Both the position numbers and the translations under genes were made by a program. This document shows positions 1 through 64,000 of a DNA stretch of 64,000 bases, piece after piece; position 1 is the stretch's first letter; every line of letters begins with the position of its first letter. The notes under the pieces were generated by a model. That model searched no databases, was not told the origin of the DNA, and was given only the letters and a program-made list of their open reading frames with translations. The stretch is from the NCBI RefSeq assembly GCF_016695175.1, contig NZ_CP068023.1:3715501-3779500 (forward strand). Direction: 5' to 3'. This DNA is from Pseudoalteromonas sp. GCY. GTDB taxonomy: Bacteria > Pseudomonadota > Gammaproteobacteria > Enterobacterales > Alteromonadaceae.

Positions 1-369
1 CATTAAACACGCACCAAAGCGACCATTTTGCACACGATCTGACGGGCAACCCACGTTTAGGTTTACCTCACTGTAGCCATATTCCTCAGCACGCTTAGCA
101 CACTCTGCCAGCGCCTTAGGATCAGAACCACCCAACTGCAATGCCACAGGCAACTCATGCGCACCAAATGCTAAATAATCCCCTTTACCAAAAATAATCG
201 CACCTGTGGTGATCATTTCTGTATAAAGCACCGCATGTTTAGTCAGCTTGCGGTGAAAGGTTCTGCAATGGCGATCCGTCCAATCCAGCATGGGTGCAAC
301 GCTAAAGCGGCGAAAGGCTGAATCACTTGTATTTTCTGGCTTAGCGCCTGATTTAACTGAACTTTGCAT
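1..369 (-). CDS. dusA: tRNA-dihydrouridine synthase A, N-terminal part (runs off window)
   Basis: Flavoenzyme that reduces uridines in the tRNA D-loop. Only the first 123 codons lie in the window; the gene continues beyond base 1. The visible protein has the DusA pattern [18 protein letters not shown], then [14 protein letters not shown] and [10 protein letters not shown], ending GRFGACLM with the Cys expected to be catalytic near residue 121. ATG at 369 is preceded by an AGAGGT ribosome site. The first ~18 codons and the upstream region belong to the prophage side of the attachment repeat (275-318), so this is a hybrid gene whose start and promoter come from the prophage. The native 5' end is stranded at 14464-14571. 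dusA is a known integration target for a family of prophage integrases. Confidence 0.93.
275..318. repeat. attL, left copy of the 44-bp attachment repeat
   Basis: Identical over 44 bases to 14471-14514; the flanking bases differ on both sides (274 against 14470, 319 against 14515). It lies inside dusA and encodes the conserved segment ending VAPMLDWTD, so integration keeps the reading frame. Confidence 0.93.
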
Positions 370-422
370 AGTACCTCTAGTGCTCTGGATCGCCTTGAAA
401 TTCCATAAAATTCGGTATACAG

Positions 423-444
423 TCACCCTCATGTCACCCCTCAC
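423..444 (+). promoter_or_regulatory. Candidate integrase arm-type sites (GTCACCC motifs), left end
   Basis: Two closely spaced copies of the TCACCC word (TCACCCTCATGTCACCCC) lie between dusA and the integrase. A near-identical pair, TCACCCTAATGTCACCC, occurs at 14421-14437 inside the right end. Placement near both ends suggests binding sites for the integrase or a directionality factor; this is inferred from repetition and position only. Confidence 0.35.
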
Positions 445-479
445 GGGTAGGACAGATCAATAACTTATAAGGAATTCCT

Positions 480-1550
480 GTGGCTGGTTTTAGAATCGAA
501 AAACGCAAGCTTAGCTCTGGCGAACTCCGCTATAAATGTATAGTTCGCGAGAAAAGCCAAGGCAAGATTATACACAATGAAAGCAAAACATTCAGCACAA
601 AAGCACTTGCCGATACATGGGGCAAAAAGCGTGTACATGAACTTGAAACCGAAAGGGTGACTGAAAAGAAACGCACAGTCACCCTAGGCACCCTACTCAA
701 TATGTACTTTGAAGATCACGACTTGTGGAATAGAACAGGTCGCACTAAGCAGTACGTTATTAAAATGCTGATGGATTGTGATATAGCTAAAATCCAATCT
801 AATGCACTTAAAGTAAGTGATGTCATAGAGCATTGCAGAAACCGCCGCGATGCTGGCGCAAGCCCTTCAACTATTTATCATGATGTTGCTTATCTGCGCT
901 CGGTGATGAAGGTGGCCTATCCCGTTTGGAACATAGACGCCAACTATAAAATATTTGAAGATGCCGTACCGGTGTTAATTGATATGGGGCTGGTTGGCAA
1001 AAGCCAAAAGCGCACCCGCCGCCCAACAAGTGATGAACTCGAACGACTACGTGAAGGACTACAAAAGCGTATGGAGTACCGCCCGAACGGCACCAAGCGC
1101 ATTCCTTACCTTGATATTTTAGACTTTAGCCTGCTGACCTGTATGCGAATTGGTGAGGTATGCAAAATCACTTGGGATGACCTAAACACCCAGCATAAAA
1201 CGGTGATGGTCAGAGATAGAAAAGACCCCCGCAAAAAAGCAGGTAATCACATGATAGTGCCGCTACTTGGTGGCTCGTTTGATATTGCACAGCGCCAACC
1301 AAAAATAGATGAGCGAATATTTCCCCACAACCCACGCAGCGTAACCGCAGGATTTCAGCGGGTACGTAATGAGTTAGGGATTGAAGATCTGCGCTATCAC
1401 GACCTGCGCCGCGAGGGAGCAAGTCGACTATTTGAAAAGGGCTATACGATTGAAGAAGTCGCCCAAGTTACTGGGCATCGGAATTTAAATATTCTTTGGC
1501 AGGTTTATACGCAGTTGTTTCCGCATAAGTTGCATTCAAAAAGTCTTTGA
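480..1550 (+). CDS. Tyrosine-type site-specific integrase
   Basis: Recombinase that would integrate and excise the prophage at dusA. It has 356 residues and a GTG start. An N-terminal arm-binding region (about 1-65) and a SAM-like core-binding domain (about 66-170) precede the catalytic domain. The full catalytic set is visible: R223 in CMRIGE, K248, H307 and R310 in HDLRR, H333 in TGHRN and nucleophile Y343. It lies just inside attL and is transcribed away from dusA, the usual arrangement for dusA-specific integrases. It converges with the ParA-like gene across a hairpin at 1610-1634. A further GTCACCC pair lies inside its own coding sequence near 678-695. Confidence 0.95.
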   Translation: MAGFRIEKRKLSSGELRYKCIVREKSQGKIIHNESKTFSTKALADTWGKKRVHELETERVTEKKRTVTLGTLLNMYFEDHDLWNRTGRTKQYVIKMLMDCDIAKIQSNALKVSDVIEHCRNRRDAGASPSTIYHDVAYLRSVMKVAYPVWNIDANYKIFEDAVPVLIDMGLVGKSQKRTRRPTSDELERLREGLQKRMEYRPNGTKRIPYLDILDFSLLTCMRIGEVCKITWDDLNTQHKTVMVRDRKDPRKKAGNHMIVPLLGGSFDIAQRQPKIDERIFPHNPRSVTAGFQRVRNELGIEDLRYHDLRREGASRLFEKGYTIEEVAQVTGHRNLNILWQVYTQLFPHKLHSKSL

Positions 1551-1609
1551 ATATATTAAAGTAGTGGATATAGAAACCATTAATAATTAGTTTTTTCACG
1601 ATTGAACCC

Positions 1610-1634
1610 ATAAGTGCAGTGTTCCTGCACTTAT
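1610..1634. terminator. Hairpin between convergent integrase and parA-like genes
   Basis: A perfect 10-bp stem (ATAAGTGCAG with its complement) with a 5-base loop lies midway between the two convergent genes. The T-run is weak, so this is a likely but unproven bidirectional terminator. Confidence 0.55.
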
Positions 1635-1667
1635 CTTAACTTTTAAAATTAATCCAACTTTCATTTG

Positions 1668-2684
1668 TTAACTGAGTTTACGTACCACAGAGTCAATAGC
1701 CTCCAACGCTTGATCCCTGTAATCTTTCTTTACCTGTACTCTTCTACCTGCCACTGTTAGCTTACCTACAGGCATCGAAGAGAAAGGACAGCCTCTAGCA
1801 AAGGCTACAACTCCTGTCGTTCCAAAATCACGAACACTTGCCATAGCTCTTGATGGATCCTTGAAAGTAAAGGAAGTTGGATATTGTTTTACTAAATCCC
1901 TTAGGTCTGCATCCATTCCTAGCAACACAGCTTTGTAAGCAGAAGCATCCCCCATATACTGAGTAATTCGATTTTTAATTAGCAGATGAATTTTTGGCAG
2001 CGAGCGATCAGCATCTCCCAACTTTTTTGCAAATGTATAGTTTTTATAAACCTCTGAAGGCAAGCGAAGTCCGTAAATGAGCGAAAAAGCATTCTGAATT
2101 GCTCTTCTAGAGGAGTCATCAGCCATAACTGGCAAGATCACTCTATCAGAAGCTGCAAGTGCAATTTGGGTATACATAGAAAAGCTGGGATTGGTATCTA
2201 TGAACACATAATCATGATCCAATTTGCTCAGTAGATCTTTTAGCCAATCAATTATTGCAATCCACGCATTTATGCCGGGAATATCATTATTAGCCAACGT
2301 ATTCATTGCTATTGCTTGCAACTCAAGTAATGGGTCTCCACATACCAACTCTAGATTACGAGGTATAGTATCATTATCCACACTAGGGGTTGTTATAAAA
2401 TCATTAGCATTAAAGTTAGGCACTGAGAATGGAGAACCTAGTCGATAATCAAAATATCCACCAATACTACAGCGTGGTATTTTGGCCTGATTGGCTAGTA
2501 GAGCACTACTGCCATTGCTTTCTTGGCCTCCTAGCAGTAACTCAGACATATTTGCCTGAGGACACATATCGATAACAAGTATCTTTTTGTCAGGATTAAG
2601 TTCTGCAAATCGAGTAACACACTGAAATGCAAGACTCGTTTTCCCTGTTCCACCTTTGTTGTTCCAAATTGAGTAAACCAGCAT
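1668..2684 (-). CDS. ParA/MinD-type P-loop ATPase of the prophage
   Basis: 338 residues with the deviant Walker A KGGTGKT at residues 10-16, a Walker A' region near ILVIDMCPQAN and a Walker B-like YVFIDTNPS followed by the aspartate-rich ILPVMADD. This is the ParA/Soj family of ATP-dependent DNA-partition proteins. No ParB-like gene is adjacent. ATG 2684 has a strong GGGAGG ribosome site and a plausible own promoter (-35 near 2734-2739, -10 near 2712-2717), so it is probably expressed apart from the virion genes. It might stabilise an episomal form of the prophage or act as an accessory gene; both are inference. PM2 is not known to carry such a gene. Confidence 0.85.
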   Translation of the reverse strand: MLVYSIWNNKGGTGKTSLAFQCVTRFAELNPDKKILVIDMCPQANMSELLLGGQESNGSSALLANQAKIPRCSIGGYFDYRLGSPFSVPNFNANDFITTPSVDNDTIPRNLELVCGDPLLELQAIAMNTLANNDIPGINAWIAIIDWLKDLLSKLDHDYVFIDTNPSFSMYTQIALAASDRVILPVMADDSSRRAIQNAFSLIYGLRLPSEVYKNYTFAKKLGDADRSLPKIHLLIKNRITQYMGDASAYKAVLLGMDADLRDLVKQYPTSFTFKDPSRAMASVRDFGTTGVVAFARGCPFSSMPVGKLTVAGRRVQVKKDYRDQALEAIDSVVRKLS

Positions 2685-2761
2685 AATAAGCCTCCCTTAT
2701 GTCCAAATTAAACAATAGCACGTACAAAAAGAACATCAATGCTTTTTATTTAACCTATATC

Positions 2762-2814
2762 AGCAAGCCTTGCTTATAACCAGCCTGGTTTTTTGTGTAG
2801 GTAACGGGCTGGTT
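2762..2814. repeat. Two tandem 13-bp palindromes plus half sites
   Basis: AGCAAGCCTTGCT (2762-2774) and AACCAGCCTGGTT (2778-2790) are perfect palindromes with centres 16 bp apart. Beyond them, GGCTGGTT followed by CTTGCT (2807-2819) repeats the right halves of both. They sit between the ParA-like gene and the end of the leftward phage operon. They could be a partition site, an operator, or a terminator, since the second is followed by a T-run. Confidence 0.45.
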
Positions 2815-2833
2815 CTTGCTTTCCAAGACATAT

Positions 2834-2992
2834 TTAACAATTTAACGCTTCATCAAGGGCGTCGACTAACTCATCATCCAGCCTGTTCGATGACTTGCTC
2901 GCTAGGTGCTTAGCAGTAGCTAAGCACACTCTTTTAATAAATGCTTCCGTTGCCAGCTTGGTTAACAGGTATTTGCCTATCTTGCCTAGCAT
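2834..2992 (-). CDS. Small phage protein, 52 residues
   Basis: A short ORF with an excellent GGAGG ribosome site 7 bases before ATG 2992. The protein starts MLGKIGKYLL, is basic and amphipathic in the first half and acidic (NRLDDELVDALDEALN) at the end. It overlaps the preceding small gene by 7 bases and closes the long leftward phage operon. Function is not recognised; its place after the putative holin-like gene suggests a role in lysis or membrane assembly. Confidence 0.6.
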   Translation of the reverse strand: MLGKIGKYLLTKLATEAFIKRVCLATAKHLASKSSNRLDDELVDALDEALNC

Positions 2993-3147
2993 TTGCGATC
3001 CTCCAACTTGTTTAGCCGTGCTTTAATTGATCTCAGTTCCTCTTTAAAGGTGTCTTTTATCCACTTTACGTCTGTTTTGATGGTAGCAATGGTGGCAATG
3101 CCCACCCCAGCTTGAATTAAAATGCCTAAAATTGCGCTATCGCTCAT
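2986..3147 (-). CDS. Small membrane protein, holin-like, 53 residues
   Basis: One hydrophobic helix (about residues 4-23, AILGILIQAGVGIATIATI) is followed by a charged tail (VKWIKDTFKEELRSIKARL) that could form a coiled coil. This layout resembles small phage membrane proteins annotated as holins or XhlA-like. An AGGT ribosome site precedes ATG 3147. It abuts the stop of the gene upstream and overlaps the next by 7 bases, consistent with a translationally coupled lysis cassette. The holin assignment rests on topology and position only. Confidence 0.6.
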   Translation of the reverse strand: MSDSAILGILIQAGVGIATIATIKTDVKWIKDTFKEELRSIKARLNKLEDRKC

Positions 3148-3149
3148 TG

Positions 3150-3530
3150 TTACCTCGCTTGCACGGTTGCTATGGTTTGTGGTGATACCTCAGCGTCTAG
3201 CAATACTTGGTATTCTGGCCGCAAACGCATATCAGCATCAAAGATGGTATCTACTAATGCTTGGTTCTGTGGGTTTAACTTTAAAATGGCCTCAAGCCAC
3301 AGTTCGTCTTTTACGCGATAGCTAAAATCGAGCTTTGACCTATCGAGAAAAAACCCCGCCCATTCGCGCTCAATATCATGTGAACCGTTCGCCTTAAATT
3401 GCAGTTTAGCGAGCCAGTTGCCCAGCGGCTCAGTAACCGACTTAGAGCCACTATCAATATATTTATAGACGTAATAAATACCGCCAATAGTGAGCAAAAG
3501 GCTCAAGTTTTTACTGATAAAATTACCCAT
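3150..3530 (-). CDS. Phage membrane protein of unknown function, 126 residues
   Basis: The preferred start is ATG 3530, with a GGGGG ribosome site and an 8-base overlap with the end of the lysozyme-like gene; the open frame extends further upstream but only inside that gene. The protein begins with a hydrophobic helix (residues 7-24, KNLSLLLTIGGIYYVYKYI), then a soluble domain of about 95 residues rich in aromatic and charged residues. It could be a virion membrane protein or a lysis accessory protein. No family was recognised. Confidence 0.7.
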   Translation of the reverse strand: MGNFISKNLSLLLTIGGIYYVYKYIDSGSKSVTEPLGNWLAKLQFKANGSHDIEREWAGFFLDRSKLDFSYRVKDELWLEAILKLNPQNQALVDTIFDADMRLRPEYQVLLDAEVSPQTIATVQAR

Positions 3531-3987
3531 AAAACCCCCATTCAAAACCGCGTTGTATTTGCTCAGGTTGATAAGGTTGCTCGCCATTTTCCATGGTTAT
3601 CATGGCTGCTATCACCTTTGGGTAATCACTTTCAGACAATGGCTGCTGACTATCAACTCCCACTCGCTTCGATACGAACTCGATATAATTGGCCGTGTCG
3701 TTTTCGGTTGGCGGTGCCCATCTATTGATAATGCCGTCTATATTCACAATGCCGTATTTAGTGGCGTAGGTTCGCAAGATACGCGCGGCTGCACGAATAC
3801 CATGTTCAGCGGTTTCAAAAATGGCAAAGCGGCCATCAGTGCCAACTAAGCCAACCCAATTTTCACCCGCTTCAATATTAAGTGGATTGTTATTGCGGAT
3901 CCCCCGCGCTGATTGCTGCGTCGTCATATATACCCCAATTCCCAAAACAATTAACGCTGTGACGATGTGTGATGTTTCGAGCCTCAT
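3523..3987 (-). CDS. Virion-associated peptidoglycan hydrolase-like protein
   Basis: 154 residues: an N-terminal hydrophobic anchor (about 7-24) followed by a domain beginning RGIRNNNPLNIE with GRFAIFETAEHGIRAAARIL. This motif is widespread in phage proteins annotated as structural or lysozyme-like and thought to act on peptidoglycan. With a membrane anchor it would suit a virion-bound wall-degrading enzyme of a membrane-containing phage, as PM2 and PRD1 have. It is coupled to the genes on both sides (TAATG upstream, 8-base overlap downstream). The enzymatic role is inferred. Confidence 0.65.
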   Translation of the reverse strand: MRLETSHIVTALIVLGIGVYMTTQQSARGIRNNNPLNIEAGENWVGLVGTDGRFAIFETAEHGIRAAARILRTYATKYGIVNIDGIINRWAPPTENDTANYIEFVSKRVGVDSQQPLSESDYPKVIAAMITMENGEQPYQPEQIQRGFEWGFYG

Positions 3988-5030
3988 TACGCCCGTTCCT
4001 CAAGAATTTGCACATCACCCAACGAAAGCAGCGCATCTTGATTGGTGAACACCGATTCAAAATACATCACAGATGGTGTGAAGTTGGCGTGGCCGTTTTC
4101 CCGAGCGGTTGTTTTGGGTGGTGATACACAGGCCATAAATAACCTGTGCCACCCCTTTGATAGCGTGATACTTAACGTTTTATTGCCATAAGGCCAGTTT
4201 GTATCACCTTCAGGCGTAGACACTTTGCTCGTATTTACACTTCGGTCATACTTGAACAGCTTTAACACTTCCGTACCAATATCCCCAACCGTTGCGTATA
4301 TTCCCGCTTCGTATGGACCGCCCCCTGTCTCAGTCCACGGATAGGTTCTGACTGTGTCGTCTATTTGCAAATCAAACGGGACGTTGTCCAGCTCATCAGG
4401 GATAAACACATCAAAATAAGGCACGCTCTCGCCCTCTAACTGAGAGCGCGTATATGGCATGTTATTGTTGTAGTTTAGCCACTTAACAACATACGGTAGC
4501 TGGATACTTTGGGATTGAAACACGCGCTTATTTTCGGCTGAGATAAAATAATAAATATCACCGAAGTTTGTGAGCTCAATCTCGGAACCACCTTTGAATA
4601 GCCGCCCATTTTTAATTGCGCCAAACTCGGCTTTCATATTCGCACCGCCAATCCACATATCAAAAGGTGCTTCTATTAATGCTCGTAATCGTGGTGGGTC
4701 GAAATCAAGTAATTTATTTACACCGGGTCTGGTTGCAATTGTTCGAGAAACTATTGAGACCGCACGTTCAGGCTGTGGAGTATAGTCATACTTATGCTTT
4801 CCAACCCATACTGTCACTCGCATATCTCGTTCAGCGTGAAGGTAGAGCGAGGCAAAGCGAATATCATTCAGATTAAGTCCCTGAACAACATCACTATCTA
4901 GTACCGCCTTACCATGTTCATCGAACATTTTCACTCTCAACCCAAGCGAGGAACGAACAACTGCGAATGCTGTTCCAGCATCGTTAACCTCCCAAACATC
5001 TCCCGCCTTTAACTCGTTACTTATCAACAT
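3987..5030 (-). CDS. Putative virion protein, possible vertex spike, 347 residues
   Basis: A soluble protein with no membrane helix or signal peptide and beta-rich composition. It is about the size of the PM2 spike protein P1 (about 335 residues). It sits late in the virion gene block, directly after a repeat-rich protein (stop and start overlap as TAATG) and before the peptidoglycan-active protein. A receptor-binding or spike role fits its size and position, but no convincing sequence motif was recognised, so this remains a hypothesis. Confidence 0.65.
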   Translation of the reverse strand: MLISNELKAGDVWEVNDAGTAFAVVRSSLGLRVKMFDEHGKAVLDSDVVQGLNLNDIRFASLYLHAERDMRVTVWVGKHKYDYTPQPERAVSIVSRTIATRPGVNKLLDFDPPRLRALIEAPFDMWIGGANMKAEFGAIKNGRLFKGGSEIELTNFGDIYYFISAENKRVFQSQSIQLPYVVKWLNYNNNMPYTRSQLEGESVPYFDVFIPDELDNVPFDLQIDDTVRTYPWTETGGGPYEAGIYATVGDIGTEVLKLFKYDRSVNTSKVSTPEGDTNWPYGNKTLSITLSKGWHRLFMACVSPPKTTARENGHANFTPSVMYFESVFTNQDALLSLGDVQILEERA

Positions 5031-5860
5031 TAGCTTGCCCTCATCATTGCTACGGCCATCGACATTCCACCTAAGCCCAGCATTACGTACATCATGGTTT
5101 TATTGGTGCTGATTGCGAGCTGTTGCCCATCGGAACGGCTCGCATGATCGGCAAATTGCAAAGCCTGTTTATGGGCAAGCAATGTTTGGTCATTAAAGGT
5201 CTCTTGTACCTTGAATGTTGACTCCATAAATTGAAGCCCCAAGTCTTTTGCCAAATTGGATGCGTTATCCATCGAATAGACCGCAACGTCACTCATCCGC
5301 GCATTCGCACCATCAAGAGCGCTTACGGTGGTGTCGATGGTGTCGCCCGCAAAACCGACAACGTCGCTACTTATTCCCGCTGAAATGGTCATCATCTCTC
5401 GGGCGAGATCGCTGTTTTCCGCTATCACGTCACGGCTAAGTGTGCTTTGCGCCTGAATGCTATCAGCTGCAATATCACTGGTATGCGCCATTGCATTTTC
5501 ACCAAACAGCATTGCGTTACTGGCCGTATCACTCACTTGTGTAAGTGCGCGCTCTCCAAATACCATAGCGTCAGTCATCGCGCCGCCTGCAAATTCGAGC
5601 GAATCGCGATTAACTTGGCTGGAATAGTCAAAACCATCCCGAGCTAGGTCACTGGCATAATCAAAGCCCGCTATATTTGCAGCCATCATATCCGCCCCAA
5701 GTGACTCAACCGCCCCCACAAGGCCGTGATCGGTTTGTGTTATGTTGTAAGTGTTTCCATCACCATTAGTGATATAACCATTGTTATCACCCTGCACCCC
5801 AAGACTTGTGCTGGTATTGTGCGTGGTTTGGCTTGATCTGCTTCTGGATTTACTACCCAT
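5030..5860 (-). CDS. Repeat-rich virion protein with C-terminal membrane helix
   Basis: 276 residues. The N-terminus is polar (MGSKSRSRSSQTTHNTST) and is followed by a Gly/Asn stretch NGDGNTYNIT. Residues about 64-230 are dominated by helical repeats, several 11 residues long (GFDYASDLARD, GFDYSSQVNRD, SLEFAGGAMTD), then an 18-residue pair (from AMVFGERALTQ and AMLFGENAMAH). A hydrophobic helix near 256-272 closes it. The layout suggests a long helical stalk anchored in the viral membrane. It overlaps the gene before it by 8 bases. Confidence 0.7.
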   Translation of the reverse strand: MGSKSRSRSSQTTHNTSTSLGVQGDNNGYITNGDGNTYNITQTDHGLVGAVESLGADMMAANIAGFDYASDLARDGFDYSSQVNRDSLEFAGGAMTDAMVFGERALTQVSDTASNAMLFGENAMAHTSDIAADSIQAQSTLSRDVIAENSDLAREMMTISAGISSDVVGFAGDTIDTTVSALDGANARMSDVAVYSMDNASNLAKDLGLQFMESTFKVQETFNDQTLLAHKQALQFADHASRSDGQQLAISTNKTMMYVMLGLGGMSMAVAMMRAS

Positions 5861-6206
5861 CTAGAGCCATCCTATAAACTGCATAGCCTTCTTCATCTGT
5901 CGATTCGTAGACAAATGAATAAGCCGACAATAAACGGTTTAACGCCTTGCGCTTTGTGTGATACACGATAGAGGGGGCTTGTAGTTTACGTGCCAGCGCG
6001 ACAATACTTGGCGCGATTAATCGCAAGTTCTTGCCCTCTGCACAGACCACACAAAGCCCGTCGCGGTCTTGGCGAAGCACGCAATAGCAACCAGCGAACT
6101 CAACCAAGACCGCCAAGCCTTTTTCTACCTCTGCTTTTATGACTTCAAAATCTTGTGCTGCCGCAGATTGAATGTGGTGAATTTCGCTAATATTTGCCAC
6201 TCGCAT
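5853..6206 (-). CDS. Phage protein of unknown function, 117 residues
   Basis: The chosen start is ATG 6206, preceded by GGGGG; an upstream in-frame ATG lies inside the preceding gene and lacks a good site. The protein is a compact soluble alpha/beta domain (VLVEFAGCYCVLRQDRDGLCVVCAEGK, then a basic VYHTKRKALNRLL and an acidic-aromatic end). The arrangement is reminiscent of the small GNAT-like proteins found among phage virion genes, but this is weak. It is coupled to both neighbours. Confidence 0.65.
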   Translation of the reverse strand: MRVANISEIHHIQSAAAQDFEVIKAEVEKGLAVLVEFAGCYCVLRQDRDGLCVVCAEGKNLRLIAPSIVALARKLQAPSIVYHTKRKALNRLLSAYSFVYESTDEEGYAVYRMALDG

Positions 6207-6214
6207 ATCGCCCC

Positions 6215-6430
6215 CTACTTTTTCAACAAGTACCATGCGGCAACGGCCACAACCCCAATAATCAGCAATTGATTATTGTTACTGCCACCGAAGTTAATAT
6301 TGCCGCCTGTAAAACCAATTGACTGTGTTTGGTCGCCTGTTCGAGATGACGCGCTAGAGCTAATCGGGCTGCCCGCGCCATTCGTCAGGTTAGGCACAGC
6401 CCCCGTTGCGCCTAACATTGCGCCAACCAT
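6215..6430 (-). CDS. Small virion membrane protein, 71 residues
   Basis: A Gly/Ser/Asn-rich N-terminal two thirds is followed by one hydrophobic helix (about 54-69, LLIIGVVAVAAWYLL) ending in KK. This is typical of minor proteins of an internal viral membrane. Its ATG overlaps the stop of the preceding gene by one base. Confidence 0.7.
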   Translation of the reverse strand: MVGAMLGATGAVPNLTNGAGSPISSSASSRTGDQTQSIGFTGGNINFGGSNNNQLLIIGVVAVAAWYLLKK

Positions 6431-6543
6431 CAGGCTTGATCCTTGTCACGCATCCAGTCGCGAACATAGTCCGCAACAATTGCACCGACTACCGAAATAG
6501 CCACCCCATACGCAAAATATTTCAAGTTCTTTGGATTATTCAT
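6430..6543 (-). CDS. Tiny membrane protein, 37 residues
   Basis: Begins MNNPKNLKYFAYGVAISVVG with a single hydrophobic helix at about 9-25 and a charged end DYVRDWMRDKDQA. Its ATG (6543) directly follows the stop of the 108-residue gene, and its TGA shares one base with the next ATG, so it fits exactly into the coupled operon. Several PM2 virion membrane proteins are of similar size. Confidence 0.65.
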   Translation of the reverse strand: MNNPKNLKYFAYGVAISVVGAIVADYVRDWMRDKDQA

Positions 6544-6870
6544 TTATTTCATTGCCTTCATCACTAAAGCCACTGCTAGCAGCCCACCAAAGCTATACAG
6601 CACGGTTTTTTGAGGTAAACCGAAAACCATTGGCTCTCTAGGCTGCGCCGTTTGGGTTTTTGGCGCATCCACAAGCACAGCCGCGCCATTATCTAGCTCA
6701 GCTGTGTTCATGTGCTCTTTTTGGGTGATCCCGTTGGACGACTTAACCGCTTTTACTTTCTCGTAATCGCCCCACATTTTGAGCGCGTTCCCCAAAAATG
6801 AGTTCGCGCCATCCCAAAAGCCACCACCGGTATTTGTTGCCGCCACTGTTGGCGCTCCCTCTGGTTGCAT
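6544..6870 (-). CDS. Virion membrane protein, 108 residues
   Basis: A soluble N-terminal part (TNTGGGFWDGANSFLGNALK) of about 85 residues is followed by a C-terminal hydrophobic helix (about 89-104, LYSFGGLLAVALVMK). A strong AAGGGGG ribosome site precedes ATG 6870. It lies directly downstream of the capsid gene. Position and topology suggest an integral membrane protein lying under the capsid, comparable in role to PM2 P3 or P6; no residue-level match is claimed. Confidence 0.7.
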   Translation of the reverse strand: MQPEGAPTVAATNTGGGFWDGANSFLGNALKMWGDYEKVKAVKSSNGITQKEHMNTAELDNGAAVLVDAPKTQTAQPREPMVFGLPQKTVLYSFGGLLAVALVMKAMK

Positions 6871-6882
6871 AGCTCAACCCCC

Positions 6883-7692
6883 TTAGAATGTTGATTTCGC
6901 GTAATCGTCAAAGTAATGAACGACGACTTCAGCGCTGCCCGCTTCCGATGCCTCAACACGTAAGCGCATATCGTTAATGCTGTTGTCTAGTGCCAGCGCG
7001 CTAAACACATCACCAGATAAGAACAAGTCGATGGCGTGAGTATTCGCTCGCGGTGAGCGCCCGCGCTGTTTAAGGTGGTGTTTGTGTAGTGATGCTGGAA
7101 TGTGATCGCGCCATTTCACGTTATTCACAAGAAATTCGGCTGAATCAACACCCGCCTTTTTAATCTCAATCAAGGCAATTTTTGCACCTAATGGGCGTGG
7201 TAAGTTCTCAATCTCGTTGATACCCACTGCAAAGTTGTAGCGAAATGTTCGACGCTTAAACAGCCAACCAGGTGCGCTTGGAGATGACTTTTCAGCAAAT
7301 GCTTTAATTACTGGTGCGGTTGCATCTTGGGCAATATCAAACTTAATTTGCACGATAGAAAGCCCCACCGTACCAAGGGAGAAAAAGCGTTGTTCGACCA
7401 AAGACGGGTTTAATACACCTTGGATCTCAGGACGGGCAAAATACAATGTTGCATACCCTGCGGCTTGCTCACGCTTAAAGTAGGCGTTCTCATCCAGCAG
7501 GTCTTGCAGCGTACCGTACTCGGTAAGTGTGCGGCCTTGCAGCTCTACACGTAAATTTTTAATTTGCTCAGGCGTGACACCAGAATATTCAAAATGAATT
7601 TTCTCGTAAGTACGGCCAACTGGTAGTGTGACAGATACACTCCCGCCAGCGGCAACGCCAGTTAGATTATTGAGTGGAGAAACTTCTAACAT
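6883..7692 (-). CDS. Major capsid protein, PM2 P2-like double jelly-roll
   Basis: 269 residues, the same length as PM2 P2, whose trimers form the icosahedral shell over the internal membrane. Segments that line up with the P2 sequence as I remember it are YSGVTPEQIKN and RVELQGR (36-54), FSLGTVGL (104-111), KFDI (117-120), LPRPLGAKIA (164-173), AGVDSAEF (180-187) and KWRD (193-196). There is no signal or membrane segment. A GGGGGCGTA ribosome site precedes ATG 7692. It is flanked by single-helix membrane proteins on both sides. This is the best marker that the element is a corticovirus relative. Confidence 0.9.
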   Translation of the reverse strand: MLEVSPLNNLTGVAAGGSVSVTLPVGRTYEKIHFEYSGVTPEQIKNLRVELQGRTLTEYGTLQDLLDENAYFKREQAAGYATLYFARPEIQGVLNPSLVEQRFFSLGTVGLSIVQIKFDIAQDATAPVIKAFAEKSSPSAPGWLFKRRTFRYNFAVGINEIENLPRPLGAKIALIEIKKAGVDSAEFLVNNVKWRDHIPASLHKHHLKQRGRSPRANTHAIDLFLSGDVFSALALDNSINDMRLRVEASEAGSAEVVVHYFDDYAKSTF

Positions 7693-7701
7693 TACGCCCC
7701 C

Positions 7702-7809
7702 TTAACCTACGATTGTGCGCTTGATTGGACGAAGTGCGCGGACGTTAGTTAGTACGGCTAGAACGCCCAAGGTCATACCCACGGACGTTAAAACTGTTTT
7801 ACTGATCAT
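7702..7809 (-). CDS. Tiny virion membrane protein, 35 residues
   Basis: Begins MISKTVLTSVGMTLGVLAVL with one hydrophobic helix (5-22) and ends in a basic segment RALRPIKRTIVG. An AGGT ribosome site lies upstream. It is the first gene after the hairpin at 7899-7924 and is placed just before the capsid gene, so it is probably the first gene of the virion transcript. Confidence 0.65.
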   Translation of the reverse strand: MISKTVLTSVGMTLGVLAVLTNVRALRPIKRTIVG

Positions 7810-7933
7810 GCGATTTACCTATGTGCTTGAAAAAATCGCTAAGTAATAAATCAGCCGTTTCGCTCCGCTGTACAATGGTTTTCGCTCCCCCTATAGCGAA
7901 AAGAGCGAAATTTCCGCTCTTTTTGTTGCTTTT
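7810..7933. promoter_or_regulatory. Hairpin and repeated TTTCGCTCC words before the virion genes
   Basis: The stretch between the ATPase stop and the virion genes contains a stem of 9 bp (arms 7899-7907 and 7915-7923) flanked by A and T runs, a likely terminator after the ATPase. Downstream on the transcribed strand are two direct copies of TTTCGCTCC (7858-7866 and 7880-7888), 22 bp apart, about two helical turns. They could bind a late-gene activator for the virion operon. No strong sigma-70 promoter was seen. Confidence 0.4.
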
Positions 7934-8722
7934 TTATGCAGCTCGAAGTTGGTCAAAGGTGAGTTTTTTGGCTTGCCCTGTTTTTAAATAGATAACTTTT
8001 GGCTCAATGTTGCCTATCCCTCCTTTGTATTTCATCAGGTAATAAAGGCGTTCATCTTCGTAGTGAGCGTTTAATTTGCTGAGCTGATAAATGTCTTGCA
8101 GATCGGCATCTAGCTCTACCGCAACACGCTTTGCATCAGCTTGCGCTTCTTGTGCGCCTAATACTTTGCGCGGTGAATTATTCCAAATGGTTTTTGGTAC
8201 TTCTTGAGAACGTTGAAAAACCGTATGAAGTACCACACCAAACTTGCGCCCACCTGTCGCCAGCTCTCCAATAATCGAGTCATCTTTACCAACGGTATCG
8301 CTTAACTTGGCGAGTTCTTCAATCACAACATGTAGTTCACGGTTCCCGTCTGCCGCTTCCCACATTAACTGACCAAACCAATACAGTTCGTTCTGCTTAG
8401 CCTTTTTCAGTTTTTCGCCCTTCAAGGATTTTGGAAAGTCGGGGCTATAAGCAACCACAAACTTTTTCCCCGAGCGCCACGCATCCACAAAGGCTTGAGC
8501 AAACTGCTTTCTGCTGCTGAAGTGATAAACCGCACGGCCACCCAAGCCATTAAAGTGACCGCGCTTGCGGCCATCATATTTATAGTCGCCATATAAATCG
8601 AAAATCGCGCACTGCTCGCCAACTAAATCTAATAGCTTAACGGCCGTTGTTTTACCGCCGCCAGTTCCTGCCAAATAACAAACATGCTTTGCTTTTAAAG
8701 CATTGTTAGGGTTAATGGGCAC
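7934..8722 (-). CDS. Genome-packaging ATPase, A32/FtsK-HerA type (PM2 P9-like)
   Basis: Would pump viral DNA through a vertex of the membrane-containing capsid. GTG 8722 is the likely start: it follows AGGAGGT with good spacing and overlaps the preceding gene by 11 bases; the longer open frame upstream looks spurious. The protein has 262 residues, with Walker A GTGGGKTT at 19-26, Walker B LHVVIEE near 130-136 and a downstream GRKFGVVLHTVFQR and PRKVLG region typical of this class. Packaging ATPases of this kind are shared by PRD1, PM2 and related membrane-containing viruses and are distinct from tailed-phage terminases. Confidence 0.88.
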   Translation of the reverse strand: MPINPNNALKAKHVCYLAGTGGGKTTAVKLLDLVGEQCAIFDLYGDYKYDGRKRGHFNGLGGRAVYHFSSRKQFAQAFVDAWRSGKKFVVAYSPDFPKSLKGEKLKKAKQNELYWFGQLMWEAADGNRELHVVIEELAKLSDTVGKDDSIIGELATGGRKFGVVLHTVFQRSQEVPKTIWNNSPRKVLGAQEAQADAKRVAVELDADLQDIYQLSKLNAHYEDERLYYLMKYKGGIGNIEPKVIYLKTGQAKKLTFDQLRAA

Positions 8723-9242
8723 TAACCACCTCCTGTTTTTCGCTTTGGTTTTCGCTGCTGCTCTGCTCTTTTTCGTGTGCTTTGATCTGTTTGTAAACTG
8801 ATATTGCAGCCGTACCAAGCACAAGGCCAAGTTCGATTTCTTCCTTCCACCTCGCAAACCAAGGCGGCATGTCACCTTTGCAATATTTACGAACAACAGG
8901 CGTTGCCTTTTCCGCTATTACCTCTCGGGTGTCATGGTCAATAATGACGGGGGCTTCAATCGTCGATTCAATAAAGTCAGCCAGTGACGACACTCCGTAA
9001 CCTGCAAGGGCGCTAATATCTGTGTCGGTCATTGTTTCCGCTTCGCTCACTTCACCCGCTTGCGGTTCGTGACTCGACTCAGCGGTAAATTTATCGAGAT
9101 GGCTGTATTCTTCCACCTGTGGCAATGGCTGCGACTCCAAGTGCGCAGACTGCGAGCCAGCCCCAAAGGTTAGATCCTCCATGGCTGTCGCTATCGGTGT
9201 CTTTTGCATCTCGTTCGGTAGTGATTTCGCTGGTTCTTGCAT
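8712..9242 (-). CDS. Phage protein with acidic N-terminus and C-terminal amphipathic segment
   Basis: 176 residues. The first ~90 are low-complexity and acidic. The rest has IDHDTREVIAEKATPVVRKYCKGDMPPWF and then GLVLGTAAISVYKQI, a weak hydrophobic stretch. An AGGAG ribosome site precedes ATG 9242. The first 152 bases overlap the end of the zinc-ribbon gene in another frame, and the 3' end overlaps the ATPase gene. No family was recognised; its place before the ATPase suggests a packaging or assembly partner. Confidence 0.7.
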   Translation of the reverse strand: MQEPAKSLPNEMQKTPIATAMEDLTFGAGSQSAHLESQPLPQVEEYSHLDKFTAESSHEPQAGEVSEAETMTDTDISALAGYGVSSLADFIESTIEAPVIIDHDTREVIAEKATPVVRKYCKGDMPPWFARWKEEIELGLVLGTAAISVYKQIKAHEKEQSSSENQSEKQEVVSAH

Positions 9243-9555
9243 CTGCTTTTGCTCCTAGTTCGCTATTGTTTTGCTCAAATGTCGGTGTCCACTCGTCAGG
9301 TGCTGGAGTATAGTGGCTCACCGTTTGCTCTGGTTTTGAAATTTCGCTTTGTAAAGCTTGTGATTGCTGGCTTTGCTGGGTGATGGCCTTTGCCCATTTC
9401 GCTTGTAAATTCGCTCCGCTTCTTTGGTCTAATCCGCAGTTTTTGCAGTGCAAATACAAAAGCTTTTTGCCATTTTTACGACGGCGGATACTGGCAAATG
9501 TGCCGCATCCATCGCACTCAATTACACCTAATTCCTCGTTACTCGATTTCGCCAT
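9091..9555 (-). CDS. Zinc-ribbon protein with C-terminal hydrophobic segment
   Basis: 154 residues. An N-terminal zinc ribbon has C14-x2-C17 and C37-x2-C40 in CDGCGTFASIRRR and LHCKNCG, followed by a Gln-rich helix and a polar linker, then a hydrophobic stretch (about 130-147, LWGWLAVCALGVAAIATGG). PM2 encodes a transcription activator, P14, described as resembling TFIIS-type zinc ribbons; this protein is a candidate counterpart, though the C-terminal hydrophobic segment is unexpected for a DNA-binding factor. It overlaps the next gene by 152 bases and the preceding one by 17. Confidence 0.72.
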   Translation of the reverse strand: MAKSSNEELGVIECDGCGTFASIRRRKNGKKLLYLHCKNCGLDQRSGANLQAKWAKAITQQSQQSQALQSEISKPEQTVSHYTPAPDEWTPTFEQNNSELGAKADARTSEITTERDAKDTDSDSHGGSNLWGWLAVCALGVAAIATGGRIQPSR

Positions 9556-9718
9556 AGTGCGCCTCCAAAATTTCTATGCGGCTGACCATTTCATAAAGTA
9601 GTGAAACAGTTTCATCTAATACGCTTTCGGCAAGCTCGATTTTCTTGCCCGCTTTCAACGCTGGTAAGCGCTGCGCTTGTTCTATTTTGTCTTTGATTAA
9701 TCTAACTCTGTGCTGCAT
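9539..9718 (-). CDS. Small charged helical protein, 59 residues
   Basis: Begins MQHRVRLIKDKIEQAQRLPA and is predicted helical throughout (ELAESVLDETVSLLYEMVSRIEILEAHYG). It overlaps the 3' end of the rep gene by 17 bases and the start of the zinc-ribbon gene by 17 bases, with an AGGAG site upstream, so it fits the coupled operon. A regulatory or coiled-coil partner of the zinc-ribbon protein is possible. Confidence 0.65.
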   Translation of the reverse strand: MQHRVRLIKDKIEQAQRLPALKAGKKIELAESVLDETVSLLYEMVSRIEILEAHYGEIE

Positions 9719-11663
9719 AACTCATTGACTCCTGCATTAGCTGCCCACCGCTAACCCAATAATGGGTAACGGTTTGGTTTCTTTCGTCTGTTTCTTGGTA
9801 AGTTGCCCCCCGCATTACTGCATTGCGGTGCTCTGGGGGTATTAAAAAGATGGGATCTAACTTATCCCCGTGTCCGACCTGCCAATCATGGACTTGGGTA
9901 TTACAGTTATTTCCAGTGCTCCAAGGAGAATCGCTGTCGCGCTTCTTTAGTAGCCACTGCGTGGCTCTGGTTACATAAGTCACCCCATCTGAAATAATCC
10001 CGACTACTCGCTTTTTATCCTCGCCATAGTGGTTAGTGCCGTTGAGTTCTTTGGCAAGTTCAACGGGGCATTCCCGTTCACGGAGCGCACCGCCTAGCAG
10101 TTCAATAAATTCTGCAAAGCGGCTATTGTCTGCGGCCTCGAATATCTCTTTTGCAATTTCAGAAAGCTTTTCAACAGATTCCTTTGGCACACGGCGAAAC
10201 TCACGCCAAAGGCCAACGGGTGCGCCACCGATAAACTGGAATTGACGAATACGCCAACGACTCGCCCACGCAGCCACATTCATCACAATGCCGTTTTCTG
10301 GCTCTATTGGCTGGCCTGTTTCGTCGTCGTACATATCATCCATGTGCGCGCCGTTGATGTTCTTAGAAATGTATTTGATGATATAAGACACGGCATCACC
10401 TTTGCTTTTGTCTTCAGGCGTAGCATCAAAGCGGTTTTTCGCGGCTCCTTCTTCGCCGCCGTCATGTTGTAAAGCATAACGGCGCAGGGTGTTGGTTACT
10501 GTGGGCTCGTCACTCGGCTTCATAAACAGCACCATGTGCCAATGCGGGGTTGCATCGGCATGAGGCTCAACAATACGTAAGCCAAACACTTTTACTTTAG
10601 CTTTGGATAGTTCAGCACGAACCTTTGCCCACTGCTTTACCAAATACTCTTGGGTTTCACGTGGTGAAGCATTGTTGTATTTATCACTGTTAGCGTGGTA
10701 CTTGGACGGTGCTGTGATGGTGTAAAACATGCAGGACATGCCTTGTTGTTCTGCCCACTCTTTGTAACCTCTGATCCGCACTATCATTTCAATGCGTCTG
10801 ATCTCAGGGTTTGAAATAGACCCCTCGAATACTTTGACAAGATCAATGGTGTCGCCGTCTTTACTTTCTAACTGCATAGACTCGACCCACTCGGCCTGTG
10901 ACTTTTTGCTGTGGCGAAACTCTTGCACCGCATCTTTACTGGCATAAGGGGAGAGCCCTTTTTTGACCTGCCCCATAGTGATATTCAAATGCTCAAGCGT
11001 GGTGTCACGCAAACGGTCGAGCTTTCGCAGCCACCACTTATCACATTGCATGCGGCGAATACCGCGTTCTAATCGGTCGGCCAGCAAATGAGTATTACAA
11101 CGCTGCCAGCTATCCTCTATTCGCGTGGACTTGGCGGCATTAAACGTTGCTTGGTAAGGCGGCTTTATCCCCTGTGACAAAGTAAAGTCGTGCATTGCGA
11201 TGTAACCTGCAAATACAAGTTGCTCTAAATCTTCCTCTGTCATTGAGTGAGTAAATTCGACAATACCCATTTGCTGGCAGATCGTTGCCAGTTGTTTGGC
11301 TTTATCTTTACGGGCTTTTTTACTATTTAATTCGCGGACGGTAAGCGGTGAACGCTCGATAATTTCGCTCACTCGCTCTGTGGTTTTGCGCAGATAAATA
11401 TTGGCAGAACGTTCGGGGTTTTTAGCACTGCTTGAGTTAAAACGTTTGGCATATTCACGGGCAGCAATACGGCGCAAACGATTGGTAGGTATTTGCGCCA
11501 AACGCTCTTTTACTTGCTCTGCGGTTTTATCAAATCCAAACATGCCCCAACAATGAGGCGCAGCCCGTGTAATGGTAATGGGCTGCATCCTTGGGTTATC
11601 GGTATTGGTATCAACCAGCTCCCAGCAAATAGGGAGGGAGCGAGACTCAGGTGTCACGCTCAC
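9702..11663 (-). CDS. Rolling-circle replication initiator, GPA family (PM2 P12-like)
   Basis: Nicks one strand at the phage origin and starts rolling-circle replication. It has 653 residues, close to PM2 P12, with a GTG start overlapping the previous stop (GTGA). The superfamily I HUH motif is PHADATPHWHM, with H374 and H376 as metal ligands. The paired-tyrosine motif YIIKY places Y427 and Y431 four apart, as in phage phiX174 A and P2 A proteins. A charged N-terminal half of about 300 residues precedes the catalytic core. In such phages the nick site often lies within or near rep; it was not located here. Confidence 0.93.
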   Translation of the reverse strand: MSVTPESRSLPICWELVDTNTDNPRMQPITITRAAPHCWGMFGFDKTAEQVKERLAQIPTNRLRRIAAREYAKRFNSSSAKNPERSANIYLRKTTERVSEIIERSPLTVRELNSKKARKDKAKQLATICQQMGIVEFTHSMTEEDLEQLVFAGYIAMHDFTLSQGIKPPYQATFNAAKSTRIEDSWQRCNTHLLADRLERGIRRMQCDKWWLRKLDRLRDTTLEHLNITMGQVKKGLSPYASKDAVQEFRHSKKSQAEWVESMQLESKDGDTIDLVKVFEGSISNPEIRRIEMIVRIRGYKEWAEQQGMSCMFYTITAPSKYHANSDKYNNASPRETQEYLVKQWAKVRAELSKAKVKVFGLRIVEPHADATPHWHMVLFMKPSDEPTVTNTLRRYALQHDGGEEGAAKNRFDATPEDKSKGDAVSYIIKYISKNINGAHMDDMYDDETGQPIEPENGIVMNVAAWASRWRIRQFQFIGGAPVGLWREFRRVPKESVEKLSEIAKEIFEAADNSRFAEFIELLGGALRERECPVELAKELNGTNHYGEDKKRVVGIISDGVTYVTRATQWLLKKRDSDSPWSTGNNCNTQVHDWQVGHGDKLDPIFLIPPEHRNAVMRGATYQETDERNQTVTHYWVSGGQLMQESMSYAAQS

Positions 11664-11905
11664 AGCACAACCCGCTCATTCATGCGATTGCGGGCGGCCA
11701 TCGCCAGTGCCGACTTTAATAACTGATTGCTACGCTCACCATTTTTGCGCGCACGCTGTTCTTGCTCTAGGCGCTTGGCCTCTGCTTCACGCCTTGCCTT
11801 GTGCGCCCGAATTTGTGCGCGTAGTTGCTGAACTTTCATTACTTGGATTTCCCAATGGCTTGGATCAGTGATCAGCTCTTCAACTTCAACAACGGTATGG
11901 CTCAT
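11660..11905 (-). CDS. Small coiled-coil phage protein, 81 residues
   Basis: ATG 11905 overlaps the stop of the upstream regulator (ATGA) and its own TGA overlaps the rep start (GTGA), so it is translationally coupled on both sides. The middle is a highly charged helix (VQQLRAQIRAHKARREAEAK). A replication accessory or regulatory role is plausible from position; no family was recognised. Confidence 0.7.
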   Translation of the reverse strand: MSHTVVEVEELITDPSHWEIQVMKVQQLRAQIRAHKARREAEAKRLEQEQRARKNGERSNQLLKSALAMAARNRMNERVVL

Positions 11906-12156
11906 GATTGCACACGCTCCCACTCAGCTCGGGCGCTGTCGTATTGTGCTTGAAGATAATCAGCCAAATCATTCACGTTAACGAATGTTGGCGCACGTTC
12001 AGAGTCGCGCATTTTGAATGTAGGAATTGGAAACTTACCCGCTTTGGCATGTTGCTCAGCGGTCTTTGGGTTTACACCAAAAAACTCTTTACATACATCC
12101 CTTAACGGAACCACTGGATTATTAAAACGAGCTAAAAGCGCAAAAGTCATATTCAT
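11902..12156 (-). CDS. PrtN-like winged-helix regulator
   Basis: 84 residues from ATG 12156, which has an AAGGA ribosome site; the longer open frame upstream is unlikely. The pattern TFALLARFNNPVVPLRDV, FFGVNPKTAEQHAKAGKFP, MRDSERAP and VNVNDLADYL matches the pyocin-activator PrtN family of small DNA-binding proteins found in many prophages. It is the second gene of the leftward operon, so it probably controls early replication genes or the later virion genes. Confidence 0.75.
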   Translation of the reverse strand: MNMTFALLARFNNPVVPLRDVCKEFFGVNPKTAEQHAKAGKFPIPTFKMRDSERAPTFVNVNDLADYLQAQYDSARAEWERVQS

Positions 12157-12166
12157 CGCTATGTCC

Positions 12167-12364
12167 TTATTTCTCGTGATCAGATAACAGCTCACTGACT
12201 GAAACCTGACCATTAGTCAGTTTTGAAATTTTGTTGATGTACTTTGCTGGGGCTTGTCCGTGACGATTTACCCAATGCCAAACAACGGACTGTTTGGTTT
12301 TAAGTAAGCGGGCTACTTGAGTTTGCCCACCAACCACCTCTACGGCTTTCTTGATAAACGACAT
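12167..12364 (-). CDS. Cro/YdaS-like helix-turn-helix protein
   Basis: 65 residues with a YdaS/Cro-type helix-turn-helix (VGGQTQVARLLKTKQSVVWHWVNR, then PAKYINKISKLTNG). It is the first gene of the leftward lytic operon and is divergent from the CI-like repressor, the classic place for Cro. Its promoter overlaps the operator at 12379-12393. Confidence 0.85.
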   Translation of the reverse strand: MSFIKKAVEVVGGQTQVARLLKTKQSVVWHWVNRHGQAPAKYINKISKLTNGQVSVSELLSDHEK

Positions 12365-12391
12365 AAAACCACCTAAAGATTACTTTTGGTA

Positions 12392-12420
12392 ATAATAAGA
12401 TCACCAAATTGAATTTTCAA
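12392..12420 (-). promoter_or_regulatory. Lytic (cro-side) promoter
   Basis: Reading leftward, -35 TTGAAA (12415-12420) and -10 TATTAT (12392-12397) are separated by exactly 17 bases. The operator at 12379-12393 overlaps the -10 and start region. Confidence 0.7.
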
Positions 12421-12464
12421 TAGTTAAATCACTAAAAGTAATCTTTTTGATTACCAAAAGGGGT

Positions 12465-12494
12465 TTGACGTTAATTACTAAAAGTTGTGATAAT
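12465..12494 (+). promoter_or_regulatory. Repressor promoter
   Basis: TTGACG (12465-12470) with TGATAA/GATAAT (12488-12494) at 17-18 base spacing is a strong sigma-70 candidate for the CI-like gene. Its spacer carries an operator half site, and a full operator lies 12 bases downstream of the -10, allowing self-repression. Confidence 0.75.
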
Positions 12495-12543
12495 CAAACC
12501 AAGAAATCACTAATTGTGATAAAAGTAATCAACAGGAATAAAT

Positions 12544-13158
12544 ATGGACATTGCAAATAGAGTAAAAGAGCGCCGCAAGTCATTAGGGCTAACACAGTAC
12601 CAACTTGCCGAAATGACCAACTCAGCACAGACATCAATTCAGAAGATTGAGCGCGGGGCTACTAAGAATCCAAGGAATATAGAGGCTATAGCAAAGGCGT
12701 TACAATGCACGCCTGAATATTTACGTTTTGGTGTGGGTGATTTTGACAATGCGTCAATCGGGCCCGAACTAAAAAGCAGACTACCGCTGATCAGCTGGGT
12801 ACAAGCTGGCGCATGGATGGATATTCAAGAAGTGAGTACTTTGGAAGCAGAACACTTTCTTTGCCCTGTTAACTGTAGTGAAAAATCATTTGTGCTTCGT
12901 GTTCAAGGTGTGAGCATGGAACCAAAGTTCCAAGATGGTGATTTAATATTTGTTGATCCAGAAGCCGCCTGTATTCATGGCTCCTATGTGGTGGCTAGAC
13001 TTGATGATGATAACCAAGCTACCTTCAAGCAACTTATTATCGAAGGCGGGCAAAAATACCTAAAAGCACTAAACCCTAATTGGCCGGAGCAGCTAGTGCC
13101 TATCAATGGGAATTGTACGCTTGTTGGCAGGGTTGTGTTTACTGGGAAGTCGCTTTAA
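12544..13158 (+). CDS. CI/LexA-like phage repressor with S24 protease domain
   Basis: 204 residues. An XRE helix-turn-helix (about 1-65, QYQLAEMTNSAQTSIQKIERG) binds the operators upstream. A LexA-type self-cleaving domain follows, with the probable cleavage bond A88-G89 in VQAGAW, nucleophile S124 in GVSMEPKF and general base K162 in TFKQL. It should maintain lysogeny and be inactivated through RecA after DNA damage, which would make the prophage SOS-inducible; this is inferred from the family. A perfect 8-bp hairpin follows at 13183-13200. Confidence 0.92.
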   Translation: MDIANRVKERRKSLGLTQYQLAEMTNSAQTSIQKIERGATKNPRNIEAIAKALQCTPEYLRFGVGDFDNASIGPELKSRLPLISWVQAGAWMDIQEVSTLEAEHFLCPVNCSEKSFVLRVQGVSMEPKFQDGDLIFVDPEAACIHGSYVVARLDDDNQATFKQLIIEGGQKYLKALNPNWPEQLVPINGNCTLVGRVVFTGKSL

Positions 13159-13182
13159 GCAAAGTTTTCTATATTAAGCTTT

Positions 13183-13200
13183 TCAAAACGGACGTTTTGA
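13183..13200. terminator. Hairpin after the repressor gene
   Basis: TCAAAACG-GA-CGTTTTGA is a perfect 8-bp stem with a 2-base loop, 25 bases past the repressor stop and before the convergent putAbiC gene. There is no clear T-run, so termination is only likely. Confidence 0.45.
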
Positions 13201-13243
13201 TTAGCTTCAGACTTTTCCAACTTCCCGAGAACTTTAAAAAGGT

Positions 13244-14302
13244 TTATACCTCTTGGCTTGGGCGATTTAACTTGTAAGGAACATTCTTATTTTTTCCAAA
13301 AGCCCCCCCAAAATGCTTACTTAGATCAATCTTATCGAAAACTTTCTCTTTTTGATACTGAAGAAACATTTCGTCATTCGCTAGAGGCTTTTCAGATCCA
13401 GCTAACTTATATCCACCCTCAACAGCTTGAATAGGTAAATGTTCGAGCATTTCATATCTGATTAATAAATTTTTGAACTCACCATTATCCGAAACGCCTT
13501 CAATACAATTTAAAAAAAGGATTGCCAGTTCTTTTGTAGATAGCTGAGCTCTCAATATGCTCGTATACTTCCTTTTATCAGCTTCTGAAAGCTTATTATC
13601 ATCATAATTATTTATTATTTTTAATGCTTGATAAAGATTCCTAAAATAGTGACCAAGAATATGGTTAAGATTATTTTGAATAAATTTATACCTTTCCAAA
13701 GAGTTTTCTGCGGACTCAGAGTTGGATGTAAGAAACTTGATAATTGTTTCAAACACTTCTCTTCCTTCAACTATTTCATCCTTATCAAGAAGTGCGTTGC
13801 CCATAGTTCTTTGAAAGAATGTTTCCGCTATCTCAGTGAAAATTCGCTCAGCTTTTGTTTTGTTAGATAACTCTTTCATGTCTAGTTTTAGGTTTGAAAC
13901 AAGATTATGATGAAGATCAAGAATATTAAAAAAAGTTGTCTCAATTGCTGTAGTACCCAAGGCATCAGCTGTTTTTTCATATTCAAACCTAGCAAGGCGG
14001 AATTCTTTTCTTTGAATTACTATCGTTACTATCAAACCAAATAGAGTAAAAAATGTAAGAATTGGGTTTAAAATTCCGCCAAAAAAATCACCAAAAGCAC
14101 CTGCTTTATCAGTGATAAATATTAAAACTAAATTAACTAGAAATAATAGGCCTGCGATAGCTATCGCTAATGAAATTATCGTAAAGAGTACCTTATGCAA
14201 CAATATATCTTCTTTCGACTCTCCTGAGTCCATAAGCATCCCTTGAAAGGAAGAATACTTTTTCTCCCAAAGGCCTTTCATTTTCTTTACCATCTTATCC
14301 AT
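13244..14302 (-). CDS. putAbiC-family membrane protein, candidate phage-exclusion gene
   Basis: 352 residues. Two membrane helices (about 37-63 and 76-97) separated by DKAGAFGDFFGGILNP are followed by VIQRKEFRLARFEYEKTADAL and a long cytoplasmic helical domain with TTFFNILDLHHNLV. This layout is that of the putative phage abortive infection (putAbiC) family, related to lactococcal AbiC. The gene lies between the repressor and the right end, on the opposite strand to the repressor, and is visibly AT-richer than the phage core. This is the usual place for a cargo gene expressed in the lysogen to block rival phages. The defence role is inferred. Confidence 0.82.
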   Translation of the reverse strand: MDKMVKKMKGLWEKKYSSFQGMLMDSGESKEDILLHKVLFTIISLAIAIAGLLFLVNLVLIFITDKAGAFGDFFGGILNPILTFFTLFGLIVTIVIQRKEFRLARFEYEKTADALGTTAIETTFFNILDLHHNLVSNLKLDMKELSNKTKAERIFTEIAETFFQRTMGNALLDKDEIVEGREVFETIIKFLTSNSESAENSLERYKFIQNNLNHILGHYFRNLYQALKIINNYDDNKLSEADKRKYTSILRAQLSTKELAILFLNCIEGVSDNGEFKNLLIRYEMLEHLPIQAVEGGYKLAGSEKPLANDEMFLQYQKEKVFDKIDLSKHFGGAFGKNKNVPYKLNRPSQEV

Positions 14303-14420
14303 AAATTAATCCAATAGAAGTCAAATAGCTACGGACTAAATATTACTTAACTAAATAGCTCACAACAATCATTTAACAATTAAAAGTTTAAGTTACTTTC
14401 TTACCCCCCGAAAAAAGCAT

Positions 14421-14447
14421 TCACCCTAATGTCACCCTTAACACCCT
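14421..14447 (+). promoter_or_regulatory. Candidate integrase arm-type sites, right end
   Basis: TCACCCTAATGTCACCC followed by a further CACCCT lies 24 bases inside attR, in the same orientation as the near-identical pair at 423-439 inside attL. Shared sequence at the two ends suggests integrase arm sites or a site for an excisionase. Confidence 0.35.
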
Positions 14448-14463
14448 AAGCCTATTATTCTAA

Positions 14464-14571
14464 CTATAAGTCCGTCCAATCCAGCATGGGTGCAACGCTA
14501 AAGCGGCGAAAGGCATCAACACAGTGGTTAGGTGTTTGTGGCTCAAAGGGTGGAGTAGGTTGTTGGCTCAT
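14464..14571 (-). pseudogene. Stranded native 5' end of dusA
   Basis: From ATG 14571 the frame reads MSQQPTPPFEPQTPNHC, then the DusA segment [14 protein letters not shown] encoded by attR, and hits a stop three codons beyond the repeat junction (35 residues in all). This is the original start of the host dusA, cut off by the prophage; excision would restore it. Confidence 0.88.
14471..14514. repeat. attR, right copy of the 44-bp attachment repeat
   Basis: Exact match to 275-318. Beyond it the sequence continues as the native dusA 5' end and host flank. Confidence 0.93.
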
Positions 14572-15032
14572 GGTATGACTTTCTCAATCAGGTTTACTAT
14601 CAATGACCTGTACTAGTTATGTCCATAGCAGTACATAGCTCAATTAGGTGATTGCGTAGTATACCGCAGCTTCTAATACTTCGTTAAGTATAGACAGCAA
14701 TTTATTGCCAATAGTAAATAACCTGAGCTTCGGATAATCAGTGCCTTTCTAGCAGCCAGTTTTTGCGCTAACTGCGTTGAATTCACTTCCAATAGCCAGC
14801 TATTGGTGCGTAAATTCGCCTTGCCTACAAGGATGTAGGTACCAGGGCGGTAGCAGGACGCGAGAGCGGAGTTATCCCAAAACTCTCTGGCTAGATAAGG
14901 AAATAATTTAATGTGATTTTAAAAACAATGAGTTAGCTCATTTCTTATCCAAACCTCAGGTTAAATACTAAAAAGCCGCAAGTAATTGAACTTGCGGCTT
15001 TTAATTTGATTAGCCTACAGCCTCATGATGAC
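14572..15032. other. Intergenic region with palindromic element and terminator
   Basis: The stretch should hold the native dusA promoter near 14572-14680. At about 14740-14880 there are two palindromes: CCAATAGC-CA-GCTATTGG, flanked by GAATTC/AAATTC words, and CCTACA-AGGA-TGTAGG. The style is of a dispersed intergenic repeat. A 13-bp-stem terminator follows at 14971-15002. No gene is seen. Confidence 0.4.
14971..15002 (-). terminator. Terminator of the serine hydrolase gene
   Basis: A perfect 13-bp stem (AAAAGCCGCAAGT and its complement) with a 6-base loop and flanking A/T runs, 30 bases past the hydrolase stop. Confidence 0.8.
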
Positions 15033-16508
15033 TTACAGATACTCCTTTACTTCCGCCACTTTATTTTTTGCAAGCTGACTGTTTGGGTTTATCGCAAGTA
15101 ACTGCTGATAATGCTCAAGTGCTTGTGCATATTGCTTGTTTAACTCATACGCTTCAGCGATACTGTTGTGATAATAAGGCTGCTCGTTATTTTGTGTAAG
15201 CGCAAATTTAAAGATTTCGATACCATTATTAACTTGGCCATTTTCGACAAGCTTATTGCCCCACTCCACCAAGATCTCTAAGTCATACATTACACCGGTA
15301 TCTTGCTGCGCTTTTGCAAACGTAGCCGCGAAGTCGGCAAAACCTTGTTTATCTGTAAGCTGCTTTAAGTACGCCATCGGCTGATAGGCCTTTTGCTTAC
15401 TAGCGTCGTTAAAATTAGGAATATAGTAAGCGGCAATATCATCAACAAAGGTAATGGGTAATCCGCCCAACAGATTAGTAAGTACAATCACAGAAACCTT
15501 GTCTTCAGGGTAAGTGATCACTGTGGTCGCATTTCCACCGCTCGCGCTGATGGTTGGGTGATATTTACGCTGAGTCACTTGCCAGCCCATTGCATAGCCG
15601 TTTTCTTTGTTGTTAAAGGCTTCTGTGCGACCGTTGTTAAGCTTAACTGGTGTCCATAGCATATCCAACTCTTTAACCAGCTCACCTTGTTGTAGTGATA
15701 CAAAGTAGTTAGCTAGTTCCGTTGCTGTTGAACTCATTCCCGCTGCGGTTCTTAGCATATAAGGGAATTCGCCGTAAAAGTTTTTGTAATTCCCTTCACC
15801 TAAATGAATATATTGGCGAGCCTGATTTGGCACCATAAGTTCAAGATAATCAAAACCTGCCTGTGCTGTCTTCGGCATGTTGGCACGTGCTAACTGCATC
15901 TTGGTAATAAAAGCAGGAAACCCTTCAGGTGCATATTTATCAATGATTTTACCCAAAATCACATAACCGGTTTGGTTATAACTAAAACGCGAGTTAGGTG
16001 TAAATTGAAGAGGCTGCTTTTGCACAGCTTGCCATGAGGCTTCCGCATCATTCGGTACGATGGTTTCTAGGGCATAATTTGATGCCAGGATCGGCGGCAA
16101 TCCTGTGGTATGACCCATTAATTGGTTAATTTTAAGTTGCTGCCAAGCCTTTGGTAAATCAGGTAAGTGCTTACCAATTTCATCGTCAATGTTTAGATAA
16201 CCTTGCTCAGCGAGCTGTACAATCGCAACACCAGTAAACGCCTTTGTCATCGAATTGATCGGAAATAACGTCTGCTCAGTAACAGGCACCTTATGCTGTA
16301 AGTCTGCAAAACCATAACTTCCTTGCTTAATGATTTTATCGTCTTTAACAACGGCCAACTGTAAGCCCGGAATATGCCTTTCCTTCATGAGGGTTTTGAT
16401 CAGCTTGTCTACCGACTCAGCCTTCACTAAGGATGAAAATAATGCCGACCATAAAAGCGTGCCAAACCATAACACTGTTGATAGTAATACTTTGTTGTTC
16501 TTGTACAT
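15033..16508 (-). CDS. Secreted serine hydrolase, beta-lactamase class C fold
   Basis: Member of the AmpC/esterase/D-aminopeptidase family. ATG 16508 is preferred (GGAAC site; a clean signal peptide YKNNKVLLSTVLWFG...VKA follows), giving 491 residues; an in-frame ATG lies 18 bases upstream. The active-site SxxK is SMTK (S86, K89), the second motif is YNQ (near 177) and the third is SGG in SASGGNAT, in place of KTG or HSG. The C-terminal ~100 residues are helical TPR-like repeats (NSIAEAYELNKQYAQALEHY). The protein is probably periplasmic; the substrate (peptide, ester or cell-wall fragment) cannot be told. It stands alone. Confidence 0.88.
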   Translation of the reverse strand: MYKNNKVLLSTVLWFGTLLWSALFSSLVKAESVDKLIKTLMKERHIPGLQLAVVKDDKIIKQGSYGFADLQHKVPVTEQTLFPINSMTKAFTGVAIVQLAEQGYLNIDDEIGKHLPDLPKAWQQLKINQLMGHTTGLPPILASNYALETIVPNDAEASWQAVQKQPLQFTPNSRFSYNQTGYVILGKIIDKYAPEGFPAFITKMQLARANMPKTAQAGFDYLELMVPNQARQYIHLGEGNYKNFYGEFPYMLRTAAGMSSTATELANYFVSLQQGELVKELDMLWTPVKLNNGRTEAFNNKENGYAMGWQVTQRKYHPTISASGGNATTVITYPEDKVSVIVLTNLLGGLPITFVDDIAAYYIPNFNDASKQKAYQPMAYLKQLTDKQGFADFAATFAKAQQDTGVMYDLEILVEWGNKLVENGQVNNGIEIFKFALTQNNEQPYYHNSIAEAYELNKQYAQALEHYQQLLAINPNSQLAKNKVAEVKEYL

Positions 16509-16681
16509 GAGAGTTCCATCGTTCATTTACATTAAGATATGGTTATTTATTATCAAGTCTTATGCCAAAGATAAAACCTATTAAATTTCAAAATCTTAAT
16601 GTTTTTTAAGAATATCCATTTAGTAAAAAAATTAAAACCTTTAGTGAAATACACCGTTTATTAGCCTTTTTCACAATGGTT

Positions 16682-18085
16682 TTAGAAATCAATCGTTTCC
16701 CCTAAGGTTGGAATATTCGCTAGAATGCGATGCTGGTGTTCGAGTGCGCATGCTAGGGTTTCTAATGCGTCTGGCTCACCGTGGACGAGCACCACTTTAG
16801 GGTGGCTTTTAAAGTAGCTAGCCCATTCAATTAATGCTGCTTGCCCGGCATGTGCCGAAAAGCCATTTAAGGTTTCAATATTGGCTTTCACTACAATATC
16901 GTCACCAAATAATTTAACGTGTTGGGCGCCGTCAACCAACACCCGCCCCAGCGTGCCATTGGCCTGATATCCGACAAAAATAATGGTATTGCGGCTATCC
17001 CAAATACGATGCTTAAAGTGGTGAGTGATCCGCCCACCAGTGCACATTCCGCTGCCAGCGATAATTAATGCACCGCTACTTATTTTGTTGATCGCCATTG
17101 AGTCTTCAGCATCTACCATCAAATGCAACGTAGATAAAAAGTTTTTGAGTAGACTTTGCTCTCCGGTGTGCAGTGTTTTAACACCCTCACAATCCAAAGT
17201 GGGGAGCCATTGGTCGTAAACTTCAGTGACCTCAATTGCCATCGGACTATCGAGAAAAATTTGCCAATTATCAAGCTCTCCAGCTTGTTGTAACTTTCCA
17301 AGATAGAGCAACAGCTCCTGCGCTCTACCCACTGCAAATGCGGGGATCATCACGTTACCACCTCTTGCGAAAGCATCATCCAAAATAGCTTTCAGTTGCG
17401 TTTGTGTATCACCTAACGACTTGTGGTCACGGTCCCCATAAGTGCCTTCCATCAATACAATATCAGCTTGTTCTAGCAACGCGGGGGCATTCATCAATAG
17501 CGTATCTTTATTGCCAAGATCCCCAGAAAAAACTAATTTTTTCTGCTTACCCTGATCATCAAATGTTAGTTCTGTGATTGCCGAGCCTAGTATATGCCCT
17601 GCATCGTGAAAACACAGACTTGCTCCTTTTGCAATCTTGACTTCTTGCATATAGGTTAGAGGTTTGAGGCAATCCAAAACGTCCAGTACATCTTCTTTGG
17701 TATACTGTGCGGGAATATCATCTAGACCCTTACGTGCGCGCTTTCTGTTTTCTCTACGCAAATCATTTTCGTATAAACTTAACGCATCAAACAGCATGAT
17801 AGGTAACAGCTGTGACGTTGCTTCTGTGCAATAAATCGGCCCTGCAAAGCCATCATGTAACAAACAAGGTAACCTGCCTGAATGATCTAAGTGAGCATGG
17901 GAGAGAATAACCATATCAATGCTATTTGGATTAAATTCAAATTGCTCGCGCGAGATAAGGTGTTTTGCTCTCATTCCTTGGTGCATACCACAATCTAGTA
18001 GTACATCACCTAATGAAGGTGAGCTAATGAGGTGGCAAGACCCGGTAACTTCTTGCGCGGCCCCGTAGAAAGTAATTGTTGCCAT
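16682..18085 (-). CDS. MBL-fold / beta-CASP / RMMBL ribonuclease-like protein
   Basis: 467 residues. The metallo-beta-lactamase domain has SHAHLDHSG (H63, H65, D67, H68), and later motifs GHILGS, FSGDLG and a terminal VLVHGE are present. A beta-CASP insert with IPAFAVGRAQELL and the RMMBL motif GFSAHAGQ are typical of CPSF73-like and RNase J-like RNA-processing nucleases. Bacterial members of this subgroup are annotated as RNA-specificity-domain exonucleases; the actual substrate is not known. No partner gene is adjacent. Confidence 0.88.
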   Translation of the reverse strand: MATITFYGAAQEVTGSCHLISSPSLGDVLLDCGMHQGMRAKHLISREQFEFNPNSIDMVILSHAHLDHSGRLPCLLHDGFAGPIYCTEATSQLLPIMLFDALSLYENDLRRENRKRARKGLDDIPAQYTKEDVLDVLDCLKPLTYMQEVKIAKGASLCFHDAGHILGSAITELTFDDQGKQKKLVFSGDLGNKDTLLMNAPALLEQADIVLMEGTYGDRDHKSLGDTQTQLKAILDDAFARGGNVMIPAFAVGRAQELLLYLGKLQQAGELDNWQIFLDSPMAIEVTEVYDQWLPTLDCEGVKTLHTGEQSLLKNFLSTLHLMVDAEDSMAINKISSGALIIAGSGMCTGGRITHHFKHRIWDSRNTIIFVGYQANGTLGRVLVDGAQHVKLFGDDIVVKANIETLNGFSAHAGQAALIEWASYFKSHPKVVLVHGEPDALETLACALEHQHRILANIPTLGETIDF

Positions 18086-18671
18086 TGCTTTTACTCAACG
18101 ATTTAGCAGCGGGGTTAATGGTTAACCCCTCGGATTTATGTAAGTTTAGTTACAAAAACCCGAGTTGCTTATGCGCTGCATCAAAATAGTTGTCGCAACT
18201 AGCTTTATGGGCACATATAGCTCTGACGATTTATCTCTTCCGAATCCACAAAGCGGTGTACTTAGTCGATTCTGAATATTGACTTTTTCGTGCTCAGACA
18301 TGTTGAATTAAATCATTCAGACCCAAATGACCGTTTTGTTTCATGTGTCCTATAATTGGAATAGGCTTTGCGCCTGCCCATGATGCGCTGAAACGATATC
18401 AACAAGCTCAAATTGCAAGTTTGGTTGTGCGATACAAAAAGTTGCAATTTGAGCGTAGTCAGATTGTTTATAACTTTAAGTAATTCAATAAATTAAATTG
18501 CTACAGGGTGGACAACTTATGCACAGCGGATACTACTTGTTTATTTCATAAGCTTCAGCAACACTGCTGACCGCATTAGCATGCCAAACCTAATCAAAAG
18601 CTGGGCCAAGAGATGTAATAAGGGCTCATATAGAGCCACTTAACTACTATGGAGAATGGACAAAAAGAATG
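18086..18671. other. Intergenic region, one doubtful small ORF
   Basis: Nearly 600 bases lie between two leftward genes. A 46-codon frame on the plus strand (18343-18483; FAPAHDALKRYQQAQIASLV near its middle) looks like coding sequence in composition but has no clear ribosome site and may be a remnant. No terminator with a T-run is obvious after the subtilase gene. Confidence 0.3.
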
Positions 18672-21600
18672 TTAGTTAGCTCTATTTCTGAACAACACTA
18701 TCGGCCAAAATAGTAACAACCATGCAAATGAACCTGAACTAGAGTTAGTCTCTGGCTCTGGTTTTATTGTCACAGGAGGTTCTTGTCCATCAGAAATGAC
18801 TTTCAGATTAAAACCAGTTGACACCTTGTCTGATGGGTTTTCTATATCTGCGACAGTCACCGTGACTTCGGTATCCCCATGAAAATGAGCCTCAGGTAGA
18901 ATGGTGACAGTATCTCCATCGACTTCGACATTAAAATGCTCTCCTGCCACAAGAATTTCATTCGCAGTGTTGTATTCGTCAATATAATGCACTTCAAATG
19001 ATATTGACTCATTTTCTGCGGTTTCCAAATCATTCAGCGGAGCCAGTGTGATGTTACTGGGCACGGATAAATTGTGTGACTTAACTACGCTTTCCATACC
19101 ATCGATTTCAATATTGGCGACGAAATTCAATTCTCGACCAACTGATGCGGGAGTGATGTCCGCCCATACTGTAATTTCAAATCGTGAAGACTCTGGCCCG
19201 ATATAGTCTAGGCACAAGACCATACCATCTTTAACGACACGATCTACTTCATTGAAATTTATAGTGCGTCCCAAATACCCCTCAAGTGGCCCACGAAAAT
19301 GTAGTGCCCCTTTGAAGCCTTGGATCCCGATACTACCTCTACGGTCTGTTGAGCCAAAATCAATATTATCGTAAGCAAGGTATATTTCGTGTTGATTGCC
19401 ACCAAAGCGTGTATTTGCATTAAAGATGACTTCGAAATCAAACGAATTATCACGCTTTTGCCATTGATATTGTCCCGTACCTTGGTCATAGATTGGGTCA
19501 CCATAATCCGAAGCATTATCCCATTCAACAATTCCCCAACCAGTCGCTGTTGTAGCAAGCGTAATCCCTTCCGACTGGCTTAAACCAAGGCTCATTACAT
19601 CCATAGCATACCCAGGAAACCAACCTCTCCATAATGCGCTTAGCCCTTCATAAGGAAAGCTTTCATAAGGATATTTATCATGGAAAGGGAAGAATTGAGG
19701 ACCTGGTCCGAAATCAAGCTTACCGTTAGGTCGCACCGTTATAAGGCCAAAACCAGTATTCACTGCCTCTGCATTGTTATACAAGCTTAGGTTGTCATAA
19801 CTACCATCAAACAATGCTTTTACTGGAATTTCATAGCCTTTACGAAAGGTTATTTGATTTTTTTCATCAAAACCGGACAGTAGTGGCACTAACCCAAACT
19901 CTCGAAGATCAACATACCCACCTGGATTCGAGTTACCAAAGTCAGGCACACGACAAAACTCATCCGATATATTATTAGTGACGATGTAATCTGGAGTAAC
20001 ATCTCTGGTGTCTTTTTGCAGGCCAGATATCACTAATTTTCCTTCAGCCAATTCGATATTTACATCACTTCGCGAACTCTTTACTTTTTGTTTATCGACA
20101 TGTAATCCCTCGGGGATATCAATACTAAAGGTGAAGTTACGATCCTGCCCGCTATTGTTTTCTAGTACTTCTAAGGTGAAAGGAACTGAATCGCCAATTT
20201 TAGCGCGAGTCTGTGGCACATCTAGGTGGACACGATCCGTGCTACGTTTTAGATCAAGTGGAATTGAACCTAAGTTGCTTGAATTCACTGCTGAAGAACC
20301 AACATCTATCACGCTGTAATAGACATCTTCTTCCGCCATATCAATATCCCAAGCAATCTTCATATCTACTTTATTATTACCGTCACTTGTGGGTAAAGAC
20401 GCTGTAATTTCATTACTTACCTGACTGCCTACTACAGCTACCGCATATTTGAAGGTTTCTTCTAGCCCAACATATCCTTCTTCACGGTTGTTATACAGCA
20501 TGTACCAATATTCTCCCTCCTCTGGGTTGTTAATATTACAAAAGTTATGGTAGATACTATGATTTGACACGCACAAAATTTCGTCTTGTGGCTGGATAAT
20601 ACCGTCACTATTGTAGTCTTTACCCACAAAAATGAGAGGGTTTCCTATTTTTAAACTTTTCTTTAATTGAGATTTTTCAACATCAAGTAGCTCCACCACT
20701 AAACGCTTAGCATTTCGGGCAACGCTAATAAAACCTGTATGTACCGCTTCGTCAATAATGTCTTCTTCACTGACCTCGCCAACACGATGTAATGACCAAG
20801 GAAAGATGCGATCATCGTCTTTGGGTAACACAACCGTTCTTATATCTGCTTTTTCTGGCCGATACGCTTGAGCTATAGGGGAGTCAACCAAAGGAAATAC
20901 CATTCCTTTGGCAATATAAATATCCTGGTTTGCATGTGCAACCACGTTCAAACGCGAAGGCAAATCACCACGATCATATTTGAATGCGACGGGCCAGTGC
21001 GCTTCTGGAATATTCGCTTCTTGAGCTTTGAAAACTAAGTTGGTGTGTAACTCCACCTCCGAGTTGCTAAACCAATCTTGAGTATCCATCACAGAAGCTT
21101 TAACTATGATAGTTTGCGTTTCACCGGCTTTCAAAGAGAATGTATCGGGTAAAATCTCAATGTTTACACCGTTTTGAGCCGATTGTTGGCGCATATCATA
21201 CGCCCAGTTAACAACATCTTCGTGACTAACATTCCAAGTTCCATCTTTCGTGGCTTTGACTGTACGTATCCATTGACATTCTGGTGCACAAGCAAAGTTA
21301 ACTAGATTTGGCATATTTAGCTTATGTGGCGTACCACCATTGAAAGGATCTGCGGCAAAGAAGTTATCTACGGTTTCATCCATCACTAAACCTGATTTAA
21401 CCGCATTTGCAACATTGATTCGCCCCGCACCTGCTCGGTAGATTTGAGCTTTGTCAAACTCCCCCCCTTTTTGGTTCAAACGATAATATTTCACTGTATT
21501 ATCAGCTGTCATCACTAGTGCTGACTGAACCTCAGCCGCACTCCATTCTGGATGAGCTTGACGGATAAGTGCCATTGCACCAGCAACATGGGGAGATGCC

Positions 21601-23726
21601 ATTGAAGTGCCACTGCTCATAGAATAATCCATACCGTAAGGCTCTGGTACAAAAGGATGTTCATCGGAGTATGCTGCATAGATAGAGACTCCAGGGGCTG
21701 CTAATGTTGGAGCTAAAATCTCAATATTATCAAATGAAGGTCCTCGTGATGAAAATTCAGCTAACCAATCGGCATCAGCATTATCAATATGTCGCCCAAC
21801 TTCGGTAGCGTTAATCGTGATCATATGACCTTTTTCAGTACTACTATCAACCCAATCTGCAAGCCCCTTATTTGCTTCTACACCGTACCATTGGTCATAA
21901 GTAAAATGGACACTGGGTAAAGAATAGTTTTCTGGAACAGTACCTTGAGTGCGATTTTTATTGTACAAAATAAAACCATCAGCGCCGCCAGACTTAACAT
22001 TCTCTACTTTAGCTGTGCGGGCATTAGCATCAGGGTCTTGAGGATCATGACGTTGACAGATAACAATAACATTCGTTTCTCCTTCAGCAGCACCTGGTAT
22101 CTCTGTTCCATCTTTAAAGAAATTAAAAGTACTTGGCGCGAATTTATTAACACAGTAGCCATTACTGTCCATACTACCATTAGCATCCATATAATCTTTC
22201 GCCCAAACAACAACTCCTGTCAGTGCCTTTTTGTTTATTGAGCCACCAACGATCCCAGTGTTAGCCCAGTCCGGAATTTCGCTCCCCATAGTCGGATCTA
22301 TAAACCCTGCATACTCTACAGGGGTTTCTACTCTAACAGTTCGACCATGAGTTGTTGCTGCAACCTGTGCTAGCCATGGGGAAGAATTATCTAGGTAACC
22401 CAAACATTCTTTTGCACCGCAAACATCTGTTCCATCATTGCCAGCCGCCGCCGCTACGTTGATACCCGCTTTTCGTGCTGACAAAAATGCCAACTGCACG
22501 GGATCCTCCCATACATTAGAGTCAGCCCCACCGATTGAAAAGTTAATAACGTCAATTCCGTCTGAAATTGCATCTTCAATACCCGCCACTAAAGCTTCCG
22601 CCGGACAACCTCTATAGCCACTATCATTTGCAGAATGACACACTTGGTAAGCAACGATATTGGCGTGCGGAGCAACCCCCGAAATTTCAGTAAAAAGACC
22701 ATCTTTTATTACTTTGCCATCTTGTTCATCACCAATACCTGCGACCATATAAGGCACATCTCTAACAACATTGCCAGCTGCTGTCGATGCTACATGTGAA
22801 CCATGCCCTTGATAATCCTCACCTATAGCTGGCCAATCAGGGATCATGCTAGCAAATGAGTCCGTTATCACATCGTAAGAACGCACTCCGATCAATTTAT
22901 CATTACACTGGATGACATCAGCATCCTCCACACAATCACCGACATAATTCCCCGCCCCCCAAGGATTGCTATGATCATAACCATCCCCCGAAATATCAGC
23001 AAAAGAAGGGTGATCTGAATTGATCCCTGTATCAATAATACCTATGATTTGACCCTCTCCTTTATACTTCACGCCACTTGAAGAGGCTCCTCCCGACCAC
23101 ACTTCATCAGCTCCAATTTGCTTATGTCCTTGATCTGATAATAAATCATAGTTTTTAGAACGTATCACGGAAGCAACGCTACCCAAGTTTGCTATTCTCA
23201 TCGCCTCTTGCTCAGTCATTTTCATGGAGAAGCCATTAATTGCTTTCGTGAATCGCTGACGTAGCTTAGTGCGGCCAGTCAACATGCTTATTTCATTTAG
23301 TACTTCTTCTTGTTTATCAATCAGTTGAACTTCGTAAGCTTTGAGCGCGTTGGGTATGATTTGACCACGCTGAAACAGTTTATTTGGTGCAGAATGCTGG
23401 GTTCGATCTAGCTGAGCGTTTAACTCATTCGCTGCGATTGCCACTGAGGCATCACGTAAGCGAACGATATAAATATGCTCACCACTCATACGCTCGGTAA
23501 CAAATTTTCTTTTGTGTGTATTTAGATGAACATTCAGCCCCAAACGCGCCGCAATTGGCTGCCCTTGTTGATGAAGTTTTTCTTGTAAGTCTCGTATTTC
23601 CTCAAGATTAAAACTTGGTGCTTGCAACATATTCGATGATTGCTCACCTGTTTCATCCAACGCATAAAGCGACCCCGCACAAAAGAGCGCAACACCTACA
23701 GCTGCTGCAATTGCTGTTTTTTTCAT
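18672..23726 (-). CDS. Very large secreted subtilisin-like protease (S8 family)
   Basis: 1684 residues. The order is: signal peptide (1-22, ALFCAGSLYA); inhibitor I9-like propeptide (about 84-190); and a subtilase domain with D232 (GIIDTGIN), H308 (GHGSHVAS) and S708 (GTSMASPHVAG). A protease-associated insert (about 470-650) separates His and Ser. Beta-rich domains follow, one with a cadherin-like stretch near 1560-1640. The end SSSGSFAWLLLFWPIVLFRNR is a Gly/Ser motif, hydrophobic helix and basic tail, resembling GlyGly-CTERM sorting signals processed by rhombosortase. It probably degrades extracellular protein for nutrition. A GAGAGG site precedes ATG 23726. It is divergent from the mipA-like operon. 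Confidence 0.93.
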   Translation of the reverse strand: MKKTAIAAAVGVALFCAGSLYALDETGEQSSNMLQAPSFNLEEIRDLQEKLHQQGQPIAARLGLNVHLNTHKRKFVTERMSGEHIYIVRLRDASVAIAANELNAQLDRTQHSAPNKLFQRGQIIPNALKAYEVQLIDKQEEVLNEISMLTGRTKLRQRFTKAINGFSMKMTEQEAMRIANLGSVASVIRSKNYDLLSDQGHKQIGADEVWSGGASSSGVKYKGEGQIIGIIDTGINSDHPSFADISGDGYDHSNPWGAGNYVGDCVEDADVIQCNDKLIGVRSYDVITDSFASMIPDWPAIGEDYQGHGSHVASTAAGNVVRDVPYMVAGIGDEQDGKVIKDGLFTEISGVAPHANIVAYQVCHSANDSGYRGCPAEALVAGIEDAISDGIDVINFSIGGADSNVWEDPVQLAFLSARKAGINVAAAAGNDGTDVCGAKECLGYLDNSSPWLAQVAATTHGRTVRVETPVEYAGFIDPTMGSEIPDWANTGIVGGSINKKALTGVVVWAKDYMDANGSMDSNGYCVNKFAPSTFNFFKDGTEIPGAAEGETNVIVICQRHDPQDPDANARTAKVENVKSGGADGFILYNKNRTQGTVPENYSLPSVHFTYDQWYGVEANKGLADWVDSSTEKGHMITINATEVGRHIDNADADWLAEFSSRGPSFDNIEILAPTLAAPGVSIYAAYSDEHPFVPEPYGMDYSMSSGTSMASPHVAGAMALIRQAHPEWSAAEVQSALVMTADNTVKYYRLNQKGGEFDKAQIYRAGAGRINVANAVKSGLVMDETVDNFFAADPFNGGTPHKLNMPNLVNFACAPECQWIRTVKATKDGTWNVSHEDVVNWAYDMRQQSAQNGVNIEILPDTFSLKAGETQTIIVKASVMDTQDWFSNSEVELHTNLVFKAQEANIPEAHWPVAFKYDRGDLPSRLNVVAHANQDIYIAKGMVFPLVDSPIAQAYRPEKADIRTVVLPKDDDRIFPWSLHRVGEVSEEDIIDEAVHTGFISVARNAKRLVVELLDVEKSQLKKSLKIGNPLIFVGKDYNSDGIIQPQDEILCVSNHSIYHNFCNINNPEEGEYWYMLYNNREEGYVGLEETFKYAVAVVGSQVSNEITASLPTSDGNNKVDMKIAWDIDMAEEDVYYSVIDVGSSAVNSSNLGSIPLDLKRSTDRVHLDVPQTRAKIGDSVPFTLEVLENNSGQDRNFTFSIDIPEGLHVDKQKVKSSRSDVNIELAEGKLVISGLQKDTRDVTPDYIVTNNISDEFCRVPDFGNSNPGGYVDLREFGLVPLLSGFDEKNQITFRKGYEIPVKALFDGSYDNLSLYNNAEAVNTGFGLITVRPNGKLDFGPGPQFFPFHDKYPYESFPYEGLSALWRGWFPGYAMDVMSLGLSQSEGITLATTATGWGIVEWDNASDYGDPIYDQGTGQYQWQKRDNSFDFEVIFNANTRFGGNQHEIYLAYDNIDFGSTDRRGSIGIQGFKGALHFRGPLEGYLGRTINFNEVDRVVKDGMVLCLDYIGPESSRFEITVWADITPASVGRELNFVANIEIDGMESVVKSHNLSVPSNITLAPLNDLETAENESISFEVHYIDEYNTANEILVAGEHFNVEVDGDTVTILPEAHFHGDTEVTVTVADIENPSDKVSTGFNLKVISDGQEPPVTIKPEPETNSSSGSFAWLLLFWPIVLFRNRAN

Positions 23727-24111
23727 AATAACCTCTCACCACACAATCTAATTGTCGAATTAATTAAAATAAAAAGTTAACAACTTGATTCAACCACATG
23801 AGAATAAGGTGAGCCTAGAAACATCTTGTACACTTTTGTACCCCCCGTTAGCTTTAGAAATAAGGCAATTAAACAAAGCGACGTCTGGTCAGGAAATGAG
23901 AGGTATTTTTGTAGCAATTTGTACAGCTATTCTTTGATAACTCGCATTCACAAAAATATAAAAATAAAATAATCAAACACTTAAATTATCATCCCTTAAA
24001 ATATCACTGACCTAATTTAGTAATGGTTATTATTCAACTGCAAATTGGCTTGCTTAGCCTATGAAAATAGATAGGATTCAATAAAGACTTAATTCGGAAC
24101 AATCCTGCAAT
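23727..24111. other. Intergenic region between divergent subtilase and mipA-like genes
   Basis: This AT-rich stretch must hold both promoters. No convincing -35/-10 pair, operator or RNA element could be singled out. A regulatory link between the protease and the two-component operon is possible but not shown. Confidence 0.3.
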
Positions 24112-24948
24112 ATGAATAAACACCTACTTTATGCTTGCACTTTGTTTTCTGCTCACGGAATGTCACAAAGTCTCAACGCCGAATCTGAGATGTATGTTGG
24201 AGTGGATACCTATGAAGCATCGTTAGTTGTTGGATATGGCGGGATAGAAAACCCTTTATTAGGAGCTGAACATTTTAGCTCAATTTTCCTACCTCACTTT
24301 GCCTATTATGGCGATAGATGGTACGTCGACGACTTTTCTCTTGGCTATAGCTTGTATCAAGACAAGTCTATTTACATCGATCTAGTCGCCACCTTTAACG
24401 AAGACGGCTTCTTCTTTGAGCTTGACGGTGTAGATAAACTATTTACTACTTCCTTAATACGAGATATCCCCAGACCCAACAAGCCTCAACCCTCAGAGCA
24501 GACCGCAATAAAACGTAACCTCTCCTATGAAAGTGGGGTCGCATTTGGTTACGCCGCAAAAGATTGGGGAATTGAGCTCACTACTTTGCATGATGTTAGT
24601 GGGGTTCATAACAGCTTTGAAAATAAATTAATCGCTTATCATATACAAAGTTTGTATGACGGAGCATTTACCTTAGAGATTGGAGCTACATATAAAGATC
24701 GCGATTTAATAGCGTATTATTATCGTCTTAAACCTCATGAAACGGTGACAAAGACTCAACACGACTTACCTAACGAACATGCCATCAATTATCATATAAA
24801 ACTGGAGTATCAATATCCTATAAATCAGCGCTATCACCTTATGTTTAGTATTTCTAACACTTGGATTGATAGGGATCTCAGTGATACAGCTATGTTTGAC
24901 CGTGCCCGATACGTATCTGGTTTCACCGGGATTTTAATTAAATTTTAA
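24112..24948 (+). CDS. MipA/OmpV-family outer-membrane protein
   Basis: 278 residues with a short signal peptide (MNKHLLYACTLFSAHGMSQSLNA) and a beta-barrel pattern of alternating residues. The conserved starting strand contains LVVGYGGIENPLLGAE, and the chain ends in the terminal Phe (GILIKF) recognised by the barrel-assembly machinery. MipA proteins are MltA-interacting outer-membrane proteins; family members also take part in envelope-stress or antibiotic response. It heads an operon with a DUF3019 protein and a two-component system, an association seen in Shewanella and relatives. Confidence 0.8.
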   Translation: MNKHLLYACTLFSAHGMSQSLNAESEMYVGVDTYEASLVVGYGGIENPLLGAEHFSSIFLPHFAYYGDRWYVDDFSLGYSLYQDKSIYIDLVATFNEDGFFFELDGVDKLFTTSLIRDIPRPNKPQPSEQTAIKRNLSYESGVAFGYAAKDWGIELTTLHDVSGVHNSFENKLIAYHIQSLYDGAFTLEIGATYKDRDLIAYYYRLKPHETVTKTQHDLPNEHAINYHIKLEYQYPINQRYHLMFSISNTWIDRDLSDTAMFDRARYVSGFTGILIKF

Positions 24949-24954
24949 CCCGCT

Positions 24955-25329
24955 ATGTTAATTGGCTTTTTTATCTCTCCTTTTATGCTTTTAACCACTT
25001 TCGCAGGTGATGGTGAAACTACGTTAGAAGTTTATCCCCATACCTGCATACAGGGCGAGCATGCTACTAACTGTACGATGGAAATAGAGATCACAGCATC
25101 ATCGACAAACCACCCTCAGTTATGTTTAGAAATAGCCTTGAAGAAAGAACAGAAAGCATGTTTTAACAGCAACAAAATTTCCGTCACCTATCGCATAACG
25201 CTTGAGAGTACGACCACGATTTCGTTGACTAGTAGCAAAGGTGTAGTATTGATAAGTAAGAAACTTAATGTCGGGAAATTAGCTACAAAAAATTACCGGA
25301 TCAGACGACGCTTTGGGTGGGGAATTTAG
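24955..25329 (+). CDS. DUF3019-family exported protein
   Basis: 124 residues with an N-terminal hydrophobic signal (MLIGFFISPFMLLTTFA). The mature part carries four cysteines (CIQ, NCTM, LCLEI, ACFN) that could form two disulphides, and ends in a basic RIRRRFGWGI. The DUF3019 family is characteristically encoded with MipA and an OmpR/EnvZ-like pair, as here. The function is unknown; a periplasmic modulator of the sensor is a reasonable guess. It starts 6 bases after the mipA-like stop. Confidence 0.75.
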   Translation: MLIGFFISPFMLLTTFAGDGETTLEVYPHTCIQGEHATNCTMEIEITASSTNHPQLCLEIALKKEQKACFNSNKISVTYRITLESTTTISLTSSKGVVLISKKLNVGKLATKNYRIRRRFGWGI

Positions 25330-25331
25330 CA

Positions 25332-26021
25332 ATGAAGCAAAACATTTTACTCATAGAAGACGACAAAGAGCTAGCCGACTTAATTTCCCGCTTTTTGGAT
25401 CAAAATGGATTCGAGGTTTTAAAACTAACCAGTATCCGCGAATTTAAAGCAACATGTAGCATTCTCCGCCCAGATCTTATCATATGTGATATTATGTTAC
25501 CTGATGGAGATGGCTTTAAGCTATTTCCCTTGCTTAAGAAGCACTTCAATTGCCCAATTTTTTTTCTCACTGCATTAGATTCTGATCACTCACAAATCAA
25601 AGGGTTAAATATTGGTGCAGATGACTATCTCATCAAACCCATTCACCCCGAGCTGCTATTAGCTCGTATCAATAGCACTTTACGCTTAAAAGGGATGGGA
25701 AATGTAACCAAAGTATTAGGGCCATTGACGTTAGATACAGCTCAACGCCAACTGCACTTTAATCACCTTTCATTACATCTGAATGATGATGAGACTCACC
25801 TGTTCGAATTGTTTATTCAGGCTTATCCAACACCGTTATCTCGTGAGAATTTATTTAGGGAAGTGATAGGGAGAGAATATGATGGCTTAGATAGGGCAGC
25901 AGATTTAAAAGTGAGCCGACTACGAAAAAAAATTCGCACACACGGCCTTAAAGGTCTAGATATTATTTCTGTCCGTGGCGAAGGCTATTTAATTCAAATA
26001 CCGACTGTGCCAAATGCGTAA
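25332..26021 (+). CDS. OmpR-family response regulator
   Basis: 229 residues from ATG 25332, the start adjacent to the DUF3019 stop; an in-frame GTG lies further upstream. The receiver domain has the acidic pocket E9-D10-D11, phospho-acceptor D53 (ICDIMLPDGDG) and K102 (YLIKP). The C-terminal winged-helix DNA-binding domain ends VSRLRKKIRTHGLKGLDIISVRGEGYLI. The stop overlaps the kinase start by 8 bases. It likely controls this operon and possibly the divergent protease. Confidence 0.93.
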   Translation: MKQNILLIEDDKELADLISRFLDQNGFEVLKLTSIREFKATCSILRPDLIICDIMLPDGDGFKLFPLLKKHFNCPIFFLTALDSDHSQIKGLNIGADDYLIKPIHPELLLARINSTLRLKGMGNVTKVLGPLTLDTAQRQLHFNHLSLHLNDDETHLFELFIQAYPTPLSRENLFREVIGREYDGLDRAADLKVSRLRKKIRTHGLKGLDIISVRGEGYLIQIPTVPNA

Positions 26022-27216
26022 ACAGTTTATCCGCCTTTATATCTTTATCATTTTTAGTGTAATTGCTGTACTGATCGCATTTGGTCAAATTTATCAAAAT
26101 TATGTTTTTGAGTCTCCACCAAGTATCACACTGCCAATCACGGAATGGTCTAAGCTAGTTGCAGATAAAACGAATACATTAATTACCCTGCAACGTAATG
26201 AACTAGCACTACCAGCAGATCTTGAACGAAAACTATCACAACAACAGATGCTTACCGTTATTCAAGAAGGTAAGAACTATATCTATATTAAGGATTTGAA
26301 CAAATCGAATGAAGCGATTTATCGGATTGGACCCATAACCATAGCCCCCAACCAAGAAGAACACAGCGTTTATTTTATGCTCGCGTACAGTACCATAGCC
26401 CTATTAGTTATGGCATTTATTTGGCCTGTATTTAAAGACTTAGCTAAATTAGAGCACATTGCAAAGCGGTTTTCTCAAGATAAAAAGCCATTTCCCCCCG
26501 CATTGAAATCCAGCTCCACAGTGTATTCACTGGCGCAGAGCCTTAGCGAAATGTCGACGCAAATTAGCCTTTTCATTCGGCTTCATGAAGACTTATCTCG
26601 GATAATTTCTCATGAAATTAGAACACCACTTTCACGTATGCGCTTTATGTTGTCATTGGACGAAGTGACGGACGAAGAGCTTAGGCAAACCATCAAACGC
26701 AATGTTGATGAAATAGAAAACAGACTGACCCAATACTTAGACTTTGCTCGGGTTGAGTATTTAACGCTGCCTATCCACTTCGAACAGTTGGATGCTCAAG
26801 AATTTATTAATAGAGAAGTTCAAAAGAATAATCTTTTTACACGCATTGATATCAAAACCAGCATATTAACAAACTCAATATATTGTGAACCGAATAGCTT
26901 CGCTATTTTAGTGCAAAACCTGCTTTTTAACGCAGTAAAATATGCACAGAAACAGGTATCGTTAACACTAAAAGAAGCCGATTGCGAACAAGTTCTCGAA
27001 ATATATGATGACGGTGCTGGTTTGCCCAAAGATGCCGCTTCCTTACTTACTCCATTTTCATCCACAACGCACAGTAATATAGCAAGTGGCTACGGTTTAG
27101 GACTATATATAGTGGAAAGAATATGCATTTGGCACGCTGGTAACTTAACTTTACGCAATCATGACCACACTGGCGGTGCATATATCACCGTAAAATGGCC
27201 TATAAAAAAGCGTTAA
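26014..27216 (+). CDS. Membrane sensor histidine kinase
   Basis: 400 residues. TM1 (about 7-25) and TM2 (about 120-139) enclose a periplasmic sensor of about 90 residues without recognised fold. A HAMP-like linker follows, then the HisKA box ISHEIRTPLSRMR with H200 as phospho-acceptor, and an ATPase domain with N box NLLFNAVKYA, G1 DDGAGLP and G2 GYGLGLYIV. It is the partner of the regulator upstream. Confidence 0.93.
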   Translation: MRKQFIRLYIFIIFSVIAVLIAFGQIYQNYVFESPPSITLPITEWSKLVADKTNTLITLQRNELALPADLERKLSQQQMLTVIQEGKNYIYIKDLNKSNEAIYRIGPITIAPNQEEHSVYFMLAYSTIALLVMAFIWPVFKDLAKLEHIAKRFSQDKKPFPPALKSSSTVYSLAQSLSEMSTQISLFIRLHEDLSRIISHEIRTPLSRMRFMLSLDEVTDEELRQTIKRNVDEIENRLTQYLDFARVEYLTLPIHFEQLDAQEFINREVQKNNLFTRIDIKTSILTNSIYCEPNSFAILVQNLLFNAVKYAQKQVSLTLKEADCEQVLEIYDDGAGLPKDAASLLTPFSSTTHSNIASGYGLGLYIVERICIWHAGNLTLRNHDHTGGAYITVKWPIKKR

Positions 27217-27284
27217 ATATTGTATCGCTCAATTATTACCATGTCTTGATTAAAAATTACGAATTAAATGGCACACTTTTGATT

Positions 27285-27345
27285 TTTTGCGTGACGCAAA
27301 AGTGGTTTAAGCGTAAGTGTTTGAGCTCTCAAACACTTACGCTTA
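27285..27345. terminator. Double hairpin between histidine kinase and rnpB
   Basis: A perfect palindrome with 18-bp arms and a 2-base loop covers 27308-27345, and TTTTGCG-TGA-CGCAAAA lies at 27285-27301 with flanking A/T runs. The genes on either side converge on it, so it probably ends both rnpB and the kinase operon. The first stem is unusually long and perfect. Confidence 0.75.
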
Positions 27346-27346
27346 A

Positions 27347-27718
<372 letters not shown>

Positions 27719-27770
27719 CGGGCGATTATACGCACTTTAATGCAATAACGCACGCGATAAATTGCGTGTA

Positions 27771-28631
27771 TTACGCTTCTCGCTCAGCAATGATAGCCTT
27801 ATACAAGGCGTTCTTTTTTAGCCCTAAATATTCAGCTGCCACACCGCAGGCCTTTTTCAATGGCATTTCTGGCTCTAGTAACTCAATCAGCTTTTTCGCT
27901 TCTGGCGTTAATGCTTGTTCATCTCTTTGTTCACCGGGTAGCATCAACACCAGTTCACCTTTTTGCTTTTCAGGCGTTGCGGTTAAAAACTCAATGAGCT
28001 CAGTAACCGTGCCACTGAAAAAGGTTTCGTAGGTTTTGGTCAGTTCTTTAGCAAAAACAACTTGTTGTGTTTCGCCCAGCGCGATTTTCATATCTTCTAG
28101 ACTTGCCATAATGCGGTGGGTGCTTTCGTATAAGATACTGGTGATACCAGAGGCGACTGCATCTTTAAAAAATTGCTGACGCGCTTGGCTTTTTGCAGGT
28201 GAAAATCCCACGAATTGGAATTTATCTGTTGGTAAGCCTGAACAACTCACCGCAGCAATGGCGGCACACGCGCCAGGAACGGGAGTCACAGTAGCACCTG
28301 CTTCACGGCACAGGTTTACCACGGCATAGCCCGGATCGCTGATAAGCGGCGTACCCGCATCAGACACTAGCGCGATGTCTTTACCTTCGTTTAACCAATC
28401 TAAAATTTGCTGCGCTTTTTGCTTCTCGTTGTGATCATGCAGTGCAAAAGTTTTTGCTTTAATGCTAAAGTGGCTCAATAATTTACCGGTGTGGCGCGTA
28501 TCTTCGGCAGCGATTAAATCGACCTGACTTAACACTTTCAGTGCACGTTCACTGATGTCATCTAAATTACCTATTGGTGTCGCTACAATATGTAGGGTGC
28601 CGATTTTGTTTTCGTTGTGAAGATTAGCCAT
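27771..28631 (-). CDS. rsmI: 16S rRNA (cytidine-1402 2'-O) methyltransferase
   Basis: 286 residues from ATG 28631, which has a GGAGAG site (an in-frame TTG lies 12 bases upstream). It belongs to the tetrapyrrole-methylase-fold family: GTLHIVATPIGNLDD, AAEDTRHT, LVSDAGTPLISDPG and PVPGACAAIAA are its motifs. It methylates the ribose of C1402 in the decoding centre using S-adenosylmethionine. It is divergent from lpoA, as in many gammaproteobacteria, and lies upstream of rnpB. Confidence 0.96.
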   Translation of the reverse strand: MANLHNENKIGTLHIVATPIGNLDDISERALKVLSQVDLIAAEDTRHTGKLLSHFSIKAKTFALHDHNEKQKAQQILDWLNEGKDIALVSDAGTPLISDPGYAVVNLCREAGATVTPVPGACAAIAAVSCSGLPTDKFQFVGFSPAKSQARQQFFKDAVASGITSILYESTHRIMASLEDMKIALGETQQVVFAKELTKTYETFFSGTVTELIEFLTATPEKQKGELVLMLPGEQRDEQALTPEAKKLIELLEPEMPLKKACGVAAEYLGLKKNALYKAIIAEREA

Positions 28632-28691
28632 TGAGCTCTCCAATATCAGTCAGTAAGATATCCACTCAGTCGTGAAAAAGAAGGTTTGCCT

Positions 28692-30578
28692 GTGCAGTTT
28701 AAAAAGATAGCGCTTTTAGTTGCCATATTGTCGGGGTTATCCGCTTGTAGTACAAGCACAAATGTCACCAAATCCCCCCAAGAAACTAAAACAACTAAAG
28801 CCGTTAGCCAATCGGATGACAATGCCGCGTCGTTATTTGCAAAGGCGCAGAGTAAAGAAGGCGTTGCCAAAATCCAATTGCTATATGCAGCCAGAGACGC
28901 TGCTATCTTAGAAAAAGACTGGCAAATGTTAGAGCAAATTGGTTTAGCGATGGAAGCTAAAGCCAGTGTTGATCATATTCAAAACAAATTATACATCGCA
29001 TATGCTCGCAAAGAATTGTCGCAGTATGCCAATGCGTTAGCCATCCTGAACACGCTAGAGGGTAGGCTCAACACCCCTGAACACCAAGCTTGGTATGAGT
29101 ATTTACTGGGTAGTATTTATGCCTCGCAACAATTACCAAAAAAAGCGTTGGTTGAGTATTTTAAAGCGGCTGATATTGCCAATGAACATAACTTAGCGGT
29201 GGCTGGGTTACACGAAGAGATTTGGCTCGCGCTACAGCAGCTTTCAAGTTACGCCCTAGAGCGCTTTGATTCTGGCTCTGTTTTACAGCGTGGTTGGGTG
29301 ACACTGGCTAAATATCAACAAATTTATTTGGGTTCGAGCGTCCAGCTCGACCAAGCTATGAATAATTGGCGTCGTCGTTTTACTAATCACCCTGCGGTTG
29401 CTTTGCTGCCTAAAGATTTACAAGGCGCGGTTGCGCTTGAACCTTACCAAGTTAAAAGACTTGCGGTGTTGTTACCACAATCAGGTGCGAGCGAGCGACT
29501 CGGTACAGCGCTTAAAAATGGTTTCTTGGCTGCTACTGACGAAGGGACGATTGAAGAGGTCTTCTTCATTGATGAAATGGCATCCGAGTCTGAAATCGTA
29601 ACGCAACTTGCTGAGGCAAATGTCGATTTTGTCATTGGTCCATTATTAAAATCCAACGTTGAAAAACTACTCGCAGATAAAGGTTTTGCGGCTTACCCAA
29701 CTTTGTTTTTAAATGCACGCGAAACGCTTACGCCTAGCAGTAGTGAACAGTACTTTTTTGCGCTTAACCCTGAGCATGAAGTCGAGCAAGCAATGAAGCA
29801 CTTTCTTGCTAAAGGCTATAAAAAACCCATGTTACTGGCTCCAGCGAATGCCTCTGGTAAGCGTTTAATTGAGTATTTTGATCAAGGTTGGAAACGCTAC
29901 AGTGAGACCGCACCAGAAGTGGGTTATTATACCAATAGTACCAACATGGCAGATGTCATCACGGATATTTTAGAGGTCGATGCATCCAAAGCACGCACTA
30001 GCGTCATCAAAAGTCTATTTCGCAAAGAGGTCAAAAGCGAAACACGCTCTAGACGCGACATTGATGCCATCTATATATTAGGTGATGCGATGGAAACTAG
30101 ACTGCTCAAACCTTATTTAGACGTCAATGTCAGTACATTTGCCGATAGGATCCCTTTATATGCAAGCTCTCGCAGTTATAGTAAACAAATTGATGTCACT
30201 GATAAGGGCGATTTAGAAGGGCTTTATTTTACCGAGCAGCCTTGGATGCTACCGGGTGCTGTTGAAAAAGCACCGCTTCGAGATGCCTATCAATCTTTAT
30301 GGCCTGAGCAGGCCGATTTAGAACAGCGCCTGTTTGCAATGGCATATGACGCCACGAATTTAGTTTTCGAGTTGCGCCAACTGGCTTGGCTCTCGGGTAA
30401 AAGTTTTGATGGCTTAACCGGTCAGCTCAGCATCCGCGGTGGCAGTGATGTTGTGCGAAAGCTCAGTTGGGCGCAGTATCATAATAAACAAATTCGTTTG
30501 GTGAGCTTAGATGAACAGCCTCCGCTACCATTATTTATGCAACAAGAGAAACCTGCGGGAGACTCTTTGATCAGATAG
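28692..30578 (+). CDS. lpoA: Penicillin-binding protein activator lipoprotein (LppC family)
   Basis: Outer-membrane lipoprotein that reaches through the periplasm to activate PBP1a. GTG 28692 is the likely start (GAAGG site 7 bases before). The signal peptide ends in lipobox LSAC with C19 as the lipidated residue. An N-terminal helical TPR-like domain (to about 245) is followed by a periplasmic-binding-protein-like domain from about VKRLAVLLPQSG. At about 628 residues it is normal for the family. It starts a run lpoA-yraN-diaA-dolP. Confidence 0.94.
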   Translation: MQFKKIALLVAILSGLSACSTSTNVTKSPQETKTTKAVSQSDDNAASLFAKAQSKEGVAKIQLLYAARDAAILEKDWQMLEQIGLAMEAKASVDHIQNKLYIAYARKELSQYANALAILNTLEGRLNTPEHQAWYEYLLGSIYASQQLPKKALVEYFKAADIANEHNLAVAGLHEEIWLALQQLSSYALERFDSGSVLQRGWVTLAKYQQIYLGSSVQLDQAMNNWRRRFTNHPAVALLPKDLQGAVALEPYQVKRLAVLLPQSGASERLGTALKNGFLAATDEGTIEEVFFIDEMASESEIVTQLAEANVDFVIGPLLKSNVEKLLADKGFAAYPTLFLNARETLTPSSSEQYFFALNPEHEVEQAMKHFLAKGYKKPMLLAPANASGKRLIEYFDQGWKRYSETAPEVGYYTNSTNMADVITDILEVDASKARTSVIKSLFRKEVKSETRSRRDIDAIYILGDAMETRLLKPYLDVNVSTFADRIPLYASSRSYSKQIDVTDKGDLEGLYFTEQPWMLPGAVEKAPLRDAYQSLWPEQADLEQRLFAMAYDATNLVFELRQLAWLSGKSFDGLTGQLSIRGGSDVVRKLSWAQYHNKQIRLVSLDEQPPLPLFMQQEKPAGDSLIR

Positions 30579-30587
30579 GATATCTGG

Positions 30588-30953
30588 ATGTTTAAAGGAT
30601 TATTTAGCAACACACGGAGTAAGGGCGAGCATTTTGAGCTGATTGCGGAGCAATTCTTGGTAAAACAAGGATTAACCCCCGTCACCAGAAACTATCTCTG
30701 TAAATACGGAGAGATAGATCTCATTATGCGAGAGTCGCAAACCTTAGTGTTTATTGAAGTAAAGTATCGCGATAGCAGCCACTTTGGTGGCGCAATTAAC
30801 GCACTATCAAAAACTAAGCTTCAAAGATTAAAGCGTAGTATTTATAATTATTTAGCACAGCAAAATTTGCATAACACGCAACTTAGAGTCGACTTTGTTG
30901 CCATTCAAGGGGCCGATCCCCCTGAAATAAACTGGATTAGAAATATTTTTTAG
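30588..30953 (+). CDS. yraN: YraN/UPF0102 endonuclease-fold protein
   Basis: 121 residues with the family pattern GEHFELIAEQFLVKQGL, NYLCKYGEIDLIMRE and LVFIEVKYR, i.e. the G-E-x-D-L and E-V-K residues of a Holliday-junction-resolvase-like nuclease fold. The biological role is not settled. It lies between lpoA and diaA as in most relatives. Confidence 0.93.
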   Translation: MFKGLFSNTRSKGEHFELIAEQFLVKQGLTPVTRNYLCKYGEIDLIMRESQTLVFIEVKYRDSSHFGGAINALSKTKLQRLKRSIYNYLAQQNLHNTQLRVDFVAIQGADPPEINWIRNIF

Positions 30954-30954
30954 C

Positions 30955-31542
30955 ATGCAAGAATCTATAAAGTCTATATTTACAGAGTCAATTCAAGCGC
31001 AGATAGCGGCAGGCGAAGTATTGCCTAAAGCGCTAGAAACCGCAGCTATGACTATGGCTCAGAGCCTGATCAATGGCAATAAAATCATCTGCTGCGGCGC
31101 GCCAAGTAACCATATGTTGGCGCACCACTTCGCAACCATCTTAAGTAACTTTTACGAAACAGAACGCCCGTGTCTGCCCGCGATTGCACTAACGAATGAG
31201 CAATATAATTTGGCGTCACCAGAAAATGGCAAAGCCAGAGAGCGTTTTGCCAAACAAATACGCGCATTCGCGCAGCAAGGTGACTTGCTGGTGGCGTATG
31301 CCATAAACGGGCAAGAAAAGGCGGTTATTGGCGCAGTGGAAGCGGCTCTTACGAGAGATATGAAAGTCATCGCGTTAGTTGGCGATGATGGTGGTGAAAT
31401 CACCGGCCTGTTGGGCCCACAGGATGTAGAGATCCGGATCCCAAGTAAACGCCCAAGCCGGATAATCGAGTCACAACTATTCAATACTCACTGTTTAAGT
31501 GAGCTAATCGACGCAATTTTATTCCCTCAGGACGAAGTATGA
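30955..31542 (+). CDS. diaA: SIS-domain protein, DnaA initiator-associating factor
   Basis: 195 residues with a sugar-isomerase (SIS) fold like GmhA: NKIICCGAPSNHMLAHHFA, then DLLVAYAINGQEKAVIGAVEAAL and a C-terminal IESQLFNTHCLSELID. In the yraN-dolP context this is DiaA, which binds DnaA and aids timely initiation at oriC. The usual GNGGS-type loop is CGAPSN here and SxSG is AINGQ, so sugar binding may be lost. The stop overlaps the dolP start. Confidence 0.88.
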   Translation: MQESIKSIFTESIQAQIAAGEVLPKALETAAMTMAQSLINGNKIICCGAPSNHMLAHHFATILSNFYETERPCLPAIALTNEQYNLASPENGKARERFAKQIRAFAQQGDLLVAYAINGQEKAVIGAVEAALTRDMKVIALVGDDGGEITGLLGPQDVEIRIPSKRPSRIIESQLFNTHCLSELIDAILFPQDEV

Positions 31543-32105
31543 TGATGAGAATAACCTCTTTACTTGCCGCCATCTTGTTACTACAAGGGTGTGCTGCTGC
31601 GGTAGTTGCTGGTACAGCCGGTGCGGTGTCTGCAGCAAATGATAGACGCACTATCGGTGCACAAATTGACGATAACAATATCGAGATCAAAGGTACGCTT
31701 GCCATCAAAGAGATTAAGCGCCTTGCAGATCATGCCAATATCACGCTGGTGAGTGTTAATGGCGTAGTATTAATGATTGGTCAGGTCACTAATCAAGAAA
31801 TGAAAACGGAAGCTGAGCGTGCGCTACAGAACGTTGCAGGGATTAAGCAAGTACATAATCAGTTGAGAATAAGCTCAAATATAGGCATAACGACTCAAAC
31901 ACATGATACTTGGCTGACCTCCAAAGTTAAAACTAAACTGCTGGCGGCTGACGAGGTCAATGGCGCAAATATTAAGGTAGTTACTGAAAATGCCGAAGTG
32001 TTCTTAATGGGCTTAGTATCCAAACAAGAAGCAAACTCAGCGGTAGAAATCGCCAGAAATATTAATGGTGTAAAACGTGTGATTAAAGCCTTTGAGTACA
32101 TATAA
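31539..32105 (+). CDS. dolP: BON-domain outer-membrane lipoprotein
   Basis: 188 residues; signal peptide with lipobox LLQGC (C18). Two BON domains follow (about 48-115 and 125-188), each with the pattern of a transport-associated phospholipid-binding domain (NGVVLMIGQVTNQEMKTEA and AEVFLMGLVSKQEANSA). DolP (YraP) supports outer-membrane integrity and BAM function. Three ATG codons in a row make the exact start uncertain by two codons. Confidence 0.94.
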   Translation: MMMRITSLLAAILLLQGCAAAVVAGTAGAVSAANDRRTIGAQIDDNNIEIKGTLAIKEIKRLADHANITLVSVNGVVLMIGQVTNQEMKTEAERALQNVAGIKQVHNQLRISSNIGITTQTHDTWLTSKVKTKLLAADEVNGANIKVVTENAEVFLMGLVSKQEANSAVEIARNINGVKRVIKAFEYI

Positions 32106-32123
32106 ACAATAACGTATAGCCAT

Positions 32124-32151
32124 AAAAAAACCTGCATCCGCAGGTTTTTTT
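32124..32151. terminator. Bidirectional terminator between dolP and sspB
   Basis: A stem of 12 bases with 4-base loop ATCC, an A-run on one side and a T-run on the other, lies between two convergent genes. Confidence 0.9.
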
Positions 32152-32575
32152 ATTTTATCACTCGAAGGTGAGAACCTTTTTTCTTTTCAGGTTCCGGCTT
32201 AGTCTCTGGCGCTTGTGAGACTTCCGTCTCTTCTACCAAATCAAACTCTTCATCTTCAAAGATTTCTTCTTCAGGTGTAAATACCGTGCCTTCACCATTT
32301 TCTCTTGCATAGATAGCCAATACTGCACCGTTAGGCACATATACCTGCATCGGTTGGCCACCAAACCGGGCGTTAAAGCTCAGCGCTTGATTGTCCATTG
32401 AGAAATTCGTCACAGCAGACGGGCTTACGTTCAACACAATTTGCCCTTCTTGCACAAATTGTGTTGGAACCTGTACCGAGGGAAAGTCTGCGTTCACCAC
32501 TAAATGCGGTGTACATTCGTTATCGACAATCCACTCGTAAAATGCGCGTAGTAAGTAAGGACGATTAGACGTCAT
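32150..32575 (-). CDS. sspB: ClpXP protease specificity-enhancing factor
   Basis: 141 residues. The N-terminal SspB fold (RPYLLRAFYEWIVDNECTPHLVV, FSMDNQALSFNARFGG) binds ssrA-tagged proteins. A long acidic flexible linker follows, ending in the ClpX-binding tail HLRVIK. It delivers stalled-ribosome products to ClpXP. It is directly downstream of sspA (the stop of one and the start of the next touch). Confidence 0.96.
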   Translation of the reverse strand: MTSNRPYLLRAFYEWIVDNECTPHLVVNADFPSVQVPTQFVQEGQIVLNVSPSAVTNFSMDNQALSFNARFGGQPMQVYVPNGAVLAIYARENGEGTVFTPEEEIFEDEEFDLVEETEVSQAPETKPEPEKKKGSHLRVIK

Positions 32576-33201
32576 TACGATCTGATCTCACGCTCAGCAT
32601 CCGTTAGCGATGCTTGGAATGAGTCACGCTCAAATAAACGCAGCATATATTCTTTTAGCTCTTTGCTACCAGCGCCATTCAGCTCAATACCAAGCTGTGG
32701 TAAACGCCAAAGTAGTGGAGCTAAATAACAATCAACTAGGCTGAACTCTTCACTCATGAAGTAAGGTGCTTCATTGAAGATAGGTGCTACAGCTAGCAGC
32801 GCTTCAGTTAACTCTTTACGAGCTTGAGCCGCTTCATCACCACCCGCAGTGATCTTTTCAGCAAGTGAGTACCAGTCAGTTTCAATGCGATGCATCATTA
32901 AACGACTACGACCACGCATTACTGGATACACAGGCATCAGAGGAGGATGCGGGAAGCGCTCGTCTAGATACTCCATAATGATATTCGCTTGGTACAAGCC
33001 AAGCTCACGATCGATTAGCGTAGGAACAGTGCCATACGGGTTAATCTCGTGTAGAGCTTCTGGTAAGTTGTCCTTTTCAGCCTGATGAATATCAACACTT
33101 ACACCTTTCTCAGCAAGTACAATACGTACCTGGTGACTGTACATACAGTTTGACCCAGAAAAAAGTGTCATTACAGGGCGCTTATTGGCAGCAACGGCCA
33201 T
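32575..33201 (-). CDS. sspA: Stringent starvation protein A, RNA polymerase-associated
   Basis: 208 residues from ATG 33201 (GGAGGT site; an in-frame GTG-like extension upstream is unlikely). GST-like fold: thioredoxin-type N-terminal domain (RPVMTLFSGSNCMYSHQVRIVLAEKG) and an all-helical C-terminal domain (SLVDCYLAPLLWRLP). SspA binds RNA polymerase and affects stationary-phase and acid-stress transcription. It follows petC, as in many relatives. Confidence 0.95.
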   Translation of the reverse strand: MAVAANKRPVMTLFSGSNCMYSHQVRIVLAEKGVSVDIHQAEKDNLPEALHEINPYGTVPTLIDRELGLYQANIIMEYLDERFPHPPLMPVYPVMRGRSRLMMHRIETDWYSLAEKITAGGDEAAQARKELTEALLAVAPIFNEAPYFMSEEFSLVDCYLAPLLWRLPQLGIELNGAGSKELKEYMLRLFERDSFQASLTDAEREIRS

Positions 33202-33248
33202 GCCTACCTCCATTAAAAAACTAAAAGTAATTAAATCACTTTAAACAG

Positions 33249-33272
33249 CAAAAGGGGCGAACGCCCCTATTG
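33249..33272 (-). terminator. Terminator after petC
   Basis: AGGGGCG-AA-CGCCCCT stem (33253-33268) with outer GCAA/TTGC pairing; on the transcribed strand it is followed by TTTTGCTGTTT. It separates the bc1 operon from sspA. Confidence 0.75.
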
Positions 33273-33297
33273 CAAAAATTACCTTTGAATATTCAAA

Positions 33298-34035
33298 TTA
33301 ATGAACATCTCTCCAGTATTCTTTCTTCAAGAAGAATGCCAGGATGAAGAAGATAACTAAGAAACCAATAACCTTAATACCAATAGCTTCTGACTCTAGG
33401 CGAGAAGGCTCACCTACATAAGCTAAGAAGTTTGTAAGGTCACGTGCAGCTTGGTCATATTCATCAACACTCATCTCACCGGTACCATCTGTTTCAGTGC
33501 CGACAACTTTAGTCACTGTGTGACCGTGTTCTTCCACTTCTTCAGTGATCGGTGTTGGCAAGCCTTGTAACTCTTGTAGTACGTGAGGCATACCCACCAA
33601 TGGGAAAACAACGTTGTTCACACCAAATGGGCGAGACTCATCTTTATAGAATGACTTCAAGTAAGTATAGATGTAGTCCGGAGACTTAACACGAGAGATA
33701 AGTGTTAAGTCCGGTGGCGCAGCACCAAACCATTTTGCTGCATCATCTTTAGCCATAGAATTTTTAATATGGCTACCTACTTTTGAACCATCGAAAATAA
33801 GCGTTTCTTGACCAATTTCAGTTGGAATACCGATATCACGGAAAGTACGCTCATAACGCTGATATTGCATTTGGTGACAGCCAAGGCAGTAGTTCATAAA
33901 TAACTTAGCGCCACGCTGCAGAGATGCTTTATCAGTTAAATCATTATTTGCTTCCATCAAAGGCACTGATGGGCCCGCTGCCATCGATAACGTTGGCAAC
34001 AATGCGAATAAACCGATTACTAGCTTTTTCATCAT
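33298..34035 (-). CDS. petC: Cytochrome c1 of the bc1 complex
   Basis: 245 residues with signal peptide (MMKKLVIGLFALLPTLSMAA), haem c motif C50-x-x-C53-H54 (MNYCLGCHQMQYQR), the distal methionine region near PLVGMPHVLQ and a C-terminal membrane anchor (about 219-238). It passes electrons from the Rieske protein to soluble cytochromes. Its ATG overlaps the petB stop. Confidence 0.96.
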   Translation of the reverse strand: MMKKLVIGLFALLPTLSMAAGPSVPLMEANNDLTDKASLQRGAKLFMNYCLGCHQMQYQRYERTFRDIGIPTEIGQETLIFDGSKVGSHIKNSMAKDDAAKWFGAAPPDLTLISRVKSPDYIYTYLKSFYKDESRPFGVNNVVFPLVGMPHVLQELQGLPTPITEEVEEHGHTVTKVVGTETDGTGEMSVDEYDQAARDLTNFLAYVGEPSRLESEAIGIKVIGFLVIFFILAFFLKKEYWRDVH

Positions 34036-35333
34036 TTCGTCAACCTCGTTGGTAGTGGCTTCGTCTTCTCGTTTTTACTGTAGAAGAATAGCAACACGAA
34101 GAACATAAAATAAGTTACTGTCGTGATTTGCGACAATAGCGTTTTAAAGTCAGTTTGCGGTGTTGCACCAATCCAGCCAAGGATAACGAATGTGACAACA
34201 AACTGAGCAATGTTCAACTTATGGAAACCACAACGGTAGCGAATTGAACGAACCGAACCACGGTCAATCCAAGGCAGTAGTGCCAATGCTACGATTGAAG
34301 CGCCCATTGCTAGTACACCAATCAACTTATCAGGAATAGCACGAAGGATCGCGTAGAATGGCGTAAAGTACCAAACTGGGAAAATGTGCTCTGGCGTTTT
34401 AAGCGGGTTTGCCGCTTCAAAGTTTGGCGCTTCAAGGAAGAAACCGTTCATTTCCGGTGCAAAGAACACAATGGCACAGAAGAAAATTAAGAATCCAGCA
34501 ACACCTAAGACATCTTTTACTGTGTAGTAAGGGTGGAATGGAATTGCATCCACAATATCTTTTTTGTCAGTGTAATATTCATGGAATTTAAATTTAGGTT
34601 TGTCTTCCTCAGCCACAGAGCCTTTCTTACGCTTGATCTCAACGCCGTCAGGGTTATTTGAGCCCACTTCATGAAGTGCAACAATGTGGAGGAATACCAA
34701 GATAACCAGTACTAGTGGTAGTGCAATAACGTGCAGTGCGAAGAAGCGGTTAAGCGTTGCACCTGAAATTACGTAGTCACCACGGATCCAAAGCGTTAAG
34801 TCATCACCAATTACAGGGATTGCACCGAATAGTGAAATGATTACCTGAGCACCCCAGAAAGACATCTGACCCCATGGTAATAAGTAGCCCATGAAAGCTT
34901 CAGCCATTAGTGCTAGGAAGATAAACATACCGAACAACCACAGTAATTCACGTGGCTTTTGATAAGAACCATAGATCATACCGCGGAACATGTGAAGATA
35001 GACCACGATAAAGAATGCGGATGCGCCGGTAGAGTGTAGGTATCGCAATAACCAACCATATTCAACATCACGCATGATATATTCTACTGATGCAAATGCA
35101 CCTTCAGCAGAAGGTACAAAGTTCATGGTTAGCCAGATACCAGTTACAATCTGGTTTACCAGTACTAGAATGGCTAGTGAACCAAACAAGTACCAGAAGT
35201 TAAAGTTTTTTGGCGCTGGGTATTGAGCAATGTGCATATTCCAGACGCGAGTCATCGGAATACGAGCATCGATCCAATCAACAACTTTGCCCACTACGCC
35301 CGTATTTGCTGCTTTATCTACATTAACAGACAT
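34032..35333 (-). CDS. petB: Cytochrome b of the bc1 complex
   Basis: 433 residues with eight or more membrane helices. The quinol-oxidising segment GYLLPWGQMSFWGAQV, the haem-ligand histidine pairs (LRYLHSTGASAFFIVVYLH and FALHVIALPLVLVILVFLH) and the PEWY-type motif, here PVWYFTPFYAILRAIPDK, are all visible. It oxidises ubiquinol and moves protons across the inner membrane. Confidence 0.97.
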   Translation of the reverse strand: MSVNVDKAANTGVVGKVVDWIDARIPMTRVWNMHIAQYPAPKNFNFWYLFGSLAILVLVNQIVTGIWLTMNFVPSAEGAFASVEYIMRDVEYGWLLRYLHSTGASAFFIVVYLHMFRGMIYGSYQKPRELLWLFGMFIFLALMAEAFMGYLLPWGQMSFWGAQVIISLFGAIPVIGDDLTLWIRGDYVISGATLNRFFALHVIALPLVLVILVFLHIVALHEVGSNNPDGVEIKRKKGSVAEEDKPKFKFHEYYTDKKDIVDAIPFHPYYTVKDVLGVAGFLIFFCAIVFFAPEMNGFFLEAPNFEAANPLKTPEHIFPVWYFTPFYAILRAIPDKLIGVLAMGASIVALALLPWIDRGSVRSIRYRCGFHKLNIAQFVVTFVILGWIGATPQTDFKTLLSQITTVTYFMFFVLLFFYSKNEKTKPLPTRLTK

Positions 35334-35923
35334 TATGCAACCCCTTCTTCTTCACCTACCAAGATGGTAGTGTCGTCAATAAAGGTATACGGAGGGATCT
35401 CTAAGTTTAGAGGTGCAGGTACGTTTTGGAATACGCGCCCCGCCATATCAAACTTCGAACCGTGACAAGGACAGAAGAAACCACTATCAGTGCCTTCTAC
35501 TTTTTCACCAAAGCTTCCATTAAGGAAAGATGGTGAACATCCTAAGTGAGTACAAATCCCAACCGCGACGAAAAGCTCAGGTCGCTTAGAACGGTAACCG
35601 TTCTGCGCGGATGCCAACTGCTGTGGCTCTTCAGAGTTAGGATCACGAAGTTGGTCTTCGTGTTGCTTCATTTGTTCTAGCATTTTTGGTGTACGATTAA
35701 CAATCCAAACTGGTTTGCCTCGCCACTCAACACGAATAAGTTGTCCAGACTCAAGTTTGCTGATATCTACTTCTACAGGCGCACCTGCAGATTTAGCTCG
35801 CTCACTTGGATTCCAGGACGCAATAAAAGGAACAGCAGCTCCAACCGCACCAACGCCACCTACAACAGAGGTAGCGATAGTTAAAAAGCGACGTCGGCTG
35901 TTGTCTACAGGCGCATTGCTCAT
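35333..35923 (-). CDS. petA: Rieske iron-sulphur protein of the bc1 complex
   Basis: 196 residues. A twin-arginine-type start (SRRRFLTIATSVVGG) with an uncleaved membrane anchor precedes the Rieske domain. Cluster ligands are in CTHLGCSP and CPCHGSKF. It starts the petABC operon; the three genes are translationally coupled. Confidence 0.97.
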   Translation of the reverse strand: MSNAPVDNSRRRFLTIATSVVGGVGAVGAAVPFIASWNPSERAKSAGAPVEVDISKLESGQLIRVEWRGKPVWIVNRTPKMLEQMKQHEDQLRDPNSEEPQQLASAQNGYRSKRPELFVAVGICTHLGCSPSFLNGSFGEKVEGTDSGFFCPCHGSKFDMAGRVFQNVPAPLNLEIPPYTFIDDTTILVGEEEGVA

Positions 35924-36390
35924 CCACTTATCTCCACTTGATTCCCAACACTTGCTATATTGAGAACATCAGTTACAGCAGGTTAATTTAAGAAATTACA
36001 AAATAGACGCGATCATAAATAAATACCTTGATTAAAACAAGGTTATTCCAGATCCATGCCCGAATAAACCCGCAGATAATCATCTATGATTACTTCGAGC
36101 ATGAAACCGAGTATTTATAATATCGCATCTGACACAACAATATACTGACTAAGATCAACCCCCCGACTAAGGATACGCACCAAATCGCGTGACTGGATCT
36201 CAGGTCTTTCTACTTGCTTCGCCAATTGTAGCAAAAAAAACCGTCAAGTTACCGCTCGAATTGCACTAATTATTATATTTATTGAACTTTTTTAACTCGA
36301 CGCGATATTTTTGAGCAAATAAGCAGGACAAAACGAATGAGATACCTCGTAAATACGAGAAATTGATGTGCATAGGAAATGCTAAAAACA
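35924..36390. other. Intergenic region, petABC promoter side
   Basis: Holds the petABC promoter. A dyad ACCTTG-N7-CAAGGT (36025-36043) lies about 100 bases before petA and could be a regulator site. No gene is supported; the leftward ORF running through here into rpsI is a shadow. Confidence 0.35.
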
Positions 36391-36416
36391 AAAAACCCAG
36401 CATAAGCTGGGTTTTT
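36391..36416 (-). terminator. Terminator of rplM-rpsI
   Basis: 11-base arms (AAAAACCCAGC and complement) around the loop ATAA, with A and T runs, 22 bases past the rpsI stop. Confidence 0.9.
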
Positions 36417-36437
36417 GAATTCTTGAAACGTAATAAA

Positions 36438-36827
36438 TTAACGCTTAGAGAACTGTGTCTTCTTACGTGCTTTCTTAAGACCAACTTTCTTACGCTCAAC
36501 TTTACGAGCATCGCGAGTAACAAAGCCAGCTTTACGTAGAGTTGGACGTAGAGACTCGTCAAACTCCATTAGTGCACGTGTGATACCGTGACGGATAGCA
36601 CCCGCTTGACCAGTTGTACCACCACCTGCAACAGTGATGTATAGATCAAACTTTTCTGTCATTTCAACTAGCTCTAGAGGCTGACGAACAACCATGCGAG
36701 AAGTTTCACGACCGAAGAACTCTTCTAAAGAGCGCTTATTGATTACGATGTTGCCAGTGCCTGGGCGTAGGAATACGCGAGCACTTGAACTTTTACGACG
36801 ACCTGTACCGTAGTATTGATTTGCCAT
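36438..36827 (-). CDS. rpsI: 30S ribosomal protein S9
   Basis: 129 residues: [21 protein letters not shown], then [22 protein letters not shown] and the conserved basic tail ending KKTQFSKR, which reaches the P-site tRNA. It is cotranscribed with rplM, 11 bases apart. Confidence 0.98.
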
Positions 36828-36838
36828 GATAGTGCTCC

Positions 36839-37267
36839 TTAAATGTCTAGAACCTGAGGCTGCTGTGCAGCGTGGTTGTGCTCGTTACCAGCGTAAACTT
36901 TAAGTTTACGGAACATTTCACGACCTAGAGGACCGCGAGGTAACATGCCTTTAACCGCTTTCTCGATGATCATTTCAGGCTTTTTAGCTTGAAGTTTCTC
37001 AAAGTTGATAGACTTAAGGCCACCTGGGTAACCAGAGTGAGCATAGTACATTTTGTCCTGAGTTTTGTTACCAGTTACAGTAACTTTCTCAGCGTTGATT
37101 ACGATGATGTAGTCACCAGTGTCAACGTGTGGAGTATACTCAGCTTTGTGCTTACCGCGAAGGCGACGAGCGATTTCAGTAGCGATGCGACCTAAAGTTT
37201 TACCTTCAGCGTCAACTACGTACCAGTCACGTTTTACAGTTTCTGGTTTAGCAACAAACGTTTTCAT
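36839..37267 (-). CDS. rplM: 50S ribosomal protein L13
   Basis: 142 residues, the normal length. Motifs: [39 protein letters not shown] and [13 protein letters not shown]. It is an early-assembly protein of the large subunit, and in E. coli L13 represses its own operon through the mRNA leader. A long leader with a hairpin lies upstream here. Confidence 0.98.
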
Positions 37268-37621
37268 TATAAAAATCCAAAGTTTTCAATTTTAAAACCA
37301 CAGGCAGTCCTTGGACTACCGCTCTACTTGTATTTGCTTTAACCCCTTCGAGTTTAAGACTTTTATGCCGCTCAAGTCAGTGGCTAAGCCGACGAGGGCA
37401 ATAGAACGCAACGTGGCAGGCCGCGGATTATAGCAAGCCTTCTGGGTGAAAACCAGCGCTTGGTGCTTTTTTCTACAAGAAAATCTGAAGAATTTCGAAA
37501 AAAATAGAAAAGGCAAAAAATCCAAGGAAATGGCGACGTGTGCGTGACAAGGACTCGTTCAAATAGGATGTTTACAAACACCCACACCGAACAAGTCCTC
37601 TTAACAAAAAAGTAATTGCCG
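37268..37621 (-). promoter_or_regulatory. rplM promoter and long leader with hairpin
   Basis: On the minus strand a clear TATAAT with TGC extension (37427-37432) gives a leader of roughly 150 bases before rplM. Near its end is the hairpin GGTAGTCC-AA-GGACTGCC (37303-37320), 35 bases before the start codon, a candidate L13 autoregulation site. Further on toward zapE, AGGACTCGTTC and GAACAAGTCCT form a one-mismatch inverted repeat (about 37551-37600). Confidence 0.6.
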
Positions 37622-38710
37622 TTAGGCTAAATGCTCTTTTGCTAAATACTCATGGGATTGCATTTCTTGCAAACGGCTAATGCAGCGTTTGAACTCAAAG
37701 TTCAGTGTACCTTCGGTATAAAGCTCAGTAATAGGCGCTGCAGCCGAGATGATAAGCGTCACATTACGCTCATAAAACTCATCGACAAGCGCAATAAAGC
37801 GCCTTGCCGCATCATCGTTTTGCTGACCCATTTGCTTCACATTAGATAGAATCACTGTGTTATATAAGCGACTGATCTCCATGTAATCCACTTGCGAACG
37901 AGCGGTTTCACATAGCGCAGGGAAATCAAACATGACAATACAATCAGACACCATTCGAGTTTGGATCATTCGACCTTCAATCTCAATCGCTTGTCCGGCT
38001 TTACCCGGCTCCGGAGAGAGTTTGTTAAAGTAGTCGAATAAGTTTTCATCCGCTTGTTTATCAAGTGGGCTGTGAAAAATTTCCGCTTGTTCCAACGTGC
38101 GCAAACGATAGTCAATACCCGAGTCCACATTAACTACCTCAGTATTGGCTTTTACCAATTCAATGGCGGGTAAGAATCGCGCACGCTGCAAACCATTTTT
38201 ATACAAATCATCAGGCACAATATTCGATGTGGCCACTAACACGATACCGCGCGCAAACAGCGCCTGCATTAATCCACCCAGTAACATAGCATCTGTGATG
38301 TCTTGAACGAAAAATTCATCAAAGCAGATAATGTCAGTTTCAGATTTGAAGGTATCAGCGATGCTCTCCAGAGGATTTTTCACTTCATTAAGCTTTTTCA
38401 GCTCTGCGTGAACACGATGCATAAAGCGGTGAAAATGCACCCGCATTTTGCGCTCCGTCGGCAACGCATCGTAAAAGGTATCAACCAGATAAGTTTTACC
38501 ACGCCCTACTCCCCCCCAAAAGTATAACCCTTTCACTTTTGGCAGCTCAGCTTTACCAAACAAGCGCGAGAAGAAGTTTTGTTTGACCGGAGGCTGATTG
38601 ATAAGGTCGTCATACAGTCGCTGTAAATGCTTTACGGCATTTTCTTGCGCGCTGTCATATTGAAAATCATCACGTTGTAGATCTTGCTGATATTTTTCCC
38701 AAGGCGTCAT
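37622..38710 (-). CDS. zapE: Cell-division-associated AFG1-like ATPase
   Basis: 362 residues of the AFG1/ZapE AAA+ family: Walker A GGVGRGKTYLVD, Walker B IICFDEFFVQDITDAM, sensor region VLVATSN and the C-terminal LIISAAAPITELY. ZapE associates with the Z-ring and helps constriction under low oxygen or heat. It is divergent from zapG, as in other gammaproteobacteria. Confidence 0.95.
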   Translation of the reverse strand: MTPWEKYQQDLQRDDFQYDSAQENAVKHLQRLYDDLINQPPVKQNFFSRLFGKAELPKVKGLYFWGGVGRGKTYLVDTFYDALPTERKMRVHFHRFMHRVHAELKKLNEVKNPLESIADTFKSETDIICFDEFFVQDITDAMLLGGLMQALFARGIVLVATSNIVPDDLYKNGLQRARFLPAIELVKANTEVVNVDSGIDYRLRTLEQAEIFHSPLDKQADENLFDYFNKLSPEPGKAGQAIEIEGRMIQTRMVSDCIVMFDFPALCETARSQVDYMEISRLYNTVILSNVKQMGQQNDDAARRFIALVDEFYERNVTLIISAAAPITELYTEGTLNFEFKRCISRLQEMQSHEYLAKEHLA

Positions 38711-38833
38711 CGACTTAAATATTTTTTTACGATTTGTTTGTAGGTTATATTAACACGACTGTATTCACAGCGTATATTTAACTCTAACAGAGTTTTAATT
38801 TTATTTGCCGTTGAGGCACACAGGGAGAAACCT

Positions 38834-39289
38834 ATGACTACCGTTACTTGGCTTGGATTACTGATCATTGTTGCCATTGCTGCATTCTTTTTAGGTGGCT
38901 TTGTAACGAAAAAGCAGTTCAAACACGACGAACTGGAAGTGCAGGCACAACAAGCTAAACACGACCTCGAGCAATATCGTCAAGACGTATCAGATCACCT
39001 AGCTAGCACCAAAAAGCTAGTAAATAAAATGCAGGATAGCTATCAGCAACTGCTTACTCATGTGGAAGAAACCAACCAACTACTGACACAGGAGCGTCCA
39101 TCTCATCCTGCTGATCCTTTTTTCTCGAAAGAAACCACAGAACAACTACAAGCTTCTCTTCAAGCACGCCCAGAGAGAAGACGTAAACAAGACCCAAGTT
39201 TTGAGGCACCACCAAGTGACTATGCCGAAGGTGAAACTGGGTTATTTTCTGGTCAAAAAAAAGAAAGTGAGCAAATTAAAGCCTCTTGA
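38834..39289 (+). CDS. zapG: DUF1043 inner-membrane coiled-coil protein
   Basis: 151 residues: one N-terminal membrane helix (about 4-24, WLGLLIIVAIAAFFLGGF), then a long coiled coil (about 28-95) and a low-complexity polar tail. YhcB/ZapG links cell-wall synthesis, division and envelope integrity. The gene pairs with zapE and degQ/degS as in E. coli. Confidence 0.92.
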   Translation: MTTVTWLGLLIIVAIAAFFLGGFVTKKQFKHDELEVQAQQAKHDLEQYRQDVSDHLASTKKLVNKMQDSYQQLLTHVEETNQLLTQERPSHPADPFFSKETTEQLQASLQARPERRRKQDPSFEAPPSDYAEGETGLFSGQKKESEQIKAS

Positions 39290-39668
39290 TGAAACTTTTT
39301 GTTGACCCCATAGTCTTTAAAAGAAGTTATTGATTCTAGGGCCTATTGATCTTTCAAGTTTGTTTTTGCAGCAGTTTGATTGGTATTTATACAAGGCAGA
39401 GCCTGCGTAGCATAGTTTTTCTATGTAAGCCTGGCGATAACGCGGTAGAAATGCCAATCAAGCGCTGCCCTTCGGGTTCACCTTAGTGCGCTTTGTTCAT
39501 TGTTGCTCAACTTTTACCTAGGTTACTAGGCGGCAAGTCGAGCGTCGCGACCAAAACCCACTCGGGGGAACAAAAATCAAACAGCAAAGGTCAACAGGCC
39601 CTCGTAAAGGGCTAATTATCAGCCCCTTATGACTTATATTAACGCTAATAGCGGAGCACTTCACGACT
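39290..39668. other. Intergenic region zapG-degQ
   Basis: Contains the inverted-repeat element at 39368-39468 and, closer to degQ, the sequence expected to hold the degQ promoter. No additional gene is supported. Confidence 0.4.
39368..39468. repeat. MITE-like inverted-repeat element, about 101 bp
   Basis: The outer arms 39368-39392 (GCAGCAGTTTGATTGG...) and 39445-39468 (complement GCAGCGCTTGATTGG...) match in about 20 of 24 positions. The centre is the hairpin CATAG-TTTTT-CTATG (39411-39425), and the inner arms also pair imperfectly. The whole can fold as a long hairpin. There is no ORF inside. This is the form of a dispersed non-autonomous or REP-type repeat. Confidence 0.6.
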
Positions 39669-41021
39669 ATGAAATTTAAATTATCTTTGTTATCGGCCGC
39701 TTTACTTTCTTCTAGCTTATTGCTGTTACCGCAGCAAAGCATGGCCAAACTTCCTGTTGCCGTAGACGGCCAACAATTACCAACATTAGCGCCTATGCTA
39801 GAAAAAGTAGCCCCCGGCGTTGTTAGTATCCAAGTAAAAGGCGCTAAAGAAGTCCGTCGCCGCGTCGACCCTTTCGACTTTTTCTTTGGACAACCGCAAC
39901 CACGTAGCCAAAAGCGTCCTTTTAGTGGCCTCGGTTCAGGTGTCATCATCGATGCGGATAAAGGCTATGTCGTTACAAACAATCACGTTATTGATGATGC
40001 CGACGAAATGCTTGTCACTTTAAAAGATGGCAGAGAGTTTGAAGCTAAATTAATCGGTAGCGACGCCGAATCTGATATCGCATTGCTACAAATCGACGGT
40101 GAAGACCTAACAGAAATCAAACTCGCTAATTCAGACAAGTTGAGAGTGGGTGATTTTTCCGTCGCTATTGGTAACCCATTTGGATTAAGTCATACAGTCA
40201 CCTCAGGAATAATCAGTGCACTAGGCCGTAGCGGCTTAAATATCGAAGGCTATGAAGATTTTATCCAAACAGATGCGGCGATCAACCAAGGTAACTCAGG
40301 TGGTGCACTAGTTAACTTAAACGGCGAACTCATTGGTATCAACACCGCTATTTTAGGCGCGTCTGGCGGTAATGTCGGGATCGGCTTTGCTATTCCATCA
40401 AACATGATGAAAAACCTAGTTGACCAAATTGTTGAGTACGGAGAAGTTCGTCGCGGTTCATTGGGTATATTGGGTCGTACTTTAGATGCTGGTCTTGCTA
40501 AAGCGCAAGGCTTTGATGTTAAGCGCGGTGCTTATGTCATGCGCGTAGTGGAAGATTCAGCAGCGGACAAAGCGGGTCTGAAAGCCAATGATGTCATTGT
40601 CAGCCTAAACGGCGACGACATTGAAAGCTTTAATGAACTGCACGGTAAAGTCGCTACGATGGGTGAAGGTCGTGAGGTACGACTTGGTGTCTACCGTGAT
40701 GGCAAAACCAAATTTATCGACGTAGAGCTTGGTGGTAAGCAAGAAGAACAGGCGAATGCAGAGGATGTACATCCAAACCTACGAGGCGCGGTGCTTGAAA
40801 GTGGCGAGCGCAACGGCAATGAAGGTGTTGTCATTACCTCAGTAGAACCTCGCTCACCAGCAGCACGTGTTGGCCTTGAAGAAGGCGATGTGATCATGCA
40901 AGTGAATCGCCAACGTGTCACTAGTGTTAAAGATATGTCTAAACTAATTAATGGTATTAAAGGCAATATCGTACTTGGGATTAAACGCGATCGCGAGACG
41001 GTTTTCTACCTCATTCAGTAA
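39669..41021 (+). CDS. degQ: Periplasmic serine protease, DegP/DegQ type
   Basis: 450 residues with signal peptide (cleaved near SMA-KLP). The trypsin-like domain has H106 (TNNHVID), D136 (ESDIALL) and S210 (NQGNSGGALVN). Two PDZ domains follow (about 245-335 and 355-445). It degrades and chaperones misfolded envelope proteins. The short LA loop and the place directly before degS favour degQ over degP. Confidence 0.94.
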   Translation: MKFKLSLLSAALLSSSLLLLPQQSMAKLPVAVDGQQLPTLAPMLEKVAPGVVSIQVKGAKEVRRRVDPFDFFFGQPQPRSQKRPFSGLGSGVIIDADKGYVVTNNHVIDDADEMLVTLKDGREFEAKLIGSDAESDIALLQIDGEDLTEIKLANSDKLRVGDFSVAIGNPFGLSHTVTSGIISALGRSGLNIEGYEDFIQTDAAINQGNSGGALVNLNGELIGINTAILGASGGNVGIGFAIPSNMMKNLVDQIVEYGEVRRGSLGILGRTLDAGLAKAQGFDVKRGAYVMRVVEDSAADKAGLKANDVIVSLNGDDIESFNELHGKVATMGEGREVRLGVYRDGKTKFIDVELGGKQEEQANAEDVHPNLRGAVLESGERNGNEGVVITSVEPRSPAARVGLEEGDVIMQVNRQRVTSVKDMSKLINGIKGNIVLGIKRDRETVFYLIQ

Positions 41022-41048
41022 TGAAATCGAAAAAATATTAAAAATGAA

Positions 41049-41081
41049 ACACAGCGAAACTTGTCGCTGTGTTTTTTTTTG
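41049..41081 (+). terminator. Terminator of degQ
   Basis: ACACAGCGA and TCGCTGTGT arms with a 6-base loop, followed by a run of T. Confidence 0.9.
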
Positions 41082-41124
41082 TGTCATTATTAGCAGTATT
41101 AGATAACGATAAATATAAGCTCTT

Positions 41125-42204
41125 GTGTTCAAATTAATTAAATTCATTTTTCCACCGCTGCTTGCCGGACTAGGGATCGCTTTTATCATCATTTGGTTTA
41201 ATCCTGAGCTGAGGGCTAACTTGCCAAAACTTGAGGCCCCACATATTCAAGCTCATCATATGAGTTTTGCTGAAGCAGTAGAAAAAACAGCTCCAGCGGT
41301 CGTGACGATTTTTTCCGAGGGCTTTAGCAATCAGCCAAGATACCAGCGCCAAAGTACGGTTAGAGAGCTTGGCTCTGGCGTTATTATGAGCCGAGATGGC
41401 TACATACTGACAAACTATCATGTGGTGAACAATGCCGACCAAATCATTGTACTACTTCCTGACGGCCGCCAGTATAGCGATACGCAACTGATAGGCTTTG
41501 ACACCATTACGGACTTAGCTTTATTAAAAATTCCAGCTGAAAATTTGCCTGTTATTCCTATCGATCATGACTACTCACCACGTGTCGGAGATGTGGTGCT
41601 CGCAATCGGTAACCCGCTGAACATTGGACAAACCATTACTCAAGGCATTATCAGTGCAACAGGCAAACAAACGCTTACAGAGAGCCAATTTAACAATTTA
41701 CTGCAAATGGATGCGGCGATTAATGTTGGTAATTCAGGTGGTGCCGTTGTCAATTCTAATGGCGCGCTAGTTGGCATTACCTCGGCACAGTTTCGCACGC
41801 GTTTGAATATTGATATCCAAGGTATCTCTTTTGCAATCCCTTATGATCTTGCACTAGACGTCATGCATAAACTCATTATGGATGGCAGAGTGATCCGGGG
41901 CTACCTCGGCTTTAGGGGCACGCCAGTTGATAATACAGGTAAAAGCGTAACGGATCTCTACACACCAATTGTCGGCCTTGCTGTGAGCGAATTAGACCCG
42001 CTAGGTCCCGCATGGCAAGCTGGTATGAAAGAGCACGATATTGTGGTTAAAGTAGGTGGAGAGCCTGTGACTAATCCGCAAAGGACACTGAAGACGATTG
42101 GCAATACCGCGCCTGGTACTAAACTCGAGTTTGAAGTACTCAGAGGCGGTCAGCGCCTCACCATTACGGTGGAAGTCGCTGAACTCGAAACAGGGTTATA
42201 TTAG
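41125..42204 (+). CDS. degS: Outer-membrane stress sensor protease
   Basis: 359 residues from a GTG start. An N-terminal membrane anchor (about 5-25, no cleavable signal) is followed by a trypsin-like domain with H99, D130 and S204 (NVGNSGGAVVN), and a single PDZ domain. DegS senses unfolded porin tails in the periplasm and cuts RseA to release sigma-E. One PDZ and an anchor distinguish it from degQ upstream. Confidence 0.95.
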   Translation: MFKLIKFIFPPLLAGLGIAFIIIWFNPELRANLPKLEAPHIQAHHMSFAEAVEKTAPAVVTIFSEGFSNQPRYQRQSTVRELGSGVIMSRDGYILTNYHVVNNADQIIVLLPDGRQYSDTQLIGFDTITDLALLKIPAENLPVIPIDHDYSPRVGDVVLAIGNPLNIGQTITQGIISATGKQTLTESQFNNLLQMDAAINVGNSGGAVVNSNGALVGITSAQFRTRLNIDIQGISFAIPYDLALDVMHKLIMDGRVIRGYLGFRGTPVDNTGKSVTDLYTPIVGLAVSELDPLGPAWQAGMKEHDIVVKVGGEPVTNPQRTLKTIGNTAPGTKLEFEVLRGGQRLTITVEVAELETGLY

Positions 42205-42219
42205 GCAAAAAGATTAAGC

Positions 42220-42245
42220 AAAAAGCGTCCCCGAGGACGCTTTTT
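42220..42245. terminator. Bidirectional terminator between degS and murA
   Basis: AAAAAGCGTCC and complement around CCGA, between convergent genes. Confidence 0.92.
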
Positions 42246-42273
42246 CGTTTCTTACCAATTCGCTTAATTAAGC

Positions 42274-43545
<1,272 letters not shown>

Positions 43546-43803
43546 TTATTGTGGAAGAATAAATTTGCGCTCTTTTTGCCATTCATCAGGTGTGAATGCA
43601 CGAATACTAACAGCATGGATAGTGCCGTCTTTAATAGTATCCATCAGTGGGCCATAGATCAGCTGTTCTCTTTTCAGCCTTCTTAATCCGTCAAAACACG
43701 TTCCAACAGCAATGACTTCGTAGTGACTACCATTAGCTTTGACGATGATCTCGTCAAGCGATAGTGCATCTCTCAATAAAGTTTCGACTTGATTTGTTTC
43801 CAT
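43546..43803 (-). CDS. ibaG: BolA-family protein IbaG
   Basis: 85 residues from ATG 43803 (GAGTGAG site; this start aligns with E. coli IbaG, though an in-frame GTG lies 9 bases upstream). The family pattern is GSHYEVIAVGTCFDGLRRLKREQLIYGPL followed by IHAVSIRAFTPDEW. It is thought to act with monothiol glutaredoxins in Fe-S handling and in acid stress. Confidence 0.93.
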   Translation of the reverse strand: METNQVETLLRDALSLDEIIVKANGSHYEVIAVGTCFDGLRRLKREQLIYGPLMDTIKDGTIHAVSIRAFTPDEWQKERKFILPQ

Positions 43804-43808
43804 TAGAC

Positions 43809-44117
43809 TCACTCAAATAGGGTTGTCACCTGTCCCAACTCCATTAAATTTTGCAGTTGCTCAGGCGTATTTTTCAGCTCGAGACGAATGTCGCGCTGTT
43901 TCAATTGACCTAAAGAGTGAATTAACCAAGCTAAGCCCGCGGTGTCAACCCTTGTCACCTCAGAAAGGTTAAAATAGACGGTTGATTGTGCATTTTTCAA
44001 CACTTGAACGATGGTCGACTGTTTCAGTGCGCTTGGTAAACTCGCTCTCGTAAGTTCACCAGTTAACACGATTTCACCTTTACTTTCGGTGAATGAAATA
44101 TTAGGCGTCACCATCAT
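43809..44117 (-). CDS. mlaB: MlaB, STAS-domain subunit of the Mla lipid transporter
   Basis: 102 residues of STAS fold with LSEVTRVDTAGLAWLIHSL, where the Ser/Thr-rich loop is RVDTAGL. It binds MlaF and stabilises the MlaFEDB complex. Overlaps with mlaC upstream and ibaG downstream. Confidence 0.92.
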   Translation of the reverse strand: MMVTPNISFTESKGEIVLTGELTRASLPSALKQSTIVQVLKNAQSTVYFNLSEVTRVDTAGLAWLIHSLGQLKQRDIRLELKNTPEQLQNLMELGQVTTLFE

Positions 44118-44787
44118 CCCCTCTAAATTGCACAGGTAACTTGCTCTTTTTATCTAACAGTTGGATCACATGTTCAATACCTTGTTGGCGCAAAATACCA
44201 TGTAATTCTGTTTGCTTGGCATCTAGCAAGCTAATACCTTCCGCCATCATGTCAAAAGCACGCCAATCATTGTCTTTACCGCGTCTGACTTTAAAGTCAA
44301 TTTTGATATCAGGTTTACCAGCTTCAACAATTTTTGTTTTTACAACAGCAATATCTTCTTTATCGAATGGGCGGTGCTCGCCGAATTCTACCTTTTGATC
44401 TTTATACTGGGTAAATACCCCTGCATAAGTCGCGATAAGATAGTTTCTAAACACATCGATAAACTCACGAATATGCTCTACGGCAGCGGCCTTCTCTTCT
44501 GCATTATCCATATTCCGAACAGTCTGAATGTACGAACCCAAAACACGGTACGCGGCATACTTATAGTCGATGTAAGGCATAAGCTCTTCTTCAACGATAA
44601 CACGTAAGTGCTCTTTGTCTTTTTCAATGATGCTTTGATCTTTCGTAACACGCTGAAAAGTTTGCGCCGCGACTTGCTCTACCATTTTATAAGGATTACT
44701 TGAATCCACTTCTTTTGCCTGTACCAATGCAGTAGCCATCAGTGCTATAAACAAAGTCAGACATTTTGCATAGACGTTCTTTAACAT
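44101..44787 (-). CDS. mlaC: MlaC, periplasmic phospholipid carrier
   Basis: 228 residues with signal peptide (LTLFIALMATALVQA-KE) and the Ttg2D/MlaC fold (EELMPYIDYKYAAYRVLG, YKDQKVEFGEHRPF). It ferries phospholipids between the MlaA-porin complex and the MlaFEDB complex. A GGGAGCGAG site precedes the start, 2 bases after mlaD. Confidence 0.95.
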   Translation of the reverse strand: MLKNVYAKCLTLFIALMATALVQAKEVDSSNPYKMVEQVAAQTFQRVTKDQSIIEKDKEHLRVIVEEELMPYIDYKYAAYRVLGSYIQTVRNMDNAEEKAAAVEHIREFIDVFRNYLIATYAGVFTQYKDQKVEFGEHRPFDKEDIAVVKTKIVEAGKPDIKIDFKVRRGKDNDWRAFDMMAEGISLLDAKQTELHGILRQQGIEHVIQLLDKKSKLPVQFRGDDGDA

Positions 44788-44789
44788 AT

Positions 44790-45335
44790 TTACTCGCTCC
44801 CTTGATTAAATAGGAACTGACCAATTAACTCTTCTAACACAAGTGCCGATTTTGTATCTGTGATCATGTCACCGTCTTTTAGCGCTTTTGATTCAACACC
44901 AAATAAAGATTCAAGATCCACACCATCCTCACTCGTCACTTCCTGACCAAGGCATTTTTGCTTCGCAGATTCAGCGGCAATAACGGGAGAAATACCTAAA
45001 TATTGTTCACCTAAAATGCCCGACGTTAAAATAGAAACCGACGAAGTATCAGAAAATTGACACTCATAGTTTTTATCTAAACTCATTGAAACCATCGGCA
45101 CGAACTCTTGTGGATGGATGTGAATTCCATCAACGCGGCCAATCACAACCCCACCCACCTTAATTGGCGCACGGGTTTTCAATGAACCTATATTCTCGAA
45201 CTTAGCGTTTAAGGTGTAAGTCTCACCATTACCGCTTAAGCCCGAGTTAGCCACCTTTAGCGCCAGCATAACAAATGCAGCAATGCCTAATGCCACGAAC
45301 AACCCAACTAAAATTTCTATTTTCCGTGTATTCAT
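44790..45335 (-). CDS. mlaD: MlaD, MCE-domain subunit of the Mla transporter
   Basis: 181 residues: N-terminal membrane helix (about 7-27), then one MCE domain with FENIGSLKTRAPIKVGGVVIGRV and LTSGILGEQYLGI. Six copies form the periplasmic ring on MlaE. Confidence 0.96.
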   Translation of the reverse strand: MNTRKIEILVGLFVALGIAAFVMLALKVANSGLSGNGETYTLNAKFENIGSLKTRAPIKVGGVVIGRVDGIHIHPQEFVPMVSMSLDKNYECQFSDTSSVSILTSGILGEQYLGISPVIAAESAKQKCLGQEVTSEDGVDLESLFGVESKALKDGDMITDTKSALVLEELIGQFLFNQGSE

Positions 45336-45347
45336 TTTTAAAACCTT

Positions 45348-46127
45348 TTAACTTGAGAACATAACCGCCGTTAATACAAAGTCAAAGCCAAGTACAGCCA
45401 GTGAAGAATGTACTACCGTCTCTGTCGTCGCTTTACTTATTCCTTCAGAAGTGGGAATACAGTCATAGCCTTTGTATAGCGCGATCCAAGTTACTAATAG
45501 TGCAAATACGAAACTCTTAATAAGACCATTTAAGATGTCTTGTTGAAACGACACTTGCGATTGCATAATTGACCAGAAGCTACCTGAATCTACGCCTAAC
45601 CAATCAACACCCACCAAGTGTGCGCCTAAAATAGCGATCGCAGAGAATATCAATGCGAGTAACGGCATACTGATAAAACCGGCCCAAAAACGAGGGGCAA
45701 CCACGCGCTTAAGCGGGTCTATCGCCATCATTTCTAAACTAGATAATTGCTCCGTAGCCTTCATCAAACCGATTTCTGCAGTTAACGCACTGCCTGCACG
45801 CCCTGCAAATAAGAGTGCAGTTACCACAGGGCCCAGCTCTCTGAGTAAACTCAAAGCAACCAAAGGCCCAAGGCTATCTTCGGCACCATACCCAACTAAC
45901 ACGGTATAGCCTTGTAATGCCAATACCATGCCGATAAATAAACCAGACACCATGATAATCAACAATGATTGATGGCCAACCATGTAAAGTTGCTTTATCA
46001 ACAGCGGCGTGCCTTTTCGGAAATTAGGTAAGCTACATAGCGCACCAAAAAGCATCGTTGTGGCACGGCCAAGCGCAGCAAAACGGCTGAGGGTTTTGTG
46101 GCCTAGTTTTTGTAAAAAGTCGACCAT
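45348..46127 (-). CDS. mlaE: MlaE, permease of the Mla transporter
   Basis: 259 residues from ATG 46127 (GGAGAG site; an in-frame GTG overlaps the mlaF stop). Five to six membrane helices with the family core [32 protein letters not shown], and [18 protein letters not shown]. It forms the membrane dimer of MlaFEDB. Confidence 0.96.
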
Positions 46128-46129
46128 AC

Positions 46130-46930
46130 TCACTCTCCTTGCAACAGCGCTTGCTGATAATCAGGCGCTTTAAAGTGGAATGGCACAGGTCCATCCGCAA
46201 GGCCCTGTAAGAACTGCTGCACTAATGGCGATTCATGTTCAAGCATCTGCTCAGGGGTTCCTGTACCAATCACACCTTGCTCAGCAATAATAACGACGTG
46301 GTCGGCAATACTCAGCACTTCCGTAACATCATGAGTTACTATCAGTGACGATAACCCCAATACTTCATTAAGGGACTTAATCAACCGAACTAGAACGCCC
46401 ATGGAGATCGGGTCCTGACCTGCAAACGGTTCATCGTACATAATTAATTCAGGATCAAGTGCGATAGAACGCGCTAAAGCCGCGCGTCTTGCCATACCAC
46501 CAGAAAGCTCTGCCGGCATTAAATCTTTTGCACCACGAAGACCAACCGCTTGGAGCTTCATCAGCACCACTAAACGGATTAACTCTTCAGATAATTCGGT
46601 ATGCTCGCGTAGAGGAAATGCCACATTGTCGAACACGCTCATATCAGTAAACAAAGCACCGCTTTGAAATAACATGCTCATGCGCGTTCGAGCTTGATAC
46701 AAAGCTGCTCGTGACATATTAGGGATACTGTTTCCAGCAAAAAGAATATCACCGCTATCAGGCTTAAGCTGACCACCGATTAATCGCAACATGGTGGTTT
46801 TACCAATGCCACTCGGCCCCATTATTGCGGTAATTTTGCCCTTTGGTACGGAAAAGCTCATGTTTTTGTAGATGATCCTTTCACCCCGAGAGAAGGTTAC
46901 ATCCTTGATTTCTACAATTGACTGCGACAA
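46130..46930 (-). CDS. mlaF: MlaF, ATPase of the Mla transporter
   Basis: 266 residues if it starts at TTG 46930, which follows GGAGAG and matches the E. coli length; a longer frame with another TTG start reaches 46987. Walker [10 protein letters not shown], signature ELSGGMARR, Walker B LIMYDEP and switch His in [10 protein letters not shown] are all present. The C-terminal tail is the segment that contacts a neighbouring MlaF. It heads the mlaFEDCB-ibaG-murA operon, divergent from yrbG. Confidence 0.94.
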
Positions 46931-47104
46931 GTCGCTCTCCAGATCCAGACTATATTCATCCAAGTATGATACTTTTTTTTCAAACAAGATGGAAAATCGT
47001 TTTGGTAAAATTTTGTAAGTAGTGAAATGTAACGGTTTGCTTATACTTTCCAGAGCGCTTTTGGTAGTATCTATCGAAATTTTAATCCTATTGGCTAGAG
47101 GTTC

Positions 47105-48064
47105 ATGGTTTTATCGTTTGTTATTCTCATTCTTGGCTTTATTGCACTGGTTTGGAGTGCTGATCGCTTTGTTTTTGGTGCGGCCGCTCTTGCACGAAAC
47201 TTTGGTGTGCCAACATTAATTGTTGGTTTAACTATCGTGGCCATGGGTTCTTCAGCACCAGAAATGATGGTTGCTGCGCAAGCCGCTCTTGCAGATAAAA
47301 CAGACACCGCCGTGGGCAATGCCATAGGTTCTAACATCGCCAATATCTTACTCGTTTTGGGTCTCACCGCGTTATTAAGGCCACTCTCCGTTGGCTCTGG
47401 TATTTTGCGCCGCGAAATGCCGCTGTTAGTCATCGTTTCATTGGCAGCTTGGTACATCGTTAGTGATAACCACTTTAGTTTCGTAGAAGGTGTTTTATTA
47501 TTAGTCGGTTTCGCCGCTTTTCTTCTTGCACTTATCATTATCACCAAGCGTGGTGGTGGAGATAATGATGACCCATTTGTAAGTGAAGCCTGTGAAGAAG
47601 TACCAAATAATATTCCAACTCAAAAAGCCGTTTTCTGGTTAATCGTGGGTATGATTTTACTGCCCATTAGCGCGGACTATCTCGTTGGCGCTGCGGTTGA
47701 TATCGCCAAATATTTTGGCATGAGTGACCTGCTAATAGGATTAACCATTATCGCCGTTGGTACTAGTTTACCCGAGCTTGCAGCTTGTGTTGCTGGCGTA
47801 CTAAAGAAGGAGGACGATCTAGCGCTTGGCAATATTATTGGTTCGAACATCTTTAATATATTGGCAGTGCTATCAATTGCTGGGATCATTAACCCATCCG
47901 TCCTCGACGCCAATATTGCGTCACGTGATATATTTATTATGCTTGGCGCGACACTGCTGCTTATCCTAATGAGCCTCAGCTTAACAGGTCAGCGCCGCAT
48001 CAACCGCTTGGAAGGTGGCATACTTGTCGCAAGCTTCGTCGGTTATATTTACTACATCATTTAA
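47105..48064 (+). CDS. yrbG: Calcium/sodium antiporter
   Basis: 319 residues with about ten membrane helices in two inverted Na_Ca_ex repeats. Each carries the paired signature: GSSAPEMMVA with GNAIGSNIANILLVLG, and GTSLPELAACVAG with GNIIGSNIFNILAVL. A short acidic cytoplasmic loop separates them. It is the first gene of the kds-lpt operon. Confidence 0.93.
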   Translation: MVLSFVILILGFIALVWSADRFVFGAAALARNFGVPTLIVGLTIVAMGSSAPEMMVAAQAALADKTDTAVGNAIGSNIANILLVLGLTALLRPLSVGSGILRREMPLLVIVSLAAWYIVSDNHFSFVEGVLLLVGFAAFLLALIIITKRGGGDNDDPFVSEACEEVPNNIPTQKAVFWLIVGMILLPISADYLVGAAVDIAKYFGMSDLLIGLTIIAVGTSLPELAACVAGVLKKEDDLALGNIIGSNIFNILAVLSIAGIINPSVLDANIASRDIFIMLGATLLLILMSLSLTGQRRINRLEGGILVASFVGYIYYII

Positions 48065-48073
48065 GGAAGCCTT

Positions 48074-49045
48074 GTGACAACGAACCCATTTATTGATTCT
48101 GCAAATCAAGTTTTTGCTACCGAACTTGCAGCAATAGAAGAAGTGCAACAGTTTGTTGATCAGCAATTTGTAAAAGCCTGTGAAATTATGTTTGGCTGTC
48201 AAGGTCGCATCATCGTGATTGGCATGGGTAAGTCCGGCCACATCGGTAACAAAATCGCAGCGACACTCGCAAGTACTGGCAGCCCAGCATTTTTTGTTCA
48301 TCCAGGAGAAGCAAGTCACGGCGACTTGGGTATGATCACCAAAGATGATGTGGTTTTGATGATCTCCAACTCAGGGGAAACCCAAGAGGTGATCTCTATC
48401 CTGCCTGTGATTAAGCGTTTAGGTGCCCCGGTAATCTCTATGACGGGCAACCCGAGCTCTACAATGGCTCGTAATGCAACGGTCCATCTTTGTGTCAAAG
48501 TATCAAAAGAAGCGTGCCCACTAGGACTTGCACCCACGGCCAGCACCACAGCAACGCTAGTGATGGGTGATGCGCTCGCGGTTGCGCTACTTGAAGCCAG
48601 AGGCTTTACGGCTGATGATTTTGCACTTTCCCACCCCGGTGGTAGTTTGGGAAGGCGTCTACTACTAACCGTTGCTGATGTCATGCATCAAGGGGATGCA
48701 ATCCCTATGGTCAATAGTCATTGCACAGTTAAAGAAGCTTTATTTGAAATGTCAACTAAAAGTTTAGGTATGACGGCAATCGTAGATGAAAGCTCGCAAT
48801 TACAAGGTATTTTTACCGATGGCGACTTGCGCCGTATTATTGAACAAAAGGTCGATATTCACACCACCCCAATCACGCAAGTTATGACGGCTAAAAGTAC
48901 GACAGCACGCGCCGATATGCTCGCAGCAGAGGTACTCAATATCATGGAAACCAAACGAATTAATGGCTTGATTGTGGTAAACGAAAACAACATACCGGTT
49001 GGCGCCTTGAATACGCAAGATTTACTTAGAGCGGGGGTGCTGTAA
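48074..49045 (+). CDS. kdsD: D-arabinose 5-phosphate isomerase
   Basis: 323 residues, GTG start with GGAAG site. SIS domain with GMGKSGHIGNKIAATLASTG and SNSGETQEV, then two CBS domains (from about 205). It makes arabinose 5-phosphate, the precursor of KDO in LPS. The stop overlaps the kdsC start. Confidence 0.96.
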   Translation: MTTNPFIDSANQVFATELAAIEEVQQFVDQQFVKACEIMFGCQGRIIVIGMGKSGHIGNKIAATLASTGSPAFFVHPGEASHGDLGMITKDDVVLMISNSGETQEVISILPVIKRLGAPVISMTGNPSSTMARNATVHLCVKVSKEACPLGLAPTASTTATLVMGDALAVALLEARGFTADDFALSHPGGSLGRRLLLTVADVMHQGDAIPMVNSHCTVKEALFEMSTKSLGMTAIVDESSQLQGIFTDGDLRRIIEQKVDIHTTPITQVMTAKSTTARADMLAAEVLNIMETKRINGLIVVNENNIPVGALNTQDLLRAGVL

Positions 49046-49596
49046 TGCAATTTGAAGATTTATATCAGACGATTTCAACTGAAGCTTGGGAAAAAGCGAA
49101 ACAAATCAAATTATTGATTTGCGATATTGATGGCGTATTCTCAGATGGCCGTATATACCTTGGTAATAATGGTGAAGAACTGAAAGCATTTAATACCAAA
49201 GATGGGTTTGGTATTAAGGCCTTGATTGATAGTGGTATCGAAGTCGCCGTTATCACAGGTAGGCATTCACAAATAGTTCAGCAACGCATGACTAGTTTAA
49301 ATGTAACTTACATTTACCAAGGCCAAGAAAACAAGTTAGTGGCATATGATGAACTGAAGACTAAGCTCAACCTTAGTGATGACGAAATTGCATATATTGG
49401 TGATGACGGTCCAGACCTACCCGTAATGGAACGAGTCGGTTTTGCCGTTGCCGTCAATGATGCACATCCTCTTGTTAAACATATCGCCCATTACACGACC
49501 TTGATGCCTGGTGGTTTTGGTGCTGTGAGAGAATTGACTGATCTTCTAATGCTCAGCCAAAATCACTTACTGACTTCCAAAGGATCAAGTACATGA
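49045..49596 (+). CDS. kdsC: KDO 8-phosphate phosphatase
   Basis: 183 residues, HAD superfamily: DIDGVFSDGRIY (nucleophile Asp in motif I), VAVITGRHS (motif II) and YIGDDGPDLPVM (motif IV). It hydrolyses KDO 8-phosphate to KDO. Overlaps lptC by 4 bases. Confidence 0.96.
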   Translation: MQFEDLYQTISTEAWEKAKQIKLLICDIDGVFSDGRIYLGNNGEELKAFNTKDGFGIKALIDSGIEVAVITGRHSQIVQQRMTSLNVTYIYQGQENKLVAYDELKTKLNLSDDEIAYIGDDGPDLPVMERVGFAVAVNDAHPLVKHIAHYTTLMPGGFGAVRELTDLLMLSQNHLLTSKGSST

Positions 49597-50147
49597 CCGT
49601 ATTGCGTGTCATCTTACTCATTGTTTTCGCTTCTTTAATGGTATGGATGTGGTCGCCCATGTTTAATCCATCAGAGGCGGATCCAGCAAAAGAAGATGAA
49701 CCGTTAGCTAAGCCCGATTATGTTGCAACCACGCTTCAGCAAACGACCTATAGTGAAAATGGCTTATTAAACTATCAGGTAACTGCTGATAAGATGGAGT
49801 TGTATCAAGATCTTGGCTTTAGTCACTTTGAAAAGCCCATTTTCACCTTATATAACGGTGAACAGAATTGGCAAATAAGTGCATTAGAAGCAACACTGTA
49901 CGAAAACAATACCTTGATATTAGAAGGCAATGTGCTGGCAAAGAATTTAACGCCTAACGCCATGATCACCGATATCAATGCCGATAATGTAAGAGTTGAA
50001 ATTAAGCAAAAATTGATGAAATCGGAACACCCTGTCGTTATCACGGGTCCTAGTCTTAGGATCACAGGTAAAGGACTGCATGCGGATCTACAAAAGCAAG
50101 TGATCGAGCTCATCAACCACACAAAGACAATTTATTATGACCAGTAA
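49593..50147 (+). CDS. lptC: LptC, LPS export protein
   Basis: 184 residues: N-terminal membrane helix (about 4-21) and a periplasmic beta-jellyroll of the OstA-like family. It passes LPS from LptB2FG to LptA. Overlaps lptA. Confidence 0.93.
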   Translation: MTVLRVILLIVFASLMVWMWSPMFNPSEADPAKEDEPLAKPDYVATTLQQTTYSENGLLNYQVTADKMELYQDLGFSHFEKPIFTLYNGEQNWQISALEATLYENNTLILEGNVLAKNLTPNAMITDINADNVRVEIKQKLMKSEHPVVITGPSLRITGKGLHADLQKQVIELINHTKTIYYDQ

Positions 50148-50682
50148 AATCATTAACAAACTAGTTTTCATAGGCTTGCTTGCAAGTTCTACTCTAGCAG
50201 TTGCTGCAGAACAAAATGAAGTCATTATTGATGCTGGCCGTCAGCAAGCTCAACTGCAAAGCAACATCGGTATTTTTGAACAGAATGTTGTTATTATTCA
50301 TGGCAACAGAAAAATAAATGCCGATCGCCTAGAAGTCCACCGACGCGCGGAGCTTGGTACTAACAAGCAACTGCTTGTTGCAACTGGCAGCCCTGCTATT
50401 TTCAGTGAACGTCAACCTGATGGTAATTTGCTAGAAGCCAAAGCAAAAGAAATTCGTTACGACGTTGCGAAAGGCACCTTAGTCATTTCTGGCGATGCGG
50501 AAATCAATCAAACTGGGCAAAAAATCAATGCACAAGTCATCACCTATGACATTGAAAAGCAATTGATCAGTGCTGAGCGCTCAGACCAAGAAGATTCCCG
50601 TGTAAGAACCATCCTTGTTCCTGTAGATGACAAAAAAGACGCAAAAGATAAAAAAGCGCAGGAAGAAGGTAACAATCAATGA
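50137..50682 (+). CDS. lptA: LptA, periplasmic LPS bridge protein
   Basis: 181 residues with signal peptide ([14 protein letters not shown]) and an OstA-type jellyroll ([24 protein letters not shown]). The acidic/lysine-rich tail is flexible. It forms the periplasmic bridge for LPS between inner and outer membranes. Confidence 0.95.
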
Positions 50683-51404
50683 GCGAGCTCAAAGCAACTG
50701 GTTTAGCAAAGAGTTATAAAGGCCGTCAGGTCGTCAAAAATGTTGGCTTAAGTGTTCAAGCTGGCAGCATTGTAGGCTTATTGGGCCCAAATGGCGCAGG
50801 TAAAACTACCACCTTTTATATGATTGTAGGGTTAGTACCAAGCGACAAAGGTTTTATTCAGATTGATGACGAAGATATCACTTTGCTACCGATGCACAGC
50901 CGCGCGCGACTTGGTATTGGCTATCTACCGCAAGAGTCTTCAATCTTTAGAAAACTCACGGTCTATCAAAATTTGATGGCGATTTTAGAAACTCGAAAAG
51001 ACTTATCTAAAGTTGAAAGAGAAGCTGAACTCAACGAGTTACTGGATGAGTTTAATATTCAACACATTCGCGACTCACAGGGCATGGCATTGTCGGGAGG
51101 CGAAAGAAGACGCGTAGAAATCGCTCGCGCTTTAGCCGCTAATCCTAAGTTTATCTTGTTAGATGAACCTTTTGCTGGTGTTGATCCTATTTCGGTGTTA
51201 GATATAAAGACAATCATAGAGCACCTAAAAAACCGCGGTATCGGTGTGCTTATCACCGATCATAATGTTAGAGAAACACTGGACGTATGTGAAAAAGCCT
51301 ACATCGTTTCACACGGTGAGTTAATCGCTGCAGGCACGCCAGAACATGTTTTGGCAGATCAAACCGTAAGAGATGTCTACCTAGGCGAACAATTCAAGCT
51401 ATAG
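50679..51404 (+). CDS. lptB: LptB, LPS export ATPase
   Basis: 241 residues: Walker [11 protein letters not shown]-loop [12 protein letters not shown], signature [15 protein letters not shown], Walker [14 protein letters not shown], switch [11 protein letters not shown]. It powers extraction of LPS from the inner membrane with LptFG. Confidence 0.98.
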
Positions 51405-51450
51405 TTAAGACGTAGTATTAATAACTGTTAAAAAGGATTGTTAGAGATAC

Positions 51451-52950
51451 ATGAGGCAATCATTACAGCTGCGCATGGGGCAGCAACTTACAATGACTCC
51501 ACAGCTGCAACAAGCCATTCGCTTGCTGCAGCTTAGTACATTGGATCTGCAACAAGAAATACAAGAAGCATTAGACAGCAATCCATTGTTAGAAGTGGAA
51601 GAAGGTGATAATACTGACGGCGAAAACGCTGACCAACATAGTCAAGAAAAGAGCAGTGCTGACGACAATCAAGATTCAGGCGATGAAGCGCAGGTTAGTG
51701 ACTATGAGATAGACTCAGATACCGCCATGAGCAAAGACACTGTGAGCGATGACCTTGCCATGGATGTCACTTGGGACGAGTATATGAGTGCAGCACCCGC
51801 TGCAAGCTCAGGCCCACTTCCCGATGACGATAATGTTTATCAAGGGGAAACCTCTGAATCTCTCCACGACTATCTCATGTGGCAACTTGAGCTGACGCCA
51901 TTTAGTCCAACAGATAGAGCTATTGCGATTGCGATTATTGAAGCGGTCGACCTGTCAGGCATTTTAACACTGTCTTGCGAAGACATTTTAGAAAGCATTA
52001 ATGATGAAAGTAGCGAAGAGCCTATTGAGCTGGATGAAGTCGAAGCCGTGCTCAAACGTATTCAGCTTTTCGACCCTGTCGGTATCGCAGCGCGTAGTTT
52101 ACAAGAATGCTTGTGTATTCAGCTAAATCAATTCGCCCCAGATACGCCATGGATTGCCGAAACGAAAATGATCCTGACAGAGCATATCGACTTGCTTGCC
52201 AGCCGTGACTATCGAACTTTGGCAAAGAAAACGCGCCTTAAAGAAGCCGATCTCAAAGAGGTCATGACGTTAATTCATAGCCTTAACCCAAAACCAGCTG
52301 CAAGCATTATTCATGAAGAGCCTGAATATGTGATCCCTGATGTATCGGTGAAAAAAGTAAAAGGTCGTTGGGTCGTAGAGCTAAATCCTGATGCTATGCC
52401 TAAAATAAGAGTAAATGACCATTATGCTGCGATGTCTAGAACGGCGAAATCCAGTACGGATAGTCAGTTTATTCGCTCACATTTACAAGAAGCAAAGTGG
52501 TTTATTAAAAGCTTAGAAAGCCGAAATGATACTTTATTAAAAGTTACCAATTGCATTGTGCAACAACAACAGGCATTCTTTGAACATGGCCCCGAAGCAA
52601 TGCGCCCTATGGTGCTAAATGATGTTGCTGAAATGGTTGAGATGCATGAGTCCACAATTTCCCGTGTGACAACACAAAAATACATGCATACACCTCGGGG
52701 AATATTTGAGCTGAAGTATTTCTTCTCTAGCCATGTAAGTACAGAAAATGGAGGTGAGTGCTCCTCTACAGCAATTAGAGCACTTATCAAAAAGCTGGTA
52801 GCTGCAGAAAATACCGCTAAGCCATTGAGTGACAGCAAAATTGCAGATATCTTAGCTGAGCAAGGAATTAAGGTAGCGAGACGCACGATTGCAAAATATC
52901 GTGAATCCCTAGCCATTCCACCGTCAAATCAGCGTAAAAGCTTGATATAA
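51451..52950 (+). CDS. rpoN: RNA polymerase sigma-54 factor
   Basis: 499 residues. Region I is Gln/Leu rich ([20 protein letters not shown]); the acidic region II spans about 50-120; the core-binding and helix-turn-helix regions follow; and the RpoN box [10 protein letters not shown] is near the C-terminus. It directs enhancer-dependent transcription. The lptB-rpoN-hpf-ptsN order is conserved in Proteobacteria. Confidence 0.98.
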
Positions 52951-52979
52951 GACGTAAAACCCAAGAAGGAAAAATGCTT

Positions 52980-53267
52980 ATGCAACTAAATCTAACTGGT
53001 CGCCATGTAGAAATTACTGACTCATTAAGAGACTATGTCACCAACAAGTTTGCGAAGCTAGAAAGGCACTTTGATCATATCAATAATGTGCATGTGATCC
53101 TTGATGTCGAGAAGCTAGTACAAAAAGCAGAAGCAACATTACACGTAAACGGCGGCGAGCTATTTGCATCAACAGAGCATCAAGATATGTATGCCGCAAT
53201 TGATGGCCTTATCGACAAGCTAGATCGTCAAGTTATTAAACACAAAGAGAAGCTTACTCGACACTAA
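52980..53267 (+). CDS. hpf: Ribosome hibernation promoting factor, short form
   Basis: 95 residues from ATG 52980, matching E. coli HPF; another ATG lies 6 bases upstream and is closer to the AAGGA site, so the start is uncertain by two codons. MQLNLTGRHVEITDSLRDYV and the tail of a short (not long) HPF. It helps form inactive 100S ribosomes in stationary phase. Confidence 0.95.
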   Translation: MQLNLTGRHVEITDSLRDYVTNKFAKLERHFDHINNVHVILDVEKLVQKAEATLHVNGGELFASTEHQDMYAAIDGLIDKLDRQVIKHKEKLTRH

Positions 53268-53268
53268 G

Positions 53269-53727
53269 ATGAAATTAAGTGAATTAGTGAACAAGGACTG
53301 CAGTAAAGCTGCGGTCCTTTTTAATAGCAAAAAACGTATTTTAGAATACATCAGCGAACTGGCTCATAGCCAAATTCCAAATACCAGTCAGCATGCTATC
53401 TTGGACGCCTTAATGGCGCGAGAGAAATTAGGCAGCACAGGGATCGGTAAAGGCATTGCCATTCCCCATGGTCGACTTGAAGGTTTGGATAAAATCCTTG
53501 CAATGGTACTTGTCAGCGAGCAAGGGATCCAGTTTGAAGCCATAGATAAGCAGCCTGTCGATATTTTTGTCGCGTTCATCGTACCCGAAGGTGATAATCG
53601 ACAGCACCTGAAGACCTTAGCGGCGATTGCTGATACACTCAAAGACAAGTCTTTTTGCAAAATGCTTAGGCAAGCAAAAAGTGACGATGAGTTATATGCA
53701 GTGATCCAAGGTGAACTTGATGAGTGA
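53269..53727 (+). CDS. ptsN: PTS IIA-Ntr protein
   Basis: 152 residues with the phospho-acceptor H67 in GIGKGIAIPHGRL. It is the terminal acceptor of the nitrogen-related phosphotransferase system and regulates potassium and other processes. Overlaps rapZ by 8 bases. Confidence 0.96.
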   Translation: MKLSELVNKDCSKAAVLFNSKKRILEYISELAHSQIPNTSQHAILDALMAREKLGSTGIGKGIAIPHGRLEGLDKILAMVLVSEQGIQFEAIDKQPVDIFVAFIVPEGDNRQHLKTLAAIADTLKDKSFCKMLRQAKSDDELYAVIQGELDE

Positions 53728-54586
53728 TGAAGAAAAAGGACTCGAGCTTATCATTATCAGTGGCCGCTCAGGCTCTGGTAAATCTGTAGCGCTTCGAGTA
53801 TTGGAAGACTTAGGCTACTATTGTGTAGATAACATTCCAGTCAATTTGCTGCCGTCTTTAGTCCGCAGTGTTTCAGACAACTATAATAAAATTGCAGTGA
53901 GCATTGATGTTAGAAACTTGCCTAAAGAACAGGACGAGTTTAATGACATTCTTGAATACTTACCCGGCTTCGCCAAACCTACCCTGTTTTATTTAGACAG
54001 TGACGATCAAACCCTGATAAAACGCTTCTCAGAAACTCGCCGTTTGCACCCTCTTTCACTGCATAATCTTCCATTAGACGTTGCGATAAAGAAAGAACGG
54101 GAATTGTTAGACGTGTTGATCACTCGCGCTGATTTTCTCATTGATACTACAGGCCTGAGCGTTCATCAACTTGCAGAAGATATCCGCGAAAAAATCTTAG
54201 GTAAAAAAGACAAACAACTCATTATAACTTTTGAATCTTTCGGCTTTAAACACGGCATCCCAAAACAAGCGGATTACGTTTTTGATGCGCGCTTTTTACC
54301 CAATCCACATTGGGAGCCTGAGCTTAAGCCGCTAACGGGCCTAGATCAGCCAGTCAAAGACTATTTGTCGAGTCACAGCATCGTGCAAAAGTTTACTTGG
54401 CAGATCCAAACCTTTGTACAAACTTGGTTACCACACTTAGAGCGAAACAATCGCAGCTATCTAACGATCGCAATAGGATGTACTGGTGGACAGCATCGCT
54501 CAGTATACTTAGCGCAAACCATTGGTGAGCGTTTTGCTAAAACCCATCCTAACGTCAAAATTCGTCACCGTGAGCAAGAGGGGTAA
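53720..54586 (+). CDS. rapZ: RNase adapter protein RapZ
   Basis: 288 residues from ATG 53720 (AAGGTGA site). Walker A ISGRSGSGKSVALRVLED, then VSIDVRNL, FESFGFKHGIP, FLPNPHWEPELKPLTG and GCTGGQHRSVYLA. In E. coli RapZ binds GlmZ sRNA and presents it to RNase E, tuning amino-sugar synthesis for the envelope. Confidence 0.97.
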   Translation: MSDEEKGLELIIISGRSGSGKSVALRVLEDLGYYCVDNIPVNLLPSLVRSVSDNYNKIAVSIDVRNLPKEQDEFNDILEYLPGFAKPTLFYLDSDDQTLIKRFSETRRLHPLSLHNLPLDVAIKKERELLDVLITRADFLIDTTGLSVHQLAEDIREKILGKKDKQLIITFESFGFKHGIPKQADYVFDARFLPNPHWEPELKPLTGLDQPVKDYLSSHSIVQKFTWQIQTFVQTWLPHLERNNRSYLTIAIGCTGGQHRSVYLAQTIGERFAKTHPNVKIRHREQEG

Positions 54587-54856
54587 ATGTTAGAAAATAC
54601 GTTTTTAATCCAGAACAAACTCGGTCTGCACGCTCGAGCGGCGACAGTTCTTGCTCAGTTAGCGACCCAATTTGATGCTGAAGTGACCTTATATCAAGGA
54701 GACAAAAGTGCTGCTGCTGACAGCGTACTAGCACTGTTGTTACTTGAAAGCAGTCAGGGAAAAGAGGTGCGAGTTGTCTGCGAAGGTCCTGATGCTCAGT
54801 ATGCACTAGACGCCATTGGTGGACTAATAGAAAATAAATTTAATGAATCCGAGTAA
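54587..54856 (+). CDS. ptsO: Phosphocarrier protein NPr
   Basis: 89 residues of HPr fold, with phospho-acceptor H15 in NKLGLHARAATVLAQ. It transfers phosphate to PtsN. It starts directly after the rapZ stop and ends the rpoN-ptsO run. npr is a synonym. Confidence 0.95.
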   Translation: MLENTFLIQNKLGLHARAATVLAQLATQFDAEVTLYQGDKSAAADSVLALLLLESSQGKEVRVVCEGPDAQYALDAIGGLIENKFNESE

Positions 54857-55215
54857 CTTGGACTGTAATCACCAAAATAGCACTAAGGCCTGATTCATTT
54901 ATTCCCTGCTAATCTCCCCCTCCGTAACCAGACTGGTCTAATAAGTCTCTCATAATTAAGCGTAAACCTTGGTAGTTCCCAATAAACTGAGTTACACTGT
55001 AATACCAACTTAGGTTTCTTTCGTGCAGTAAAGCGAGTTGCCGAGAAAATCCTACTTTATCGTTGCGTACACCTTTAACGTGTATTAACGATAACAACCC
55101 ACCAGCAGAAACAACACGAATAAAATTCAAATTAAGAAATTGATTTCTGCGATAAAATAAATAAATTGGGTTAACTTAATCACGTTAGCCACCATTATTA
55201 TCAAAAAGGATGCCT
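54857..55215. other. Intergenic region upstream of mgtE
   Basis: About 350 bases. It must carry the mgtE promoter and leader. No magnesium riboswitch (M-box) could be recognised by eye, and no terminator with T-run follows ptsO. A leftward 73-codon frame here lacks a ribosome site and is not supported. Confidence 0.35.
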
Positions 55216-56574
55216 ATGCCTGAAGTATTTGAACAAGACTACACACTGGAACAACTCCAAAAGGTAACTAAAGCCTTAAACAGTGGTCAGTTTGTTCAAG
55301 TTAGGCGTATGCTCGCAGAAACAGCACCTTGTGACACAGCACTGCTTTTAGAATCATCCCCTCATAAAGTTCGCTCTATGCTGTGGCAGCTCGTTGACCC
55401 AGATATCCAAGGGGATGTCTTAGAGGAACTGTCAGAGGATGTAAGACTTGGGATCATCGCCCAGATGGAGCCGGAGCTAATTGCTGCCGCTACAGAAGAC
55501 ATGGACGACGACGACCTTGGTGATGTCCTGAGAAGCCTACCTGATACCGTCTACCAAGACGTTATCGGTGCGATGGATAGCCAAGATAGAGAACGTGCGA
55601 CACAAGCATTGTCATACAAGGAACACTCTGCCGGTGCGCTGATGAGCACCGACACGGTCACCATTCGACCCGATGTTACCTTAGAAGTTGTATTTAGATA
55701 TCTACGTCTTAAAGGCGAATTGCCAGACGGTACGGACGAGTTGTATGTAGTTGATAAAGACAACTGCTTTTTAGGCACGCTGCCTGTCAATACCTTATTA
55801 ACTAAGTCTCCTGACAGTATGGTTCGAGACTTGATGGATGAAGATAAGGAAACGATCCCTATCTCCATGGATGAGTCTGAAGTAGCGCAGCTTTTTGAGC
55901 GTCATAACTGGATCTCAGCTCCTGTAGTTGACGATAACGCCCATTTACTTGGTCGTGTCACCATTGATGACGTTGTTGACGTCATCCGTGAAGATGCTGA
56001 GCACAGTTTATTAAGTATGGCAGGTCTTGAAGATGAAGAAGATACCTTTGCGCCAGTTCTAAAAAGTAGCCAGCGCCGCTCTATTTGGCTTGGGATTAAC
56101 CTGCTAACCGCCTTGATGGCAGCGTTTGTTGCAAGCTTCTTCGAAGGAACTCTGGATATTTTACCTATTCTCGCGGTGTTAAATGGCATAGTACCAAGTA
56201 TGGGTGGCGTTGCCGGTAGCCAAACGCTAACCTTAGTGATTCGTGGTATTGCCCTTGGTCATATTAACCAGACTAACCAAAAGTTTTTAATGGGTAAAGA
56301 ACTGGCGATCGGCGCCTTAAACGGCGTGCTGTGGTCAGTATTGATCGCTGGAGTTATTGCTGTATGGCAATGGGATTTTACACTCGGTGCAGTTATTGCT
56401 TTCGCGATGTTTATGAACTTAGTCGCAGCAGGTATCGCGGGTGCAAGTATTCCAATTATGCTAAAGAAAATGAATATCGACCCAGCACTAGCTGGTAGTG
56501 TGGTACTAACAACGGTTACTGATATCGTCGGGATCTTTGCATTCCTTGGCACCGCAACTTGGTTATTAGTGTAG
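55216..56574 (+). CDS. mgtE: Magnesium transporter MgtE
   Basis: 452 residues from ATG 55216 (AAGGA with good spacing; another ATG 6 bases earlier is too close to it). Cytoplasmic N domain (to about 135), CBS pair (about 136-260, VMAGLEDEEDTFAP at the plug), then a five-helix membrane domain with GGVAGSQTLTLVIRGIALG and the conserved PALAGSVVLTTVTDIVGIFAFLG. It imports magnesium and is gated by magnesium bound to the cytoplasmic domains. Confidence 0.95.
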   Translation: MPEVFEQDYTLEQLQKVTKALNSGQFVQVRRMLAETAPCDTALLLESSPHKVRSMLWQLVDPDIQGDVLEELSEDVRLGIIAQMEPELIAAATEDMDDDDLGDVLRSLPDTVYQDVIGAMDSQDRERATQALSYKEHSAGALMSTDTVTIRPDVTLEVVFRYLRLKGELPDGTDELYVVDKDNCFLGTLPVNTLLTKSPDSMVRDLMDEDKETIPISMDESEVAQLFERHNWISAPVVDDNAHLLGRVTIDDVVDVIREDAEHSLLSMAGLEDEEDTFAPVLKSSQRRSIWLGINLLTALMAAFVASFFEGTLDILPILAVLNGIVPSMGGVAGSQTLTLVIRGIALGHINQTNQKFLMGKELAIGALNGVLWSVLIAGVIAVWQWDFTLGAVIAFAMFMNLVAAGIAGASIPIMLKKMNIDPALAGSVVLTTVTDIVGIFAFLGTATWLLV

Positions 56575-56597
56575 CAGTAACAGTGTCGAAATGGCGG

Positions 56598-56623
56598 GAA
56601 ATGCTGGTCACAACCAGCATTTC
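56598..56623. terminator. Hairpin between convergent mgtE and pmbA
   Basis: GAAATGCTGGT and its complement (11 bp) with loop CACA. T-run is short; likely bidirectional terminator. Confidence 0.6.
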
Positions 56624-56641
56624 TTGAACTGAGGGAACGAG

Positions 56642-57991
56642 TTATTCGCCCGCTATTTGCATAGTATTGAGTAGTATGGAGCCGGTTTGTACTGCACCGC
56701 GGCATTCAATATCACCGCCAATCCCTTCAATCCCCATAAACATATCTTTTAAATTGCCAGCGATCGTAATTTCACTCACCGGATATTGAAGTTCCCCATT
56801 TTCAACCCAAAAACCAGCAGCCCCCCGAGAGTAATCACCGGTTACCGTATTAACACCTTGTCCCATTAGTTCAGTGACTAACAAGCCAGTACCCATTGTA
56901 GCAAGCAGGCTGGTTAAATCGTCGTGCGTTGGTTTTACCAGCCAGTTATGGATCCCACCTGCATGACCTGTCGCTTGCATATTCATTCTGCGTGCGGCAT
57001 AGCTTGCCAATAAATAAGTATTAAGCACGCCATCTGTGATAATTTCACGGTCGATGGTTTTTACACCTTCGCTATCGAAAGGACTAGAAGCAAGCCCTCT
57101 AAGTAAATGTGGCTTCTCTTCAATGTTTACGCAGCGATTAAAAATCTGTGTGTCTAAAGAATCCAATAAGAAGCTAGACTTACGATATAGCGCGCCGCCA
57201 CCGATACCTGATACTAAGTGCCCAAATAAGCTGTTCGCGATATCCGCTCGAAAAATAATAGGCACTTTACGTGTTGATACCTTGCGACTGCCTAATTTTG
57301 CCAGCGTAGATTGCGCCGCTTCTAAACCAACTTCTTCAGGGGATTTTAGCTCTGTGTGTACGCGAGATAAGGCATATGCAGAGTCCCGTTGCATTTGCTC
57401 ACCTTCTTTACCAATCACCATGGTGCTCAGGCTGTGTCTGGTACGTGGGAACCCTGCTATTAAGCCATGGCTATTGCCATATACACGGATCCCTTGGTGG
57501 CTCGATAAGCTCGCGCCATCTGAATTCACGATTCGAGGATCGAATTCTAACGCGGCTTTTTCCGCAGCAATACATTGCTCAATGGCTTCATCGGGAGAAA
57601 CTTGCCAAGGATGGAAAAGGTCTAAATCTGCAGGTGACATCTCTAGCAAGGCTTTATCCGCCACACCATTACAGGGGTCATCCGAGGTAAATCGAGCAAT
57701 ATCTACGGCTTTTTCAACCACTGAGCGCAGGGCTTCAGGACTCAGATCCGCTGTTGATGCTGAGCCTTTATGATTACCCACATAAACGCTGATACCAAGA
57801 CCACCATCTTGATTAAACTCAATGGTTTCAACTTCTCCCATTCGTGTACTTACAGACAGACCTGAGGTACTAGACATCGCTGCTTCTGCCGAGGTTGCAC
57901 CTAGTTTTTTAGCATGCGCTAACACATCGGCAACTGCATTTTTCACATCATCAATTTGATTATATATAGGGTGTTGTTGAGGTTGAGTCAT
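56642..57991 (-). CDS. pmbA: TldE/PmbA subunit of the TldD/TldE metalloprotease
   Basis: 449 residues of the PmbA/TldD family without the HExxxH metal motif, as expected for the TldE partner. MSSTSGLSVSTRMGEVETIEF and the C-terminal MFMGIEGIGGDIECRGAVQTGSIL are typical. With TldD it forms a heterodimer that degrades unfolded peptides and matures peptide natural products such as microcin B17. It is divergent from darP. Confidence 0.95.
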   Translation of the reverse strand: MTQPQQHPIYNQIDDVKNAVADVLAHAKKLGATSAEAAMSSTSGLSVSTRMGEVETIEFNQDGGLGISVYVGNHKGSASTADLSPEALRSVVEKAVDIARFTSDDPCNGVADKALLEMSPADLDLFHPWQVSPDEAIEQCIAAEKAALEFDPRIVNSDGASLSSHQGIRVYGNSHGLIAGFPRTRHSLSTMVIGKEGEQMQRDSAYALSRVHTELKSPEEVGLEAAQSTLAKLGSRKVSTRKVPIIFRADIANSLFGHLVSGIGGGALYRKSSFLLDSLDTQIFNRCVNIEEKPHLLRGLASSPFDSEGVKTIDREIITDGVLNTYLLASYAARRMNMQATGHAGGIHNWLVKPTHDDLTSLLATMGTGLLVTELMGQGVNTVTGDYSRGAAGFWVENGELQYPVSEITIAGNLKDMFMGIEGIGGDIECRGAVQTGSILLNTMQIAGE

Positions 57992-58127
57992 AGATACCTT
58001 ATCCGCTCGCTCGTCTAACTAAAACATATTAGTTAATATGCTATCACAGCTACTAACTATTGTAGTGATCAATTGTGGTATACTCTAATGTTAGAGACCT
58101 TAATATTTACTAGTATAGACAAGACCA

Positions 58128-58646
58128 ATGGCTAAACACGAGCAAACGACCGAAGAAGAGATTATTTACGTTTCAAAAAGCGAGCTTAAGCGCGAAGCGC
58201 TAGAGTTGCATGAACTTGGCTGTGAAATTGCTGGGCTTGGCAAGAAGCAGCGTGAGAAGTTACCTCTAACGGACGAGCTTAAAGAGGCCATGACTGTTGC
58301 GGATAGGATCCGCGCTAAAACAGATGCTTACCGTCGTCATATGAACTACATTGCGAAGACATTGCGTAGTACTCCGAATGTCGAAGATATTCAGGCTGCG
58401 ATGGATTTGATGCTAAATAAGAACAATAAAGCAGACGTATTGCTCAATAAGATTGAACTTATTCGCGATGAAGTGATTGCCAAGGGAGATAGCAAGATTA
58501 ATGAGCTATTGGATAAGTATCCTGAACTTGAGCGTCAAAAAATGCGCCAGATGGCTCGCCAAGCAAGTAAAGAAGTAAAAGCTGAGAAGCCAGGCAAAGC
58601 CTACAAAGAGCTGTTCCAGTATTTAAAAGAAGCAATTATGCCGTAA
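58128..58646 (+). CDS. darP: Ribosome biogenesis factor DarP (YjgA)
   Basis: 172 residues, highly charged and helical, with YVSKSELKREALELHELGCEIAGL and the C-terminal KAYKELFQYLKEAI. It associates with the 50S precursor. It lies next to pmbA, as in E. coli. Confidence 0.94.
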   Translation: MAKHEQTTEEEIIYVSKSELKREALELHELGCEIAGLGKKQREKLPLTDELKEAMTVADRIRAKTDAYRRHMNYIAKTLRSTPNVEDIQAAMDLMLNKNNKADVLLNKIELIRDEVIAKGDSKINELLDKYPELERQKMRQMARQASKEVKAEKPGKAYKELFQYLKEAIMP

Positions 58647-58672
58647 CGCTATGTTGTGATCTGACACAATAC

Positions 58673-58696
58673 AAAAAGGCGCTGATGCGCCTTTTT
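58673..58696. terminator. Bidirectional terminator between darP and tldD
   Basis: AAAAAGGCGC-TGAT-GCGCCTTTTT: perfect 10-bp stem between convergent genes. Confidence 0.93.
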
Positions 58697-58723
58697 GCTT
58701 ATTAATAGTTATCGTAGGTAGTA

Positions 58724-60163
58724 TTACGCTGTACCACCGACAGTAATTTCGTCAATCTTCAAACTCGGTTGACCCACTCCCACCGGGACGCTTTGACCAT
58801 CTTTACCGCATACTCCAACGCCTCTATCAAGCGCAAGGTCATTGCCTACCATAGAGACCTTTTTCATCACCTCTGGGCCATTGCCAATAAGCGTTGCGCC
58901 TTTAATTGGTTGGGTTATCTTACCATTCTCAATTAAGTAGGCTTCAGACGCTGAGAATACAAATTTGCCGGAGGTAATATCCACTTGACCACCGCCAAAG
59001 TTACTAGCAAAAATACCTTTATCTACGCTACGAATGATCTCTTCTTGACTGTGCTCACCCGCAAGCATGTAGGTATTTGTCATTCTCGGCATCGGTAAAT
59101 GGGCATAAGACTCACGACGCGCATTACCCGTAGGGGCCACGCCCATTAAGCTTGCGTTTTGCTTGTCTTGCATATAGCCTTTCAAAATACCATTTTCAAT
59201 CAGTACGTTGTATGCCGCAGGTGTACCTTCATCGTCCACATTCAAAGAGCCGCGACGGTCGGCTATCGTACCATCATCCACCACAGTACAAAGACTCGAA
59301 GCGACTTGTTCACCTATTTTGCCACTGAATGCAGAGGCACCTTTACGGTTAAAATCACCTTCTAGACCATGTCCAACGGCTTCGTGTAACAAAACGCCCG
59401 GCCAACCAGAACCGAGCACCACAGGCATCGCACCTGCTGGAGCATCAATGGCTTCTAGATTCACGCGTGCTTGGCGCACAGCTTCTTTGGCAAACTGCAT
59501 CCATCTCGGTGCACCGTCTACTAACTCTTTAAAGTAACCATAGTCTAAACGCGCACCACCACCGGCACTGCCACGCTCTCTGCGACCATTTTTCTCAAGT
59601 AGTACCGAGCAATTTAAACGTATTAACGGGCGAATGTCGGTTGCAAATGTGCCGTCGCTTGCGGCAATTAACACTTCTTCATATACCGCCGACAGCGAAC
59701 TTACCACTTGCTGCGCCTCAGGTGCTAAATCGCGAATGCACTGTTCAATCTCTCTAAGTAAAGCCACTTTATCCGCATCACTCATGCTGGTAATTGGCTG
59801 TGCTGGTTGAAATTGAATGGGTGCTTTTACATCGCTAAATACTTGGACTTTACTGCTTTCGCCAGCTTGCGCAATGCTACGCGCAGCTTCTGCTGCTTTG
59901 GTTAACGCTTCAATATTGATGGCATCAGAATAACTAAAGCCAGTCTTCTCACCACTCACTGCACGCACACCAACACCACGTTCGATGTTGTAGCTGCCGT
60001 CTTTGACTATGCCGTCTTCCAGCACCCAAGTTTCGTGGTAGCTTGATTGAAAGTACAGATCGGCATAATTTACTTTGTGCTGATGAATATACTCGAGAGT
60101 TTGTGATAATTGCTCACGTGTCAGCTGGCTATTGGTCAGTAAATTCTGCTCTACATTACTCAT
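58724..60163 (-). CDS. tldD: TldD metalloprotease subunit
   Basis: 479 residues. The metal motif is H260-E261-x-x-x-H265 in [13 protein letters not shown], with the downstream zinc-binding Cys region near [11 protein letters not shown]. It is the catalytic half of TldD/TldE; its partner PmbA lies nearby at 56642-57991. The start overlaps the stop of the nitrilase-family gene (ATGA). Confidence 0.96.
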
Positions 60164-60975
60164 AAAAACTCACTTTTAAATCGGTTATGATCCGCAACCG
60201 GCATTTTTTGCCGGATCGAATCAAGAAACGCGCTATCTAGCTGCTGTGAAATGGGTTCTAAACTCGCACCAGAGTCAATTAAGACTTCACCCCAAGGCGA
60301 TACAATTAAACTATGTCCATAGGTTTCTCGGCCATTTTCATGACAACCTACTTGCGCGGCTGCAACTACATAGCATTGGTTTTCTATCGCCCTCGCCTGT
60401 AATAATGGCTGCCAATGTGCCTTACCCGTTGCACAGGTAAAAGCACTCGGGACTAAAAATAGCTCAGCACCCCCTGCTCTCATCATTTGGAACAAACCGG
60501 GAAAGCGCAGATCATAACACACGCTTAATCCAATTCTGCCAAATGGACTATCCACTACCACGACATCCTGTCCAGGCTCTGTTCGCTCAGACTCTCGGTA
60601 TTGTTTAGTTTTGTCACTCACATCGGCGTCAAACAGATGGATCTTATTATAGCGTGCTACGATTTCGCCATTCGAATTAAATAAGTAACTCGCAGCCAGA
60701 TATTTATCGTTCTGACTTGGTATCGCGATGGTACCTGCCGCCAACCAAATATTATGTTGTTGACAAAGCGCTGACAGCTCTCCAAGCAGAGCTTCATTAT
60801 GCTGCGCGTATTCCCAAGTCTGTTGAGCATTGTCGCAAAACGCCAGCCAAGTTTCAGGCAAACAGACTAAGGTTGGCTCTTCAACCACTAACTTAGCCAG
60901 CTGGTTTTTAAGGTAATCTATATTTGTTTGGGGTGCTTTAGCCGAGCACATTGGCAATGCAATCACCTTAGCCAT
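60160..60975 (-). CDS. Nitrilase-superfamily amidase (Nit1/YbeM-like)
   Basis: 271 residues from ATG 60975; a longer frame upstream runs into yhdP and is unlikely. The Glu-Lys-Cys triad is E41 (LPETWLAF), K111 (YNKIHLFD) and C153 ([10 protein letters not shown]). Such proteins include deaminated-glutathione amidases that repair by-products of transaminases; the substrate here is inferred from subfamily resemblance. It overlaps the yhdP stop by 8 bases and the tldD start. Confidence 0.88.
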
Positions 60976-63900
60976 TACCACTTTCCTTATTTTGCGATAC
61001 AAGAGGTTGCTCACTTTGCTTAAGTGTAGCACTTGGATGTGATTCTGAATTCAATGCTGGTTCTTCTTTACTTGTATTCTCATCAGCTCCATCTGGCCTC
61101 GCTTCTTCACTAGGAGGCACAACCGGTTTAGGTAACTCAATTTCTTTACTCTTACGATCAACCTCGGTAACCACTGGCTCTTGCATCGTTCCGGTGATTT
61201 TAAAATTAATCTCAGAGATCACTCGCGCGGAGTGGATAACCTTGTCTAATGCCAGTGCAGCTAACCCCGTAACAGGGTTCACCGCCCATGCCATAATCAC
61301 AGGTAAACTCGACGTGACTTGTGGTGCGACGGCCAAATCATAATTAATTTCGTGAGTATTGAGGTCGGCATAGCCACGTATCGTTAGATCAGCTGGCACG
61401 CCATCAAGCTTCGAATCTTCAGTGATCGCAATACCATTCGTTAGTTGTACCGAACCACTCATACTGTTATAGAAAAAACCTTTAGAAAACACATCTCTAA
61501 AGTCCAAGCGTAGCTTTCTGATCAAAGAGTCCAAACTCAGTAGCGAAAATACACGTGCCCCTTTATCACTTATTTCTGCCAAATGACCCTCACCTAAGCG
61601 CCAAGTCAACTCGCCTCCTAGGCTAGGTAAATCCATTTCGTATGGCGCACCTTGCCAATTAAGAGCAAAATCAATGTTGGCGCGGGAGTCTTTAATAGTC
61701 GAAGTAATATCAAACTCATCCGTTAGTTCACCAAAATCATCGCTGTTTAACGCGCCACTTAGCATCGTTTTACCTTGCTCAAAGCGGCCACTGGCATTGA
61801 GTTTATGGTCTTTTTTGTCAATCACTAACTCTGAGATATTGAGTCTATTACCATCTCCAAACAACGACATATTGACCTGATCTAACTGATATTCACCGAC
61901 TTTACAGTCACTGCACACAAATTCGGTTGCAGGTAAGCTCAACAACCAATCTAACGAGTGAATGTCTCTTTCCACTGTCTCTTGCGCTTGCGGCTCTGAC
62001 TTAGGTAAATTTAGACGTAAATAATCACTATTAATGTGAATGGGCCGGCTTGAGTTTGATGCTGGAATAGCCACTTGTGAGCGCATTTCTTTACTATTGA
62101 TTTTAAGCTGCATCGCGCCGTCAATCTCAGCCATAGTAAAGTCAACATCATGGAAAGGGATCTCTGAGAAGGTTACTTTTGAAAAAGAGCCATTCACCTG
62201 ATTCAGTGCTGGTAGAAATGCAGGGTCGGAACCTGAACTTGGCGCTTTGATAATACGATTGATCAGTGGGAACCAAGGCAGCAGCTCGACTTCTTGTTGT
62301 TTGATTGTGATATCAAAACCGGATGCATTTAAGCCTTCATCTTTACGGCCAATTATCAGGTGAGCATTACGCATCGCACCGGATCCATTTTCAATGATGC
62401 CATTAAAATACAATTGATTATCTAGGCTTGCCGTAACAAGATTCGAAATATCATCCCCTAATACCGTGCCGCTTAGCAGTTTAGCTTGATCAGCGGGTTT
62501 AGCGAATTGATCGGGTAAATGACTTGTCATGCCCCGTAAATCACTAGCAAATTTGGCTTTATAGTTAAATCCTGCATCGGCAAAATTAAGGATAAGCTCA
62601 GTGCTCAGCACGCTATTGCCTTCTAAGTAGCCGTCAATAATTCCATTTGCGTGCGGTTGCAGTTGCTCAATCCCAGCTTCAAGACTGATCTTGGTCGTGA
62701 CTTGATAATTTTGCTTATCTCCGCTTCCGGATAAGTCCAGCGACAAGGGCATGTCCAACCACTTAGCAGACAAATTATTCACTTTGATAGTGTCATCATC
62801 GAAGCTAACCACACCTTTCACTTGCTGTAATTGCATCCCAGGCTTTGCCAAGAAAACAGGGTTGTTGTCTAGGTAGATGTCACCTTTAGCATGTACGGCA
62901 CCTGAGTGCAGGTCGACGGCCAATTGCACATCCCCTTTTGCATCACCTTTACCTTGAACAATATCTAATATATTCGCGAGCGGATCTGCGAGCGGTGTTG
63001 CCGCAAAGAAAGGCTGTAACGTGCTCGCTTCTGTGGTGTGATTAATATCAACAGTCAGCACATCAGCGTGATTTAAATCCGCAATACTCACAATGACACC
63101 CTCATCAATACTTTGATTAACAAGTTCCCCACGGTGTGCGTAGATATCCATTCTTTCGTTTTCGAAGTGTAGTGTGACATCACCTGAAGTAACGCTAGGC
63201 CAATCCGGCGCAAAACCAAAAGTAACCTCATTCAAACGTGATTTAACTTCAAACTGACCTTGCTTATCAGCGAATGGAAATTGTGAAAGCGCCCCACTCA
63301 ATAAGACTTGAGTCTGCAAGTGCTGACCCCCTTGGATCCCTGCTTCTAAATAATCGACTAAGCTTTTACGCATAATACTGACAGGAAAGTACTGTGAAGC
63401 GATTTCACCACGCCCACCGAGTAATTCCGCATATAAATCAAGCCGAGGGTCATCTGATAACTGCAAGGAAAATTCTGTGGCTAACGCTACATCTTGATTG
63501 CTAAGCCAAAAGTTGGGACTGGTAACTTGCCAGCCTTGCGCTTGTTGATTGCGAATATAGACATCACCACTGAGCTGCTGGAGCTTAATATTATCTTTGA
63601 AGGTCTCTTTTGATAGCAACTCAGTTTGTTCAGCACTTAAATTGAGCCTAACTTGCTCATCAGTCGCACTCACTTCTAACCTGGTACCATAAATTCCCGG
63701 GATCCCATGAAATGGCTCAAAAGCTATCTCTTCAATAACTCCCCATGCCGCAAAAGCATTATTAGTACCTAGGCTGAATTTCGCTGCGCTCAGTTGGCCA
63801 TTGGGATTCATGCCATAAAGCAAATCTCGCCCAGGGAATTTAGCAAGTTGTGCTAACTCAGCTAAAAAGTTGGCGTTCATATCCTTTAACCAAAAGGTCT

Positions 63901-64000
63901 TGTTATCTTTATGCCATTTCGCTTCAAATAAAATAGGAGCAAGCGCTTCTTGATTGCGACTAAACTGGATACCACTACTTTGCACCCACCAACCCTGCTG
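60968..64000 (-). CDS. yhdP: AsmA-like intermembrane phospholipid transport protein, C-terminal part
   Basis: About 1010 codons are visible; the frame stays open to the window edge, so the N-terminus (with its membrane anchor) lies beyond base 64000. The chain is a long series of beta-rich DUF3971/AsmA2 segments with few helices, ending in the conserved AsmA-like C-terminal region (LDSLIRKLRLDFRDVFSKGFFYNSMSG about 150 residues before a polar tail). YhdP, TamB and YdbH form bridges that carry phospholipids to the outer membrane. The yhdP-nit-tldD order is conserved. Confidence 0.93.
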   Translation of the reverse strand, partial: QQGWWVQSSGIQFSRNQEALAPILFEAKWHKDNKTFWLKDMNANFLAELAQLAKFPGRDLLYGMNPNGQLSAAKFSLGTNNAFAAWGVIEEIAFEPFHGIPGIYGTRLEVSATDEQVRLNLSAEQTELLSKETFKDNIKLQQLSGDVYIRNQQAQGWQVTSPNFWLSNQDVALATEFSLQLSDDPRLDLYAELLGGRGEIASQYFPVSIMRKSLVDYLEAGIQGGQHLQTQVLLSGALSQFPFADKQGQFEVKSRLNEVTFGFAPDWPSVTSGDVTLHFENERMDIYAHRGELVNQSIDEGVIVSIADLNHADVLTVDINHTTEASTLQPFFAATPLADPLANILDIVQGKGDAKGDVQLAVDLHSGAVHAKGDIYLDNNPVFLAKPGMQLQQVKGVVSFDDDTIKVNNLSAKWLDMPLSLDLSGSGDKQNYQVTTKISLEAGIEQLQPHANGIIDGYLEGNSVLSTELILNFADAGFNYKAKFASDLRGMTSHLPDQFAKPADQAKLLSGTVLGDDISNLVTASLDNQLYFNGIIENGSGAMRNAHLIIGRKDEGLNASGFDITIKQQEVELLPWFPLINRIIKAPSSGSDPAFLPALNQVNGSFSKVTFSEIPFHDVDFTMAEIDGAMQLKINSKEMRSQVAIPASNSSRPIHINSDYLRLNLPKSEPQAQETVERDIHSLDWLLSLPATEFVCSDCKVGEYQLDQVNMSLFGDGNRLNISELVIDKKDHKLNASGRFEQGKTMLSGALNSDDFGELTDEFDITSTIKDSRANIDFALNWQGAPYEMDLPSLGGELTWRLGEGHLAEISDKGARVFSLLSLDSLIRKLRLDFRDVFSKGFFYNSMSGSVQLTNGIAITEDSKLDGVPADLTIRGYADLNTHEINYDLAVAPQVTSSLPVIMAWAVNPVTGLAALALDKVIHSARVISEINFKITGTMQEPVVTEVDRKSKEIELPKPVVPPSEEARPDGADENTSKEEPALNSESHPSATLKQSEQPLVSQNKESGNG

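Follow-up and report, generated by a model that had tools for sequence, protein, structure and literature searches.

A probably temperate corticovirus at the dusA gene of Pseudoalteromonas sp. GCY, with a PM2-type core and a lysogeny cassette of the kind found in tailed phages

Dormant PM2-like viruses and the dusA insertion site are both already known. Krupovic and Bamford in 2007 described prophages related to PM2 that carry integrases and repressors of the CI/Cro type (PMC1950889), Cr39582 proved inducible with mitomycin C (PMC5968719), and NO16 is temperate (PMC9966536). Integrases that target dusA are treated as a known family in a passage of PMC4482086, and PMC11630473 reports tailless prophages of Vibrio lodged in the 5′ end of dusA, which they seem to restore; the same gene map is seen in three deposited genomes. 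Thus, neither the temperate state of a PM2-like element nor its dusA site is new; an earlier note on the DNA studied here had likewise taken PM2-related prophages to be known as a class.

The window analyzed here, a 64,000-nucleotide stretch of the genome of the marine bacterium Pseudoalteromonas sp. GCY, contains a complete corticoviral prophage (el1) at positions 275 to 14514, bordered by an exact 44-bp direct repeat (275 to 318 and 14471 to 14514). At the first repeat, adjacent phage sequence gives dusA a new 5′ end and DusA a new N terminus, and the dusA reading frame, its 5′ part coming from the element, runs on into L011; beyond the second repeat lies the original 5′ end, now displaced. 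When the two readings are compared, dusA is readable both with the flanks joined (empty site) and with the element inserted (occupied site). The dusA-targeting integrases are recognized by this placement at the 5′ end of dusA and by the element's rebuilding of the gene, and a tyrosine integrase is encoded at 480 to 1550 on the forward strand (PF00589, E = 4.5e-21), so that on both the enzyme and the site the earlier note was right.

The virion genes, all on the reverse strand, follow the syntenic order of PM2 (Merivirus PM2, Corticoviridae). The 269-residue major capsid protein (MCP; 6883 to 7692) matches the Pfam domains P2_N and P2_C, is only 47% identical to P2 of PM2 (genus Merivirus, formerly Corticovirus), and matches the PM2 P2 structures 2vvf and 2w0c at E = 9.4e-74. 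The model of this protein that AlphaFold built on an alignment of 13 sequences (mean pLDDT 84.7) has 2vvf as the best Foldseek match (TM score 0.94 both ways, rmsd 1.9), so the structural likeness to P2 that the earlier note had proposed to check is there. The element thus has the double-jelly-roll MCP homologous to P2 by which Corticoviridae and Vinavirales are recognized. Its packaging ATPase P9 (7934 to 8896; phrog_2666, E = 3.6e-32), likewise named in the earlier note, adjoins the MCP gene, as also expected of these groups, with only the gene for a 35-aa P7-like small virion protein (7702 to 7809, assigned by setting its translation beside PM2 P7) between them; the P9-P7-P2 block is described in PMC1950889. 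The ATPase is 81 to 98% identical to its relatives in el2 (see below) and in the loci G085, G083a, and G046a and 32% identical to PM2 P9 over 102 residues; there is no ATG within its first 60 codons, and its start codon is uncertain. A passage of PMC12451628 gives Corticoviridae/Vinavirales nine signature genes in a shared order over about half of the genome, and the element has that many, matched by number, as the passage leaves the genes unnamed. Virions of these groups are icosahedral and enclose an internal membrane and circular supercoiled dsDNA.

The remaining genes of this block include those for the P3 membrane virion protein (6544 to 6870; PF20812 PM2_P3, 35.5 bits against a cutoff of 27; 46% identity to PM2 P3), a 37-aa P4-like small protein (6430 to 6543) that has LKYFAYGVAIS and YVRDWMR in common with PM2 P4, a P8-like protein (6215 to 6430; phrog_8911, E = 9.9e-22; 48% to PM2 P8), and a 127-aa protein (5853 to 6236) that is found in most relatives but has no match in PM2, G034, or G009. 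They are followed by a homologue of PM2 gp j (5030 to 5860; phrog_20836, E = 9.2e-56; 35%), which we take to be P10, the short-type, 347-aa spike protein P1 (3987 to 5030; Spike_JR2 and Phage_spike_P1; PDB 2w0c_L, E = 1.4e-38 over residues 1 to 346), a P5-like protein with an endolysin-like region (3523 to 3987; phrog_873, E = 3.3e-55; 51% to PM2 P5), and a P6-like protein (3150 to 3587; phrog_20312, E = 1.2e-28; 32% to PM2 P6). A small protein at the P17 position (2986 to 3147; 91% identity to el2) is named from position and size only and has no PM2 match at E ≤ 1e-3. Next to it lies the gene for a P18-like lysis protein (2834 to 2992), 69% identical to the product of PM2 positions 9922 to 10074; a lysis role for P18 of PM2 is given in a passage of PMC1950889. 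By tblastn, ten proteins of the element match PM2 at E ≤ 1e-3, and P4 and P7 are added by comparison. With homologues or positional counterparts of all of P1 to P10 and a 44-bp repeat at each end, the complete PM2-like prophage of the earlier note stands.

The replication and early genes are also on the reverse strand. The replication initiator (9702 to 11663) belongs to the GPA family of HUH proteins, as noted earlier (PF05840 Phage_GPA, E = 2e-105), and is 58% identical to PM2 P12; its HWH motif at residues 374 to 376 and the tyrosines Y427 and Y431 (YxxxY) are conserved in el2, PM2, GXT1010, and C5a. Around it are encoded a conserved 176-aa protein at the ORF h position (8712 to 9242; 42% to GXT1010, 73% to el2), a 154-aa protein (9091 to 9555; 46% to GXT1010) that by position may be a zinc-ribbon regulator and gives only subthreshold zinc-ribbon matches, a 59-aa protein (9539 to 9718; 81% to G085, 53% to el2) whose P13-like function is suggested by position only, and an 87-aa early-operon protein (11660 to 11923; 72% to el2, 41% to GXT1010 over residues 6 to 56).

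The lysogeny genes have other relatives. Excisionase (11902 to 12213, reverse; phrog_1300, E = 1.6e-28) is 68% identical to that of Pseudoalteromonas phage C5a, and the Cro-like regulator (12167 to 12364, reverse) is 63% identical to that of phage PY3. The CI-type repressor (12544 to 13158, forward; PF00717, E = 4.6e-28), which with Cro forms the switch recognized in the earlier note, carries Ala88-Gly89, Ser124, and Lys162, the predicted cleavage site and S24 catalytic residues of an SOS-cleavable repressor; their spacing is, we presume, like that in LexA. Between cro and cI lie three operator-like palindromes (12379 to 12393, 12428 to 12442, and 12506 to 12520). With at most one mismatch allowed, the window has 11 strand-hits to the pattern RTYACYWWWWGTRAT, where 1.47 would be expected, and 6 of the 11 fall at 12379 to 12520, an enrichment that is partly circular, as the pattern was drawn from this very region. 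Integrase, excisionase, Cro, and CI have no match at E ≤ 1e-3 in PM2, Cr39582, or GXT1010, and all four are held in common with Shewanella phage vB_SspM_M16-3 (73%, 57%, 65%, and 66% identity, respectively), where CI, Cro, and excisionase are arranged as in el1 and the integrase is at the far end. C5a has a similar integrase (79%) and excisionase, PY3 a similar Cro and CI, and ACA1 a similar integrase (78%). Unlike el1, these four phages have tailed virions with a P2-type capsid, portal, and terminase, and the Rep proteins of C5a, M16-3, and PY3 are only 31 to 35% identical to that of el1. The predicted lysogeny genes therefore resemble those of tailed phages.

Pseudoalteromonas phage GXT1010 (MK424903, partial genome) is the closest record to el1 by capsid in the phage collection (P2, 67%; ATPase, 66%) and shares the 127-aa gene (46%); unlike el1, it has no match to the lysogeny cassette and carries the dif 18-mer discussed below. 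The tailless dusA prophages of Vibrio cyclitrophicus (PQ189296, PQ189363, and PQ189315; PMC11630473) resemble el1 in their integrase (71 to 72%), in their gene order (integrase, then virion genes, MCP, ATPase, Rep A, excisionase, and S24 repressor), and in having cargo at both borders and an apparently restored dusA. They differ in host genus and in the MCP, for which tblastn matches only residues 5 to 51 at 30%, and the el1 integrase, unlike theirs, nests with tailed Pseudoalteromonas phages.

We consider it very likely that el1 is a temperate corticovirus in which a PM2-type core (HUH Rep, ATPase, double-jelly-roll capsid, spike, and lysis gene) is combined with a lysogeny cassette (dusA integrase, excisionase, Cro, and self-cleaving CI) of the kind found in tailed Peduoviridae. 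From its gene content, att sites, rebuilt dusA, and homologies we infer the following cycle. The integrase would recombine the 44-bp site with the 5′ end of dusA, phage DNA rebuilding the gene, and CI would repress the early operon through the operators between cro and cI. Upon DNA damage, CI would cleave itself, integrase and excisionase would excise a 14,196-bp circle, and Rep would nick it to begin rolling-circle replication; the late genes would then yield a membrane-containing capsid, and P18 would help lyse the cell. Counted against this reading are the size of the circle (14.2 kb, larger than the 10.1-kb PM2 genome), the lack of conservation of the annotated PM2 cleavage site (2253/2254) at the aligned position of el1, and the promoter-like sites, which are fewer (16) than in shuffled sequences (25.4).

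A domesticated or defective remnant, its genes kept by chance and its capacity for excision and virion production lost, would fit the decay seen within the group, where the G046a MCP is interrupted and G018, also at dusA, is reduced to fragments. We regard this as improbable for el1 because its att repeats are perfect, P1 to P10 are represented, the excisionase is present, and the core genes have uninterrupted frames that align with their relatives almost from end to end (P2, residues 1 to 269 of 269; Rep, 1 to 653 of 653 with G085). Values of dN/dS are 0.01 to 0.27 for 12 of the 13 genes compared, the ATPase being the one without a value. The genes thus look as intact as the earlier note had judged them.

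The two borders hold the ParA homologue and the candidate exclusion gene that the earlier note had counted in its gene set. The ParA-like ATPase, at the integrase border (1668 to 2684, reverse; PF13614, phrog_164), has 3,908 homologues at E ≤ 1e-10, with identities mostly of 67 to 86% among the best 120. The protein at the other border (13244 to 14302, reverse) has the putAbiC domain typical of AbiC-type abortive infection (PF16872, 83.3 bits against a cutoff of 22; PADLOC AbiC, E = 1.1e-11, and AbiP, E = 5.2e-11) and is probably an exclusion or defense protein. A search of the 27 loci used for comparison (6 of them without a corticoviral element) turned up neither gene at E ≤ 1e-3, and both look like border cargo outside any lineage gene set. 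ParA together with an HUH Rep could also point to a phage-plasmid whose circle is partitioned by ParA and for which integration is secondary. That reading is scarcely plausible: general domain and phrog scans found no ParB among the el1 genes, ParA occupies a border cargo slot and is missing from the compared relatives, el1 is integrated, and comparison of its MCP with 72,556 plasmid records gave nothing at E ≤ 1e-3.

The earlier note had further suggested that the gene set and the dusA site may define a distinct temperate lineage. The temperate PM2-like prophage is upheld, but the lineage is very unlikely, even though the integrases of el1, G046a, G085, and G009 are closely related (100/99 branch) and the Vibrio dusA prophages share the map. 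ParA and putAbiC are private to el1 among the compared loci, and on the MCP tree (four dusA rows, with G046a excluded for its broken MCP) a single dusA clade is rejected (AU test, p = 5.3e-6). Moreover, G083a at dusA and el2 at a tRNA-Ser gene have cores 94 to 97% identical in aligned pieces longer than 120 bp and yet differ in integrase; a dusA site is thus no mark of a lineage.

On the integrase tree (35 rows, tailless and tailed), el1, G046a, G085, and G009 group with tailed C5a, ACA1, and G081 and one unlabelled row (98/96), away from the Vibrio tailless rows. A single clade of all 22 tailless rows is rejected (AU test, p = 0.008), and at least three changes between tailless and tailed are required, a single change being found in 0% of 200 bootstrap trees. 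The labels are nevertheless strongly clustered (3 changes versus a shuffled mean of 8.0, with 0 of 500 shuffles as low), so transfers were few. As the AU test leaves room for the five tailless integrases from Pseudoalteromonas to form a single clade (p = 0.137), two separate captures within this genus are suggested but not proven. Corticoviruses owe their temperate state to cassettes that can be exchanged, one of which is common to different viral realms, and integrases or insertion sites should therefore not be used to classify these viruses.

The second corticoviral prophage of the same genome, el2 (G000:C2:2572885-2587371), is 77 to 80% identical to el1 in core DNA, 84% in the spike, and 92% in the MCP. 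Unlike el1, it occupies a tRNA-Ser site, encodes a 419-aa integrase of another kind, carries other cargo, and has as regulator a 125-aa HTH protein without the S24 domain of CI. El1 offers corticovirus biology a concrete, testable lysogen, with a cousin in the same cell whose regulator and integrase are of other kinds. El2 itself, the excisionase (11902 to 12213), P4, P7, and the lysis gene P18 had not figured in the earlier note.

That note had also called PM2 strictly lytic, which is now doubtful. PM2 lacks matches to the el1 lysogeny genes and, unlike el1, where none was found, has a dif-type site. The dif 18-mer is exact in PM2, Cr39582, and GXT1010, and the host dif core, in copies of 17 to 19 bp, flanks 5 of 7 integrase-less Pseudoalteromonas loci. 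On these sequence matches, it seems rather likely that the PM2-type corticoviruses infecting Pseudoalteromonas normally live as temperate phages, integrating at dif through host XerCD, that PM2 has a working attP between gp a and gp c, and that the elements at dusA, tRNA-Ser, and tmRNA swapped this attP for integrase cassettes, the dusA one being exchanged with tailed phages of another realm. Its relatives thus give some indication that PM2, too, might be able to enter the chromosomes of its hosts. These findings, the most novel by-product of the analysis, take further a proposal already in the literature, by which PM2 would not be a strictly lytic phage, and insertion of PM2 relatives at dif makes the common statement to the contrary directly testable. 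The 18-mer is present in 81 of 108 genomes, in a single copy in 79; the two genomes with two copies, G059 and G095, are both lysogens, and the reversed control pattern gives zero hits in all 108. The right junctions in G059 and G095 have the arm CTTACG, as in PM2, Cr39582, and GXT1010, and a DUF3653 protein (PM2 gp a family) is encoded beside one dif copy in three of the five dif-flanked elements.

The prophage at dusA, here called element 1, occupies positions 275 to 14514 of the window, which itself spans positions 3715501 to 3779500 of contig C2 in a source genome of two contigs and 5.47 Mb. It is bounded by an exact 44-bp direct repeat (att; positions 275 to 318 and 14471 to 14514), both copies of which consist of dusA codons; with the insert present, the 5' reading of dusA is supplied by element DNA, and joining the flanks gives a different dusA reading. 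From the integrase end, the gene order is int, parA, P18, an ORF in the P17 position, P6, P5, the spike gene P1, gp j (taken as P10), a gene for a 127-aa protein, P8, P4, P3, the major capsid protein (MCP) gene P2, P7, the ATPase gene P9, three small ORFs, Rep (the HUH replication initiator), an 87-aa ORF, xis, cro, cI, and putAbiC. The capsid protein, which had been likened to P2 of phage PM2, matches PDB entry 2vvf by sequence (E value of 9.4e-74) and gives a structural model with a TM score of 0.94, and the spike protein matches P1 along its length. Judged by its sequence, the element is thus the complete PM2-like prophage that the earlier note had described, inserted at a site that is already known for such elements. 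Calculations of dN/dS returned no value for the ATPase (all four comparisons), Int (with the dusA element of genome G083, G083a), P10 (with G083a and with element 2, the second prophage of the same genome), and the 127-aa gene (with element 2).

The CI protein contains an S24 peptidase domain with Ala88-Gly89, Ser124, and Lys162. The interval separating cro from cI holds three operator-like palindromes, a count that is not independent, since the pattern was drawn from the same region. Rep shares the HWH motif and the Y427/Y431 pair with its counterparts in element 2, PM2, the corticoviral phage GXT1010, and the tailed phage C5a. The annotated PM2 cleavage site is not conserved at the aligned position. 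Together, the CI residues, the palindromes, and the Rep motifs support a life cycle in which the prophage would be induced by the SOS response, Int and Xis would excise a 14,196-bp circle, and Rep would drive HUH-type rolling-circle replication.

Two corticoviral MCPs are encoded in the source genome, the other one belonging to element 2 (C2, positions 2572885 to 2587371), which is inserted in tRNA-Ser(GGA) and flanked by a 28-bp repeat. Its core DNA is 77 to 80% identical to that of element 1, but it has its own, different integrase and a repressor-like HTH regulator that lacks the S24 self-cleavage domain. Two copies in a single genome were already reported in 2007 for Vibrio parahaemolyticus (PMC1950889). 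The DNA around element 2 (L012) also contains eight tandem tRNA-Lys(TTT) genes (positions 6703 to 8015), beside nadA-like and tol-pal-like genes (names assigned by eye).

An MCP search gave 16 matches, spread over 12 of 108 genomes and including both halves of one broken gene, and a search with the dusA-type integrase yielded matches in 42 of the 108, many of them merely fragments or weak; searches at the family and order levels covered 395 and 394 genomes, respectively, drawn from larger groups. Corticoviral elements are found at dusA in the source genome and in G046 (G046a), G085, G083 (G083a), and G009, with a remnant in G018. Other insertion sites include tRNA-Ser (element 2 and G025), tmRNA (G034), and, for elements without an integrase, dif. 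The G034 element occupies the 3' end of the tmRNA gene, with a 26-bp repeat (L053, positions 4497 to 4856). G046a is near-identical to element 1 and has an interrupted capsid gene (L052, positions 9246 to 9806), so decay does occur in this group.

The suggestion that the dusA site might mark a distinct lineage did not survive the comparison of capsid proteins. The MCP tree, which has 18 rows and excludes the 188-aa MCP fragment of G046a, mixes dusA elements with tRNA-Ser elements. In this tree, whose outgroup branch is long, the AU test rejected a single clade of the four dusA rows (P = 5.3e-6), as well as a single MCP clade of element 1, G085, and G009 (P = 1e-67). The cores of G083a (at dusA) and element 2 (at tRNA-Ser) are 94 to 97% identical in DNA pieces longer than 120 bp, with two short pieces in the early region (63 and 66 bp, 78% and 92% identity), and nothing within the spike gene aligns at the DNA level. 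Element 1 shares 83% integrase identity with G009 and 78% with G083a, whereas the respective MCP identities are 57% and 92%. Insertion site and lineage do not travel together.

The lysogeny genes resemble those of tailed phages. Shewanella phage M16-3 (Peduoviridae) encodes relatives of Int (73% identity), Xis (57%), Cro (65%), and CI (66%); C5a encodes relatives of Int (79%) and Xis (68%) and a weak match to CI (31% over 70 residues), and phage PY3 encodes relatives of CI (68%) and Cro (63%). None of these four proteins had a match in PM2, Cr39582, or GXT1010 (E ≤ 1e-3). The integrase tree, from which the M16-3 and G018 integrases (both with stops) were excluded, has 35 rows: 22 from tailless elements, 9 from tailed ones, and 4 unlabelled ones of uncertain element type. 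In this tree, element 1, G046a, G085, and G009 group with C5a, the tailed phage ACA1, G081, and one unlabelled row (98/96), and G083a groups with G082 and two unlabelled rows (97/93), G081 and G082 being labelled as tailed from one tailed-phage gene match each in the same stretch. The starred branches force at least three changes between tailless and tailed, far below the mean of 8.0 for shuffled labels, which indicates that cassette exchange is real but rare. The AU test rejected a single clade of all tailless integrases (P = 0.008) but did not reject one of the five Pseudoalteromonas tailless integrases (P = 0.137) or one of the four from elements with a core like that of element 1 (P = 0.144). 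A 2007 paper (PMC1950889) had already pointed to tailed phages as partners in the exchange of lysis genes and to a PM2-like prophage carrying a P2-like integrase; relative to that, what is new within the open-licence literature is the sharing of the entire four-gene switch with tailed phages, along with the integrase tree.

In all three Pseudoalteromonas genomes with two elements, both carry the same spike type (84, 79, and 74% identity), and the MCPs of these pairs are 92, 61, and 55% identical. Near-identical cores in different hosts often have unrelated spikes, but the spikes of element 1 and G046a, which are in different hosts, are 100% identical. Permutation of spike types over 15 loci gave 0.00046, in a test chosen after the pattern had been seen. 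In a second genus, probably Vibrio, where spikes were assigned by position alone, 12 genomes had several matches: three were concordant (G830, G946, and G933, the last with near-identical elements), five had at least one discordant pair (G884, G867, G903, G922, and G851), one had identical copies (G996), and three could not be assessed (G850, G950, and G1006). The P5 landmark is missing from at least one element in every discordant genome except G884, so the discordance is firm only there. A general rule that the spike follows the host was dropped because of these discordant pairs and the post hoc nature of the Pseudoalteromonas test. What stands is the swapping of the spike gene as a cassette: in three pairs (G018 and the second element of G083, G083b; element 2 and G083a; PM2 and Cr39582), the DNA pieces flanking the spike gene are 90 to 97% identical, with no DNA match inside it. 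The model of the long-type spike (mean pLDDT of 41) is usable for about residues 1 to 80 only.

ParA and the candidate exclusion protein putAbiC, listed by the earlier note among the genes that may set this prophage apart, are present in element 1, and neither had a match (E ≤ 1e-3) in 27 compared loci. Other elements fill the same borders with other genes. Those of G085 include a reverse transcriptase similar to retron type VI enzymes (E value of 2.8e-82) and a pentapeptide protein, the remaining five of seven scanned border proteins giving weak matches at most; the reverse transcriptase gene (L047, positions 3476 to 4435) lies in the slot that holds putAbiC in element 1. In the Vibrio sequence PQ189363, a gene labelled ThsB adjoins the integrase, and accessory border loci carrying defence genes are described for tailless Vibrio prophages in PMC11630473. 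ParA and putAbiC are thus probably what this element happens to carry in a cargo slot that is already known. ParA (positions 1668 to 2684) stands solo and, for a gene in such a border slot, is unusually well conserved: it has 3908 homologues at E ≤ 1e-10, and the 120 matches listed are mostly 67 to 86% identical. Its assignment as a defence gene was discarded, the PADLOC match being trivial (E value of 0.07).

Neither integrase had a relative (E ≤ 1e-3) in seven of the corticoviral loci compared, and 10 of the 12 non-core ORFs of at least 150 aa in five of these loci were scanned with Pfam and showed no recombinase domain. These five (G095, G059, G098, G046b, and G018) have 17- to 19-bp direct repeats with TTTATATTATGTTAAAT, at a spacing of 10.4 to 13.5 kb; G083b makes up a contig of 10,236 bp whose two ends carry a 21-bp variant repeat, and G048 has a single full copy. 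Of the 108 genomes, 81 contain the 18-mer ATTTATATTATGTTAAAT, 79 of them as a single copy and the other two, G059 and G095, as two copies; its reversed control pattern occurs in none of the 108. With two mismatches allowed, the 18-mer occurs at two places in the window's genome and the control at one, which makes the chromosome 1 copy there less certain. On 13 chosen contigs longer than 3 Mb, 11 copies lie at a relative position of 0.49 to 0.51 and the other 2 at 0.64; three copies on contigs of 1.2 to 1.35 Mb are off-centre, at about 0.11 (C1 of the source genome), 0.23 (G075 C2), and 0.67 (G084 C1). The 18-mer region differs from Escherichia coli dif by 6 to 7 mismatches of 28. Because of its mid-contig position, its similarity to E. 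coli dif, and its single-copy state, we regard the 18-mer as dif.

The exact 18-mer is present in PM2, Cr39582, and GXT1010. In PM2, the site (positions 747 to 774) overlaps small ORF b/b*, whose neighbours gp a and gp c are taken to be genes XV and XVI; Krupovic and Bamford (PMC1950889) describe prophages linearised between these two genes. One dif copy has a DUF3653 protein beside it in G095, G098, and G018, three of the five elements with dif repeats; gp a of PM2 carries this annotation. In G095 and G059, the left dif copy has a chromosomal arm (CCTATA and CCCATA, respectively), and the right copy has CTTACG, the same arm as in the three phages. Kalatzis et al. (PMC9966536) had already labelled this sequence of PM2 as a presumptive dif and proposed that the phage may have a lysogenic lifestyle that had gone undetected; within the open-licence literature, the match to host dif, the junctions, and the relatives at dif are new. 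No dif-type site was found within 6 mismatches of 24 in element 1 or element 2. In G067, a weak MCP-like fragment (E value of 1e-5; C38, positions 111430 to 113574) lies about 2 kb from that genome's single 18-mer and is perhaps a remnant at dif.
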